A DNA stretch of 64,000 bases. Source: Boothiomyces macroporosus (taxonomy: Eukaryota; Chytridiomycota; Chytridiomycetes; Rhizophydiales; Terramycetaceae). The stretch spans positions 124,001 through 188,000 of the forward strand of contig JADGKB010000003.1 in NCBI GenBank assembly GCA_027604185.1. Reading direction: 5' to 3'. A model generated the notes under the pieces. That model saw only the letters and a list, made by a program, of their open reading frames with translations, did not search any database and was not told the origin of the DNA. Of the stretch, positions 1 to 64,000 are shown piece after piece (within the stretch, counting starts at the first letter, position 1; each line of letters begins with the position of its first letter). Made by a program: the position numbers and the translations under genes.

Positions 1-779
1 GACATTTTTGATAGCTCATAAGCCATACGAAGCTTTTCATAATCGCCACGGAGTGTTTCCACATCGTCAACCACTTCAATCCTTTGAAAAGCAACATCGT
101 CTTCGGCCTCCAACTCGGCCCTAATCTCTGTTGTATCGTCGTATTTACGTTCGGAAGGTAAAATGGTTACCAAATTCAAATATTTGTTATCCGAATCCGC
201 ATTAGATGCGGTATCTTGATGATTGTCTGCCTGGAATAACAGCGAAATAGGACCAATCATTATCACATCGCCATCCGTTAGCTTGTGTAATATATTTGGC
301 TCGATCAAGCTGTCATTAATTCTAACTCCGTTCGAAGAATTGATATCTTTGATAAAGTAGCTAATTTAAAAAGCAGGTTACCCTTCTGCAGTCTTGATAA
401 CTGCCGCATGTCTCTTGCTGATTTTGAAATCGGGTAAATTGATGTCATTTGTATCCTTACTGCGTCCGATTGTAGTCTCATTCTTTCTAAGCGTAAACTC
501 CATTTTTCCTCCATAGTTGGTGTGATATATCAATTTCGCCGACATCTGGTCACTTTCGGAACCTCTTTGTTGCGTTTGAATGATTAAATTTTGAACTTGG
601 TTTGCAAGCTCATTTGGGGTATCAGAGCGTGAAGTATCTGTAACCACTGAAATAGTTGAATTAGAGCGCTGAAATAAATTGGTTGGATTTGTGAGTGTAG
701 TGCGTTCTTCAAACGAAGAGTTGTTTTGTCTCAACCCTACGTCTCTGCCGGATGAGGATGTTCGAGGTCTGTATGCCAT
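1..779 (-). CDS. FHA-domain protein, N-terminal part (runs off left edge)
   Basis: Exons 779-382 and 360-1, joined over a 21-nt intron (361-381); the gene continues beyond base 1. A Ser/Thr/Asn-rich head of about 90 residues leads into a clear forkhead-associated phosphothreonine-binding domain: the GRS, SKRH and NSSNGVRIN motifs are present, the last one after the splice. Past the domain the readable part is acidic and ends in a short helical stretch. FHA followed by such a linker also occurs in GAF/cyclase proteins, but the C-terminus is outside the window, so no enzyme can be assigned. The ATG at 779 is the first one fitting the frame; a longer frame from 812 adds only 11 residues with no support. 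Confidence 0.8.
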
Positions 780-1085
780 TTGATGCAAAAACGGAACTTT
801 TAACACGCACAAAAACTAAAGGTGGCGTGATGAGCCCACTAGGCAGGAAAAGGGAATACAGAGCAGAATAAAGAATATCTCTGACATAATATTTTTATGC
901 GCATATAGCTGGGTGATAGATTTGCCAGCGACTGTTCTGTTTGGGGCAGAAGATTATATTTGCTTACAGAGCCAGTAAAACCAAAGATTTCCATCTATAT
1001 GACTCTGTATTATACCTGTGATGTATGTATTTTCTCAAATAAATCCTGTCATTGTTCTTCCTGTCAAAAAACCACCTGTTGCAAA
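780..1085. promoter_or_regulatory. Divergent intergenic region
   Basis: 306 bases between the FHA gene (minus) and the kinase gene (plus). It must hold both promoters. I see no defined element in it. The kinase reading frame is open upstream to 960, but its first part (cysteine-rich, including an ATG near 999) does not resemble a kinase N-terminus and is taken as 5' leader. Confidence 0.4.
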
Positions 1086-3010
1086 ATGGAGCCAAAACCC
1101 AACGACACATCTAATGAGATGGATGACAGCAGTCAAGGAAAGAAATCGAGGCAGAAAAGTATTCAGCCAGATAATACAGTGAGCGAGGACAAATCTATAA
1201 AGAAAACGTCCGGAAGTAAAGGAACAGTTGTAGGGAATTACCAGTTATTGGAGACTATAGGAGAAGGATCCTTTGCCAAAGTCAAAATAGCAATCCATCA
1301 ACCAACTCAACAAAAAGTTGCGATTAAGATTATTGACAAGACAAAGATGACGGACGAATACTCAATCAAAAATGTACATAGAGAAGCCCAGGTCTTGCGA
1401 AGCTTGGATCATCCTAATATTATAAAGCTTTTTGAAGTGATGGAAACAAAAAAGAACATATTTTTGATACTGGAGTATGCAGAAGGAGGTGAATTGCTCG
1501 AATATATTGTCGATAAAGGAAAGCTGAAAGAAGAAGAGGCTAAAAGGTTAACAAAACAAGTATTATCTGCCATTGTAAGCTTCAGTTGACTGTAGGAACA
1601 CGCACACTCGATGAAAATTGTCCACAGAGATTTGAAAGCAGAAAACCTACTATTAGATGACAACATGAATGTTAAAATATCAGGTTTGTCTATTCTAACA
1701 CAGACTTTGGTCTCTCAAACTACTACGACCCAAAGAACTTTCTACAAACTTGTTGTGGCTCACCAGTCTATTCCGCTCCAGAACTTATTGATGGAAAAAG
1801 CTACATTGGGCCAGAAGTAGATATCTGGTCTTTGGGAATCAATGTTTATGCGATGGTGGTCGGCGACCTGCCCTTTGCTGACTCCAATTTAACTGCCTTG
1901 TATGAATCAATTCTTAAAGGAAAATACGAGTTACCGGAACATGTGACGCCAGGTATTCTAGGATTTAAATAAGATTGCCGGGATTTCCTAAGCAAGATGC
2001 TTCAAACCCAGCCAAAAAAGAGAAGTACTTGTACCCAACTGATGGAACATATTTGGTTGACAGAATCATCTTCGTTCTTGGATCCAATGGAAACTGGGTA
2101 TAGAGCATTTAGACCAAAAACTGAAGATCAAGTAGATCAAAAGATATTGGAATTAATGTTTGAAAAGATGGCAATTGACAAGAAAGCTGCAATTCAATCT
2201 CTTCTGCAAGGAAAGTTTAATCAGATAGCCGGCACGTACTACCTATTAGCATACCAGAAGCTAATTGGCGTAAAGAATAATATTGTAGAAGTAGCACCCC
2301 AGCTAATTCCAACAGCGGCAAATTCAAACAAAGGGGCTGATATTAGTGATGAATTGGCAAGAGTACTTTTCCAGGTGGAAAGAAATAGAAAAGTAGAAGA
2401 CAAAAAACCAACCAACAAAGAAGCTAAAGCTCTCCTTGAATTCAAACACAAGGGGAGGCAAAGCTCAAGCAAAGAGGGAGGAAACGTGAAATTAGAGAAA
2501 TTAGAAGCGCCAGGCACACCGATAATGCTGCCCCAGATAGCAGACAGTGTGAAATACACAAACTACAAGTCGCTCGGAATGGCAAATTTAAAAAATGCTC
2601 TTCCCCAACTCCCTCAAAAAGATTCCTTTTCTGTACCCAAATATGGTATGGCGAACAAGCCCCATAAAAGTATCCCTATAGATGATAGTCTGTATAGCGA
2701 CGAGGGAACAGATCCAAATAGCGAAGTTCGAACGATAAGGTTTGCCTTTAATTGTGTCTGTTCTTCAGTGAAAACTCCAAAGTCCTTGTTTGACATCTTG
2801 ATTGACATACTGGATAAGAACGATATCGTATGGTATCATGACAAGTACATCTGCGACTGTGAATGGGGAGATATCAAGTTTGAAGTGGAGATTTGTAAAT
2901 TACCAAGAATGGAGAGCTATGGATTCAGACTCAAACGGAATTCCGGTGACATTTGGGAATTCAAAAAGATTAGTTCCAAGATCTCGCAAGAACTAGAAAA
3001 AGCAATATAG
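1086..3010 (+). CDS. MARK/PAR-1-like Ser/Thr protein kinase (kinase-UBA-KA1)
   Basis: Exons 1086-1574, 1596-1683, 1704-1952 and 1974-3010 (introns 21, 20 and 21 nt); 620 aa. The kinase domain starts near residue 51 with the GEGSFAKV glycine loop, then VAIK lysine, HRDLKAEN catalytic loop, DFGLS (restored by splicing) and a [10 protein letters not shown] activation segment typical of the CAMK/AMPK group. After it comes a UBA-like helical segment and, at the extreme C-terminus, a KA1 domain with EVCKLPR-like and FKRxSG-like motifs. This order is that of MARK/PAR-1 kinases, which phosphorylate microtubule-associated proteins and control polarity. Fungal Kin1 kinases share KA1 but usually lack an obvious UBA, so the animal-like order is notable. 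The start is the ATG at 1086, about 50 residues before the kinase domain. Confidence 0.9.
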
Positions 3011-3036
3011 TATATAATTTTTTTACTTTTTTTTTC

Positions 3037-4684
3037 ATGTCAAATTTGAATTTTGAAATTCACAATGCTAAAGCGGAAGAGGCACTGTTGATCAATTTAA
3101 AATTCCAGCAACAATTTCCAGAACATATTTGGCAGAACGAGCCGTTCCATGTAAAAGTAAAGGATGGAAACTGTTTGGAAGGAAGTTTGAATTATGGGGA
3201 TGCAATCGAAGATGAATGGATTGTTGTTTACTTTCTAAGACAGCTTTCAGTTGAAGAGCAACATTATATCATCAAAATATGGGATAGCGATGGGGAGTTC
3301 TTGCTGATAGAAGCTGCCGAATTTCTTCCCAAAGATATTAATCCTGAAATAATAGATCACAGAGTATATATTCACAAAGGACATTTGCATTTAATTCCTC
3401 TAGAGTATCAAGATTTAACATTGGAAAAATCAATCCAACTGGTCTCTACAACGGAAAACACTAGGGCAAGTGTAAAAATCGAAGAGGCAGCCTTCAAACG
3501 TATAGAAAATTACCCATCAATTATAAAATCCAATATCCACCATGCTAATGTGATGATTCCACACCTTGCGGCTCATTTACTGCATCATTGTCCACAACTA
3601 GTAGCACCAGCAGTTGAAGCGTTTTACAATAGAGATGCATCAACTATGAAGCCATGCATGTACATGAAGGCTTTTAAGCCGTCTACAAATGTACCAATGA
3701 CGGTTAGATTTACAAAAGTTTTATATTCAAAACTGTATTCTGTTCCTTTTGTAGCACCACAGCCATTCAATATGCCACCAATTTCAGATAGTACATACGA
3801 GGCATGTAATTTAGGGATGAAGTTGGCATGTGGATTTGAAATACTGTACCATTCTGCAAACTTTGAGAAGGTAATAGTTGCTAATTCCAGTTTACTGATT
3901 CTTCAAATACAAAATATGTTGAATACATAAATAGACTGGAGTCATTAGGATATTTTAGAGGAGAAATTCAAGGATCAGCATTGTATACCAAGCTGGAAAA
4001 GGCTGCTCTAAATGAGTTTCTGTCTCACCAATCTGAAAATCAATATCTTTTTGGACAGATGCAAGCGCTGATGGAAATGGAATTAACCCCAGTTGAAGAT
4101 ATTCCTTTATTCAAAGAAGATTCCAATGACTGGATGTCCATGGATCCATCTCAAGTGGATGACATGTTAAAAACGCAGGCAACCCCGTTTGATGAAAATG
4201 ATTTGGTAATATTAACTAACCACAGTCGGATTTGGATAAAGTAGAAGAAAAAGAGTTTGAAGAAATGAAGGCCATGCTTGGTGGATTTAATCAATTTATA
4301 TCAAAGAAAAGTGGTGTAAAAGGTGCTTTACTGCCTAGTGAATTGGATTCGGATGATTCAGAAGAATCAGACGGTTCGTTGGAGCCAGTTTCGTTTAATG
4401 CAGATAATTATATGAATGTTCTATCAGTTAATGGTGAGAATGACAATAGCAAAGCAGATATGGACGTTCTATATGCTGCAATGGATGAAGAACTCCGTCA
4501 TACTGAAATTGGAAAGGACTTTGAATCAATTAGGGGTGTGGATGGTGAAGATGAGATTGATGTGGACCTGAATCTAATGAAAAATATGCTAGAGTCATTT
4601 TCGGCCCAAAATGGATTGGCAGGTCCAACATCTAATCTCATAGGCTCTCTGGGACTCAATCTTCCTAAGCTTGACAAGGAATAA
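3037..4684 (+). CDS. ECD: Ecdysoneless/SGT1 family protein
   Basis: Exons 3037-3870, 3891-4205 and 4226-4684, with two 20-nt introns, both phase 0; 535 aa. The N-terminal half has the conserved ECD signature: a DEWIVVYFL motif near residue 67, IWDSDGEFLLIEAA, and a region around NPEIIDHRVYI. The C-terminal third is acidic, with LDSDDSEESDGS and repeated short helices, as in the family. Known family members (human ECD, fission yeast Sgt1) act in transcription and in pre-mRNA splicing through PRP8 and R2TP contacts. It starts 26 nt after the kinase stop, so the two genes are nearly head to tail. Confidence 0.9.
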
Positions 4685-4743
4685 ATGTAAATTAATAAAA
4701 ATATTGATAATGACATCACCATGATTGTTTTTGATTTTTTATC

Positions 4744-5828
4744 ATGCTCGCAACTCAGAATCCCCCAGCATTACCAGGGAATGATTCAAAAAAAGACAAG
4801 ACCTACACCTTTGCAGCAGAGCCAAGATCAGTTCAGCAAAAATCAAACTTTCATGATGAAGGAAACGCGAAAGTCCATACGTGATTACATGCTAATCCTA
4901 GTTCTGTCAATATAATGCATGATAGAAGAATTCATAGGGGAAATACGTACGCTTCTCCAGCTATGCCGTTGGTAAATTGAGTGCTAATCTAGAATGGCGT
5001 CGATCCAATCGAAATACAAAAACAACAGGAGCTGAAGAGAAAATTGAGGGCAAAGCGCAAAGCAGAAGCAAGACGCCGTGTAAGAACGCCTGAAGCAGTG
5101 GAAGGAAGGAAGCATATTGATGTTCAAACAGATTTATACCTGGAAGAATTGAGCGATAAAGTTCCAGAAGCAATTGCCATGACACAAACAGATGCATTCT
5201 TGAATAGAGCACCTTCACCTCTCTATATTCCTCAAAAAAGCGGTGTAGATATCGCAACTCAAATATATGATGGAGAATTATTTGATTTCGATTTTGAAGT
5301 AAATCCAATTTTGGAAGTGATAGTCGGAAAAACAATTGAGCAGGCTCTAATGGAAGTTAATGAAGAACAGGAGTTAGCCACTATTAGAGCCCACCACGTA
5401 AGAATTCCATAACCAAGCGCCGTTTCGAAGAATTAAGAAATGCTGAATATGCTGAAGTTCAAAGAATGGAAGATGCGGAGAGAAGACGAACTGAAGAAAA
5501 AGAAAGAAGAATAAAGGAGCAGCTAGCCATCCAGAAGGAAAAGGAAGACGCTGCAGAGAAAGTTGCGGCTAGGGCATTCGCCAAGAGTTATTTACAGACC
5601 CTAATCCCATCTGTCTTTGACAGTCTAGCTACCAATGGCTACTTTTATGAAGCTGTGGAAAAGGAATTGGAAATCTCCATCTTGCCATGGCTGAACACTG
5701 AAGTTGAAAAGTCCCTCAAAAAGTTTGAAATTTCTAGAAGATTGGCTGATGGTAAATTAAGCCTAACAATAGATATTATTATGTCTGCAATCAAAAAGTA
5801 CAAAGGTGAGAAAAAGGACGGTATTTAA
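4744..5828 (+). CDS. RSP3: Radial spoke head-stalk protein 3 (RSP3), flagellar axoneme
   Basis: Exons 4744-4880, 4902-4971, 4993-5397 and 5418-5828 (introns 21, 21, 20 nt); 340 aa. After splicing the conserved RSP3 features appear in order: N-terminal FAAEPR and NIMHDRRIHRGNTYA motifs, a basic KRKLRAKRKAEARRR helix, and the family core with IATQIYDGELFDFD and PILEVIVGKTIEQALMEV. A charged coiled coil and a compact C-terminal helical domain follow. RSP3 dimers form the radial spoke stalk and anchor kinase A in motile 9+2 flagella. It is only 59 nt past the ECD stop. It is the strongest evidence in the window that the organism makes a motile flagellum. Confidence 0.93.
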
Positions 5829-5892
5829 CTTGCAAACTATAATAAATACAAATGGTTGGTTTTTGGATATGATCCCAATTTATTAAATGCAG

Positions 5893-7443
5893 TTACTTAT
5901 TTTCAGGTTGAGGGGCAGGTGTTGGAATAGGTCCTTCTTTTGTTGCAACTGGATCTAGTTTTGAAGCCACGGTTGGGAGTACAGTAGTCTGGGGTGATTT
6001 TGCCCCGGTAGTACTTCTAGTAGCAGAAGTTGGAGAGTTAAGGCTGGAGATGTTACTTTGAACCGTCTTGTAGTCCCTCGTTGGACTGACAGCAGCTTTT
6101 GCGACTTGATACTGTTGATATTCAGAAATCAAATCAATTAAATTACTTTCAGCCTCTGAAAATTCCAACTCATCCATACCTTCTGCAGTATACCAATGCA
6201 TGAAAGCCTTTCTCCTAAACATTGAAGAAAACTGTTCCATTACTCTGCGGAAGAGCTCTTGAATACAGGTAGAGTTTCCAATAAATGTTGAAGACATTGG
6301 CAATCCGCGTGGTGGGACATCGCAAACTGTGTTAATAATACGTTACTGGCTGTTTTGGCGTTATTTGGAATCCATTCCACAAATAACTGAGAATTTTTTT
6401 GCTGATAATTGAGCAGACATTGATCTACTTCTTTGGTAGATACCCTTCCTCTGAATATTGTGGCAACGGTCAAATATCTACCATGCTTAGGGTTGCAAGC
6501 GGTCATCATATTTCTTGCTTCAAACATTTGAGTAGACAGGTCATGGACAGTCAGGTTTCTGAACGGTTTAGAGTCTCTCGCTGTTAATGGCGCGAATCCA
6601 ACCATAAAGAAATGCAATCGAGGGAATGGAACCATATTTACAGCTAGTTTGCGTAGATCTGCATTAAGTTGTCCAGGGAACCTAAGGCAAGTAGTAACTC
6701 CGCTCATTACTGCAGATACTAGGTGGTTCAAATCACCATAATTTGGGCTTTGGATCTTCAATGTTCTGTGACAGATATCGTACAGTGCCTCATTATCGAT
6801 ACAGAATATTTCATCGGAATTTTCAATCAGCTGATGAAGGGTCAAGGTTGCATTGTAGGGCTCTACGACTGTATCCGAAACTTTTGGAGAAGGGACAATT
6901 GAATAAGTACAAATCATTCTGTCTGGATAATCTTCTCGAATCTTATTTAATTAAATTTTACCTTTGAAAGTATTAGAGATCCCAATCCCGATCCAGTTCC
7001 ACCTCCAAGTGAATGTGTCAATTGAAAGCCTTGTAGCGAGTCGCATCGCTCAGCTTCATGGCGAACACCATCCATAATTTGCTCAATCAACTCAGCACCT
7101 TCCGTGTAATAACCCTTTGCCCAATTGTTTCCAGCACCTGATTGTCCAGTAATAAAGCTATCTGGTCTAAAAACGCTACCAATAGCTGATCCCTGTACCA
7201 ACTCCAGGATACCAGGTTCCAAATCGACATTGACACATCTAATTAATGTTTATGCTACCTTGGCGAATATCTCGACCCTCTGATTTCGTTAAAATAAACA
7301 GAGAGTTTTTCCCTTCTAATATCTTCTTCCCCAACGAAAAATCCGTCATTATCCAAACAATGTTCCCCCATCAACGTTTCCCAAAACTTTGAGCCTATTT
7401 GATTTCCGCATTGCCCAGCTTGGATCTGAATAATTTCCCTCAT
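5893..7443 (-). CDS. Divergent beta-tubulin with long Ser/Pro/Thr-rich C-terminal tail
   Basis: Exons 7443-7259, 7238-6962, 6941-6347 and 6326-5893, with three 20-nt introns; 496 aa against about 445 for ordinary beta-tubulin. Clear tubulin motifs: MREI autoregulatory start, [17 protein letters not shown] nucleotide loop, [36 protein letters not shown] and [17 protein letters not shown]. The N-terminal 60 residues are unusually divergent. After EYQQYQ the normal short acidic tail is replaced by about 75 residues rich in Ser, Thr, Pro and Lys, with almost no acidic cluster. Because the body is intact and spliced normally, I read it as a working but specialised isotype, not a pseudogene. It converges on RSP3 with 64 nt between stops. 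Confidence 0.93.
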
Positions 7444-7598
7444 TAGATTGTAGGAAGAATTATCATATCCACCTTAAATAGTCCTGTGGAAATTGTGGTT
7501 TGTTTACCAAACAATATTGCCTACATCCACAGCATACAAAATTATCACTGCGGCAAAAATAATATACCACCATTTAATCTTCACTTTTGACGCGCATC

Positions 7599-9533
7599 AT
7601 GGAAACACAATCTATGGTCAACATCGCACCGAGCGAGGAAGATACTGCGAACTTGATTAAAACCCTAGAGTTGGAAATTCAGGTTTTTACATTTTAAATC
7701 TAGACATTGAAGCAAGAGCAATCCAGATCCCTCGAGACCATTACACGAAAAAATGGTTTACTTGATACACAGCGCATTAAAATCAAGCAATATGAATTCG
7801 CAATTCAAGAGGCTATGAACTATTTGGCAAAACCTCTGAATACTTTTGAAGAATGGATGAATGGCGACACTGCAGAGGATTTTGAGCAATTTGCTGCCCT
7901 TGATTACAGGAAGGCAAAATCTAATCCTTATTTAAATCAACCACCTGAAAGCTCAAACAATTTCATACGTAGATCGCTGGGCAATACGCAAGCAAAACCA
8001 CCTGGTATTACCTCCCATACGAAAAGCATATCTACACCACCCACTTCAGATAAACCAAAAAAAGACGTGCCAGACTTTTCCAAACTGGAAATTACATGCC
8101 TCGAGAGCATGAGAATTGGATTCAACTTTTTAAAAAACTGTCAGAAACAAAACAACGCGCTGGATATGGGCACCTACGTTTTACCAGAAAGCGCGGTGAT
8201 CAAAGGAGAAAACGAAGCTCTTGCGCTGGCAAATTTTAACCCAGTAAATGAAGAGCAAATCGAAGTTGAACCCAAAGAATTGGAAAAACGCTCTTCTTTG
8301 TCCCCATCGCACAAAGTTTTTTCATATCCAAAAATTGATGAAGGTGGAGAAGGCGACTTATCGGCCACTGCGAACGATTCAGACTTGAAAAGCCCCATGT
8401 CAATACACAAATGTGAAAAGTGTCATGTTTCATTGTTGAAAATCGATGCATTGAACGAAAAATTAGATTCAGCAAACAAACTAATTTATGACTTGGAGGG
8501 ACGACTTCATAAGGAAATCAAAAGCAAAAAGGCTAGCCAACAAGCAAAAGAAATGATGGACAAAGAAATTGAAGATATCACCGCAGAGCTATTTGCACGC
8601 GCCAACCAAATGGTTATAGATGAATCTCGAAAGGTGGAGGAATTATATGCAGCGAATAAAGAGCTAACAAAGCAAATGGATGATGCCGCAGCAAGACTGA
8701 AAGAAAGAGAATTGGAGTTGTACCAAGCCTCTCAATGTTTACATGAGCTTCAAAGCACAGCTATTCATTCTAGTTCATTTTCAAAACAAACCTCTATCAA
8801 AAAGCCAGGACAGGCTCATGAAATTCCTAGTCCAACACACAGGCTTCCTACAGAGTTTAATCACTCAGTAATTGCTGGATTTGACAGGTTCCCAACGTCA
8901 ATGGCTGTTGACGGGTTTATATTCCAAGAGTTTCAAGAGCTCATTAAAGTAATAGTTTTATCCGCAAACATGCCGTCTTTGCAAGCGTTCCAAGCAATTC
9001 ATGGAACTCTGTTTTTGAAAAGATGCCAAATAGAAGATGTAGAGCCTTGCTTGTACTATAACTACCAAACAAACAGCACTTTCAAATCTTATGGACCAGG
9101 GCTAACTCAATCATTCAAAAAGAAGATATTAGATTTGTGTATCCGCGGGCAGGTCCATCCGTCTGTTATTGAAGTATCCGAGAACTCTCCAATCCCAAAA
9201 GCGAAATGTCTGATGTGTACCGCAATTAGAGAATGTGAATATTTAGTGAAGCTTGGGCCTTCCGATGCTCCAAAGCAAGAAGTGGCCCATTCCTGCCGCG
9301 CATGCAGAGACAGGTTGGTCTCAGTCACCGATTTTTTCAACTTTATTACCTTTATAAGTGCAAACACCCAAGGTGCAACCATTCTATCCACTTTTAAACA
9401 AGTGCTTTGGCTAAGGCGACGAATGCAGTTGGCAAAGATAGGAAGTGGCAGCATGTTTGAAACGGAAGTTACCGCCATGCTTGGTCCTGGAGGAGCAGGA
9501 GATTGGGAGAAAAACATAGACGTCATATATTAG
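7599..9533 (+). CDS. Sec2/Rabin8-type Rab guanine nucleotide exchange factor
   Basis: Exons 7599-7682 and 7704-9533 (21-nt intron); 637 aa. The central coiled coil (about residues 265-370) contains the Sec2 GEF signature EIEDITAELFARANQMV, the segment that opens Sec4/Rab8. The N-terminal 250 residues are polar and low in structure. The C-terminal 200 residues form a folded domain with two CxxC pairs (KCLMCTAI and SCRACRD), as in fungal Sec2 and animal Rabin8/GRAB proteins. Family role: activation of Rab8-type GTPases for polarised exocytosis, and in ciliated cells for ciliogenesis. The start ATG lies just upstream of the short intron. Confidence 0.85.
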
Positions 9534-9623
9534 TGACTTTAAATAAAAATGGTATAAATATTTACTGTCGTTTTCCAAGTGGTCAAAGCCCCATTTGGGT
9601 TTTCCAAAAAATCCACGAAGCAA

Positions 9624-11018
9624 ATGGTGCACCATGTCGTAGACGTGGGAAGGGTGAGAAGGAGGAATTCAATAACGGCAAATGCACCACTGATGTTTCC
9701 TCCTCCAATCATATCAGAAGGCGAAAGCGCTACAAATAAAAGGCACTCAAAAAAGAAGGTATTCAGTGAAATTACAGATTGGAAAAGTAAACTCGTTGGA
9801 TATTTTACGGATATCCGATGGCCGCGGGTAGTGATTGGCATCCTGATTTTGATTATAATTTACCTGGTATTTTCTAGAGATAAACCCAGCGGGGTTCATT
9901 TTTATACAATCAAGGATTCCAAATACGATAACCTTGCATTTGCAGTAAAGACCGGAAAAGATATTGCCCAGAAAAGAGCCCCAATCCAGTTTTTAACTTT
10001 CCTTGCGCCAGTCAGAAACATCTTGATGATTGGAGAAGCCCCAGGTATAGCGGTTGGAGATATACCAATGATTGATGTTGTCTCGCACCTTTACGATGGA
10101 ATTACGCTTCCTCCAGAAAAGAAGAGAAAGAAGAAAAAGCCAAAAACCAAGAAAACGATTGTAGGAGGTAAAGAAATAGTAGTGGAGGAGGTTGTCCCAG
10201 ATGAAGCTTCTGAAGGTTGGAAATCGGATGCCCACAAGAATCTGCCTGGTTTTAGGCAACTGTACGAGCATTATCCAAATGCAGACTGGTATGTAATGAT
10301 AGATGATGATACTTATGTATTTATGGAAAATTTACACTTTCGCCTGGCACATTTCAAGCCAGACAAGCCGTACTACTTTGGTTCCGCAAATGTGTTCACT
10401 GGGTGCGATAGTGTCAAGAAACTGGGGACAGGACCATTTTTTGCACATGGTGGATCTGGTATAGTCCTTTCGAAAGCAGCAATCAAAAAACTAATCCCTA
10501 TTATTGACAGCTGTCTTCCAAAATACCACCAATGCTGGGCAGGTGATATCAGATTAGCATTATGTCTACGTGATGCAGGTATATTACTTGGTGATCCATT
10601 GCATTTCTACAGAGACCCACCACATGATAAATTCAATTATACCAAGCCATGTGCACTTCCAAATACTTTTCACCATCTGCTTGTCCCTCAAATACAGAAA
10701 TTGTACGAAATAGAAATGGAATCTAGAAAAAAGTATAAACGAAACTTGGTTACGATGGATGAAATATTCCAAAATTTCATCAATGAAGATTTAAAGCAGG
10801 ATGCAGATCGAAAAGGCAAGCCGTACGCCAGAGAGCCGATGACTGAAATTGAACAGTGCAAACAGTATTGTAAGACCGATTTGAATTGTGTATCTTACAC
10901 TTTGGACGACGGGTACTGCTTTAAAAAGAACGAATCTAATCCTTTGATATACAAAAAAGGGGCAGTGAACGGTGTTATCAAAGACCATTTTGTCTGTAAT
11001 CAAAAAGAATTTCGTTAA
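9624..11018 (+). CDS. Glycosyltransferase family 31-like type II membrane protein
   Basis: Single exon; 464 aa from the ATG at 9624. The frame is open 15 codons further up but without an ATG. Basic cytosolic head, one membrane anchor (WPRVVIGILILIIIYLVFS, about residues 63-81), then a luminal catalytic domain. The DDDTY box (DxD metal site) and the following FGSANVFTGCD, GGSGIVLS and GDIRLALCLRDAGI motifs are those of the Fringe/core-1 galactosyltransferase group of GT31. An unusual Lys-rich insert (KKRKKKKPKTKK) sits before the DxD box. The C-terminus has four closely spaced cysteines like a PAN/apple module. Acceptor and donor sugars cannot be told. Confidence 0.83.
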   Translation: MVHHVVDVGRVRRRNSITANAPLMFPPPIISEGESATNKRHSKKKVFSEITDWKSKLVGYFTDIRWPRVVIGILILIIIYLVFSRDKPSGVHFYTIKDSKYDNLAFAVKTGKDIAQKRAPIQFLTFLAPVRNILMIGEAPGIAVGDIPMIDVVSHLYDGITLPPEKKRKKKKPKTKKTIVGGKEIVVEEVVPDEASEGWKSDAHKNLPGFRQLYEHYPNADWYVMIDDDTYVFMENLHFRLAHFKPDKPYYFGSANVFTGCDSVKKLGTGPFFAHGGSGIVLSKAAIKKLIPIIDSCLPKYHQCWAGDIRLALCLRDAGILLGDPLHFYRDPPHDKFNYTKPCALPNTFHHLLVPQIQKLYEIEMESRKKYKRNLVTMDEIFQNFINEDLKQDADRKGKPYAREPMTEIEQCKQYCKTDLNCVSYTLDDGYCFKKNESNPLIYKKGAVNGVIKDHFVCNQKEFR

Positions 11019-11079
11019 AATAAAATAATGTAGTTTGAATCACAGTAAAAACTAACAAGCAATCAATATTTATTTTTTT

Positions 11080-12550
11080 TCAGTTTTCTTGTGCAGGAGG
11101 TGGTGGTGCAGGTGGTTGCTCTCCAGGAAGGATAGCACCGGCAGTTTGGTTCCAATTTGGTGCTTGTGCATTCTGAACAAATCCATATGGACCTCCAGCA
11201 CCAATGCTCGCGCTAGCATTCCAACTTGATGGGACAGTCTCTGGCCCAAGGAAGGGTGCTGTTGGAATTGCATAAGTGTTTGTTCCACCCAACTCAGCCA
11301 TAAGATTAGCATACTCATCATCAAGTTTTTGGTCACGTTGGTTAGCAGCTTGCAGAACATTTGGATCGTTCTTGTAAAGACAGTCTAAATTAAAAAATAA
11401 ATTACCTCTTGCCAAATGCCCAACACTGTTACAAATTCTACACACCAGGGTAGCAGTAAAGTTGGCAGCTTCTGTACATTCGAAACGACGATGCCCAACA
11501 CCACCACAGTTGGTACAGATTTGATTTTCGTCATCTCTAAGTGTACCGTTAAGGGCTGCCAACTCTCTCAATTGATTACGCTTCAATTCGTTGTGACCTT
11601 CTGGAACACTTGTTGCCTAAGTTTAATATATAACCTACCGTTTCAATAATTTTGTTGATCATTACAATCGCGGCTTTCACACGATCTTCAGTATCACCAC
11701 TAACGAGAGCATGTAGTTCTTCTTCCTCTCCTTGCTGACCACTGGTATCCAATCTTGCCTTTCCTTCTTTGACGGATCCCTTTCCACGAATACTGATCTT
11801 TGTTCCAGTTTCAGTTTCCATTTTCTTCAGTGTGTTTCCACGAGGTCCAATAAGCAACCCAATAAAGTTGATGTCTGGATAATCCCTTAATGGAATATAA
11901 ACCTTTTCTGCCAATTTGGAAGGTCTCTTGTAATCTGCAGGAGGTCTAAATCCAATAATAGTGCGCATTCCCAATTCAACAAGAGCATGTCGTTCATCTT
12001 CCAGTATTTTACGATACCTTAGATCTCTAGTATTGTCTCTGCGGCCATCTGGACCATATGTTGGCTCTGGAGATACAGATCTATGATAAAATTTAAAAAG
12101 TTACCTTTTGTCATTTGGGACATAATCGCCCAAACGTAAACGCCTTCCCAATTCTTCAATTCTCATATGAATAATATAATTATCAATTTGTTCATTTGTT
12201 AAATCCGATGGAAGTGAAGTTGGTAATCCAGGGATATTAACCTTGTCATGGACTGATCCCCACCTTGTTTTTCGCTTTGGCGGTCTTCCTTCTCTTTCTT
12301 CGTCTGAAACAGGTGAATCATGGTGTTTAATTTCAGGCTGTCTTTCATGTTCTGAATGTCTTTCTCTTCTCCTTGACGAATGATAGTCATCCCTAGACCT
12401 TTTTCTATCCCTGTCATAGTCTCTTGAAGAGTGTCTGTCTTCCCTTCGGCGGTAATCTCGATCCCTGTCTCTTTCTCTGTAGTCGTCTCTTCTCACATCT
12501 CTGGAAGAGTACCTGTCTTCCCTTCTGTCCCTGTGTCTGTCTCTGTCCAT
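11080..12550 (-). CDS. SF1: Splicing factor 1 / branchpoint-binding protein
   Basis: Exons 12550-12105, 12080-11639, 11616-11406 and 11384-11080 (introns 24, 22, 21 nt); 467 aa. An Arg/Asp/Ser-rich head of about 80 residues precedes the U2AF-ligand tryptophan motif KRKTRWGS, then the helix-hairpin SF1 domain, a KH-QUA2 RNA-binding fold with LIGPRGNTLKKME, and two CCHC zinc knuckles (CTNCGGVGHRRFEC and CRICNSVGHLARDC, the second split by an intron). A Gly/Pro tail ends in PAPPPPAQEN. SF1 recognises the intron branch site in early spliceosomes. It interrupts itself with introns of 21-24 nt, among the longest in the window. Confidence 0.95.
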
Positions 12551-12581
12551 TTGATTAAGAAAAAGATTTTTTGATCTCCAA

Positions 12582-12701
12582 ATGTTTTACTTTCCGATAG
12601 CAGGACTAATTATACTCGCATTCTGTTTATTTTATATTAGAAATCAGAGGCAGAAGCATCTAGAAATGAATCGAAGGATCGCTGCATTAAGATACATGTA
12701 A
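12582..12701 (+). CDS. Possible 39-residue single-pass membrane microprotein
   Basis: An ATG-to-stop frame of 39 codons sits in the 159-nt gap between SF1 (start 12550) and RRP8 (stop 12710-12712), on the opposite strand to both. It reads as a hydrophobic N-terminal helix (FPIAGLIILAFCLFYI) followed by a basic, helical tail (RNQRQK, RRIAALRYM). That is the layout of small signal-anchored organelle proteins, but no family was recognised and the frame is short enough to occur by chance. Confidence 0.35.
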   Translation: MFYFPIAGLIILAFCLFYIRNQRQKHLEMNRRIAALRYM

Positions 12702-12709
12702 AACCAAAT

Positions 12710-13551
12710 TCAACGTTTTTTATACAGACAAGGCTTCAAGACAGGCATTGCATCCCCCGCCTTCTTTTCCGTCTTGGTAAAGTCCAATAAAACAAACATT
12801 TTGTTTTTTTCATCTTTTTTGGTGAGCTTGAATCCAAGATTTTCCACACCAACAATAAATTCTTTGAGATCCGATATCCGGCTTTTCACTTCACAGACTT
12901 TTAATTCAGAGCTACCATTAGTTTCATTTACCTTTTCTTTAGTATGCGATGGGCTTCATTGAGGAAATCCGTGAAATTAGTTCCCATTAACGACAAGCAG
13001 AATATCACCACATCTACAGACTCTTTTTTCAAAGGTACTTTACTAATATCACATGCGGTAATAAATTCATTTCGAGCTACTAAATCAAACGAATGAATTT
13101 TCAATTTCTGGTGTAGCTCTCTAGCGATTTTTGCTTCTCCGCATCCCATATCTGCAACTACAATATTTTCTTTTTGACGGAGGTAGTCTATGTAAATATC
13201 CACCGGGTTTGTTGGCCAGTCTTCCACTTGCGACGAAAACCCTTGGTGGTAAATGTCAAATAATTCTGGTTGCTTCTGGAACAATTCAATCGCATTCTTT
13301 GAAGTAGTTGTATATAGCGTTTCATTCAGCCACCTGAATTTGGATCCTGTGAGTTTCTTTTGGTATTTCTCTTGTAGTGTTGTGAGCTTCTTTTCTACCT
13401 TTTGCGGCTTCTTTATTTCATTTAATTTTGGTTTTTTCTCGATATGCTTGGCTGTGCTGGAACCGGATTTCTTTTTCTCTAATTCAACTTGATTCTGTTC
13501 TTTAATATCCTTGGATTTATTCAGTACTTTTTTTAGTTTATTTTTCAACAT
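12710..13551 (-). CDS. RRP8: RRP8-like rRNA methyltransferase
   Basis: Exons 13551-12932 and 12911-12710 (20-nt intron); 273 aa. A Lys-rich nucleolar-type head of about 65 residues precedes a Rossmann methyltransferase with the RRP8 signatures KFRWLNETLYT, FDIYHQGF, the SAM-binding VADMGCGEAKIA, ACDISKVPL and CLSLMGTNFTDFL. The second exon finishes the family fold (KVCEVKSRI, FKL, FVLLDFTKT) and ends in PCLYKKR, the usual RRP8 terminus. The family makes m1A in the large-subunit rRNA and acts in nucleolar silencing. Confidence 0.93.
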
Positions 13552-13560
13552 GAAAAAAAA

Positions 13561-14121
13561 TTAAGGAACTATTTGAGAGTTTCTTCTGTAGCGAACAATT
13601 GCCGCATTGATACAGGAGACTATCATACCAACGCCAAAGGGTACCAAAGACATTAAAACAGCCCAACCACCTTCCCAACCTTTCCAAGGGAATTTTGCAT
13701 TTGGATCAGTTGTTTCTATTGCAGTGAGATTATATAGTGACCCGTTAAAGTATTGGGTATCCACAGCTTTAAAGGCAGGATATGCATAGCATTCGAATTT
13801 ATCCGCAGGATTGGTAATCATCAACCTTCCAGCAATATTAAGCCAAGAGACAAACATTAGGCTCCCATGAAGAGTTTTCAATGATATAATTCTTTCTAAT
13901 GGAGTTCTATTTGCAATGATATTTCCTTTTTCTTGATCAATCGCTGTCAAAAGATCTTGTTTTTCAGAGATAGCAACATTCTTTACAGCTTGCTTGTACA
14001 AGATAACTTGGTGAAACATGATTGCTGTCCATCCAAGTCCAACCAACACGAAAGAATAGATTACTCCAAGAGGAAGTCCAGTGTTATAGATCAATAGTGA
14101 AAAGCCTGTTGCCCAAAGCAT
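13561..14121 (-). CDS. Unrecognised multi-pass membrane protein
   Basis: Single open frame, 186 aa from the ATG at 14121; the stop is only 9 nt beyond the RRP8 start. Four hydrophobic segments are visible: residues about 1-16, 18-40, 85-105 and 150-175. Between the last two is a loop with NGS and NLT glycosylation sequons and a cysteine. The first membrane helix begins right at the ATG, and hydrophobic residues (VYILA) continue upstream in frame until a stop, so a short missing 5' exon is possible. No family recognised. Confidence 0.65.
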   Translation of the reverse strand: MLWATGFSLLIYNTGLPLGVIYSFVLVGLGWTAIMFHQVILYKQAVKNVAISEKQDLLTAIDQEKGNIIANRTPLERIISLKTLHGSLMFVSWLNIAGRLMITNPADKFECYAYPAFKAVDTQYFNGSLYNLTAIETTDPNAKFPWKGWEGGWAVLMSLVPFGVGMIVSCINAAIVRYRRNSQIVP

Positions 14122-14197
14122 AGCAAGAATGTAGACTCTTTGAACTGAAAGATTGATTCCGGTAGCTATTCATTTCTTAGTCGTTTAAATCTTGATA

Positions 14198-15181
14198 ATG
14201 CGGCTCAAACGGATCCATTCTTCACGCCAAATTCAAACTTTGCCACATAAATATTTTTTGCAAATGAAGAAAAAATGTATTGAGAGACACTTGGAAATAG
14301 CAGCAAATAGCAACATTCTGTCCCGGAAACTCTCAAAAGCAAAACGCATGCCTCTCAGTGTTGATCAATTCCTTCACATTCTGCAATTGGAAAACATAAA
14401 TATTCTGGGAATATATCAACGAATATTGGCATTGACTAATATTGTAATATTATCTTACTTAGAATCAACGAAACCTACTCGAATTGGCTTTATTCTCAAT
14501 CAAATTCAATGATATTGTTAGCATTAATGATAAATTGGCTGGATTCATTTCTTTATACCCATACAATGAGGATGCAGAATTACTGGGCTACGCAGGACTT
14601 GTATCACTATTGGTTTACCGGCGAAAGAGTAACAATAATTAATAGTAGAGCAGCCGCGTTACATTACCCAAGCAATACAATTATTGAAATCGTCAATCTC
14701 AATCTCACCCAACACCATGTTTATCAACGTATTAGAGGATGTGGTGGAAAAAGACGAATTTATGAAATATCTGTTAAAATTACCAAAGGATGACATGGTA
14801 CAGCTTAAAATTGGTGAATTGAAAGGAGATTACTCCACTCTAGTTGAATCTAATCCTGTTTGTAATTTAGACATTTTCGTTTCGCATATCAAGACACTGG
14901 ACAAGAAATCAATGATTGAAAAGCTGGCCAATAGAATAGAGTATGAAGATAGCCCCACTTGCTGGAAAATATTAATAGCCGCTTTAATTGACGGGTCCTA
15001 CTACGGAACTGAAGAGTGCAAAGAGATATTTACTTCAAGGGACTGGTGGGTTGAATATTTTACAGGCATGTACTTTTTCATTGTCTTTGATCTGCTTGGT
15101 AAAGATCCCCAGATAACGGTTGACGAGCAAGAGATTGACGATCTGGAAATTTGGGAGCTGTATAACAATGAAATATATTAA
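14198..15181 (+). CDS. Unrecognised helical protein (TPR-like)
   Basis: Exons 14198-14443, 14463-14628 and 14649-15181 (introns 19 and 20 nt); 314 aa. Splicing joins three open frames into one continuous protein. The middle reads as successive amphipathic helices (NLLELALFSIKF, AELLGYAGLVSLLVYRR, ITQAIQLLKSSISISP) like tetratricopeptide repeats. The C-terminal half is acidic (GKDPQITVDEQEIDDLE). A basic head contains RHLEIAANSNILSRKL. No motif ties it to a known family; the exact start is uncertain because several ATGs follow in frame. It is divergent from the membrane-protein gene, with 76 nt between start codons. Confidence 0.7.
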
Positions 15182-15245
15182 TTATCTTGACAATTTCATC
15201 TCCGTCTGCAGGCGCACCTTGACATCGCCCCTTTGGGCATAGATC

Positions 15246-15404
15246 ATGGATAGACCATACACCAAGTTTCAATTATTCCCAGTGGGCTCTTTCAGCCTTT
15301 GTTTTGGCATTGTCAAAAAAGTCATGAGGGGAGAGAACATACTGGGGTCCCTTGAAATTTGGGTCAACGTGGCTGAAGGGTATATTAATGTGATGAAGAT
15401 TTAA
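15246..15404 (+). promoter_or_regulatory. Possible upstream ORF in the OAT 5' region
   Basis: A 52-codon ATG frame fills most of the 233-nt gap before ornithine aminotransferase and stops 10 nt before its start codon, on the same strand. It has mixed composition and no recognised similarity. It could be an upstream ORF in the leader or chance; the opposite strand is also partly open here but has no usable ATG. Confidence 0.25.
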
Positions 15405-15414
15405 ATTTTCTACA

Positions 15415-16812
15415 ATGTTATCCCAACACGACGATATCAAACTAGGAGAAGCTTCAAAACCAGCCAAACCAATTGCATCTCTCTCTTCTGCAGATGTAAT
15501 GGCGATGGAAAACACCTACGGTGCGCACAACTACCATCCATTGCCGGTAGTCTTCCACTCTGCGCAAGGAATATACGTTTGGGATCCGGAAGGTCGCAAA
15601 TACATGGACTTTTTGTCTGCCTACTCTGCTGTTAATCAGGGCCATGCTCACCCAAAAATCATTAAAGCTTTGACTGAACAGGCAAACAGATTGGCACTCT
15701 CATCTAGAGCATTCTACAATGACGTCTTTGGTCCTTATGCCAAGTATATCACTGAGGTAATTATTTTTTGATCAAAAGTACTTTGGCATGGACATGGTTC
15801 TACCAATGAATACTGGCGCTGAAGCAGTTGAAACTGCAATGAAATTAGCTAGAAAATGGGCATATGTCCACAAAAAAGTTCCTGAAAACGAAGCAATGAT
15901 TTTATCTTGCACTGGCAACTTCCACGGAAGAACTATTGCCATTGTTTCCATGTCTACTGATCCATCATCTACCGATGGGTTTGGGCCATTTGTCCCAAAC
16001 ATTGGCTGCATCTGTCCAGCCTCCAAGAAGAAACTGGAATATAATGACTTGGACGCTTTGGAAGCAGCATTGAAGGCTCACCACCAGAAAGTTGCTGCAT
16101 TCTTGGTTGAACCAATTCAAGGTGAAGCAGGTATTTTCGTTCCAGATGAAGGATACTTGGCTAAAGCTTACGAATTGTGCAAGAAATACAATGTATTATT
16201 TATTGCTGATGAAATCCAAACCGGTCTGGCAAGAACCGGTAAACTCTTGGCCATTGACTATGATGGTGTCAAGCCTGATATCCTTATCTTGGGTAAAGCT
16301 TTGTCTGGCGGTATCTACCCAGTTTCTGCCGTCTTGTCCAGCAAAGAAATTATGTTATCCATCAAACCGGGTGAACACGGTTCTACCTACGGTGGTAACC
16401 CATTGGGTTCCGCAGTTGCAGTTGCAGCACTTGAAGTTATCAAAGAAGAAAAGCTAAGTGAACGTGCATTCGAACTCGGTGAAAAATTCAGAGCTGCTCT
16501 TCGCGACCTAAACTCTCCATACGTTTCTATTGGTAAGACTTTAGTTAACATTTAGTTAGAGGCAGAGGTCTATTGAACGCTATTGTCATTGATGAATCCA
16601 AATTAAATGGAAAGTCTGCCTGGGACATCTGTTTATTGATGAAACACTATGGTTTGTTGGCAAAGCCTACCCACCAAAACATCATCAGATTGGCACCTCC
16701 TCTCTGTATCACTGAAGCTGAATTAATGACTGGTGTAAGCATCATTGAACGTGCTCTAAGAGACATTGTTGACATGAAGCCATCCGACATTCCTGGTGCT
16801 GAACACCACTAA
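15415..16812 (+). CDS. OAT: Ornithine aminotransferase
   Basis: Exons 15415-15756, 15779-16532 and 16556-16812 (introns 22 and 23 nt); 450 aa. Class III PLP aminotransferase with the OAT-specific run of motifs: [61 protein letters not shown], the lysine-bearing ILGKALSGG, and [13 protein letters not shown]. It converts ornithine and 2-oxoglutarate to glutamate semialdehyde and glutamate, linking arginine breakdown to proline. There is no mitochondrial presequence, which fits the cytosolic form of fungi. Codon use looks more biased than in the neighbours, consistent with high expression. Confidence 0.96.
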
Positions 16813-16855
16813 TCGATTAATATAAATTATTCATCACAGGTTTATTTGATTAGAT

Positions 16856-18039
16856 TTAAACATTATACCAGTTGTTTACCTTTTGACAGTTTGGCATTTG
16901 CATTTTTTGAGCTCGTTCCAAAAGATCCTTGTCTGTTCTGAACCAGCTGGTAGCTTGTCTAATGTAGTATGCCTGAGTTTCCTTTTCTTGTCCACATTTT
17001 ACTCTAATATGATGCAAATACTAGTGTTAATATTGCAGTACGTCAGATTCTACTCGGTTATTTAATTCACGCTGTTTGTATGTAGTACCAAATCTTCTTT
17101 TGTATGATTTTGGATTTACATAGTACGGTACTTTGTGCGGCTCTGAAATCTTTTCCATAGAGTATTCGTATGAGCGTTGGAACGAGAATGGATCGTCCTC
17201 TGTGGTGAAAATTGACAGTCCCGTCAATAGGAATAATATTATTATTGGTAATAATTGAATTAAGGTATTGATACTGCTTCCTTCAGTGCTGTTGTATTGT
17301 TGCTGTCTAGTTCTGGTTCTGAATTGAGGGCCGGCATTGAAAGCTAAATTAAATATTAAAATACCAAAACCGTTCCCTCCAAATGCACCACCAAAAGCAC
17401 CGCCACCCATAAACATTCGCAGCAGCTCTTCAGGAGTTACTTCTCCTTGGAAGCCAGGATGACCGCCGAATCCTTGGAATCCAGGATGGCCAAAACCTCC
17501 ACCGCCTCCTCTATTTCCACTTGATTCGCTATCTATACCGAATCTGTCATAACTGCTACGCTTTTGTTCGTCTCCCAAAACAGTCCAAGCGTGACCAATA
17601 GCTTTGAAAGCATCATCAGTTCCTATAATAAATCTATTCAGATACCAGGAGCACCGCATTTGTCAGGGTGATATTTCAACGCTAACTTTCTGTAAGCTTT
17701 TTTAATATCATTTTCAGAGCATCCTTTCTCTAGACCTAAAATTCCATACAAATCGCCTTTGGCTTTATGCGCCTTGATTTTCTTTATTCCCTCAACTTGC
17801 TCTGGGGTGAATGGACGATTTGGCTCCTCTTTCTTTGCACTTTCAGCTGTCCTCTGCCTAACTTGTGGTTTTGCATCCGGTATTGCGCTCGAGGAAATAA
17901 AAGACAACCATTTCTGAGCTTCGTTGGTATCGCATAAGCGAATACTCTTTTCTGCGAATTTTACCGCTCCAGCTCTATCCCCAGCCTTCCATTTTTGTTT
18001 AGAAATATCTAGCGCTTGTAAAGCCGCATCCTTGTTCAT
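16856..18039 (-). CDS. DNAJB12/DNAJB14-like ER membrane J-protein
   Basis: Exons 18039-17646, 17622-17365, 17343-17042 and 17020-16856 (introns 23, 21, 21 nt); 372 aa. An N-terminal DNAJB12-type head ([20 protein letters not shown]) leads to a J domain with the HPDK motif ([11 protein letters not shown]) split by intron 1, then a Gly/Phe-rich linker (GGHPGFQG repeats), one membrane helix ([16 protein letters not shown]) and a C-terminal DUF1977 domain ending in QKMQMPNC. This is the tail-in-lumen layout of ER-associated-degradation J-proteins that recruit Hsp70. Intron 2 (17344-17364) is 21 nt with no in-frame stop, so both spliced and retained forms are readable. Confidence 0.92.
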
Positions 18040-18520
18040 CCTAGTTTTTTTACAGTTGAGGATTAGGTAATGAAAAAAGGAAAAAGCAAATGAAAGTGCC
18101 ACATCTTAAAACACACTATTAAAAGACCAATAGGGAAATGCGGTTGAATTTCGACTTTTTCGTTTTATTTTTGCTTGAACTCTGCATTGTGTATTTCCGC
18201 CACACTACTAGAAGGTTCCATAAGCCTCCAGATATTTTCAAGCGGTAACTTCAGATGCGTTTATTGCATTAATAACCAGTTGACTTTGGTCTGAAAAGGC
18301 TTGAACCAATTTCTTGTTACCTCCAGAGATATTTGCGCGTTTTGATTCGGGTTTCTGATCTCGAATTCCCAGTTAAGCGCTAACCTAAACTCTGTAATAA
18401 AAGCGATGTATTTCCGTATATTATTAACGTTACCATCATTTGTTTTGTCTGCTAAACACGAAAAGCCGTGCAAAAACAGGTGACTCCAAATAAATTAACA
18501 GAAATTTTTCCAAAAAAACA
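18040..18520. other. Intergenic region, no confirmed gene
   Basis: 481 bases between divergent genes. The minus strand carries two overlapping open stretches without an ATG (about 18240-18480), one ending in the sequence QLVINAINASEVTA. They cannot be joined by introns of the size used elsewhere in the window, so I do not call a gene. No promoter element stands out. Confidence 0.4.
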
Positions 18521-19135
18521 ATGGCAATCGAAGAGCAAGACTGTTTCAATATGGAAGAATTCCTGAATTTTAATTTCGCTGAACCTGTTGCAGAACCAGC
18601 ACCTCAAGAGTCAGCTGCAGACGACTTGACCCTTTGGGAATCCTACCCTCCGCTCTGGAAGAAGGAAGAAGCTATACCTGCACAAGATCCCATCTCTCAA
18701 ATTAACTTTGAAGGTGCTTCTTTGATTCAAGAAGATTTCGTTGATCCATTTGCTGTTAAAAATGAACCAACGAAGGTCGAGACTGGATTTCGGGAACGGT
18801 TAATTTCGAGAAGAAACAAGCTCGATTTATTAGCCAAGAATTTATCAAAGAAGAAACCTATTCAATGGGCTTATGAACCTCAAATGGATTGCAAGCAAGG
18901 TTCTAGTATGCAAAGAAACTCTTGGATCGATTTCAATCCAGTTCGTGTTCATTCTGTTTACAATATTGAATTCAACATTGATTCGCTTCCAGAGAAGGGA
19001 TCCGTTGATACCAGCAAATCGTTGGAAGGATGTGTTTCTCAATCAATCAATTTATACAATAGTGCAGTTGGGGTTAGCAAAGAGGAAATGGAAATGGCTA
19101 ATTCATTGCTGATGTTCCTTATTTCTCACATGTAA
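18521..19135 (+). CDS. Unrecognised acidic protein
   Basis: Single exon; 204 aa. The first 90 residues are acidic and rich in Pro, Glu and aromatic residues (EEFLNFNFAEPVAEPAP, WESYPPLW), resembling a transactivation-type disordered segment. A basic stretch follows (RERLISRRNKLDLLAKNLSKKK, given here only as an outline: residues about 91-112), then a mixed folded-looking C-terminal 90 residues ending LLMFLISHM. No domain or family recognised. The ATG directly follows an A-rich stretch, as in other starts in the window. Confidence 0.7.
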   Translation: MAIEEQDCFNMEEFLNFNFAEPVAEPAPQESAADDLTLWESYPPLWKKEEAIPAQDPISQINFEGASLIQEDFVDPFAVKNEPTKVETGFRERLISRRNKLDLLAKNLSKKKPIQWAYEPQMDCKQGSSMQRNSWIDFNPVRVHSVYNIEFNIDSLPEKGSVDTSKSLEGCVSQSINLYNSAVGVSKEEMEMANSLLMFLISHM

Positions 19136-19648
19136 ACTTTCTCTTCCTGTACATTCTTTCCTAATAAAAAGGAATCTAATCAACTATAATTTTTTGTGTT
19201 TGACATACTCACCAGTGCTGCACTGTGATCCATTTACAGTTAAGTAAGCCGCTTGAATGCGAGCAGAACTGCTGTTGGAATAGCATGGTGTTTGAACACG
19301 ATTAAGGTGTCCATCTTTCGGACGCCCATCTAGATTCCGACGTTCTTTAAGAGACTATTGTGAACCGGACTGTAGCACAATTGCTTTCACAAATCTTGAA
19401 CACCGAATAGGGATATTTGAAATTATAGACCCAGATAGCAGTGTATTAAATAGGAAGTGTATTTGATTAGGGTAGGAGATCAGGCAAGTCGATTTTCTGA
19501 ATATTTGATCAGGCAAGTACACTTACCACCTACCAGGGAAATTATTAACCAGAGAGTGTGGATCTATTGATCCGAAAACTATCTCTACTACGCTCCCGTA
19601 AAAGATTAAAAGATGTTCACTCAAAAAGTCTCTTTTTCCATTGCAATC
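19136..19648. other. Intergenic region, nothing recognised
   Basis: About 510 bases between two plus-strand genes. I looked for tRNA boxes, spliceosomal RNA signatures and open frames and saw none that hold up. A short repeated sequence gatcaggcaagt occurs twice near 19480-19520. Confidence 0.35.
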
Positions 19649-21404
19649 ATGATTACCACATTCGCAAAAAAGCGCAAGATTTTAAAAGAGGATAAATTTG
19701 AGATTTATCTTCAAAAAGAAAAGAATCAGAATTTAAAGAATCAGGAAATCCAATTTGAAGAATCCAGAGATCTGGAACCAGAGTTACCAAAGAGGAGAGG
19801 AACCAAAACAAAGCCAGCCAAACAGAAATCCAATTCAGCAATAGCTGTAGAACTAACGGAACCAACTGCTGTTGAAAAGAAAGAGATACAAGAAAGACCA
19901 AAAATTGAAGTAGTAGAAGAAAAGCCTGCAATTGCGGATGTATTTTCAATGCTACTGTCTCAATCACCAACAAAGAAAAGAAGAAAAGTGGAAATGAAGA
20001 TCCGCAATGTGTCTCAAAGCACCGATTCGCCTGACTTACCAGAAGAGACAGTGCAAATACAAGAAAAGAGTCCATTCTTGAACGATAGCCAGAATTCAAA
20101 TTACGACGAGAGTGCCCTGGAAAAGATTCTCATGTCTGACGCCTTTGAATCCAAATACAAAGCACCCCATGTTCCTGGAATCAAGAAAAGAGGAAACACT
20201 TACTTGTCCGGATCTCAAACGTCAACTCAGAATGAATGTTTTCAATCGCAACAAGCTGAAATTCAATGTGACGACGATCTCGATGAAACAGAAGTTGATG
20301 AAGGGCTGGAATCGAGTGATGATGACGTTCCAAAAATTAAAGCATATCACCATCTCAAAGAGTCTGGAAACAAGCAGATGATATTGGATGAAATAGAATA
20401 CTTGCTCAATGGATTAAACAGTAAGATTTTAAAAGTCAGGAGAAATTCATTATACGAACTGTATTACAAACTAAAAGGTGATTTTATGAATATGTTTTCC
20501 ATACATGGATATCCTGAAAAGCTGTTTAATTTACTCTCAACTGTACAGGATGCGGTAATCAAATCAATAATTGTAGACATTACGTATACCTCTTACATTA
20601 ATATTTTGCAAAATTAAAAGCGAGCTGAAGCAGTCTGATTTCTGCCGATGGCTGTTGAATTCAATAGATTATTATGATCAATGGCAATCAGGAAACTCTG
20701 CTCTAGCTAAAAAGAAACAGTCAGATATTGCGCACAAAAAATTTCTCTCTCAATTGGAATCGGATTTTAAAACTGTTGATATTAGAGAAATTATTGTTCG
20801 ACACTTGGCAATACCTCAACTTCATTTCAAAGATATTGTCCTATCTGCAAAACAAGTTGATTATTTCAAGTCACTCATTCTAGAAAATTCGGCTTTAATT
20901 TATCCTGTCATTGTCAAAATGTCTAAAGATTGGAGACACGTTGATACAATCATTCCATTTTATGAAGCTCTAGATTCCTTGGATATCAACGGAGATGAAT
21001 TTACTGATGTTCTTTCAATACTAATTAATCTATACTGTAAAGATAATATTGAATCAAATCTACCCGACTTGAATGTCGCAAAACTGTTCATCTACATGGA
21101 GAAAAATATTCCTAGCGATACAATCAACCTAATCACCTGCCTATTAATCAATATTGCAACAGTAAAGACTAAAAAGTACACCAAGAAGCAAATAGATATC
21201 CTCAAAAGGAATTTAACCAAAGATTTTCCAACTAATGCATACACGAGTATTTTAATGGGGTCAATCTACATTGAGCAGAAATTCAGCTTTGATAAAGATC
21301 AGGCACTTGCAAATTTGGAAGAGTTTTATCTTGTTCAAAGCGATATCGGGATCCAAAACAACCAAGTGTTAGACTTGATTAACAAATTAAAAGATTTGCC
21401 TTGA
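19649..21404 (+). CDS. WAPL/Rad61-like cohesin-release factor
   Basis: Exons 19649-20583 and 20621-21404; 572 aa. The start MITTFAKKRKIL resembles the basic N-terminal motif of WAPL/Rad61 proteins; an in-frame ATG 12 codons upstream (19613) is possible. A disordered, charged first 250 residues precede a helical-repeat C-terminal half that begins around LNGLNSKILKVRRNSLYEL and EKLFNLLSTVQDAVI, which resembles the conserved WAPL domain. WAPL releases cohesin from chromosomes. The single intron is about 37 nt, the only one in the window outside 19-24 nt; its ends were chosen to keep the frame and GT-AG. Confidence 0.65.
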
Positions 21405-21520
21405 TATATATTTCGAATTTGTATTTATGAAAAAGTATAATTTGAACTGCTTTTTGTGCTTTCTACTGTAATTGCAATGTCATTCGAGTCGCTACTCTTG
21501 GCAGTTGCTACATTAGTTAT

Positions 21521-23576
21521 TCAAGTACCATTTGCTGACTCTAGAACAACTGTGGGTGAAAGACCTAATTTTTGTTCCACGATATTAGACTCTCCAATGA
21601 CAATCTGTGGAATTTCAGGCTCTTTTTGATTGGGATTAGTCTTCAAACTCTCTTCTTCCTTTAACCTCCTTCTTTCTTTCAATTCTGCCTTCATCTGCTT
21701 CTTTTTTCGTCTGAAATACTTTTTCATGAATAGTATCCGGTGTTTCGGTCCATACTTTACCTCTTTCACAGGATTTTCTAGCGTTTCGGTGTCTATGCCG
21801 AAAAATATCTTTACTTTTCCCAGATCATGAGAAATGTCGGATGGTAGAGTGAATATATTTGGGGAATAGTTTGCGAAAATGTATTCAGATTCTTTTGATA
21901 TTGCAGCGCAAAAGCTAAGGTTGTTTTTCATGGTTCTGTATGCGATATCTGTTGCTTCATCAATGTCAAACATTAGATGCATCCACCAAACATTTACTCC
22001 GCATAGCACTACCAAAGCTGCTACAAGTGCTTGTGTAAATGTCACCCAAAACTCTGGCACAATGAATACACCTGCTCCGATATAGCCATAGTAATCACAC
22101 TGAACTTCAGCTGATTGATCAAATTGCATCAGGACATAATGGCTAGCAATTGCTAATGCATTACTAACGCCTTTCCAAGTTTTGTTTTCATAGTAGTACC
22201 CATCAGGAAGGGTACCTTCTCCTAGAATATTGGCAAAGGTAGATCCCTGACTAGGAGCAAAAGAAGCATTCGTAAAAGCATGTAGTAACACTTTATGCAA
22301 TCGGCCAGTCAAATTGTAATTATCTCCTAACATTAGCTAAAGCTACCCGTCAAAACATTCGCAAAGTCAATAAAATTGACTCCAGTTGATTCTCTTTGAG
22401 TCACAGAGACATCTCCGACAACTATGGTTTCGACATCATTTATAGAAACCATTTCCCACTCGTCTGATATAAACCCCGTTTTGATAGATCCTTGCCCAAA
22501 CTTTGTGACAAACATGCAGTCTTGTAGAACGCCATTCCCACGCTCTTCTTTTGAAAGAGAACTTCCCAAAGGCAAATACGCTCTTATCCTTCCCGTTAAC
22601 GAATTTCCACTGATTTGATAACGATCGTAATTTAAACTCGACAAGTTTTGATGATAGGATCCAGCATCGTATGTATTCCCGCAATTTACAAATATTGCAA
22701 AGACATATCCATCGCCGTTCGTAGAAAATGCTTCCCCAGGATTTATTAGGGGCCATGAGCTCCAACCTCCCACAATTCCATCATCCAAAGGTATACCAAA
22801 ATTATATATTAGTGCCAAATCTGCATCGCCTTGCATGAAATCACCCAAATTGGTGTATATTTGGGGTTCATCTGGATAAGTTGCTGGTGTGCATGGACCA
22901 CTCATGAAATGGGTAGAAATTGGGGACCATAGAAAGTTCAGGGAAACAAATGACAATTCCACTGCTATCAATACTGATAGGAAATAGTTTGCTTGTCGCA
23001 TCGAATATCCTGGCGCGTCACTTGAAAGAAACGTTGACTCTATTTCGCTAATTTTGGCACCTGCATGTGAAACTTTGGAACATACTATTCCCTGATGTAT
23101 GCATTTCAAAAGCTCATCAGTTGCTGCAAATAACATATGTCCAGTCAAGATTGTAAATATATGTACACCTGTATTACAGCAATAGTACCATTAAAAAGAA
23201 GAATACTGTTCAATTGTAGACCAGGAATAATGTAAGTGGCTAATATTAAGAGCAGGTTTAGAAACAGGAAGAAGCTGAAGTTGAAAATTAAGCTTCTGCG
23301 ATAGGTACTGTTTTGTAGACGAAACTTCCTCACTGATGGCCATTCCCATACTTGTTCAATAAATTCCTGCATCTTCATAAATATATCCTTGTCTTCATCA
23401 TCGATAACCTCTTCCTCTCCCGAAATTACAGAGCTTCCACTACTTTTCAACGACATTGAATTGAATTTCAGAGTGGGATGAAGACGGTTGGGTTCAGGGA
23501 CAACTTTGCGGCGTGAATTAGTGTCATGGTCTTCTTCATCGTTATCTGGCAGTGAGCCAAGGGAATTATTCATCAT
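21521..23576 (-). CDS. Large orphan multi-pass membrane protein
   Basis: Exons 23576-23189, 23168-22346 and 22325-21521 (two 20-nt introns); 671 aa. Cytosolic acidic head of about 80 residues, two or three closely spaced membrane helices (LLLILATYIIPGL; NGVHIFTILTGHMLFAA, rebuilt by splicing), a helix at LSVLIAVELSFVSLNFLW, a large extracytoplasmic domain of about 270 residues with several N-glycosylation sequons and a few cysteines, a helix at FWVTFTQALVAALVVLCGV, and a long basic cytosolic tail (RRKKKQMKAELKERRR). No known family recognised. The head-to-tail arrangement suggests a receptor- or sensor-like topology, which is inference only. Confidence 0.75.
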
Positions 23577-24198
23577 TAGGTAAATCCAGACGCGCTTAAA
23601 ATCGAATGTACGTAATTCCACATGAACACGGCGCCTTTTACAATATTGGTAATAGTATGTATTGAAAAGCTAAATTGGATGTCCAAGTTATGTTAGTGAT
23701 ATCCCATTGTCAAGTAGTATTTTTAACAGTTTGGTGAAATACTTTTCATTCGAGCACTTACTACGTTTATAACAGTTAGAATGACTACATAATATTTGAA
23801 ATTAGCAAATCGCCCTCTGGAGGTTGAATTGACCAGATGGCCTTTGGTTAAAGAAGAAATAGTACTTTTATGAATACCACTGTTTTACTTTCCAGCTTAA
23901 CTTCTGCAAATACAGCTCTTAAGTCCAGAGATATGATTTCCATCAATGCTACACCATTAGCAACAGAAACACTTGACCGTCAGAGATCAGACTCAAGGGA
24001 TACATCAGCCAGTGTCTGATGAGAAGAATAAGAGTTGAACATTTGGAAGAGGTGATATTCACAGAACCTGTATTCGTGCCTTTAGTAGCGTGGATTCAGG
24101 TATAAATAAAAGCTTGGCAGCAGTGCTACAGCAGCGAACGAAATTCAACAATTTCTTCAGTGATTTTTTATAGGATTTTGTTTTCACAAAAAAAAATA
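23577..24198. promoter_or_regulatory. Intergenic region with TATA box
   Basis: About 620 bases between divergent genes. A good TATA element (tataaataaa, 24101-24110) lies 98 nt before the ATG at 24199, the only clear TATA box I found ahead of a gene. The rest holds no supported gene. Confidence 0.5.
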
Positions 24199-24779
24199 AT
24201 GGACAAGGAATTCGAACCACCAGAAGGAATGGAGCAGGTCAATTTCGAACCATTCAACTTGAAAGATAGCGAAATATATTTATTCCGCCTCCCAGCAGAT
24301 GTAACGGATAACTAAGTTAGGTACCATTATCAAAGTTGGAAGGTGTTCAGCTGCAGGATACAGTCGAAATTGATCAGAAATCCAGCAAGAAATACCAGAT
24401 AGTTGAAATTAATAGCGATAATGTAGAGAAGGGAGAATTAAGGAATTTCAAAGTTCTGCTGCCGGGAAAGGACGGATTCAAGATACAAGATAAAGTATCA
24501 AAGTTCTATCACTTTGAACCAGTAGGAGAGAAACTTGTTCAAAAAGATTTGGAAAAGGCAGGAAAGAAATATTTGAACACACCGTATGTTGCCCGCACTC
24601 ACCCTGAAGGTATGAAGCTGCAATCGCTTCCATTTGGATTTGACACTGGTAATATCCTTCTAATTCAAGACGGCCAAGCGTTGAAAGAGTCGTTGGAACG
24701 ATACAAGAAAAGCGAAAAGAAAAGGAAATCAAAAGAATCTCCGCAAAAGGAGTCTCCAAAAAAGAAGAAGCAAAAGTAA
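24199..24779 (+). CDS. RNA polymerase I subunit A34.5-like protein
   Basis: Exons 24199-24300 and 24321-24779 (20-nt intron); 186 aa. The N-terminus FEPPEGMEQVNFEPF matches the FxPPxGF-type opening of A34.5/CAST proteins, followed by a beta-rich dimerisation module (LFRLPADVPLSKLEG) and a strongly basic C-terminal tail (KKSEKKRKSKESPQK and KKKKQK). In this family the module pairs with A49 to form a TFIIF-like subcomplex of RNA polymerase I, and the basic tail contacts the polymerase. Sequence conservation of A34.5 is low everywhere, so the call rests on the opening motif, size and tail. Confidence 0.6.
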
Positions 24780-24824
24780 TAAAGTAACTTTCCTCGATAG
24801 TTTAAAATTTCCCCAAAAATTGTA

Positions 24825-25802
24825 ATGCAATCAAACTTTTTACTCGCACCGTACGAGTATCTGGTAGAAAATCCTGGAAAGGATTTCAGATCAAAGCTTA
24901 TTGCTGCCTTCAATCTGTGGTTGCAAGTCCCGCCAGAGAAATTGGAGCAGATAAAGGAAATCGTGGCAATGCTTCACACCGCCTCTTTACTGTAAGCAAT
25001 TCTAATACAGCGTGGATGATGTTGAAGATGGATCAGAACTAAGACGAGGACAGCCTGTAGCTCACAAGATATTTGGAGTTGCATCAACGATAAATTCAGC
25101 AAAGTCAGATATTTCTAATAATAGCTATGTCTATTTCATTGCGCTAGAGAAAACAATGAAGCTGGGAAATAGCAAAGCAGTAGAGATATTCACCCAAGAA
25201 CTCTTAAACTTGCATCACGGACAAGGCTCTGAAATACATTGGAGGGACAGTGTTACGTGTCCAACTGAAGAAGAGTATTTGGTTATGGTTTCCAATAGTA
25301 AATACAATTTAATTAGAAACTGGAGGACTGTTAAGATTGGCGGTTAAGCTAATGTCCCTTTTTAGCAAGGAAACAAAAGATTACGTAAGGCTGGTAGATA
25401 TTTTGGGGATACATTTTCAAATCAGGGACGACTTTTTGAATCTATCATCCTCTCAGTACAGCGACCTGAAAGGGTTTGCAGAAGATTTGACAGAGGGAAA
25501 GTTTTCTTTTCCCGTAACTACATTTGCTTACTGTAGATTGTTCATTCTATTCAAACTCAATCGCCGAAAGCTTCTCAAATTATTAGTACTCTATGATTTA
25601 ATTAGATATTCTTAGACAAAGAACTGTTGATGTAAATCTGAAAAAGTATGCGATTTCACTCTTACGTCAAAGTGGTAGCTTGGATTATTGTCGAGAATAT
25701 TTGTTGAATATGGAGAAACAAGCATTAGAAGAAATCTATAATCTCGGCGGCAATGATATACTATTACAGATGATTGAATTATATTCAAAAGAATATAAAT
25801 AA
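24825..25802 (+). CDS. Geranylgeranyl diphosphate synthase
   Basis: Exons 24825-24991, 25011-25297, 25317-25513, 25537-25585 and 25606-25802 (introns 19, 19, 23, 20 nt); 298 aa. All-alpha isoprenyl diphosphate synthase of the fungal BTS1/animal GGPS1 type: ENPGKDFR start, first Asp-rich motif [12 protein letters not shown] (split by intron 1), [13 protein letters not shown] (rebuilt at intron 2), second Asp motif [10 protein letters not shown] and EGKFSFP. It makes C20 geranylgeranyl diphosphate for protein prenylation. Exon 4 is only 49 nt. Its stop codon ends 5 nt from the stop of the convergent SHQ1 gene. Confidence 0.94.
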
Positions 25803-25807
25803 GCGAT

Positions 25808-27146
25808 TTATTTCAATTCTTCTTTACTTTCCTTTGCAGCCTTCTCAAGATCTTCTAGTTCCCAGTCACTCAGCTCACGCTTGAATTCAAAGTGGTTCAA
25901 CTCACTGGCTAGTGACTTTAATTGCCTATCTGAGGCTTTCTGAATCCAGATACAGTAGTCGGTAATGTAAACTCTATCAATCAAATACATGGACTCGTGA
26001 GCCTAAATTAATATAAATTACTTGAACCAAGCTCTTAATTGCCAAAAGACATTTCAAAAGAGAGCGCTTCCCCAATTTAAACAGTACTACAACATCTTGG
26101 AATACTTTTTGGGAGAGTTCAAAGGATCGATAGAGCGGAAATGAAATCGAGCGACGTAAGCAGCACTTTAGAACATCATTCAAGCTGGTAAAGGTTTCAA
26201 AACAAGAGAGCGTTCCAGATAGCTTACATATTGTCCATGCTGATTCAACTGTATCTTCCCCAAGAGTTGTCCTGTAGTTATAACAGTAGGCATAAATGAT
26301 ATCAATCAAGCCAAAGTAGATATAAATTTCTTCGTTAGCAGCAAATAAATCTATCTCAGTAATTAAATACAATTTTTGTTGGAAAGTTTGGAAAGCTGCT
26401 CTAGTTCTCCTTGATCCAGTTCTACTTGGATTTCCTGTAGTTTTTGAACTTTTTTCAATAGTTTCCAGGAATCAGGTTTGAATTCCAGCAACATTGGAAT
26501 ATCTTCATTCATTACACAATCATACATGTAGTATTCGTCATCAAATTTTAGCTCTTCTATTGTCAACCGCTCGTTTCTCCTTGTTTCGTAGGTCGAGGAA
26601 TCTAAATCTTTGATGTCAATGAAATCACGAGCTAACTCGTTTATACTCGCACCCATCCCGCTATAGAGATTGTTAAACCCATAATTGGTGGATGTTTGAA
26701 TTACAGGAAGTTCCTGAGGATGGTTCCAGTCGAATTCTTCCTGTTCAGTATTATCGATCGCCATATCAGACATAGGTTCCATTTTGGAATCGCCAATTTC
26801 TTCAATCAATACTTTCTTTTCAACAGGTTTTTCCTTTATATCCATTAATTTGGTGAGCAAGTCTAAATCCTCAAAATGCTGTCCTTTCTCTGCTTTCGGG
26901 ATGTGCAAGAGCAGTATCCCGGTATCAGTGTTATAACTAGACTTTTCTCTTCCATTCTCAATCAATGAATGGGTAAAGTGTAGTCGCAGGAAGTATGGCT
27001 TCCCATAAAACCTAAACTCCTTGTCATTGACATCGATTTCAACCGATTGTGCCTGCGTTACTTTGAGTTACTTTAATATACGGACACTTCATTTCTATTA
27101 TTATATATTCGTCATCCTGGGATATTTGGAATATTGGAGTGAGCAT
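25808..27146 (-). CDS. SHQ1: SHQ1, H/ACA snoRNP assembly chaperone
   Basis: Exons 27146-27072, 27052-26371, 26350-26022 and 26002-25808 (introns 19, 20, 19 nt); 426 aa. The N-terminal CS (p23-like) domain begins MLTPIFQISQDDEYIII and continues across intron 1 with KCPYIK and KEFRFYGKPYFLRL, as in yeast and human SHQ1. The SHQ1-specific helical domain follows: YGFNNLYSG, a FGLIDIIYAYCYNYR segment, TVESAWTICKLS and FELSQKVFQDVV. SHQ1 shields dyskerin/Cbf5 before H/ACA RNP assembly. Its first exon ends only 22 nt from the start of the divergent cyclin gene. Confidence 0.95.
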
Positions 27147-27168
27147 TTTTTCACAAAAAAAATTAAGG

Positions 27169-28512
27169 ATGGATGGTGCTGTAAATGCAGTTCAAACACC
27201 TACTTTTTATACCAAAGCACAGCTTGATTCCATACGGCAGAAACACGGCCAAAGTTTACAACAAGAGAAGGAAATCAGGATTCGCAACACCCGCCATTTA
27301 ACGAAAATCGCAAAACATTTGGGTTTACCATATTATTCCACCAGCACTTGTTTATATTTGTATCACAGGTTTGCAGCCAGTTACGATTTATCGAAATTCA
27401 ACGTTGAGCATGTTCTTATTTCTTGTTTATCATTGGGAATGAAAATAGAGGAAACGGTGAAAAAGCTGGGTGATATCTACATGGCTTGTAATTTAATCAT
27501 AAACGGAATATCATCAGAGCCGACTATACAAGTAATTGTTGCTGATTGCAGGATTTGCGTGAATTGAAAGACACTGTGATTGATCTGGAAAGATTATTAT
27601 TGGAAGACATACAGTTTGACGTAAAGATTGATCCTCCGCATAGACTAGCGCTTTCATTTTGCAAAATGGCGAATAGTATTTTGTGCTAACTTAGGCGATT
27701 CTAGTGTTGCTGAGGAATGTTGGGAGATTTTGAATTCTAGCTATCAATCAACAATATGTATTCAATACCCAACTCATCTTATATCCTTTGCCTCAGTCTA
27801 TCTTGCATATCAGCTCACTTTTCTCGAGATCCCACCTGCTATCCGATCGTTTGAACTTTTGACTAAATGCAGCAGCAAAATCGGTGAAATTATAGGTGAT
27901 CAACCGACTAAAGTAGATGTGGTTATAGATATTATTGATTTATTAAAGTCTTTGTCCAGTTCTCCGGAGGAGCTAAAGAATTATGATCGAATCACACAAA
28001 ACCTGTTGGAACTAAAAATCGAACAGGCAAATGAGGGTAATCAGGAATTGATTAAAGTTCACAAACTGCCAGAGAAAAGGAGAATAGAGGAGCAGAAAAT
28101 TGAAGGAGAGAGGCGCTCACGACATGATAGAAATGATAAGCGACCTTTCGAAAGACATGACCGCGCTACTTATGACAGGCCAGTCGAACGACCGCATGCA
28201 GGTTATGACAGATATGAACGAAATGGAGACTGGGAAAGGAGGGAATTCAGAAGGGAGGAATATCCTCAAAGAGGTACAGCAAGAGAAGAGTTTAGAGAAA
28301 TTCCTCATCGCCGGGAAGAATATCCTGAACCAGTGAATTCTTACCCGCCTAGATATAGAGAATATCAGCATCCCCCTAGAGATATTCAACGCCCAGTAGA
28401 TCCAAGAGAATTCCGTGATCGCCATAGAGAACCCCCAAGGGACTACCCAAGAGAATATCGAGGAAAGCGGCCGCAAGAATATCGCCAGTATGATCGTGAA
28501 TACCGTAGATAA
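27169..28512 (+). CDS. Transcription-type cyclin (cyclin K/Ctk2/cyclin L group)
   Basis: Exons 27169-27531, 27552-27675 and 27695-28512 (introns 20 and 19 nt); 434 aa. The first 240 residues form a two-repeat cyclin box: FYTKAQLDSIRQKHG, STCLYLYHRFAASYDL, CLSLGMKIEETVKKLGD, then LERLLLEDIQFDVKI and a second repeat with ISFASVYLAYQ. The last 150 residues are a disordered Arg/Glu/Tyr/Pro-rich tail (RREEYP, DRHREPPRDYPRE). This layout is that of cyclins partnering CDK9/12-type kinases on the RNA polymerase II C-terminal domain or in splicing. Which of the cyclin K, T or L groups cannot be decided by eye. Confidence 0.85.
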
Positions 28513-28563
28513 TATAAGTAATCAACCATTTTTCATTTTTGAAAAAACTTTTTGAAATTACAA

Positions 28564-29166
28564 ATGCAATCCGACGAAGTAAACTCACCTCGAATCCCGC
28601 AGGCAATTATATCCGCAATAGCACAGATTCCCGGAGCTCCTAGACCTGGACATCCCAGCTATCAAGCATATGTGCAAGCTTTTCAAGCAAATTTAATGTC
28701 ACAAAGACAATCGTCCATCAACTCTAGAAACAACCTCAGTAAGTTAAATTAACACAGGCGATCCGTCCATACTCCCAATAGTATCAAAAGACAGGATTAA
28801 ACAGCTGTTGAGAAGGATTGACCCAGAACAAAGATTGGATGGAGATGTTGAAGATGTACGCAGGTTTTAATTTAGGTCTTGCTGGATTTGACCGGTGAAT
28901 TTATAAAGAGTGTTACAAAGACTGCGTCGATGCTGTGTAAACATAGACAAGGTGAAGCGCTGGAAGCACACGATGCACAGATGATTGTGGAGAAGAATTA
29001 TAATATCAGAGTGCCTGGATTCGGAGTTGAAGAGGTCCAAGAGAGGAAAAAGAAACAAAAGAATGAAGTGCATGTGCAGAAAGTAGCGGTCGTTCGTGAA
29101 GCTGCTCGCAAAGCAGGAGTCGTGAAGAGATCTTCAAGATTACGTGCTAGACAGATAAAACAGTAA
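28564..29166 (+). CDS. TAF12: TFIID/SAGA subunit TAF12
   Basis: Exons 28564-28738, 28758-28855 and 28876-29166 (introns 19 and 20 nt); 187 aa. The histone-fold domain typical of TAF12 begins at VSKDRIKQLLRRIDPEQRL and runs through LLDLTGEFIKSV, CKHRQGEALEAHDAQM and VEKNYNIRVPGFG, a near-canonical H2B-like fold that pairs with TAF4 in TFIID and Ada1 in SAGA. A short Pro/Gln-containing head and a basic tail flank it. It begins 51 nt after the cyclin stop on the same strand. Confidence 0.93.
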
Positions 29167-29251
29167 TTTAATATATGAATCCGCTTTAAACCACAGCCCT
29201 GATTTCGAAAGAGTTCCAAAATTGCATTTATTTAAACATAATACTATTTGT

Positions 29252-30044
29252 TTATTTATCCTTGAGATCTCCCTTGGTACCACGGATAAGACCAGTTCTT
29301 CTAGCAGCAATGAGACCAGCTTTTTGACCTGGTGGAGCATCACGACGGACAGTAGATGCATGACCAATGTGTTGATGGTTACCACCACCGTGAGGGTGAT
29401 CAACAGGGTTCATAGCAACACCACGAGTCTTTGGCCATGAGTTTCTCTTGACACGGTACTTGTGGTATGCACGTCCAGCCTTCAACAATGGCTTATCGAT
29501 ACGACCACCTCCAGCAACGATACCGATGGTAGCACGACATTTGTTGGACAAAACTTTCTTTGCACCAGATGGGAGCTTAATACGAGTAATTCCTTCATCT
29601 GGGTTTTGGCCAATGATGGTTGCGTAGTTTCCGGAAACACGAGCAAGGGAACCACGGTCACCAATGCTGGATTCGATGTTTGAAATGATGGTACCTTCTG
29701 GCATGGCGGATAATGGTAAAACGTTTCCAACAGTCAAAGATGCTACAATTAGAACAAATGATACCTTTCTTTCCACAGTAGATGAATTGGCCAGTGAACA
29801 TACCTTCAGTTGCAATGAAGGTTTCTTCAACCTTTCCATACTTGTATGGGTTGCGGAATACAACTTTGGCGAGTGGAGCACCACGGCCAGAGTCGTGAAC
29901 AATAGATTTAACTAACCCACGAACATATCCGTTACGTTCAGCATAATCCAATGGACGGATTTTAGCAGCACCTTCACGCTTGTGAACATGAGATTTGAAA
30001 ATGCCACCAGCACCTTTACGTTGAGCACGAATAACTCTTCCCAT
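29252..30044 (-). CDS. RPL8: Cytosolic ribosomal protein uL2 (L8)
   Basis: Exons 30044-29765 and 29742-29252 (22-nt intron); 256 aa. Unmistakable eukaryotic uL2: [11 protein letters not shown] start, [26 protein letters not shown], the peptidyl-transferase loop [16 protein letters not shown] and [16 protein letters not shown]. Codon use is strongly biased, as expected of a highly expressed gene. It converges with TAF12 with 85 nt between stops. The 5' side carries a CACGTG hexamer and a tandem duplication. Confidence 0.98.
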
Positions 30045-30404
30045 TCTATAATTAATGTGTTCCTTTAAAAAAACAATCCATTCCGTATGAAATATTTTAA
30101 TTCTGAAAATGAAATATTGTCGAATGAAGCTGCATTTAACCTACCTTGAAAGTAAAAAGTGAAGAAAAAAAGAGTGAGGAGCTGCTTACCTTTTTTTTTC
30201 AAAAAAATTATAGCCAATTAAATTCTCCGAAATAATCACGTGACATGACGAATTAAGCTTGAACATTGGATTTGAAAATCGTGAGTGGTGATAGTCAGTT
30301 GAGCCATTCAATTTTGACTGAAACATAGAGTTTCAATTGTACTCTACAAATTAGGTATTAATCGACTCAATTGTACTCTACAAATTAGGTATTAATTGAC
30401 TTTA
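30045..30404. promoter_or_regulatory. uL2 promoter region
   Basis: 360 bases between the uL2 start and the stop of the SR-protein gene. It holds T- and A-rich stretches close to the uL2 start, a CACGTG E-box at 30237-30242 about 193 nt before the uL2 ATG, and the 34-bp tandem duplication listed separately. Confidence 0.5.
30333..30400. repeat. 34-bp tandem duplication
   Basis: Two adjacent copies of a 34-bp unit (30333-30366 and 30367-30400) beginning tcaattgtactctacaaat, differing at one base. It lies directly downstream of the SR-protein stop codon and upstream of uL2. Confidence 0.9.
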
Positions 30405-31226
30405 TTATCTTCGGAAAGCTGGCTTTCCTCTTGGTGCGCTGCGATATGCGGATCTCGCTCGATAAGGTGAGCGACTTGTACTCCTTCCTCTTGGAGGACT
30501 TTTGCTTCTTCCTCTTGGAGGACTTTTGCTTCTTCCTCTTGGAGGAGTGCGGCTTCTTCCTCTAAAGCCGTGATATCCTCCTCTTCTTCCTCTGCCTCTG
30601 CCAGAAAAAGGTCTTCTTTTCGTTTCTGCTAGTTGATCCAAGTGATTTCTCGTTAATACTTCAAATTTAACTGTCAGTCCATCGATAATGCTCCCATCAA
30701 AAGTCTTTCGAGCTTTATCTGCATCTGCAGCAGTTTCAAACTCTACGATTGCACATATACTCTTCTGGAATTTGATATTGTTGACAGGTAAATCAATCTG
30801 TTTTACTTTGGAATATTTTTCCAAAATTTCTCCTAGATTTTCCTTGTTTACATTGTAGGACAAATTAGAGATGTACAGTGAATATCTAGGCGGTTTTTCT
30901 GGAGAAGGGGATCTTGAATACACCCTTCTACGAGGTGAACGAGACCTGGGAGAAAATGAACGACGACGTGGAGAACGAGAAAATGACCTAGGTCTTCCTC
31001 TGAATCTGGGGCGATCTCTCGATCTTGACCTAGAGTAGCTTGACCTTGTAGAGCGAGAAAACGATCTGCTTCTTCCTCTTGAAATTGAAGAACGAGTATA
31101 ACTGCTGTAGGAAGAACGAGAGCTGTAACTTCTAGTTGATCTGGATATACTTCTCCTCCTGCTTCTTCCTCTTGGAGACGGCGAACGGGGCCTTCGTATT
31201 GGTGAGAGTGATCTCTGTCTTTTCAT
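30405..31226 (-). CDS. RNPS1-like SR-type RNA-binding protein
   Basis: Single exon, 273 aa. An RS-repeat head of about 115 residues (many SRS, RSRSP units) precedes a single RRM near residues 117-195 with RNP2 SLYISNLSY and RNP1-like ICAIVEFETA, then a Gly/Arg segment and repeats of the form PPRGRSKS. RS-RRM-RS/P order matches RNPS1, a peripheral exon-junction-complex factor that promotes splicing. It is one of few intronless genes here. The C-terminal GRSKSPPR-type repeats make a short direct repeat at the DNA level (30480-30550). Confidence 0.87.
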   Translation of the reverse strand: MKRQRSLSPIRRPRSPSPRGRSRRRSISRSTRSYSSRSSYSSYTRSSISRGRSRSFSRSTRSSYSRSRSRDRPRFRGRPRSFSRSPRRRSFSPRSRSPRRRVYSRSPSPEKPPRYSLYISNLSYNVNKENLGEILEKYSKVKQIDLPVNNIKFQKSICAIVEFETAADADKARKTFDGSIIDGLTVKFEVLTRNHLDQLAETKRRPFSGRGRGRRGGYHGFRGRSRTPPRGRSKSPPRGRSKSPPRGRSTSRSPYRARSAYRSAPRGKPAFRR

Positions 31227-31273
31227 TTTAATTTTTCAAAAATTTTCACTCTTCCAAAATATTCTTGACAAGG

Positions 31274-32694
31274 ATGAAGCCCTTATTTTGTGTGGTAGGG
31301 ACTACTGGAGTGGGTAAAAGTAGTCTGGCAGTCAAATTGGCACAAGCCCTATCTGGACATATTATTAATGGAGATTCAATGCAGGTGTACAAAGGACTGG
31401 ATATTATTACAAACAAGCCAGATGCCCAGGAACAGTCCATGGCACCCCATCATTTGTTTGATTTTATTGATCCTTCGAAAGAGTACTCTGTATCAGAATA
31501 TTTAAAAGACGCGCTGAATGTCATACATGATTTACATAAAGATTCACAGATACCGATTGTTGTCGGAGGAACCAATTATTATATTCAATCGCTACTGTGG
31601 AATAGTAAGATCATAGAGACGGCTGATTCACCTGGACTGTCGAATAAATTAAAATTGAGAGATAGCTGTCATCCGTCATTAGAGCCAGAAATCGCAGATA
31701 CTTTGTTTTATCTACTTGACCATACCGATCCTCGAACAAACAAGCCAGATGCGATTACGGAGTTTTCAAAGACGGCACCATTCCATGAAACTTTGTGCAA
31801 GATTGACCCGGTTATGGGAAAGAGGTGGCATCCTCGAGATATTCGCAAGATACGGAGAAGTTTGGAAATATACTATACCACGGGGAAAAGGCACTCGGCT
31901 CACATAGAGGAACAGAAAAGTAATGAAAGCAGTTCAAAGTTACGATTTCCGACCTGCGTTTTTTGGCTGTATGGAGAGCCTACCGAATTGTACCCTAGAT
32001 TAGATGCAAGAGTGGATTTGATGATTGAAAAAGGAATGTTTCAAGAAATGAAAGAGATGCGGGATAAAATGAAGGCAAATCAAGTTGTGGGTTTAGACTC
32101 TCAATACACAAGAGGAGTACTACAGGCAATAGGTTTACTTTGGGTAACAATAGGGTTTAAGGAATTTGATTCATATTTGAACTCGCTTGATCAAGGTATC
32201 GATTCCCCAGACCTGCTCAAAACTGGAATAGATGAGATGAAAAGAGGAACTAGACAGTATGCTAGGCGACAAGTTACGTGGATAAAGAACAAGCTTGCAC
32301 CAGAATGCCTAATAGAGCATGAAAACGGAACTGGGGCGTTTTATCTGATTGATGCCACTGGTAATTGAGCTCTAAAACAGCCGCTGATGCAATGACTGAC
32401 GAACTGGTAGATAAAGTGGTTGAGCTAGCTAAAAGCTTTCTTTTATCGAACGAGAACAGTCCACCTTCATTATTAGGTCCAAATATTAGTAGTTTGCTAG
32501 AACAACCTGTACAGGGAGATGATTGGGATCAATATATCTGTCACGAATGTGTATCTCCAGATGGTAAGCCAAAGTTACTGAATGGCCCAAAGGAATATGA
32601 AGTACACATGAACTCTTCTACGCACAAGAAATCAGTGAAGCGTAACAAGAACGCTGAAAAGTACTTGGAATGGAAGAATAAACAAAAACAGTAA
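31274..32694 (+). CDS. tRNA dimethylallyltransferase (MOD5/TRIT1)
   Basis: Exons 31274-32360 and 32381-32694 (20-nt intron); 466 aa. P-loop GTTGVGKSSLA at the very N-terminus, then NGDSMQVYKGLDI (the DSxQ signature), HHLFDFIDPSKEYSV, VVGGTNYYIQ and the ARRQVTWIKN segment. The second exon carries the eukaryotic C-terminal zinc finger (YICHEC, then HMNSSTHKKSVKR). The enzyme adds dimethylallyl to A37 of tRNAs and can act in cytosol and mitochondria. The start is the first ATG, 47 nt from the start of the divergent SR-protein gene. Exon 2 stop is 24 nt from the bS6m stop. Confidence 0.95.
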
Positions 32695-32718
32695 TATGGT
32701 AATAAAAAATATATAAAG

Positions 32719-33084
32719 TTACATCTTTTCAGGAGGAACATAGTCTGTAGTAGATGCCAATGAGCTGCCTAATTTCACTATAGAATTTCTAATAACAGTT
32801 TCATTCAGATTCAAGGCTTTCTTCAATTGGAACATGGTTTTCGGACTTGAATCGAATTTCATTGCAAAATATTGTCCCTGATCAAATATTTCTTGATGTC
32901 TCTTCATTCTATACGGCAACTGCTTCTGTCCCAAATTCGTAATTTCCCTGACTACTCCATTGTTATCGAGTACATGCTTTGCACAGAACGTAAGCAAGCT
33001 TTTGAGTTGTTCATTCTGGGCAGTAAGTTTGGTAATATCTCTTGTAGTGCTGCTTTTTGCAATCAACAGTAATTCATACAACAT
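32719..33084 (-). CDS. Mitochondrial ribosomal protein bS6m
   Basis: Single exon, 121 aa from the ATG at 33084. MLYELLLIAKSS is the typical bS6m opening, and GVVREITNLGQKQLPYRMKRH followed by GQYFAMKFDSSP matches the family; the remainder covers the second beta-alpha unit. The frame is open 23 codons further upstream, but those residues do not fit the family start. It belongs to the small mitoribosomal subunit. Confidence 0.88.
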   Translation of the reverse strand: MLYELLLIAKSSTTRDITKLTAQNEQLKSLLTFCAKHVLDNNGVVREITNLGQKQLPYRMKRHQEIFDQGQYFAMKFDSSPKTMFQLKKALNLNETVIRNSIVKLGSSLASTTDYVPPEKM

Positions 33085-33128
33085 TGGAGAAAAAAATGAT
33101 GCAAAAAAATCAAAAGTAAATTTTTTGG

Positions 33129-33760
33129 TTAAAATAAAGGCGATTGGCTCCATACTTGTGGTGAAAATTGAGGTGGGTTTCCCTGGTTAATTTGTTCTGC
33201 CTGTGTATGGACAAGTGCTATTTTGAAGAACTTCACACCAGCTGCTATAGCTGCACCACCAGAAGCTAAATAATTATCAATGGCTACACCCCATCGCATG
33301 TTGAGCTTGTAAGCAAATGCCCCAGAAGTTGTGTAAATATTGGTATCAATTTCAGTACCAATGGTCCGTATATTAATCGCTGTTTACAACAGTCACTATA
33401 AAATCCATGTCCTCCCAATTGTATCAGACTGATATAATTGAACATGAACGTATTGTTTGGAACTGTGTTTGATGGATGCCGGCTAGCAGGTACTAGGCAA
33501 GAAATCCACGTGAACCATTCGTCCTAGTGCAATCTCCACGGTTTCTATGATTCCAGGAATATGAAAATATAGAAACTAGGTAAATGTGATGATTATTTTG
33601 AGTTGTTCTCATCGTTTCATGTTACTCCGTTTAGGGTCACTGATGACGAACAGTGGATACCCATAGTGGTTTGCTGTCCAGATCTCCCTGACGCTGATCT
33701 TGTTCTTAATGTGCCTCATAGTTGTACATATAACTGCGGCGTTCATATCCATCTACGGAT
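33129..33760 (-). CDS. Unresolved multi-exon gene (C-terminal exon clear)
   Basis: The minus strand between bS6m and the DHHC gene carries protein-like sequence in several frames. The last exon (33379-33129, 83 residues, stop at 33129-33131) reads well: GAFAYKLNMRWGVAIDNYLA, a hydrophobic GGAAIAAGVKFFKIALV stretch and a polar end in QFSPQVWSQSPLF. A preceding open stretch contains SCLVPASRHPSNTVPNN and SLIQLGGHGFY; joining them needs a 17-nt intron (33380-33396), shorter than any other here. Further upstream (about 33752-33610) another frame opens with an ATG. I could not build one model that satisfies all joins. No family recognised. Confidence 0.4.
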
Positions 33761-33984
33761 CATTTATCATGGCAAGCGATCATTGAGATATCCCTTATTC
33801 AATATGCAGATTTTTACAACCAAAAGAACTAAATTTTTGAAACACTTTTTCGCTGGTCCGAGTAAGTTCAATGCTTAAATAGCCTTTAAATTAATTATTT
33901 TTTAAGAATCATGTGCCTCAACCTGTTTAATGGCGTGGCTGAGTTAAAGCAAAAGAAGGTGTTTCAAAAAGGTTTGATAAAAAA

Positions 33985-36048
33985 ATGTCTATCGAAGACG
34001 ATATTCCTTTGCTTGATATCAAGGAAGACACTGGAGACAAGCCTACTCACAAACACTGGACAGGATTCAAGCACAAGCACAGATGCGATAGCGAAGAAGA
34101 CCTTTGTTGCAAACCACCAGCTCCAGCGCCAAAAGAACCAAACGTAGAAGGTAATTTTCGATTTATTTCAGAACTAGATTTTTGGCAAGCAGCGCAGAGA
34201 GGCGCTTTGGCACGAGTTGCTAGTAATTTTTATTAATCTTAGCGTTATTGGAGGAAGGCAAAGTCTTGGTTTCAGACAGGGATTCTGGAAATGTAACTGC
34301 TTTGCATTGGGCTGCAATCAACAATCATGTCAACGTCGCAAAATATTTATTGGATAGAGGTGCTGAACTGGATGCTTTGGGTGGTGACTTGATTGCTACT
34401 CCGTTCCATTGGGCAGCTCGCTCTGGTCACGTCCAAATGGTTACTCTGCTGTATTCAAAGGGAGCAAATTTGTACATTAAAGATTCGCAAGGATATAACG
34501 CTCTTCACTTGGCTGTTCACGCTGGGCACGCTATGATGATTGTGTATTTGCTATCTATTGGGATGGATGTAGACTCGAGAGATTCAATGATGCGAACTCC
34601 TCTGATGTGGTCTGCCTACCAAGGAAACTCTTTGGAAGGGATGGATGAAATACTTCGAAATAACGCCTCGATTGACTTGGTAGATGTAACTGGATACACT
34701 GCTCTGCATTGGGCTGTAATTTCCCAACACTATGAATTTGTTAGAAAGCTGTTGGAAGAAGGTGCCTCACACACTATCCGCGACCCAGCGGGGAAATTGC
34801 CTGGTGATTGGGCTAAAGAAAGAGGAACTTTAGAATACTATGAAAAAATTCTCAATGAAACTAAAAAAACCACCAATGCCGGACTTTCTGAGGTAAAACT
34901 CAACTAACCATAGACAACCATCAACAGATTGTTATACATAATTCCATACATTTTGATACCACTCACAATAGTAATCTTTACTAAAATGTCACTGTTATTT
35001 TCGCTGCCGCTCGTTGCGCTTATTATCTACGGAGTTCAAAAGAACCTTGTGATTCAGACTTTGTTGGGAGGTGACTCGAGCAAACTATCAAATACGCCAT
35101 TTATCAGCGCTATTGCACAGTCTACTCTTTTCTTTGTCTTTATTTCTTGGTATAGAATGGTCAAATGTAATCAATCCTTAATGTAGACACTGGGTTTTTG
35201 TACGGGTATCATGTGGTATTCTTATTCTCGTTCTTTGTTTGTGTATTCAGTTTCTACAAAGGTATTACATTGGATCCTGGGTTTATCAGACAATCAAGCA
35301 CCATTGAAGAAAAAAATCAAATTGTCCATTCTTTAGCCAGCATCGGTAAACTCAATTCTAGAGAATACTGCGTCACTTGTAGAGTACTATAGATCTAATG
35401 TAGATTCGCAAACCTTTGAGAAGCAAGCACTGTAGAATATGCAACCGCTGCGTTGCTAAATTTGACCATCATTGCCCTTGGACCCACAATTGCATTGGCG
35501 TTAGAAATCATCGTTACTTTATGCTGTTTAGTATAGCTCTTGTTACTGGAACTTGGTCATTCTGCTATTTAGCATACTATTACATTGCAGAATTACTGAT
35601 TGATGGCCCTACTCCAGTTGCACAGATTGGGGAATGCTTATTCCCAGCCCCAGTGTGTACAGTGTTGGGATCTGACACCTGGATCATTGCAATTGCTTCA
35701 TGGGCGTTCTTTCAAAGTCTATGGGTGTCTTTCTTGGTATGCACGCAATCATGGCAAATCTTTGTCAACTACACCACCAATGAAGCCGTGAATCACCAGA
35801 GATTCGATTATTTGGTGCATCCTGATGATCTTCACGCACCAGCCTATAGAAAAAGAACAGTTAACCCGTTCGATATTGGCCCAATTGGCAACTGCCTTGA
35901 TTTTTGGAGCAACGGTGCTGGGTCTCTTAAAGATATTTCTTGGTTTACTATTTATGAAACCCCAAGCTATTTACAGAACCAAGCAATGAAAAGAAAGGGA
36001 TATACTAGAGTGGAGGTCCATCATGAAAAGATGGATGATTTGGTTTAA
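33985..36048 (+). CDS. Ankyrin-repeat DHHC palmitoyltransferase (Akr1/HIP14 type)
   Basis: Exons 33985-34150, 34172-34222, 34243-34892, 34914-35166, 35187-35383 and 35404-36048 (introns 21, 20, 21, 20, 20 nt); 653 aa. After a polar head come five or six ankyrin repeats ([48 protein letters not shown]), then membrane helices, the Cys-rich domain rebuilt by intron 5 ([30 protein letters not shown]) and two further helices. It S-palmitoylates proteins, probably at Golgi or endosomes as in Akr1. Intron 1 (34151-34171) is 21 nt and stop-free; it is called because removing it restores [12 protein letters not shown] at the start of the ankyrin block. Confidence 0.94.
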
Positions 36049-36123
36049 TATAGAGTTTTGAAAAAGTCCGAAATGGCATTTCGTTTTTCGTCCAGAAATT
36101 TTTTCTTTTTGAAAATAATCTAT

Positions 36124-37701
36124 ATGTCTAGTGAACGAACAACTGAATTTTTTGCTAGTGAAGGTAAGATCTTTCTCACTAGAAATTATTCCCTTTGAAT
36201 CAGAGATTCAGAATCCGATACAAGTAGAAAATCCTATACGGGTAGCTAATATTAATATCAGGAATTGATGAAGCAAAGGTGGATTCAAAAGTCCGAATAT
36301 ACCCCAGAGCTGGAAGTAGAAGTTGAGCTGTCAGAGAAGATTTCGACTCTTCGAAAGGAACTGGAAAGTGTCGCAACGATCAGGAAAGATCGTGTGTTTG
36401 ATAGTGAACCAACAGAAGAAGAACTTGTTATTATCAACAAGAGAGTCAAACTTCAGCAGCTATTGGTAAATATTACTGATATAGTTTGAACAATATACAA
36501 AGAGAGATAAAATGAGGAAAATCTCTAGTATCAAACAATGTCTTGACCATTTGACGAACGAGGAAATACAGCAAGCTTTTGAACTGGATGGAGAAGACGA
36601 AGAGAATATTATTTGTAAATTCACACAACCGGATTACTTGAAGCAAATCAGGAAAGCGATTGCCAAGAAACACAAAAAATCTGGCATCACTGCTATGACC
36701 CCTGAGCAGCTTCAAGCATACAACTACCTCTTGGAAAAGAGACGCAAGTCTGCACCTAAACAAACTTTAGCCGATAACAAGCAGTAAGTCTTTGTAACTG
36801 TAGAAAAGTGCTTCGCCACTCAAAACTCAAATTAGATGAAGCTTTGGAACAGTTAAACAAGAATGATGACCCTTCAAAGATCTATGAGGGTTGGAGTGAA
36901 GCGAGAATCAAAGCTTATCAACAAATTCATACCAAACCAAATACCTACTATTATAGATTTAATGCACCAGGGGAAAAGCAAGGATCTGGAGCCTGGAGCA
37001 AAGAAGAAAAAGAACTGTTCTTTAAAAGACTAAAGGATGTTGGAGCCGACGGTCAATGGGGAATCTTTTCGATTGCTATTCCTGGTCGAGTAGGCTATCA
37101 AGTAAGTCGGCAATAACCTTAGTGTTCCAACTTTTACCGCCATCTGCTGAAAACGGGAGAAGTAGTTGACGAAAACTATTCAATAGATGAGAATGGAGAG
37201 CTGCACTATTTGTTTGGTAAAAAGGATGGCAAAGAAGGCTCTGTTCGTGTACACACAAAGAAAAATAAGAATTATATAGAAGAGAATCCACCTGTACCTA
37301 AACCACCAAAAGTCAAAAAGGAGCCTAAAATCAAGGAGCCAAAAAAACCCAAAGAACCCAAACAATCGAAACGTAAACGCAAACAAAACGATGAAAGCGA
37401 TTGGGAACACTTTGACGAAGATGGTTCAAGTAGCTATAACACTTGGTCAACTTCCCGTACCAGAGCAAAAGTTGAAGAAAATGACATTTTAAATCCACTC
37501 CCAGGTATGATTGATCCAATTACCCTCCAACCTATAATTAAACCTGCTATTTCGCCATACGGGCATGTTATGGGGTACGATACTTGGTTGCGTTGTTTAA
37601 GTTCAAAGGAACAGAAGAATATCTGTCCAATGACTAAAAATCCATTAACAAAACGCGAATTGGTAATATTGACCTTTGAAAATATTGACGAATACCGGTA
37701 A
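36124..37701 (+). CDS. SANT/Myb-domain protein with C-terminal U-box-like fold
   Basis: Exons 36124-36163, 36183-36241, 36262-36465, 36485-36783, 36804-37101 and 37123-37701 (introns 19, 20, 19, 20, 21 nt); 492 aa. The N-terminal half is helical and charged. A SANT/Myb-like module follows (GAWSKEEKELFFKRLKDVG, WGIFSIAIPGRVGYQCSNFYRHL, the last helix restored by intron 5). A Lys/Pro linker leads to a C-terminal segment resembling a U-box: DPITLQPIIKPAISPYGHV, YDTWLRC, then CPMTKNPLTKRELVIL. The pairing of a chromatin-type SANT domain with a U-box-like end suggests a nuclear ubiquitin ligase or splicing/chromatin factor; that is inference. Confidence 0.8.
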
Positions 37702-38282
37702 TTTGATGTTAATTTAGCGATAAAATAGTTAATGCGTAACCCTTTATCCAAATTTAATAAAACTAATTTTACTTTAGAGCCTTTCAATTGTTTAATTACT
37801 TTTCCATCAAAAAGGAGAGGAATGCATCCGTTCAATAGTTATACTTTTACATCAAAAAGGAGATGAATGCATCCGTTCAATAGTTATACCTTTCCATCAA
37901 AAAGGAGATGAATGCATCCGTTCAATAGTTATACCTTTCCATCAAAAAGGAGATGAATGCATCCAACTCAACAACAGCTATGCTGCTCTGCAAATTGCAC
38001 TGAATAAGCCGTTATCACCCCGTTTCAACCTTGCGGTATCGTTTCTGGTAAGTGATCAGGGATTGCTCCCATGCCTCTTTGGAGGAAATCAACTTTTGTT
38101 GGAGCCTGTCCCAGGTGGAAGAGAATGAATCTCGCATGTTTGCCTGGAATTGCAGACTTTCACCTCAGAAACGAATGTGATTTTTGTCCTCAATCAAACT
38201 CGAAAAAAAATTCTAAATTGTAAGCTAGTTTGTGTAACCTGAAAACCAAATATTGAAAACTGATGTTTGAATGACCCATTTA
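37702..38282. other. Intergenic region with minisatellite
   Basis: 581 bases between convergent genes. The only structured element is the 45-bp tandem repeat listed separately; the rest (37965-38282) is unique sequence in which I see no gene with a start codon. Confidence 0.5.
37801..37964. repeat. 45-bp minisatellite, about 3.6 copies
   Basis: Copies at 37801-37845, 37846-37890, 37891-37935 and a partial copy 37936-37964, nearly identical. Each begins tttccatcaaaaaggagatg. The unit is 15 codons long, and one plus-strand frame stays open through every copy and on to about 38128, but it has no ATG. Confidence 0.95.
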
Positions 38283-41200
38283 TTAAGCAGGAAGTTCGAA
38301 ATATGGAACAACTAAATCGCCCCATCTACCTTCTTTTGCCATGAATCCGCTGTCACCTTCGGGCATGGCGCTCGTAATGGATCTTCGATGTTCTTCCTTT
38401 TGAGTTGTAATATGTTGAAGAATATTCGAAAAATGCACTGCAGCGGCATCCAACAGTTTCTTTGAAGTGTTCCTAGAAGGTGGAGGAGGAGCGCCCAATG
38501 GTCCACCAAGCGAGGATGGGAAGGGGGATGATCGTACAGGATTCGCAAGGTTATTTTGAATCAACTCGATGAGTGAATTTATATACGAAGGGGTTATCTA
38601 GGTAAGCTTGCAATTACCATGTCAGTTTGCCTTTCATAGAACCACAAATATCGTTCCAGAATCTCTACAAATAATCCAACGCTAATGGCTGGATCCATCA
38701 CAGAATCTGCAATTTTTAGAGCTTTTTGAAGACATTCTAAAACCCTCTTACCGTTGCGATAAGCAGGCTTTTCTTCGTGCCTCTTTGGGGAATCGTTTGC
38801 CCAGAATAAAGGAGACACTAGTGCTATTCCCCTGCTTTGGTCTGCGCGCTTCAAAAGCCTCGAACAATGTACAGCACACTTTGTAATAAGCGTTTCATAA
38901 TTTTCAAAACCAAATACTGTTGTCTTTTGCAAAGTAGCAATTATTTGACTGATTGCTTTGAATTGTGCTCTGGATTCAGATATAGACTCTTCATATACGG
39001 TAAATGCCTAGATCAAATTGGTTTTACTTCAACAAGGAATTCATAAGACATTTCTTCCTGTTCAGTGAGATCAGCCACCTGAGCACCTAAAAGATACAAT
39101 TTTAGTGAAATCTCTGGGGGCGAAGACAAACCTTTCGCAATCTTTCCCGAGGGCTGGTAATGCTGCACTTCTTCATGGAAAAGAGGAGACTCGCTCTCTT
39201 CTTCTGAATAATATTCTCGAGCGCGAGCTAATATGCCAATTGTGCTGTGGATACCCTTCAGTATTTCATCCAAATGTGTCTTGTCTTCACTTTTAGTATA
39301 TGATTTTGCAAGAAGTAGCATTGAATTGACAACAGGAGCTATGGTGAATCTCACACGAATATCACCACTTTCCTTAAAGTGGTTTCGTGCCGCCATCAAT
39401 AGCTATGTTAATTTTAAAATTTACATTAAATTGATCTTTTGGTACTACAGTCTCTGCTTTAATAAGGTGGACCAATTTTGCCACCAGTTGCTGTTCTTCC
39501 ACCACATCTTCCCAATCGACAGCCGTATCAAACTCATCCTTATGATCGTTTTCTTGCGCTTGATGTGAACTTTTCGATCCAAATAGATTTCCATCGATCT
39601 GGTCTCTGACGGTGATGCTGGCAATTTCTCCAAGGAAAAAGTTTACGCCGTTTTCAGTGGATATTGTAAAGTCGTTCTCAACATTTGCTTTCAATGCTGC
39701 CTTTAAGAATTCATGGGCGATTTTGCGCCTAATTCCAAATGGTAGTTGATAGAGTAAGTCAGTATAATGCCCCCCAAGATATGAAGTATTATTTGGAATC
39801 AAAATTCCAGCTGGTGACGATCTTCCTGATGGGAATTGTAAAAGTGTCAATAGATTTGCTCCATAAGTATTTACCGGCCCTTGCAACAGTTGAACTAATA
39901 GTGCCTTGGTGTTTCCTAATTTCAGGACATCGCTAAATTAGCAATAAATTACGGGTTTTCTTGCTGTGCCAGAATTACTTTTTCCCTTGCCATACCGAAA
40001 ACTCTATCCATATACTCTAATCGCTCAGGATAACAATTGAGTGCCAAGCTATTCAGACTGACCAATAAGGCAATAACATCTTCAATAGTGAATTCTGGTC
40101 TGGCAAGTATCAAATCGTTGATTTGCACCCAAAAGACATCAAATAATTTTACATCATCGGGTATTCCACTGTGCGGTTTATCATCTTGTTCGCCTTCCGG
40201 TCTGGATGCATTGTATTCCTCTCTTGCTCTAGCAGCAAAATTTGAAAATCGATCAATAAGTGAAATAACGATTTGCTTTACGTTGACTGATGGTTGTAAT
40301 CTTGCGGTTGCCTGTAAATATTGATCCAAGCATCTTATATGAAATTCATCTGGGAAAGCCTAATTTAATTAAAAGCTACTTGAATAATAACATCAAGTAA
40401 ATACTCTTGCGCAATAATATCTCGGCAGCTGACAATTTCATCCAACAAACCCGGAAGAATGGTTTGCTGGTACATTTCAATAGTTGTCTCGTCCAACTGA
40501 CTAAGACGAACAAGATTTGATCCTACTAGTAATCTTAGTTCTCTTCGTTCCTGCTCCCTTCTTTCACGGTCTCGACTGTGTCCTTGAAATTGCAATCGGA
40601 CCCATAACTTGTTCATTTCAATAAAATTTTGCAAAATAAAGTTGATTGAATCAGATATTGTTCCCGAAGAACTAAAGTTACTCATAATTACCCTTTGCTG
40701 CAGTCTGGCAGAAAATCCCTGGTTTGCCCTGAAAGATAATATCGTAAAAACAATCCTCTGGTGGGGTGTTGTACTCCACGGGACATTTCCAACATATCGT
40801 TCATTATTTCCTTTACTGTAGGGATTTTCTTTGTTTTGGAGGATCTACCAGTAACAATCTCTTCAGGCGATTGCACAGCTATGGCATCTGGTCCAGAAAT
40901 TTCAGTTACATTATTTGGAACGACTTGATTCTCCTCGTTTTCGTAAATTTCCTTGGACACTTTCATGTAGACAGAACCGACTGTAAGCATGAGATATAGT
41001 CTCGGAACAATATTTGTAGCGTATTGAACTAGCTCATAGAGATCAGACAAGTGATGCGATCCTGATTTATGAGCTTGGTACAAGTAATTTGTCAAATAAC
41101 GCAACTCGTCAAATAGCGCCATATCTAATATCAACTACAAAATACATAGCTCATAATAATACTTTGGAAGAAGCGATGAAGTTTTTAATTCCGCAAGCAT

Positions 41201-41371
41201 TGTGGAAGCGTGCTTAAGAGCATCATACAGCTGATCCGATTCGATGCATTTCTTCATATGGAATCCTTGCAGCTTCACAACTGCGAGAGCATCCTCCAGC
41301 AACTTTGGCTGTTGAGTCAATACTGGAGTTCCGGTTCCTGAATTAGCAGAATTTAGGGTGTATGTTGACAT
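38283..41371 (-). CDS. VPS35: VPS35, retromer core subunit
   Basis: Exons 41371-41146, 41124-40692, 40671-40380, 40359-39953, 39932-39425, 39402-39028, 39007-38618 and 38597-38283 (introns 21, 20, 20, 20, 22, 20, 20 nt); 981 aa, longer than human VPS35 (796). The N-terminal half is highly conserved: [46 protein letters not shown] (the VPS26-binding PRLYL region), [17 protein letters not shown]. The C-terminal alpha-solenoid that binds VPS29 follows ([17 protein letters not shown]). The extra length is in acidic, low-complexity loops and a Pro-rich PLGAPPPPS segment near the end. Retromer recycles cargo from endosomes. Confidence 0.96.
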
Positions 41372-41406
41372 TCCTGATTCCCGATTCAAACAAGATTTCA
41401 AATAAA

Positions 41407-42445
41407 CTAAAAAAGTATGGCGTTTATTGATGTGACCAGAATAAATATAAACGGGTCATTTAGGCCTAGGGATGAACTGTGAGCTAACTGTGGTGTGGAG
41501 CCAACAACTTGGTTCTGAGACTGGCCACTTGAGCTTCCTTGGGACTTCCCACTGTACGGCTCGCTATCTCCCTTGCATTTGGCAACCGACATAATCTTTT
41601 TACCAGTGTTTCTTATAGTTTTGATTCGGATGTTTGTAGCAAAGTTGGCGGTAGCATTTACCAGGTCATGGCCCAAGTCAACAATACCAGAGGGTCTGTT
41701 TGCTTCGAAAGTAGCTACCTGCTTTATAAAACTGGCTTCTGTTATAGCATTCGGGTTATTAAACAAGTGAAAGTCGCCAGTGTCCATCGCCCACAAGACA
41801 TTCTTTAAACCCATTGCACTGATGATAGATCTCACTCGATCGTCAATATCTCCATATGGAGTTCTAATGTACAATGGCTTAACTCCTATAATGTCATGAA
41901 TAATGTTGATGGTGTATTGTATTTCTGCGACGATATTAGCAGTTGCGACAGTTGTTAACGCTGGATGACTCCAGGTGTGGATAGCTATGTGATGGCCTTC
42001 ATTGTAAGCGCGAAGAACTGTATCAGGATATCTTGCTGCTTGAGAGCCAACCACAAAGAAAGTCGCAGTCAATTCGTTAGCTTTAAGATAGTCCAACAAG
42101 ATAGGTGTTGAAGGGGAAGGTCCTACAGTAAATATATCATGTACCGTCATCAAATGTCAACCCCCAAGAGACAGAATCTTCACAAAGCTGAATGTCTGTT
42201 GGCCTGGTACAGTTGCACACAAATGGACAATTCGGAGAACTCATACTAACGCATGCAGGAGGGTTATAGCTATTACTGTATACAGCATTTGGACTGTCCA
42301 GAATCTAGTATTATGCGGTGCTTACCTTGGAAAAGTCGTATTGGGCCATCATAGATGCATTCGCAGGAGCTAGCTTGTAAAGTGGCGGACAACTTTGGAA
42401 ATTATAGGCAAATGCAGGTGCAATCAAAGAGCCAAATAGGAACAT
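41407..42445 (-). CDS. Chitin deacetylase-like secreted polysaccharide deacetylase
   Basis: Exons 42445-42326, 42304-42145 and 42122-41407 (introns 21 and 22 nt); 331 aa. Signal peptide ([13 protein letters not shown]), a Cys-containing spacer, then a NodB domain: motif 1 LTFDDGPSPST (split by intron 2), motif 2 [10 protein letters not shown], motif 3 [12 protein letters not shown], a final LGHD. The tail is Ser/Gln-rich and ends in a hydrophobic stretch ([14 protein letters not shown]), as for a GPI anchor. Such enzymes convert cell-wall chitin to chitosan. Motif 3 has Thr where RPPYGDID is usual, and motif 4 reads AMDTGDF with Phe for Trp; the catalytic Asp and metal His residues are kept. 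Confidence 0.93.
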
Positions 42446-42634
42446 CAAAATCTATTTGCCCTTTATATATCAAAAATTTTTTGTGGGGTCTGGAATGGGA
42501 AAGCACACCATAATGAAAAAGATATCCCACAGCAATTCCGGGATTGGAACAAGACCGCAAGCAAATTGTTGCAAATCCGGTAGATACGCCAGCTTACCAG
42601 AGCTTTATACCTAGATTTTAGAATTGTTTTAACG

Positions 42635-42905
42635 AAAACGTTTTCACGCTTAAAAATTCGGTTGGCTCATTCTATTTTTGGAAATCAAATCAAATTAATC
42701 ATCAGTAAAACGTTTTTTGCCACAAGCAATAATGTTGGATGTTTGATAGCCTTGAAATCTTTTTTGATTTACAGAGAGAATTCCAATTTCGTCTGTGCAA
42801 ATTATCATTGGTTACCAGAGGTATTGCACGATATGGCACCAATTTCAATAAAAACTACCTAAATGGAGGTGTGATGGAGATGAAATCCAACCTCTAAAAC
42901 GTTTT
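42635..42905. promoter_or_regulatory. Three copies of palindrome AAAACGTTTT
   Basis: The 10-bp palindrome occurs exactly at 42635-42644, 42707-42716 and 42896-42905, upstream of chitin deacetylase. Two copies overlap the transporter relic, so they may be incidental. Confidence 0.3.
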
Positions 42906-43081
42906 CCCATTATAAATTTAGTTGGTACAAGGAGTGTGCGGTATCAAATCTGACTCAAAACCAAGTTGGGCAGCTGGTATTAAACTTTGTCTTACTTGGT
43001 ATCGTTCCCATTTCCTTTGGTTACGTTACACTCCTCAGAATGAATGCGCTTACCGTTAGATTCAATACGTTGCAAAGCTGA
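42665..43081 (+). pseudogene. Probable relic of an ABCG-type transporter
   Basis: Two plus-strand stretches look like separated pieces of one ABCG membrane domain. The first (42665-42862) contains KSFLIYRENSNFVCANYHW followed by LPEVLHDMAPI, resembling the RExxxxxY...K.l.dlP region. The second (42893-43081) contains GQLVLNFVLLGIVPISFGY then TLLRMNAL, resembling the last helix and end. Between them are stops in the frame and far too little sequence for the missing helices; there is no start codon or ATP-binding domain nearby. I read it as a truncated, broken copy. Confidence 0.4.
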
Positions 43082-43190
43082 TATGGCTCAACTTTATGAC
43101 TAGAGTCTTTTGGAAGGCTTATTTTTAATCAGATTACAGGTGAGATTCTCTTTTATCAGCTTTATATTAAATCAACTTCTATTTTTACTA

Positions 43191-44087
43191 TCAATTCAGC
43201 AAGGCGAATACGCTTTGCAGCTTTGATTGAACGGCATTCCTTTCAGCTACAGGGAGGTCGTGTAGCCCAAATGACATTAGCCCACTCTTTGATATTACAT
43301 AGCCTGTCCAAGAAAGCACAGGAATATCAATATCAATAGAATAGGATATAATAACTGGCTTTGATTGTTCCGCCAGAATGGTGTTGTTGATGACATATAG
43401 AGTAGGGTCGTCGTGAGTCCCATGCTGGGCATATTTATAAGTTAATAATATTGGCTAAATTAATAACGCTTACCATTGTGAATTTGGTAGCAGCTTTCCC
43501 AGGGTAGTTTGTGTCTGTTAATAGCCCATCCCCATAAGAGTTGTTGCAAGGTTTCAAATCAAAATACAGCAAATCCAACTAAAATTAATCTCATTTACTC
43601 TTGTTTTAATCTTTGACACGAATACGCTGTAGTAATTTTCAGAGTGAACTGTGTAATCAATAGCTACTTGCAGTGTAATTGAATCTAATCCTGATGGTGT
43701 GAAATTGACATGCAGTGCGTTGCTAGGATGAAGGACATACGGAGCGTCAATATCAACTTGGGGAGTTTTTGGATACAGTATTACTCCAGTTATGATTAAT
43801 GACAGTAGAAATAGAAAAATTGTCAAGAGTACTGAACGAACACAGCTCTGTTTCGATTCAAAAATACAGCAATACCGCTTGTAATTCATTTTGATTGAAT
43901 CTTGACGTTCCAAATTTTCATATGTGGAGTCGTCAAAGTAGATAAGTCCATTATACGATGATACTCTGGTGTCTTTGATCTTCTTTATTGGTGAAATTTC
44001 ATCTTCATCAATATATTCAAGCGTTTGAGAAGAGTCTGATATGAATGGAGCTTCAATTGCGAAACGTTCATTAGTCCTTTCGTTCAT
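43191..44087 (-). CDS. LEA2-like single-pass membrane protein A
   Basis: Exons 44087-43599, 43578-43474 and 43454-43191 (introns 20 and 19 nt, both phase 0); 285 aa. Cytosolic head of about 85 residues ending in a Cys-containing basic patch (KRYCCIFESKQSC), one membrane helix (VLLTIFLFLLSLIITGVILY), a PKTPQVDI juncture and an extracytoplasmic beta-rich domain with N-glycosylation sequons and alternating hydrophobic residues typical of LEA2/water-stress-type folds. Start is the first ATG; an alternative GTG-led frame begins 7 codons earlier. Same architecture as three other genes in the window. Confidence 0.8.
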
Positions 44088-44118
44088 GTTTACAACAAAT
44101 TTTGACACGCGTTTTTAT

Positions 44119-44806
44119 TTATCCCAAGTAAGAAACGAGCTGTGATATTTCAGGACAATCAACCACTTTATCAAAAGAGAATGTAGGATAGTACTTTATC
44201 CATGCGAATGCACCTATATCGAATAAGAGGGTGATTGTTGCATTCAACTTTTTGCTACCAGATAACCCACACTGATTGATAAAGGTAGCAAATGATGCGC
44301 TAGTGAGCAGAGAGTCTTGGCTATTTGAAATCATTGTCATATACAATGGTACAGGGATAACAGTTGATGTCCGTGGAGGAAAATCAAGATGGGTTAAGGT
44401 GCTGTTTGCCCACAAGTTTTGAATAACATTGCCATTGCTGTCTTTGAGAATTGTCTACATTAAAAACAATTACGGTGACATTTACTTTTCTGAACCCTAT
44501 ATCGATATAGCTTGGGGAGTAAATTGTGATGTTGATGGCGAATTCGTAAGACACTTGCTTTATAGGATTAGTCAAAAGCATCGTCGTACTATAATCAGCA
44601 GCGGGGTTGCCATTGATCAGTAATCCTTGAGCATTTTGGGGGGTGTAGACATTCCCCACGGTGACAGAAGGTGCACTTGGCATGACAAAATAGATTCCCA
44701 GCCCAAGCAAAAGGATAATTGCCAAACACAACAGCTTGCATTTGCAAGTGCCGCAAAAGCGTCTTCTTTTATTTCGTTGATCTTCGTTGTCAAAACGCTT
44801 TGACAT
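44119..44806 (-). CDS. LEA2-like single-pass membrane protein B
   Basis: Exons 44806-44474 and 44454-44119 (19-nt intron); 222 aa. Short basic head (NKRRRFCGTCKCK, likely palmitoylated cysteines), a membrane helix LLCLAIILLLGLGIYFV, the family juncture MPSAPSVTVGNVY, then a beta-rich ectodomain with several NxT/S sequons (NITI, NVTT, NSTL, NATI) and a terminal WIKYYPTFSFDK ... DCPEISQL segment shared with gene C. Its stop lies 31 nt before the start of gene A on the same strand, so A and B look like a tandem pair. Confidence 0.82.
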
Positions 44807-44848
44807 CTTTGTTTACACTGCTACTTGTAAATATTTGACAAGAATTTA

Positions 44849-45601
44849 TTAGCCTTCCCAAAAGGTTGGAAGTTGGTTTCCAGGCACAAAGATGCGCTCT
44901 ACATTATCCTCAGTGATGATAGCCAAACGAATAGTACCGCCTGAAGAGCCGTCTCTGGACATTGCCAACGAAATAGCTAAGAGTAAATAATCACTTACAG
45001 TTCTTTACAAAGTCAATTGCCTCTTCTCTAGTCATATTTTCTCTGTAGTGCGCATCACAGTATCCGTAAATAAATGTTGAGCCAGATCCGCCAATAGCAA
45101 ATGGCCTCTTGTGCAATGATCCTCCTAATGGGATAGAATATACAGAAGGTCCATTAACAGGCTATTTTAATAGTAAATTACATCCCATCCTCCAATGATA
45201 ATTCCAGCCATGAGTGCGTTTTTATTCTCATAGCATAATTTTTGGAAAAGAGTCGCTGCTACATGAACTGTTGGTACTGTCTCTTCTTGTACACTACCAT
45301 GAGACTTAAATATACCCAAATAGTTGTAAGTAGTAATGAACGATATCTGCGATAGCTTGAGTATCAGCAGCTGATCCAGAACGACAACAGAAAATTTTAT
45401 CATGAATTTGCGTGAGCTTGTCAGTAACTCTGTTTGCTTTGGTTAAATTCGGTCGATACCAATATAGGATCCAGTGGTGGTTCTCGAATCAGCCCCAACA
45501 ACAACACCACCAGCATATTGCACGGCCATAATTGTTGTCTATGTAAATTTCCAACTTACTCCTAAATTAACTTCGCCTGGTTTAAGTTTTGGCTCTTGCA
45601 T
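44849..45601 (-). CDS. 20S proteasome subunit beta-1 (PSMB6/PRE3)
   Basis: Exons 45601-45560, 45538-45460, 45436-45316, 45293-45182, 45161-44999 and 44976-44849 (introns 21, 23, 22, 20, 22 nt); 214 aa. A 14-residue propeptide ends in Gly, and intron 1 falls exactly before the catalytic Thr1 of [20 protein letters not shown]. Beta-1 motifs: ITDK-type lysine in [45 protein letters not shown] and [12 protein letters not shown]. This is the caspase-like site of the proteasome. Intron 3 was fixed by homology; a nearer AG breaks the frame. Confidence 0.96.
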
Positions 45602-45663
45602 ATTTGGATTGACAAGGGTTGAGAAAATTTGAATTTTACTTTCAGATTTTTGTCAAGCCACAA

Positions 45664-48600
45664 ATGCAAACAGTAACGCTGATGGGACAGCAGCTTGAAA
45701 ACTGGAGTGAAATATTTCCGCAAATTCACACCGCAAGTTACCAGTACATCAAATCGCTCAATCTCCACTCTAATTTATTAAAGGTTTTAGATCCGTCGCT
45801 TTGCTTATTACCCAACTTGACCATCTTGGACATGTCCAGCAACCAAGTAAATATTGTTAATCCAAGATAGAGTCATTCGTGGGGATTAACCTCCCATCAC
45901 TAAAGAGCATAAACTTGTCCAACAACAAGGTATCTTTATTTTAATACGAGATTAAACAAATTGGCGGATTGGAAAATTTCAAGAAGCTGGAATTCCTGAA
46001 ACTATCGTTCAACTCTATCGAAAATCTGGAGTGTTTCAAAGCATTGCACGGGAGTCAGTACCCTCTTAAATACTTGGATTTGAGGGGAAACGATATCAGT
46101 GATGTGAAACAAATAGCAATGCTAAATGGATGTCTTCAACTACGAGAATTATTACTTGCTACCCAGCCAGGCTACAAAACGAATCCGGTTTGCAAGACTG
46201 CTGTTAATATATTTAGCATTCTCCCACAACTTACAATATTGGACGAACGAAACAGTTCTGGGGATTTAGAAACCACTTTATATGAAGACCCAACAGTAAC
46301 AATGTTTGATTCGCTCCTGGAAAGCGATATAGGGACTCCACCAAGACGCAAGGATCTAGTGACAGATACGCCTTTTGAAAACATGATACCGTTTGAACAT
46401 GAAGAGTTTGACACTATAAGACAGTATGCAAGGACACCAGTTGAACACAAACACCAAAAGTTACCTACGAATAGACTTTCCCCAAGACCAATAATTATTG
46501 AAAACAATAACGGTGAGATACTCGCAAAAATGCTCCAACTCCAAGAACAAATACAAAATATCACCCAGAAAAGTGCCAATAATGAATCTGAAAAGATTTC
46601 ACTGCTGGAACGCCAAATACAGCAGCTGGCTGTTACGATTTCAAAGGAAAGGGAAAAGACTGTTAAAATAGCCACCCCAAAGATAGAACGAGTGATTCAA
46701 ACTGAAACCGTCGAAGACCAAAAAACTGTCGAGCGATTTCAGCAATTGGAAAAGCAAATCAATAGTCTATTTGATTTTGTGAAGGAAGGAGAGAAAAGAC
46801 AAGAAGAAAAGGAAAAGACTATGAAAAAAAGGATTCTAAAAGAATTACCAGTCAATGTAGAAATTTCTCCAGCTACTTCGGAGGAATTCATTCAAATTCC
46901 AACCAAGCTGCCAAAAAGAAAGACAAAAAATCAGTCTTTAGTCTGGCTGGAGGATGATTCTGAGGAAATAATTGACCTTTCAAGACAAACTCCTCCAAAG
47001 AAATTTGTCAAAGTCAGTCAAAATCAACTCAATCCAAACCCAAAAGTATCAAACAGTGTTGCTAATCTAAAGCTGATTGCAGTTCTAGAAGCTGAGCAAA
47101 GGCGATTAAAGGAAAATGAACAGCGATATGCTGAAAAGATCAAGGAATTAAATTCAGAATTAAACTCACTAAAAAGCTCCACAACAGAGTTCAATACTAT
47201 TAAAACTGAATATACCGACTTGGTACTTGAGTCTAATATTAGAAAGCCAAGTATGAGGCAGTAAAATCAAGCCTCTCTGAATACAGGAAAATATCCTTGG
47301 AAAAGCAGAAGGAATTGGAGGACTCAATAGCTCAAAGTAAGAACTTGACGCTCCAAAATGAAGATTATCAGTGCCATGTTGATAAGCTTGATGCTAAAAT
47401 CAAAGAATTGTCAAACAATTGCAGCCTGTTTCAGAAGCAAATCGCTGAATTGCAAAACGAATTTTCGAAAACAGAAAAATCAAACAAAATCCTTGAAGCG
47501 GAAAAGGAGAAACTCTACACGCATTGCAAAACTGTTGAAAACGAAAATTCTAAACTATCGGTCCGGCTAATCAAAGAACGAGAATCGTTTAAAGTTAAGT
47601 GTGCAGAGCTGAAAAGCGAAAAGCAACAAATCTTAGAAAACGTTGAAAAAGGAAATAGAGAAATTGCATATTTAAAGAGTTTGCTCTCCCAGAAAGAAGA
47701 GAGTTTCCGAAATAACGTTGAGAGCTTGATAACGTACCATACTACTAACTTAGCTCGCATAAAAATGAAATGGAAGCTGCTGTAGCTAAGGCTACAAAAA
47801 TCGAAACTGAAAAACAATCGTACTTGACAGACTCTCTAAAGAAGCAATTATCACAGACCCAGGAGGCATACAAGGCACTGGAACTTGAATTCTTATCAAA
47901 CATAAAAAGTGATTTCAAATTAATAATTAGAGGAACGGAAGGCTCGGGCAGCAGCAGAGGAAAAACTAAAAGAATCTCTTCAAGAAAAAGAAGAGTCGTT
48001 AAAGGTAAATGTTTCTCAACATAACAGAATGTTGTAAACCTGGAGAAAAAGACAAAAGAGCAAACGGATACTATCGCCGAGTTGGTGAAGATGGTAAAAG
48101 AACTCAAAGCCAATTTTGATTTTTTGCAAGAGAAGGAGAGGAACTCTACCCAATTATATCATGCAAGCATCCAAAGGTTTGATGAAAATGCTTCGAAATT
48201 ACAACTGCTAAACAACGAGAAGGTTAACATTGAACAAAAACTTCAATCCGCAGAACAATCGAACAAAAGCCTGCTGGAAAACAACACAAAGCTACAATCT
48301 GAGCTCGACTCTCTTTTGAAGAAACTTTCTTCAATGGTACACCTCGCTTAATGTTAGGAATCATCCAAAGAGCACCAATTGAATGAAAAAGAAAAGCAAA
48401 TTGAAATACTAAACAAAGAACTACGTGATATGCAGAGCAAATATGCTAATTACGATGATGTTTTAAAAATTAAGGAATCAATGTTGCAGGATCAAAATGA
48501 CACAATCAAAACATTGAAAACTAATTTGGAAAACAAGACAAGAGAGTATCAAAATGTCAAGAAAGAGTTGGAGCTAAGTAGCGAATACCTTCAGGAATAC

Positions 48601-49095
48601 GAACAGAAAGAAAAGTCAGAGTATCAAGAACTAGAAGATCAGGTGCGTGAATATAGAGAAAATCAAGAAAGCTATCGTGCAATGGCTCAAGATTATAAAT
48701 TAGAGAGAGATGAACTGCGGCAGGAAGTAATAAGTTTGACTGAAAAGTTAAATCAACGAAATGCAAGCATAGAAATGATTGAAAAGGAAGTTGAAAAAGT
48801 CAAAAAGAACTTTGACCAAAAACAACAGGCATTAATAGATAAACAACAGTCGGAAGTGCAAGAATTGGAACAGAAATACTCTGCTGAAATGGCCGAATTA
48901 TCTTATTACAAGAGCGAGAAGGAATCTATTCTACACCAACTTAGACAAACCCAATCGCTGTTGCATAAATGTACGTTGCAGAAAGACAATATTGAAAAGG
49001 AGCTTCGCTTTGTGCTGATGGAGATGGACAAGCAAAAGAAAGCCTCTGACGCAAAGATGGCGAAATTGCTCGCGACAGTCAAGGAGATGGTTTAG
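45664..49095 (+). CDS. LRRCC1/VFL1-like centriolar LRR and coiled-coil protein
   Basis: Exons 45664-45846, 45867-45929, 45951-47222, 47243-47733, 47754-47908, 47931-48004, 48028-48336 and 48358-49095 (introns 20, 21, 20, 20, 22, 23, 21 nt); 1094 aa. The first 190 residues are leucine-rich repeats (SLNLHSNLLKVLDPSL, SINLSNNKI, LEFLKLSFNSIENL) closed by an LDERNSSGD cap; then a disordered stretch, then about 600 residues of heptad coiled coil. Size and order match LRRCC1 (human 1032 aa) and Chlamydomonas VFL1, rotationally asymmetric proteins of the distal centriole. It fits the flagellate signature given by RSP3. Other LRR coiled-coil centrosomal families remain possible. Confidence 0.75.
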
Positions 49096-49186
49096 CATTC
49101 AATAAACTATTCAAATATACTCTGTATACATCCAGGTGCGGTTACCAGATTTTTCTCCAAAATCACCAGACCACCTAAAATTTTTT

Positions 49187-50303
49187 ATGAAACTAAATTA
49201 TATAATTAAAAGATTTCTATCGAATGCACAAAAAGCGAGAGAGAAAATCGCAGAAATAGATTCAAAATCTGCATTACCACTTACCGACTTGTTCAACAGA
49301 CAGCACACCTACCTTCGAATTTCTCTGACTGAAAAATGCAACCTCCGATGCACTTACTGCATGCCTGAAGAGGGAGTTGATTTGACACCAAAAGAGAATT
49401 TACTTACCAGCCAAGAAATACTGGGACTGGGAAGAATTTTTGTGGAGAATGGCATCAACAAAATTAGGCTTACTGGGGGTGAACCAACTATTCGAAAAGA
49501 TTTGATTGATATTGTTGGTAATTTACATTGACGTAGCCGGGCTTAATGATTTAAAAAGGATTGGGCTGAAAAAGATTGGAATTACAACGAATGGTATAGC
49601 ACTGAAGAGGAAGCTCGTTCCTTTGAAAGAAGCAGGATTGGATCAGATAAATATTAGTTTGGATACACTTGACCCGCTCAAGTTTGAATTAATGACCAGG
49701 AGAAGAGGGCATGAGACTGTTTTAGGAGCTATGCGTTCAGCGGTTGATTTGAATTTTGACAGTGTAAAGTTGAATGTAGTCGTAATCAACAAAGTGAACC
49801 ATTTGGAAATCATTGATTTTGTAAATATGACCAAGGATTTGCCGATATATATTCGGTTTATTGAATATATGCCTTTTGACGGCAATCGGTGGAATACTGA
49901 AAAGTTTATCTCTTACCAAGAAATGCTTCAATTGATCAGAGCAGTTCATCCAAATATCACAAAGGAATTGGACGATCCAAATGATACTAGCAAGGCATAT
50001 AGAGTACCGGGGTTCAAGGGTAAATTTGGGTTTATAACTTCAATGTCAGACAATTTTTGCGGGACCTGTAATCGACTCAGGGTATTGGCTGACGGAAACA
50101 TGAAAGTATGCCTTTTTGGGAATGCGGAGGTTAATTTAAAGCAATTGATGAGAGACGGAATTACTTCCACTGAATTGGTGGACGTGATATCAAGCGCAGG
50201 TAAAAAACATTCTGACCTAGTGAAACGAAAAAAGAAGCAGCACGCAGGAATGATTGAGCTCTCAAAAATGCCTAATCGTCCAATGATCTTGATTGGGGGC
50301 TAA
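49187..50303 (+). CDS. Molybdenum cofactor synthase step 1 (MOCS1A/MoaA)
   Basis: Exons 49187-49517 and 49537-50303 (19-nt intron); 365 aa. Radical-SAM enzyme with N-terminal cluster [39 protein letters not shown], the C-terminal cluster [11 protein letters not shown] ... MKVCLFG and the required C-terminal GlyGly. A basic, hydrophobic 24-residue start ([16 protein letters not shown]) looks like a mitochondrial targeting sequence. It forms the cyclic pyranopterin precursor from GTP. No MoaC partner is fused or adjacent. It implies molybdoenzymes in this organism. Confidence 0.95.
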
Positions 50304-50424
50304 TCAATAAACTTATCCATAACGGTTTTGTTTGATTTTCGCAGGATTTGTGGCTTGTCGTTTCACAACTTGAAGAACCAGCCACACGTAGCTTTAAAAA
50401 GTTTGAAAAAAGTGAAACCAGAAA

Positions 50425-51769
50425 ATGTTATCAGGTACGAAACCAGTTAGTAACATGTTTGACGTTACAGAGGAGCTTGAAGACATTGGCGGCCCAGCGA
50501 TCATGCTCACCAGGCCAACTGTAAAGAAAAACGATAGAGTTATTCCTGCACAGACGGTTCCTTTCTTTGAAAACGACTTGAACAACATCAACGTCGGCAA
50601 CCATCAATCTCCTTTAGAGCAATTCCTAGATCATCACTCTCCAAGATCGCCTGCCTTAGACTTTACTCAGAACGCTATTCTAAATACTAGAAGAGTTTCA
50701 CAAGACGTTTTGGAATTGCAAGTTGGGATAAATACAGCCAACGCTGCGCAGCAAACATCTCCATTTCAGAGCCCAAATCAATTTGTTGGACAAGACCCTG
50801 CTTTTCAACAAGGATCGCCATTCGCACAGCCTGTTACATCCCCTTTCCAACAGGTGAACCAATTTGCTGGTCAATCTCCATATCAATATACAAACAACTT
50901 TAATCAATATCAACAGCCATCTCCTTTTGCACAGACTATCCACCAATTCACTCAAAATTCTCCATTCCAACAGTTGAATCAATTCCATCAATCACCATTG
51001 CAACCTGGAGGCAACTTTGTTAACATGCAGACCGGGTATCAACAATCGCCTCTCTCTGTAGCTAACGAGACCTTTTCCAATGCGTCTCCATTCTACCAGT
51101 CCAGCCACTTTTCGCAACAGGGATCGCCATTTGTGACAAACATGAATACTTCCCTCACACCACAACTGAATTACTTGAACGTTTTAAATAGCAACACTAA
51201 CCAGTATTCTCCACAATCAAATGGTAACCACTTTTCACAACAATCCTATGAAGAAACCTTTGATGATGGTCTATCAAATAACTTTGATTTCGTCGCAAAT
51301 ACTTTAGATATTGAAGCTATACCCACAGACACTAATTTGAAGGCCATTTTTGATCCATCTGCAGAGGCAGGATCGCCACAGTCTTTGACCGAAACTTTAC
51401 ACGCAAAAGAGCTAGTATTTGAAAAATTGGAAAGAAAGGATATCAATGGCGAAGAGCATTTCAAGTGCCCAAATTCATACTGTTATAAATGTAAGAAATG
51501 GATTAACAAAAGGGTATAAAAAGCAATTCCACCTCGAAAAGCACTTTGCTACTTGTAAACCAACCGAATCTACAAAGAAAAGTAAAGCAAACCATCTAAA
51601 CCAAGCGTAATTGTTTGTTAACCGTAGAAATTCTAATTCAACCTGTGAGATATGTGGTCACAACTTTTCGCGGAGGGATGCCCTTATCCGCCATTTGAAA
51701 GGCAAAAAGAATGCTTGTATAATACAAATGGAAATTAACAAAAAGCTGAAAGAGCAAAAGGGTATATAA
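50425..51769 (+). CDS. Gln/Asn/Ser/Pro-rich protein with two C-terminal C2H2-type zinc fingers
   Basis: Exons 50425-51490, 51513-51606 and 51628-51769 (introns 22 and 21 nt); 433 aa. Residues about 100-290 are a low-complexity Gln/Asn/Phe/Pro region with recurring SPFxQ units (SPFQSPNQF, SPFAQP, SPFQQVNQF), prion-like in composition. An acidic segment follows, then two zinc fingers: CPNSYCYKWYKKQFHLEKHF with a terminal Cys, and TCEICGHNFSRRDALIRHL with a terminal Cys in place of His. This looks like a sequence-specific transcription factor. The intron inside finger 1 sits at the same place as in the two small finger genes at 54 and 56 kb. Confidence 0.8.
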
Positions 51770-52020
51770 ATCCGCGATTAGTCCACGATAATATAATATA
51801 CATTCTATTTATACAATCAGAATTTTTTATCAACCTGTCAACGTCAAATTAAACGATTTGAGTGAGAATCATTTTAAACTGCCAACCTTCAATGATAATC
51901 TATCGATATGCTGGTGGTAGCTGTGGTGGAACAGACCACAAGTGCTCACACTTATAATGACGTATTTAGACAATCAAGTGATTTGAACCTCGGCTTCCTC
52001 CTTTACCTTTTAAATTTAAA

Positions 52021-52473
52021 ATGTATTCCTACACCAATATAAAAGTAAATTCCTCTCGCGAATCAGTATTTTCAGAGTCTACAACCTCAACAACATCATC
52101 AGCAAGCATTCATTTAAAAAATCGAAAATCCATCCCATATCGCTCACCAAATCAAGTCGACCCTACTCCAGGTCTAGTTATAAAGTTGGGGATTGGCAAT
52201 TTGGGTGGAGAAATCGTACGATTGGTGAATTATGAGCCTTTGCCTGTCAAAAAGAGGAATGTACAGGAACCGTTGTTGAAGTTGAAGAAGCCGGTTGCTA
52301 AAAGGAGAAAGTCGTCGTTGCCAATTAGTCCCGTTTCGCCTGTTGCTAAAGAACGGGTAAAACGTAAAATGGTTCAGAGAACGAATAGGCGTGTCAGAAA
52401 CAGTTTGCCCAGCCCAGTGATGGACAAGGAAACTCTACCATTTGAATATAGTGAAGTTAGAGAGGAAGCTTAG
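52021..52473 (+). CDS. Unrecognised basic protein, paralogue of gene at 59.6 kb
   Basis: Single exon, 150 aa. Ser/Thr-rich start, then NRKSIPYRSPNQ and PGLVIKLGIGNLGGEIVRLV, then a basic Pro/Ser region with KKRNVQEP, KRRKSSLPISPVSP and NRRVRNSLPSP. The RKS-P-RS box followed by a short beta-type segment recurs in the 118-residue gene at 59610-59966. The many Ser-Pro and basic motifs suggest a nuclear, CDK-phosphorylated protein; that is inference. Confidence 0.6.
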   Translation: MYSYTNIKVNSSRESVFSESTTSTTSSASIHLKNRKSIPYRSPNQVDPTPGLVIKLGIGNLGGEIVRLVNYEPLPVKKRNVQEPLLKLKKPVAKRRKSSLPISPVSPVAKERVKRKMVQRTNRRVRNSLPSPVMDKETLPFEYSEVREEA

Positions 52474-52546
52474 GTAGCCCGAGCTAATTTAGGTTTAAAT
52501 TATAAAATGTGGTTACTATAAATAAAATATATTAACATTCTTTGGT

Positions 52547-53881
52547 CTACTTTGAAAAAATGCTGATTGCGGCCTGCAGTTGCGACTGCGATGGACAAGG
52601 GATCGCCTTATCCCATGTGTAGGAAGGTTTGATGCCTAACCAAGATATAGCACTGATATCTACTCTGAATGTAAGAGAAGCGGGAATCGTTCCCGAATTT
52701 TGACCTATGCATCTCGCTTCCATCAATTGAATTGCTGGATCGGTCGCTGGATTGGATGAAACGGTGTATGTTACGCTACTTGGCTAGGATTAGATTGTTA
52801 TTACCAAAACAAAAGTAGTGTTCGCTCTCGGAGGAAAAGCTAAATCATTTGCTGAACCACCGCCAACAAATCCGCTTATTTGGTTACCAGAGGTATCTTT
52901 CACTGCAATCTATCGTTAGCTATCGTTTACATCCACACTCAACTGATGGATTCCAATCTTGAAATAGCTAAAGGATTCCACAGAAATATTCACAGCCATA
53001 TTGAATTGGAAGGTGTTTGTTGTTGATTTGGTAGCTTGAGCCAAAGGCACGCCATTCAACAACACCCCATCAGTACCTGCAGGTACATAAAAGTCTGTAC
53101 TGCTGACATTTGGGGCTTGTGGGACAAACAAGTAAATGATAACTCCCAAAAGAGCCAGCAAAATAATTGCGATAGTGATAATACAAGTAGATCTTTTGGT
53201 AAAACAGCAACAGTAAGTTCTAGGGATAGGTTTCAGTTGTGCTTCTTCTACATCTTCTTTTAAAACTACGGTATCGGGGGAAAAGAAATCCACTGGTCGC
53301 ATATTTCTTTCACTTGGACGTGCGCTGTTGATTTTATTCCCTGATGGAGAATATGGACCAGCGCTACCATAAATATTCCCAAAATCTTTACTTCTTCCAT
53401 TCGTTGAATTTCGTGAATATCGCTGCGGAGTATCTGGGTTTGAATAATTTGGATGTGAAAATAGTTTCTCCCTTTCTGGTTCTTGAACTGGTTGTGGGGT
53501 TGAAAAATCGTTGTAGCTCAAATGCTTTTCTGAGGTGGCCATAGTTGGAGTATATGGCCGCTCAGTAAAACTCTGAGGGGCAGAATAATCGTTGTACAAC
53601 TGTTCTTGGGAATAATCATAATATTGATTTTGATATGGATACTGCCCATCATAATTTTGGTAGCCATTTGGATACTGCGCATACTGCTGGCTGTACCCAG
53701 GATGGTTTGCAGCTTGAGCGTCTGTAATAAATGGCGAATTCACTGGATCATAAGATGCATCTCTAGGAAGATACTCTGGGTTTATCACACCACTTTCAAC
53801 TGTTGGCTGTAGCCTCTCCATTGTTTTTTGGATCGATTTGTTGTCCTTTAAAAATTCAGATACAGACTGCTGTTTGGACAT
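52547..53881 (-). CDS. LEA2-like single-pass membrane protein C
   Basis: Exons 53881-52931, 52909-52805 and 52783-52547 (two 21-nt introns, both phase 0); 430 aa. Long disordered cytosolic head of about 220 residues rich in Tyr, Gln, Asn and Pro, then a Cys cluster (RTYCCCFTKRSTC), membrane helix IITIAIILLALLGVIIYLF, juncture VPQAPNVSSTDFYVP and a beta-rich ectodomain ending WLGIKPSYTWDKAIPCP. The ectodomain, the two intron phases and the terminal CP motif match genes A and B; the Tyr/Gln head is unique to this copy. Confidence 0.82.
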
Positions 53882-54267
53882 TTTTACAAGATTTTTTTCG
53901 ATTGATTTTCAAGTGAAACGCCTCAGCTTTAGATACAAGCTCACTAAATTTGAGGCAAAGCCTTTAGCTTATTCATCAATTAATACTTGCAAGCCATGAC
54001 ACCAAAATGGTGAGAGTGAAATCGAAGGAAGTTGAAGATTTCATTTTCCGGAAACAGCCGGATATTCTCTCATTCAGTTTTGTATATGCGACTATGAGTC
54101 CTTATTTAATTTTAATTCTACTTTTTCCTACTTTTAAAACTTAACCGACAAACACTTTTTTGTCATATGGTTGTGGCGTTTTGCCTCACTTCTTGAGAGT
54201 GAATAGTCCAAAATCGTACTACTAGAAAGACAGAGCAAAGGCATATTAGAGGAATATAAGTAGATGT
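53882..54267. other. Intergenic region, nothing recognised
   Basis: 386 bases between the start of LEA2-like gene C and the stop of the small zinc-finger gene, both on the minus strand. It should hold the promoter of gene C; no distinct element or open frame is supported. Confidence 0.35.
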
Positions 54268-54618
54268 TTATTTTTCAGGATGAGATACTTCAATATGCTT
54301 ATTCACATTAAACTTGCGCTTGTACACTAAATTAGAAACAGCCTTACACTTTTCACAATATGGACATTTTATGTATCGCAGATTGTCAATTGATATAATT
54401 TGAAATGGTTTTGCTTTGGCGTGGTCAGGCGGAGCTGCTGTGCTATTTGCAGGCAAGAGCGGACTTGTGGGTGGTATCGGCTTATGAATGTGATAGAGTT
54501 GAGACTGGTATTCCTGATCGCAGTATTCCAGTAGTTGAGCAAAGCTAGGGAGTATATTACTTGCAACTTTAGGCATGTCACACCAAGTACCTTTTGGAAA
54601 GAAAAAATTTCGCCTCAT
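54268..54618 (-). CDS. Small protein ending in one C2H2 zinc finger
   Basis: Exons 54618-54348 and 54326-54268 (21-nt intron); 109 aa. A Pro/Ser/Ala-rich body leads to a single finger at the very C-terminus. Unspliced, the finger would be Cys-x2-Cys-x19-His, which does not fold; removing the stop-free 21-nt intron gives CPYCEKLYKRKFNVNKHIEV then SH, a canonical Cys-x2-Cys-x12-His-x4-His. The protein ends five residues later. Probably a DNA-binding regulator. A sister gene with the same terminal design lies at 55816-56266. Confidence 0.7.
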   Translation of the reverse strand: MRRNFFFPKGTWCDMPKVASNILPSFAQLLEYCDQEYQSQLYHIHKPIPPTSPLLPANSTAAPPDHAKAKPFQIISIDNLRYIKCPYCEKCKAVSNLVYKRKFNVNKHIEVSHPEK

Positions 54619-54809
54619 TTTCTGTAGGACACTTTCCTATTCGAGATGGCAATAAAAATGACTCAACTCAAATAAAGTGGAAAACGAGAGCTAAGGTTTA
54701 ATAAACAGAAGGCGGATAGCAGCGGCCGCTGAATCCGCTTTCCCGCCAAATATAAAAACTATCTTTTGGTTTGAATTTGAAACACAAAAATTTCACATTC
54801 CAAGGTATA

Positions 54810-55645
54810 TTACAGCACGGCGGGCTTAATTTTTCCACCCGTTTTAAGAGTTGGGTTAACACCCATCCATGATAATGGGCTAAACTGGCCTAAAACAGTA
54901 ACATTAAACTGCCCATTCAAATCCTGTTTGGTTATGTTAAAAGGGACCATGATGACAGTGGTATGTCTGGGTTGAGTGTCGATATTTTCAATAATTGAAG
55001 AAGGCAGATAACCAGATGCTAACTGAACCTAAAATTAGGGATAATTACAGTGACATTCAAACTTGTAAATCGGTAATTAATGTATGCAGGAGAGTACACT
55101 GAAATATTAACAAATGCTGGTATAATATCTGGCGGGTAATTTGGCAAATTCAAAGTGTAAAATAAATCAGATACATCGAGCTTGGGTAATTGAGGAAGGA
55201 GAAAGTATAAAACAATGCCAAGCACAATCAAACATCCAACTACAACAGCGCTAACAAGCAGGGTATTATGGTACCAACGTATTCTATTTTTTTGTTTTGC
55301 TACATTACCAGAAATACTATGGTAGTCATCAGATACGAGTAGGACCGGCGATAGTGATATAATTTCAATTTGTTCATCCGCAGGTTCATTCGATATTGCG
55401 ACAGTATCAATTGACGAACGATCAGTAAGATCCGGAGCAGATTTATGCAAAGTTGGCTTTCTTTGTAGCGTATCGGCCCTGTACTCTTGTGGTTTAGGAA
55501 CCATTATCGAGTTGGATTTTCCAATTTCAACACCAGAGCTTTCGTCATTGATGGAAACCAAAGATTCGTTTTCGCATGATTTGAATGATTCGTTTAAACT
55601 GACTGTATCCTTTTCATTATCTTTGAATTCCTTGTTTTGTTCCAT
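54810..55645 (-). CDS. LEA2-like single-pass membrane protein D
   Basis: Exons 55645-55049 and 55028-54810 (20-nt intron); 271 aa. Acidic Ser-rich cytosolic head of about 120 residues, a membrane helix LLVSAVVVGCLIVLGIVLYFL, the family juncture LPQLPKLDVSDLFY and a shorter ectodomain with NISV, NVTV, NITK and NVTV sequons ending SWMGVNPTLKTGGK. The most divergent of the four LEA2-like genes; it lacks the cytosolic Cys cluster and the terminal CP motif. Start chosen at the ATG before EQNKEFKDNEK; 17 further upstream codons are open but unlike the family. Confidence 0.75.
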
Positions 55646-55815
55646 GGAAAAAATAATGGCTGTGGAACAAAAGATCAATTTCTGGGGACCTTTCAAAGGG
55701 GATGATGGAATTAAATTACAGTGAAATTAAGCATAGAAAACAACTGCGGAATGAAATTGACATAACCGAAAGAGTTAAAATTATTTTAATTAATACGAAT
55801 ATTAGCAAGAAAAAG

Positions 55816-56266
55816 CTACGCTCTCTTGTGAGCTGCTGTGATGTGCATGTTTAGTCCAGAGCGTTTTTTGAATGCTACATTAGTAAAAAGTACCTTTTGG
55901 GCATTGGTTGCATTGAAAGTGCTCGCTGTAAAGCTGCTGATCATTTTTCCAGGAAGCACTGGGGTGGGTTGATCCAAACTGCCTAGTCCAAGTAGAACTG
56001 TGAAAAGTAGCTGGCGCAAGCAGTTGCTTTGTGCGATGAAGTTCAACCAAAGCATAGGCGGCTTCCAACTCTTTTGCATCAGTGTGTGGGTGGGTATTGT
56101 GCACAAAGGAGTTGATGCTAGGTAGTTTTGAATCGTTGCGTAATAGTTGTTTAATAGGAGGCAACTGAAAATCCATCTCTTTAATTTGGGTGAAATGATT
56201 TTGAATCGTCTCACACTTCAAGGGGCCTCCCTTGTGTGACATGCCAAATTGGGGCTCTGCCAGCAT
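55816..56266 (-). CDS. Small protein ending in one C2H2 zinc finger (paralogue)
   Basis: Exons 56266-55894 and 55874-55816 (19-nt intron); 143 aa from the ATG at 56266 (a second ATG is at 56242; the open frame has no ATG further up). Mixed polar body with PPIKQLLRNDSKLPSINSF, then a terminal finger FQCNQCPKAFKKRSGLNM followed by HITAAH and KRA-stop. The intron cuts the finger after the second Cys at the same codon phase as in the gene at 54.3 kb and in finger 1 of the 50.4-kb gene. Confidence 0.7.
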
Positions 56267-56514
56267 TCCTACCAAAACAACTCTTTTAGTTTTATTAGTG
56301 GAGCTGTGATAGGCTTCAATTGACAATTATCTAATTGCTATCTTCGATGCCAGCAATATCCCGGTGATGTTGGCTATTGTTTACATTTTTCACAGCTTGC
56401 GGCAGACTACGGTCAAGCCGCTGAAAGAAACAGGTGAGGCTGAAAAGCCGAATGCCCATTGACAATTAAGAACGCCTTTACAAATCTCAAAATAAAATCC
56501 CAAGTTTATTAAAT

Positions 56515-58143
56515 CTACTTGTCCAATCTAACATTAGTTGATATTACCTGCAAATAGGGTTTCTGGCGACCATTTCCAAATCAAGCTTGTGCCCAAAGAG
56601 CTCTCTGATATTGTTCAAACCATATTTGATCATGGTTGGACGTTCAGTAGAGAGACCCCAGGCAATTACACGAACATCCTCTGGTAGCCCCATTGGAAGC
56701 AACATTTCTGGTCTGAACATACCAGAGTTTCCAATTTCAACCCACTTGTTGAGTCCCTCGTGCCATGCAAAGATCTCCATACTTGGTTCAGTGTAAGGGT
56801 TATATGCAGGTTTGAATCGAAGCTTTTCCATGCCCAATTTTTTACAGAAACCGTGTAAAACACCAATTAAATCTCCCATTGTGACGTTACGATCAGCAAT
56901 CACTCCTTCAATTTGATGGAATTCAGCCAAATGAGTAGCATCGAGGGTTTCGTTTCTGAATACTCTGTCGATAGAGAACCACTTGACTGGTTTGAATTCC
57001 TTTTGTTGTGCCAGTTGATAAAGCAAGTTGGAACTAATAGCAGTGGTATGAGTACGAAGAACCATTTTTTGAGCTTCTTTTATGTCCCAGTTGTAATTAT
57101 AACCAATTGATCCATATCCACCTTGAGAATGTACTTTTTTCACTCTTTCTAGGTATTCTCCTGGCAAATCGTGACACACAGCAGGCTCAGATAAGAAGAA
57201 AGTATCGTGTGCATCTCTAGCAGGATGTTGCTGAGGTTGGAATAATGCATCAAAGTTCCAGAATGAGGATTCAACATATTTGTTGGTTGGCATTTCTGAG
57301 AAACTGAGTTAGGCTAATATTACCCCATTTCAAAGAAAATTTGCTTGAATTCATCTCTCACTTTCAAAAGTGGGTGCAGATGGCCCCTGGAAGGTGGTGC
57401 ACCGACTGCTTCAAAATTATATTTTTTGAAAGTTGCATTTTTCCACGCTCCAGAAAGCAGCATTTCTGCGGTGATATCAGTTTCTTCCTTGACGATTACA
57501 GTGCTGAACTTGATTCCTTTAGTTACTTTGTAGAAAGTAACTTTTCTAATATTAATTGAAGGTACAATGGTGAAATCAACTTTCTCTTTTTCAAAGCAGC
57601 GATAACTGATGCATCCGGATGAGCTCCAGTATTTTTAATTAGAGTCAAATCTATTTGAGATTGATCGGTAATGGAGTCCACCTTTAATTAGATTGTTAAT
57701 ACTGCACGGACGATATTTCCAGTCGAGGTTTTAGAGATCCATTTGGCTTTGAATGCTGCACCTTGACCAAACTTGGCCGCATTACCTACAATTTTCTGAA
57801 TTAGATTCTCATTACTGTAATTTCTGGGATTGAAATTCCTTCACTTCCAGCTGGGATTGCATTGAAAACTCTTGCTTCGTGACTTCCAGTTTCGCTGATT
57901 TCCTTTCCTTCTGCTGTCAACTCCCATTTCTCTGTAACTAGAGATTCGTATTCAACCATCTACATTAGGCCAAGTTACTTCTCTACTTTTCAAAGCATTC
58001 AAAACTCCTAGGAATTCCAATTGATTAATTGGTTTTGCTTTTCCATCAACGGGAATTGTGAGCCCATCAGTAGTTGGAATTTCTTGTTTTTCATCTAGAA
58101 GCTTCAGAATTAAATCTTGATATTGCTGTCTTTCTTGAGCCAT
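56515..58143 (-). CDS. Phenylalanine-tRNA ligase alpha subunit, cytosolic
   Basis: Exons 58143-57979, 57959-57816, 57795-57703, 57681-57566, 57545-57324, 57303-56548 and 56527-56515 (introns 19, 20, 21, 20, 20, 20 nt); 502 aa. N-terminal DNA-binding-fold region (ALKSREMVEYESL rebuilt by splicing, [11 protein letters not shown]), [17 protein letters not shown], then class II core: [19 protein letters not shown] (motif 2 region), [20 protein letters not shown] and the motif 3 [20 protein letters not shown]. The last exon supplies only four codons, giving the family ending NPICRLDK. It forms the alpha2beta2 PheRS. The 13-nt last exon is the smallest exon in the window. Confidence 0.96.
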
Positions 58144-58197
58144 TTTGCAGATTTGAAAAAGCAAAAAGATTTTTTTTATTTTAGATGAGTCGAGTGA

Positions 58198-59569
58198 TTA
58201 TTTCCAAATGGATGATTTGCCACTCGCATTGGCTGAATATATAATGTTGAGTTGAGGGTGAAATTCATTTACTGCCGGAATCGCGGTCAAGTTATCATCC
58301 AGCGATGCCATTCTCCTGCCTAGATCGTCGAATATATCAACAGATCTTTTCATATTTCCAATTACAAAACAGCTTTCTACAGATGAAGGTTTCCAAGTAG
58401 CCTTGAATTTCTGCACCCAGCGGCCTAGAATTAGACGGAATTACCTGTATTGTTGTTATGCTTTACAGATACATGAGTAGATTCCCCCAACACATTTCTC
58501 CATATTCCTACAGTATCATCAAAAGAAGTAGAAAGGATGTGTTTACCGCTTGGATCCCAAAAAGCACTATTGACAGATTTTTGATGTTTGAATGAATAAA
58601 GGGATTCGTTCTCTTCTTTCAAATATCGCTTGTCAAAAACCTGCACATAATTGTCTAGTCCACTCACACAAAAGTAATCTGTTGACATTGGATTGAAATG
58701 TACGGTATTCAGCTTTTTTGCACTAACAGTGTAAAGCTGAACTGGTTTTTCGCGCTTATCTGTCATTCCTACCTCGCCCTGGTCAGTAGAGAACCAAATC
58801 TCATTCGTTGTTTGATTAATAAATGTAATCATACTCTCTTCTGGATGAACATACACCTGCTATCAAAAATAATTACTTCATCAATAATATTTTTATCAAT
58901 ATCCAACGATCTGACTGACCCGTCAACCGAACAAGTGTACATCTTTTTTAGATCGTTGGCGTCATACAATATTTTGTAAATTGGAGAGACGTGAGGTTTT
59001 ACGGTGTGTACAACAGGCTCAAAGTCCTCTTGGCCAACATTTGATAACGTATGATCGACATCCCAAAAAATCAGATTTCCCTTCTTATCACCAGCAACTG
59101 TGAGTAATTTTGTCGGCGAAGGGTGGGGTGCTAAGGTGTATATCATTTCCTTGCATAGCTTCACCGTCCCAAATGGTATTTGGTTCTTAAATTCATCGTA
59201 TTTCGACGGTATGGATTCTATTTTCTCCTCTATATCCCCAATCATATCCCCGATTCCGATATCTTGAGGCAATTCAATTTTTCCCTCGATACGCTTTCTG
59301 CTTTGTTGATATTCCCTTTCCTTTTCCTGCATTTCACTTAATACCAACTCTGCTTCTTTTCCTTCCGGGTCTTTTCCTAATGCTCTTAGAGATCTTCTAG
59401 TTGGCTCCAATACTTGTCGTTTTGAGGGTTTACTCGCCTTTGCTGGTGCCTTCCTCTTTTGCGGAGCTGCCGGCTCCATCTTGATTTTATTCAATCCCAG
59501 CTCCGCCAGGAATTTGTTGTTATTTTCTATATTTTCGAGCCTTTTTAATTCGTACTCTGAAAGTGACAT
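58198..59569 (-). CDS. CMR1/WDR76-like WD-repeat DNA-damage protein
   Basis: Exons 59569-58877, 58856-58445 and 58424-58198 (two 20-nt introns); 443 aa. Basic head starting MSLSEYELKRLENIENNNKF, the CMR1/WDR76 opening, with ELGL and PTRRSLRALGKD, then a seven-bladed WD propeller: IYTLAPHPSPTKLLTVAGDK, NLIFWDVD, FWDPSGKHILSTSFDDTVGIW, and a final blade ending SSIWK. The family binds chromatin, sits in nuclear quality-control foci and contacts CUL4-DDB1. The intron-1 splice restores the HPEESMITFINQ blade. Confidence 0.9.
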
Positions 59570-59609
59570 GGTGATTAGTGGAAAAATAGTTTTATTTTTA
59601 AATAATTTA

Positions 59610-59966
59610 TCATCTATATTTTACAGGCTTGCCATCCCGCTTGGCTCTAGTTCTAACGGGCGAATGAATTTCTTTAATAATTTTATGTTGCTTGATAGCT
59701 CTGCTCTTTATCTTCTTCACGTTAGGCGAAGAAGAGGGAGAAGGCGAGCTATTTCCAGAGGAAGACGAAGAGCCAATCGTTCTCAAGAACCAACCAGGCA
59801 TTTCACCGAAATCCAACTGAAAAACTACTCCTGCTTCATAATCTTTTGAGCCTCTTGGGGCAGATCGAATAGGGACAGATTTTCTTTTTTTTGGAGTAGT
59901 ATTATTCTGGTTGCAGAATAACAATTTTGTTTCATATTGAGTATCGGTTGAATGCTGGGAATTCAT
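59610..59966 (-). CDS. Unrecognised basic protein, paralogue of gene at 52.0 kb
   Basis: Single exon, 118 aa. KKRKSVPIRSAPRGSKDYEA followed by GVVFQLDFGEMPGWFLRTI, a Ser-rich tract, then a basic tail (KKIKSRAIKQHK, SPVRTRAKRDGKPVKYR). The KxRKSxPxRS box plus hydrophobic segment is shared with the 150-residue protein at 52021-52473. No known domain. It lies 40 nt past the CMR1 start, same strand. Confidence 0.6.
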   Translation of the reverse strand: MNSQHSTDTQYETKLLFCNQNNTTPKKRKSVPIRSAPRGSKDYEAGVVFQLDFGEMPGWFLRTIGSSSSSGNSSPSPSSSPNVKKIKSRAIKQHKIIKEIHSPVRTRAKRDGKPVKYR

Positions 59967-60845
59967 TTTCTGAGAAAATTTTAGAAAGCGGAAGACAGCT
60001 TTTATAGTCTGAACGTGATAGGGTGAATGTCACGCCTACAACAAATATAGGCCCCTGAGTGTATACAAGTACGCGAAGAATTCAAAACAAATTTCAATTT
60101 CCGCCTGTCGCTAACCCGTTGCAGAATTTACCATGCTGGATATTTTTAGCGGAACCGGAATATTTGGACCAGCTTCACAAATCTGTCCTACAATCCACAT
60201 TAGGAAATATCTAGCATTCCATTATCACAGTATCTGAAGGAGATTTTCAGTGGGATATTGGCTATAACTTTGATATCCCCTTCAATACCCAATGTAGATA
60301 TTTTGAATTGCCACAGCTTAATTCAAGACATTGTATTTCAACTTTGTTATTGTTCAAGTTGACAGTCCGTATATAATGATTTAATAATCCTAAATATCTT
60401 GGATCGTTGCTGAAGAGTTTTCCTTTTGTTGATCGTGTATTTTGCTGTTCTGGTTAAAAAGAATTCGTTTGCTGTTGCTTTATTCATGGGATCTTGAAAA
60501 TTATCTGTGAACTAGAAATAGGCGGGGGAAAAATCCGCTAAATCTATTATTTATTCTCTAAATATTAATTCTTTGAGTAAAATTGTGTTGCATATGTGGG
60601 CAAATAGCGGATCTTGTAAAGAATTACAGATAGTGTTTTGTTAATCTTGCAATCAGACGTGTCCCCGCTCAATGCCGCGATTTCAAAAACACTGCAAAGA
60701 AATCACTTGGAATTAAGCTTGTACGAATGCAGTATGTGGAACTTGAAAGTTGCAACTTATCCCTTAGTGGTTTTGGAGATAACGGATCAGAAAACAAGAC
60801 AGATAATGCAAAATGAATTCTAATAAATACGTTGTATTGTACAAA
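59967..60845. other. Gene-poor stretch with fragmentary coding signals
   Basis: About 880 bases. The minus strand has an ATG at 60487 and an exon to 60364, joinable over a 22-nt intron (60342-60363, ending taacaaag) to a stretch with CLELSCGNSKYLHWVL, which resembles a SAM-binding motif I, but the frame stops near 60270. The plus strand has an open frame (60638-60823) with no ATG, containing AISKTLQRNHLELSLYECS. Either may be a remnant. Nothing else is supported. Confidence 0.35.
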
Positions 60846-61468
60846 TTAACTCTTTCGAAAGGATTCACGAACCAATTGTATTTCAAACTCCCTTGATAAA
60901 TTAGTAGGGAAAAGAGGTTTTTCGAATACTGTTCTCAGAATAATTTTGAAGGGCTTGGTATATACGCAACTAATAGAGCATCTATGGATTAGCATTACCT
61001 TACGTATCCATGTCGATCACTTGGCACTGCAAGATGTGGTCTCCCATCACTTTAATATTAACATCATCAAAAATAAAAAAGATATTTGGGTTTTGGTCCT
61101 CAGGATCTATCAGTACCTGACCTTCGACTGTAAGATTTCCAAACATGTTCTGACTGAACGGCTTTTTGGAATAAGGTGTGTTACGTAGATTCGAAAGGAT
61201 CTCGTATCTATCACAAGAATATAAAATCAAATTACAAATCAAATTCAATGAGCGCAACTAGCTTTAAACACGTATTACTTGAGATAAAGTCCGGGGGGAA
61301 TTGAATACTGTTTGAACTATAAGCGCTGGATATCTAAATTAGTGAGAAATACAATAGACTTTTGATGTAAGGCTGTTTGAGTCCAGACTCTCTACCTGAC
61401 AACGGTTCTTGTCTGATTCTGATTTTTATTTCTTGTTTCATTAAAATTTCCTGGATCGTAACCTCCAT
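60846..61468 (-). CDS. Velvet-domain transcription factor
   Basis: Exons 61468-61353, 61333-61279, 61257-61004 and 60981-60846 (introns 19, 21, 22 nt); 186 aa, essentially a bare velvet domain. Splicing restores the order of velvet motifs: IKIRIRQEPLSGRESGLK (the QQPxxAR region), YPALIVQTVF, a central MFGNLTVEGQVLIDPED, FFIFDDVNIKVMGDH (the FxFxDLSVRxEG equivalent), then a C-terminal VYTKPFKIILRTVFEKPLFP and EIQLVRES. Velvet proteins are fungal NF-kB-like DNA-binding factors coordinating development and metabolism. Several signature residues differ, so it is a divergent member. The frame is open upstream of the ATG, so a longer N-terminus cannot be excluded. Confidence 0.72.
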
Positions 61469-61873
61469 ATCTCCTTGGCGTGGCTTGTTGTGTATGATAA
61501 TCAGTCGAGGTTTAATTAGATCTGATAGGCGACTTTGTTGGAGATTTAGACTTAAGGAGCGAAAAACGACAAGAGCTACGAGCGCCTATATTTTTCCATC
61601 TTTCCATGTAGTTGTAGTATTTCTTCCGTTTTTTCACGTTTTGCTCTCTACGGGACTTTCACCCCACTAATTAATACCCTACAACAGATGATAGCTCGTG
61701 ACCAATAGGGCTTCTTTTGATTATATCAGATTTAGCACTTCAGGTTTTATTACTTTACCGATTTTGTCTAAAACAAGGGATTTCTCAGCATTGCTATTAA
61801 TATACTTGAAGAAGATTATTAACCTGAAGCTGCATAGCCTGGTCAAATAGAAAACTGATTTACGCGTTTTTTG
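61469..61873. other. Divergent intergenic region
   Basis: 405 bases between the velvet gene and the coiled-coil gene, which diverge. The velvet frame stays open to about 61600 but without an ATG. No other gene or element is supported. Confidence 0.35.
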
Positions 61874-62848
61874 ATGAGCAAGATAAAGAGAAAACCAATC
61901 ACACCATCGGATGAACCCCCAGAATTACCAAAAAGAAATACTCTCAGTCACAGTGCCTCCTATGCGTCATCAATAAGTTCAGATATGGATATCAGACCAT
62001 CGCTACCTGTCAGAAATTCAACATACACTAAACAGTCACCTACAAAAACAGAAGATTTGAAGCGATTAAATACTTTCTTGTATACTCCAAAAAGATTATT
62101 TCCAGGAGATCACATTAGGTAGCTATAGCCTGACAAAGAACAAATACAATTACTCAGTTTGACGCTAATCCTCAGGTCGAAGATTTACTTGTAAACTCAA
62201 CAGGACTTAAGAGGTCTTCTACACTCAAGGTTACCGCAAAATAACAAAGGATTTAAGAAGACATGTTAGAGATAGAACAAAGAATCCTGACGATGCAGCA
62301 TCAGTAGATTCTTCAAAATCCACCAGGGAAGACGCTGCAAACAAAATCAAGACCGCGTTTAGCGAGCTTGAAGCACTGAAGCGAAAAAATGAAGAGTTGG
62401 AAAAGAAGCTGTCCAAGTATGGTAATATTTATCTGACAAGAAATGAAATCAGATAACAAGGAATCGAATGTTAAACAAATATGGGATGATATTCAAGTAA
62501 AATTCGTTAATGTAGGAAATGACAAGCTCGATGATGAAAGAGCTAAAGTTATCCAGAGAAACAAAGGACAAAACACACGAGGAACAGGTCAAAGAAGCGG
62601 TGATTGCAAAGACAGAAAAGCCGCCAAATACAGATTCTGAAAAATTACACGTCAAGACATCAAAAACAGCGTCTCCAAAGCTAGAATCCACCGAAATAGA
62701 GAAGGTCATACGAAAACAAGCTTGGGTTGAGCCTTTGAAACCAGAAAAGATTCAAGATAGTACAGACACGTTGGACGCACAAGATCCGGACCTTTCCTCG
62801 CAGTTCCACTCTGATATGCTAAAAATGATGACCAGCTTTGGCTTCTAA
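61874..62848 (+). CDS. Unrecognised coiled-coil protein
   Basis: Exons 61874-62118, 62139-62229, 62250-62421, 62441-62496 and 62516-62848 (introns 20, 20, 19, 19 nt); 298 aa. Basic start (MSKIKRKPITPSDEPP), a Ser/Pro-rich segment (ELPKRNTLSHSASYASS), a short coiled coil around SELEALKRKNEELEKKLSK, a charged linker, and a conserved-looking acidic end LDAQDPDLSSQFHSDMLKMM then TSFGF. No family recognised. Placed 62 nt before an HMMR-like gene on the same strand. Confidence 0.7.
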
Positions 62849-62910
62849 TATAATATTAATTAGATTTTTGTTGTCCGAAATTTTTCAGAGATCTTTTTAT
62901 AATCTGCGAA

Positions 62911-64000
62911 ATGTCCACCTTTGGGAGAGCAGCAGTGAAGCGGTTTACGGACTCTAGTAAATTACATATTTAACCGCAGTATCTGAAACACCAGGACCCA
63001 CAGCATATTCGGTTGATCAGTCTTCTATTGTAAATAACGATCCAAACAAACATTTTGGATTTCTAGAAAAGAAGGAAAGATTTAAAGACCTTGTCAAGGA
63101 ACATGCCAATCCAGAAGACACAGATTACGCCAGCGAAACCTCTGAAGTTAAGCCCACTGTTCGAAAGTGCAGTGGTGGCGAAAAGGAAGAATTGGGAAAG
63201 CTCAAGCACAAAGTAAGACTGATCTGATGTAGATGGAAAAGCTGGAAGAGCAGTATATCAGAAAATTACAGCTAAAAGAGAAAGATTTTAATTTTATTCA
63301 AGAAAAACTTAGTAGAGCAGAGCAACAATACCAGAACGCAATCAAAGAGAAAAATCAATTCCAATCAGCGGCTCTAGTGAAAGAAAAAGAACTTGCGGAA
63401 GTCAGCCGTAAATTGAGTGCCTTAAAGTTGAAGGTAGGTCAATCTAACCATAGTTGGACAAGGAGGAAAAAATCTCTGCACACTTTAATGAAAAGGTAGC
63501 AATGACTGATGTTCTTCAAAGAAAAGTTGAAGAAATGGAAAAATTGCAAGGGAAGCAAAAAAAGTTGGCAGATCGCAAGATGCTTCATGAAAATGAAACT
63601 TTAAGCTACGATTTGCAAAAGTACAAATCAAAAATGGAAGCCCTTGAAGCTGAAAGACTCAGACTTGATTCTTCCGTATTGCAACTACAGCAAGATCGAA
63701 ATACATTGAAGAGTAAGCTTTCTGCTTTACAAACTACTTTTGAAAATGAAAAAGAAGCTTGGCGATCTTCAGAAGATAAGTATAAAGAAGAATACCGTGA
63801 AATCAAAAAGAGATTTATTGCAGAAAACGAAAAAAGCTCCTTGATGAAAAAAGAGTTTACGGATGCACTTTCATCGGAACAGCAGAAACTCAGGGAAGCA
63901 GAAAAGAGAAATGAAGCCCTCAAAACATCCCATGAAGCCCAAAAGAATGCTTACTTGGCACGAATCCAAAACCTTGAAACAGATTTGGATATTACTGAGC
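62911..64000 (+). CDS. HMMR/RHAMM-like spindle and centrosome coiled-coil protein (runs off right edge)
   Basis: Exons 62911-62956, 62980-63212, 63233-63433 and 63454-64000 (introns 23, 20, 20 nt); incomplete at the right edge. The opening MSTFGRAAVKRFTDS followed by ETPGPTAYSVD and HFGFLEKKERFKD matches the conserved N-terminus of hyaluronan-mediated motility receptor (KRFNDPS, PGAYDV). The rest is continuous heptad coiled coil. HMMR is a microtubule-binding spindle-assembly protein found in animals and many flagellates, not usual in yeasts or filamentous fungi. A further 26-nt intron-like stretch at 63499-63524 is in frame and open, so I keep it as exon. Confidence 0.72.

Follow-up and report, generated by a model that had tools for sequence, protein, structure and literature searches.

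The introns of the ciliate Stentor coeruleus are reported to be 15 to 16 nt long, GU-AG, AU-rich and near-minimal genome-wide, with standard U1 and U2 motifs and a branch A at intron position 10 to 11, 5 nt from the 3' end; SLU7 and PRP18 are listed there as not found (PMC9505925). The parasite Mikrocytos mackini is described with 224 introns of a nearly invariant 16 to 17 nt and a spliceosome of 17 to 19 proteins plus U2, U4, and U6 (PMC10245619). The Bigelowiella natans nucleomorph, a relict endosymbiont nucleus of 373 kb, carries introns of 18 to 21 nt at about 3 per kb (PMC6461891), and those of Paramecium and Nyctotherus form one narrow class of about 25 nt (PMC5014332). Among fungi, a survey of 644 genomes reports many introns retained in chytrids and gives Cryptococcus neoformans (mean, 63 bp) as a short-intron example; the name Boothiomyces is absent from its main text (PMC8476143), and a limited literature search found no fungus with tiny introns as the norm.

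Here, we describe the introns of the chytrid fungus Boothiomyces macroporosus from a window of 64,000 nt (the whole stretch of nuclear DNA that was analysed; contig JADGKB010000003.1, positions 124,001 to 188,000, assembly GCA_027604185.1, 15.2 Mb in 216 contigs) and from a sample of other contigs. Like those of Stentor, they are near-minimal genome-wide, GU-AG, and AU-rich, with a similar branch-to-end distance and standard U1 and U2 motifs, but the branch A lies at position 14 to 16, and Slu7 and Prp18 are present. They share a nearly invariant tiny size with those of Mikrocytos, but their density is about 2 per kb of coding sequence, and U1, U2, U6, and six named proteins were found. Length range and high density resemble the B. 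natans nucleomorph, although the genome here is a nuclear one of 15.2 Mb; the single narrow length class recalls Paramecium and Nyctotherus, whose introns are longer, and is unlike the introns of C. neoformans. The original prediction, made from the letters of the window, had placed these spliceosomal-type introns near the smallest known, in agreement with this comparison, but the host is neither ciliate nor nucleomorph, the parallels that it drew. A nucleomorph origin was rejected because the genome (15.2 Mb, 216 contigs) is no sub-megabase relict nucleus and SF1 and U2AF65 match Boothiomyces; a ciliate origin was rejected from matches alone, without a tree, the best named SF1 and U2AF65 matches being chytrid fungi. 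With tiny introns already known in Stentor, Mikrocytos, and nucleomorphs, Boothiomyces looks like a fungal case whose splicing parts, where checked, are largely standard.

Methods

Gene models were obtained with a gene finder using a flat intron-length prior (10 to 400 nt), applied to the window and to a 264-kb sample of the 15.2-Mb genome (the window and 20 other contigs, with one 10-kb stretch from each). All 256 donor/acceptor dinucleotide pairs were compared by likelihood in the window, with a coding model previously retrained on GT..AG parses, which somewhat favours GT..AG. A model-free count tallied GTA..YTRAY N0-2 YAG by total length and was compared with shuffles. In a restricted parse of the window, introns were confined to 18 to 26 nt, so shortness there follows from construction. 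Intron anatomy was read from 434 of 454 introns (18 to 25 nt), with a branch motif forced on every intron.

Results

The predicted introns of the window were confirmed as overwhelmingly 19 to 24 nt long. With a flat prior and no learned sites, 19 of 66 introns fell in this range; GT..AG had the highest likelihood among the 256 end pairs, and its parse placed 22 of 64 introns at 19 to 24 nt (other 255 pairs: mean, 3.4; maximum, 13, for the register-shifted AG..TA). After training, with the length prior still flat, the counts were 82/91 in the window and 294/359 in the 264 kb, where 65 fall outside the range (inspection covered the window); with lengths learned, they were 105/112 and 431/454. 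The model-free count in the window was 15, 30, and 17 at 19, 20, and 21 nt (1.0 to 1.4 in shuffles), 0 to 5 at the remaining lengths from 12 to 40 nt (22 nt, 3), and at most 7 at each length from 41 to 120 nt. Across 200 kb elsewhere in the genome, it was 57, 78, and 28, with 2 to 12 at the remaining lengths to 40 nt and at most 15 from 41 to 120 nt. Flat-prior parses and the model-free peak at 19 to 21 nt thus agree with the claim that nearly all introns measure 19 to 24 nt. Introns with a length divisible by three gave an in-frame stop on read-through in 80 of 102 cases; the other 22 are open, and some may be coding.

Seven longer candidates in the length-learned window parse (31, 31, 44, 69, 71, 80, and 314 nt) were all rejected by inspection; in most cases, by our reading, the restricted parse, which costs 20 nats in total, improved the protein or the gene end. 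The 44-nt candidate (12682-12725) was at the Methyltransf_8 gene, the 69-nt candidate (23240-23308) is open in frame and codes for a hydrophobic segment, and the 314-nt candidate (51762-52075) fuses two gene models. An 80-nt candidate in gene 36124..37739 was dropped for 37698-37717, and a 31-nt candidate in gene 61874..62848 for 62422-62440.

The final window set, from the restricted parse, holds 108 introns of 19 to 24 nt each in 39 of 47 gene models; 3791-3814 (24 nt) is doubtful because its length is a multiple of three and it reads through without a stop. About 100 introns in 36 genes had been placed originally; the kind stands and the count is corrected. The five examples originally given (1684-1703, 3871-3890, 6942-6961 on the minus strand, 24992-25010, 36466-36484) are GT..AG on the coding strand and were recovered by the gene finder. 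A GTA start, proposed as general, applies to 102 of the 108, with four GTT (including 1684-1703) and two GTG. Alignment of the spliced proteins to families, the check then suggested, left 25 of the 28 junctions inside the alignments gap-free within 3 residues (solved structures, read by eye; per-gene counts below). The intron-bearing gene models are as follows.

1..779 (-), presumably FHA-domain-like, partial: intron 361-381 (21 nt)
1086..3010 (+), Ser/Thr kinase, AMPK/MARK type: 1575-1595, 1684-1703, 1953-1973; 3/3 junctions gap-free nearby against MARK2
3037..4684 (+), presumably ecdysoneless-like: 3871-3890, 4206-4225, and the doubtful 3791-3814
4744..5828 (+), gene model: 4881-4901, 4972-4992, 5398-5417, 5752-5772
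5893..7443 (-), beta-tubulin: 6327-6346, 6942-6961, 7239-7258 (20 nt each); 3/3 junctions gap-free nearby
7614..9533 (+), gene model: 7683-7703
11080..12550 (-), SF1/branchpoint-binding protein, 467 aa: 11385-11405 (21 nt), 11617-11638 (22 nt), 12081-12104 (24 nt); 2/3 junctions gap-free nearby against human SF1
12710..13551 (-), Methyltransf_8 (Rrp8-like) methyltransferase: 12912-12931
14264..15181 (+), gene model: 14444-14462, 14629-14648
15415..16812 (+), class-III aminotransferase: 15757-15778, 16533-16555
16856..18039 (-), DnaJ/DUF1977 protein: 17021-17041, 17344-17364, 17623-17645
19649..21404 (+), gene model: 20555-20576
21425..23576 (-), gene model: 21508-21528, 22327-22346, 23169-23188
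24199..24779 (+), gene model: 24301-24320, 24649-24669
24825..25802 (+), polyprenyl synthetase: 24992-25010, 25298-25316, 25514-25536, 25586-25605
25808..27146 (-), gene model: 26003-26021, 26351-26370, 27053-27071
27169..28512 (+), cyclin: 27532-27551, 27676-27694, 28488-28508
28564..29166 (+), gene model: 28739-28757, 28856-28875
29252..30044 (-), which we take to be ribosomal protein uL2-like: 29743-29764
31274..32694 (+), which we take to be tRNA dimethylallyltransferase-like: 32361-32380
33985..36048 (+), ankyrin/DHHC palmitoyltransferase: 34151-34171, 34223-34242, 34893-34913, 35167-35186, 35384-35403
36124..37739 (+), gene with Myb-like and U-box matches: 36164-36182, 36242-36261, 36466-36484, 36784-36803, 37102-37122, 37698-37717
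38283..41371 (-), VPS35: 38598-38617, 39008-39027, 39403-39424, 39933-39952, 40360-40379, 40672-40691, 41125-41145; 6/7 junctions gap-free nearby
41456..42445 (-), presumably polysaccharide (chitin) deacetylase-like: 41466-41488, 42123-42144, 42305-42325
43191..44087 (-), gene model: 43455-43473, 43579-43598
44119..44806 (-), gene model: 44455-44473
44849..45601 (-), proteasome subunit beta, PSMB6/Pre3 type: 44977-44998, 45162-45181, 45294-45315, 45437-45459, 45539-45559; 5/5 junctions gap-free nearby
45682..49095 (+), LRR/coiled-coil gene (judged by eye): 45847-45866, 45930-45950, 47223-47242, 47734-47753, 47909-47930, 48005-48027, 48337-48357
49187..50303 (+), MoaA/MOCS1A-like radical SAM protein: 49518-49536, 50200-50220; 1/2 junctions within the alignment, gap-free nearby
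50455..51769 (+), zinc-finger-like gene (judged by eye): 51491-51512, 51607-51627
52547..53881 (-), gene model: 52784-52804, 52910-52930
54268..54576 (-), gene model: 54327-54347
54810..55645 (-), gene model: 55029-55048
55816..56266 (-), gene model: 55875-55893
56515..58143 (-), phenylalanyl-tRNA synthetase alpha: 56528-56547, 57304-57323, 57546-57565, 57682-57702, 57796-57815, 57960-57978; 5/6 junctions gap-free nearby
58198..59569 (-), gene model: 58425-58444, 58857-58876
61000..61441 (-), gene model: 61258-61278, 61334-61352
61874..62848 (+), gene model: 62119-62138, 62230-62249, 62422-62440, 62497-62515
62911..64000 (+), partial gene: 62957-62979, 63213-63232, 63434-63453

The 5' splice site is GTA in about nine of ten introns (most frequently GTAATT), a spacer follows, the branch site is YTAAY-like, and the acceptor is YAG. 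From branch A to last G, the distance is 5 nt in 190 and 6 nt in 162 of the 434 introns, which bears out a branch site a few bases before the AG; the distance had been called extreme, but it is no record, the Stentor tail being 5 nt (PMC9505925). The branch A occupies intron position 14 to 16 in 389/434. Strict YTRAY was present in 223 of 312 flat-prior introns of ≤40 nt, and in these 223 the loop was 14 nt in 101, 13 nt in none, 12 nt in 1, and 9 to 11 nt in 11. Because strict YTRAY is absent in 135 of 436 introns of ≤40 nt, the branch site of about one-third depends on a less stringent motif. Loop and tail do not vary quite independently (chi-square p 0.0003, flat set, although the rank correlation is −0.03), and a pyrimidine run of ≥9 nt occurs in just 4/434.

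As far as checked, the splicing machinery looks largely standard from its genes. U1 (68.8 bits, slightly under the gathering score of 69.5) has the standard 5' end ATACTTACCTG, both U2 genes have the branch-recognition GUAGUA intact, and the one U6 gene has the standard ACAGAGA. Protein genes found in the genome were SF1, U2AF65, U2AF35, Slu7 (zinc knuckle and core conserved), Prp18 (core region conserved), and Yju2; RED was searched for in the genome and not found, and an SPF45 UHM search of the genome gave one weak match adjoining an RRM, in our view RBM39-like. SF1 (467 aa, also the length of GenBank HDV04_002115 from Boothiomyces sp. JEL0838, to which it is 99% identical) has a ULM-like motif, helix-hairpin, KH-QUA2, and zinc knuckles, judged by alignment to human SF1 and the Pfam domains of a near-identical homologue. 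Of the components proposed for a survey of matching changes, U1, U2, and SF1 look standard, and U2AF offered a possible change, in U2AF65 RRM1 alone.

U2AF65 RRM1 has His at both normally aromatic RNP1 positions and keeps its Tyr. Among the best 120 of 1,417 matches, each of the two positions is F or Y in 118; none of the 119 other homologues there has the His pair, the one His row being B. macroporosus itself. The protein keeps the ULM Trp and C-terminal UHM, and RRM2 looks intact. The RRM1 change possibly matches the tiny introns; that RRM1 no longer binds RNA would be a guess, because it concerns two residues of a single protein that retains RRM2 and the RRM1 Tyr. The raw genome match (230.7 bits) lies under the TIGR01642 family cut-off (310.3) because it is read through its introns; after splicing, the protein matches its human counterpart at 1e-61. 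GenBank's U2AF65, which we take to come from this assembly, agrees with it residue for residue across three of five introns (20, 19, and 19 nt). The GenBank model, with a 52-nt intron, loses 11 residues that Globomyces has with two changes and that a 19-nt intron keeps.

Discussion

These are very probably ordinary U2-type introns at a genome-wide physical floor, removed by a standard spliceosome whose U2AF would work without full RRM1-RRM2 binding. The major spliceosome would excise them by intron definition, with the branch site recognised by SF1 and then by U2. Nine contiguous nucleotides are bound by U2AF65 in human (PMC4786784), and the gap from branch site to AG is too small to hold a 9-nt polypyrimidine tract. 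U2AF would therefore act otherwise than by full RRM1-RRM2 binding, putatively via AG recognition by U2AF35 and ULM/UHM protein contacts, and RRM1 of U2AF65 may have drifted in consequence. A 14-nt loop and a ~5-nt tail, both sharp lower limits, may mark the smallest bend for the Boothiomyces spliceosome.

A bias of the gene models toward short introns, with the true ones longer, could draw on the seven longer window candidates and the 65/359 flat-prior introns outside 19 to 24 nt, but the peak persists under flat priors, no second peak of similar size appears in the model-free count as far as 120 nt, the longer candidates in our reading yield poorer proteins or fuse genes, and in U2AF65, the sole gene compared in detail, GenBank's 52-nt intron drops 11 Globomyces-conserved residues; we hold this very improbable. 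Extremely improbable is that the segments are frame errors or inserted pieces within coding DNA, or mark pseudogenes: house-keeping genes, beta-tubulin and PSMB6 among them, would then be broken, and GT..AG ranks first among 256 end pairs, the positioned YTAAY motif is complementary to U2, and stops interrupt 80/102 multiple-of-three introns, against which stand the 22 without a stop and 3791-3814, also open.

A tRNA-type or self-splicing system is scarcely conceivable given the GT-AG ends, the U2-complementary branch motif, and the snRNA and step-2 genes; we know of no ribozyme intron as short as 20 nt. Other introns of 15 to 21 nt are described as spliceosomal, and what speaks for such a system is a length under human spliceosome tolerance (5' splice site to branch site, ~50 nt; PMC6692369). 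Unlikely, though worth weighing, is splicing that bypasses SF1 and U2AF, with U2 snRNP finding YTAAY directly, perhaps with an SPF45-like factor, and U2AF65 serving something else. The missing room for a polypyrimidine tract and the RRM1 RNP1 substitutions would suit it, as would the reported replacement of U2AF by SPF45 in some short introns of human (PMC8363638); conservation of SF1, U2AF35, and U2AF65 (ULM tryptophan, RRM2, C-terminal UHM) speaks against it.

Yeast begins to need Slu7 and Prp18 at a branch-to-acceptor distance of 12 nt. Tentatively, and at somewhat less than even confidence, Boothiomyces may be the first fungus at the intron floor (14-nt loop plus 5-nt tail), and also the first genome there whose spliceosome is otherwise standard and unreduced. 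On that reading, U2AF65 RRM1 would have lost RNA binding because no polypyrimidine tract is left, with protein contacts kept, and the conserved role of Slu7 and Prp18, kept at a distance far under yeast's, would not be distance bridging. By contrast, some step-2 factors are listed as missing in Stentor, and the mikrocytid spliceosome is described as reduced (PMC9505925, PMC10245619). About 50 nt between 5' splice site and branch site are thought to be needed in human (PMC6692369), against about 14 in Boothiomyces. Among the public gene models for B. macroporosus, at least one treats a tiny intron wrongly, so corrections to chytrid annotation may be called for. Since the splicing factors searched by name mostly have clear orthologues, one can test the minimum intron size, the polypyrimidine need of U2AF, and a role of Slu7 and Prp18 other than in distance, and Boothiomyces would be a good natural test of how the spliceosome measures introns.

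The window covers positions 124001 to 188000 of contig C3 in a 15.2-Mb, 216-contig genome (GC content, about 39%). Introns were called with a purpose-written gene finder that scored coding sequence on either strand by its codon statistics, modeled introns explicitly, was initially trained on long uninterrupted frames, and had no preference for short introns, because its length prior was flat from 10 to 400 nt. The first window parse placed 19 of 66 introns at 19 to 24 nt. GT..AG was the best of 256 end pairs (log-likelihood, −82945, versus −83009 for the second best), and its parse gave 22 of 64 introns at 19 to 24 nt, against a mean of 3.4 and a maximum of 13 for the other 255 pairs, a comparison mildly biased by retraining of the coding model on GT..AG parses beforehand. 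Splice sites were then learned from 264 kb (the window and one 10-kb stretch from each of 20 other contigs) under an unchanged flat length prior; 294 of 359 introns fell at 19 to 24 nt, as did 82 of 91 in the window, upholding the original prediction that nearly all introns there fall in this range. Once lengths were also learned, the range held 431 of 454 introns (80, 187, 97, 44, 19, and 4 at 19, 20, 21, 22, 23, and 24 nt, respectively), and 105 of 112 in the window alone. A parse restricted to 18 to 26 nt yielded 108 window introns, every one 19 to 24 nt, in 39 of 47 gene models; one (3791 to 3814) is doubtful. The earlier estimate was about 100 introns in 36 genes.

The length signal was also counted without a gene model, by tallying the pattern GTA ... 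YTRAY N0-2 YAG by total length. The window contained 15, 30, and 17 matches at 19, 20, and 21 nt (1.0 to 1.4 in 20 dinucleotide shuffles), 0 to 5 at each remaining length from 12 to 40 nt, and at most 7 (mean, 2.3; shuffles, 1.2) from 41 to 120 nt. In 200 kb elsewhere in the genome, the counts were 57, 78, and 28, versus 2 to 12 at other lengths from 12 to 40 nt and at most 15 from 41 to 120 nt.

Seven longer window candidates (31 to 314 nt) were inspected, and all were rejected as introns. The candidate at 23240 to 23308 is open in frame and encodes a hydrophobic segment; removal of 30629 to 30659 breaks an RS-rich tail; and removal of 12682 to 12725 would swap out the end of an Rrp8-like protein, judged against what we take to be its usual ending. 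Those at 41407 to 41477 and 51762 to 52075 fuse adjacent gene models, and the restricted parse offers a 20-nt version of 37698 to 37777 and a 19-nt version of 62422 to 62452. Among the window's gene models, several lying near each other at 43191 to 44806 and 52547 to 55645 encode small membrane proteins that look alike, each with a single transmembrane segment followed by a soluble portion, and perhaps form a local family.

The original prediction had called for alignment of the spliced proteins to families. Alignments to solved structures, which are independent of the gene finder and were read by eye as printed, covered 7 of the 39 intron-bearing window genes, and 25 of the 28 junctions inside them lacked a gap within 3 residues.

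Table. Gap-free intron junctions (no gap within 3 residues) in window genes, of those inside each alignment
Beta-tubulin: 3 of 3
PSMB6: 5 of 5
PheRS alpha: 5 of 6
SF1: 2 of 3
Kinase: 3 of 3
VPS35: 6 of 7
MoaA: 1 of 1 (second junction beyond the alignment)

Each of the remaining three has a one-residue gap within 3 residues, and the SF1 junction among them is gap-free by eye against Globomyces. Retention would usually break the protein, since 80 of 102 multiple-of-three introns (264 kb, 18 to 25 nt) hold an in-frame stop on read-through. As predictions from sequence, the introns pass the tests made.

Intron anatomy was tabulated for the 434 introns that, among the 454, are 18 to 25 nt long. The commonest donor was GTAATT, the third base was A in 91%, and 386 introns ended in TAG or CAG. 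A motif search forced onto all 434 returned YTAAY, with the branch A at position 14 to 16 in 389 and, counted to the last G, 5 nt away in 190, 6 nt in 162, and 4 to 7 nt in 404. The predicted branch site (TAAC, TAAT, or TGAC-like) close to the AG agrees with this, its A lying mostly 5 to 6 nt from the last G; the predicted GTA start applies to 91% of these 434. Strict YTRAY was found in 223 of 312 flat-prior introns up to 40 nt (89 were without it), and there the distance from 5' splice site to branch A had a sharp floor (position 14 in 101, 13 in none, and 12 in one); we take eleven positions at 9 to 11 for misassigned motifs. The two distances flanking the branch A showed no trade-off (rank correlation, −0.03), although a chi-square test (P = 0.0003) speaks against clean independence. 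Runs of at least nine pyrimidines occurred in 4 of 434 introns. G at donor position +5 is usually strong in fungi; here, it was present in only 19% (A at +4 in 61%; n = 434), despite a standard U1 5' end.

Changes in the splicing machinery matching these introns had also been proposed, and those looked for in U1, U2, and SF1 did not materialize. SF1 lies in the window (11080 to 12550, minus strand; 467 residues), is interrupted by three tiny introns, has all expected domains, and is 99% identical over its full length to a GenBank protein of Boothiomyces sp. JEL0838, with Globomyces pollinis-pini as its next relative. Nucleomorph, ciliate, aphelid, and sanchytrid sources for the window were discarded in view of this match and of the match of U2AF65 to a B. 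macroporosus protein. U2 snRNA has two diverged genes (contigs C80, at 60682, and C178, at 9607, of the same assembly), both with an intact branch-recognition motif. The single U1 candidate (68.8 bits, slightly below the 69.5 cutoff) has a standard 5' end (ATACTTACCTG), and U6 carries ACAGAGA. Slu7 (contig C112) and Prp18 (C27) were found with recognizable cores; the raw U2AF65 match (C2) stayed below the family cutoff because its introns were translated along with the exons; the exons of U2AF35 (C1) were matched individually, and its gene model is missing the first ones; and Yju2 (C109) is intronless. Introns placed in Slu7, Prp18, U2AF65, and U2AF35 were 19 to 23 nt long. A reduced spliceosome is unsupported among the parts searched, of which U1, U2, U6, SF1, U2AF65, U2AF35, Slu7, Prp18, and Yju2 are present. 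RED, needed by human short introns, gave no match in the genome, a search with no meaningful control and not proof of absence, and SPF45 gave a single weak match. The genome also has a METTL16-family gene (Methyltransf_10), from a family also found in bacteria.

For U2AF, the survey for matching changes returned a candidate in one RNA recognition motif: RNP1 of U2AF65 RRM1 reads EHCHVEFR, versus NFAFLEFR in human, a His/His pair at what we take to be human F197 and F199. Three features are kept: RNP1 of RRM2 (SKGFAFCEY), the Tyr in RNP2 of RRM1, and the tryptophan of the ULM. Among the best 120 of 1,417 homologues, 118 have F or Y at the first aromatic RNP1 position, and 118 have one of these at the second; the only row with His is the B. 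macroporosus protein itself. A relative 55% identical to it (P0124) also lacks aromatics there, with Ser and Ile. The GenBank U2AF65 model of B. macroporosus (HK103_002678; 1119 to 2551 of the C2 segment examined, near contig position 122543) is fused with an upstream gene, and in it a 52-nt intron replaces a 19-nt one, removing 11 residues largely kept in Globomyces. Human U2AF65 covers nine contiguous nucleotides (PMC4786784), and the gap between branch motif and YAG is 0 to 3 nt where the A-to-G distance is 4 to 7 nt (404 of 434 introns), so full polypyrimidine binding would be impossible at its usual place, and RRM1 may have relaxed. The substitution is a candidate matching change, a sequence correlation in one lineage.

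Comparable introns are described in several reports. Stentor introns are 15 to 16 nt long and share the 5-nt tail after the branch A, which lies at position 10 to 11, versus mostly 14 to 16 in Boothiomyces; SLU7 and PRP18 are listed there as not found (PMC9505925), whereas Boothiomyces has both. Mikrocytos has 16- to 17-nt introns and a spliceosome of 17 to 19 proteins (PMC10245619), and introns of the B. natans nucleomorph are 18 to 21 nt (PMC6461891). Yeast Slu7 and Prp18 matter at branch-to-acceptor distances of at least 12 nt (PMC11651659); the distance in Boothiomyces is usually 5 to 6 nt, yet both proteins are kept, and because of this, intron size and spliceosome reduction seem decoupled in this fungus. 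The short-intron example in a 644-genome fungal survey is Cryptococcus (mean, 63 bp; PMC8476143), and the literature matches listed held no description of introns of about 20 nt as a fungal norm or of Boothiomyces introns; three of those papers name the genus, once each. This kind of intron is already known. What appears new to us is its occurrence in a fungus with largely standard splicing machinery, as far as the parts were checked, together with the U2AF65 change, and both merit experimental work.
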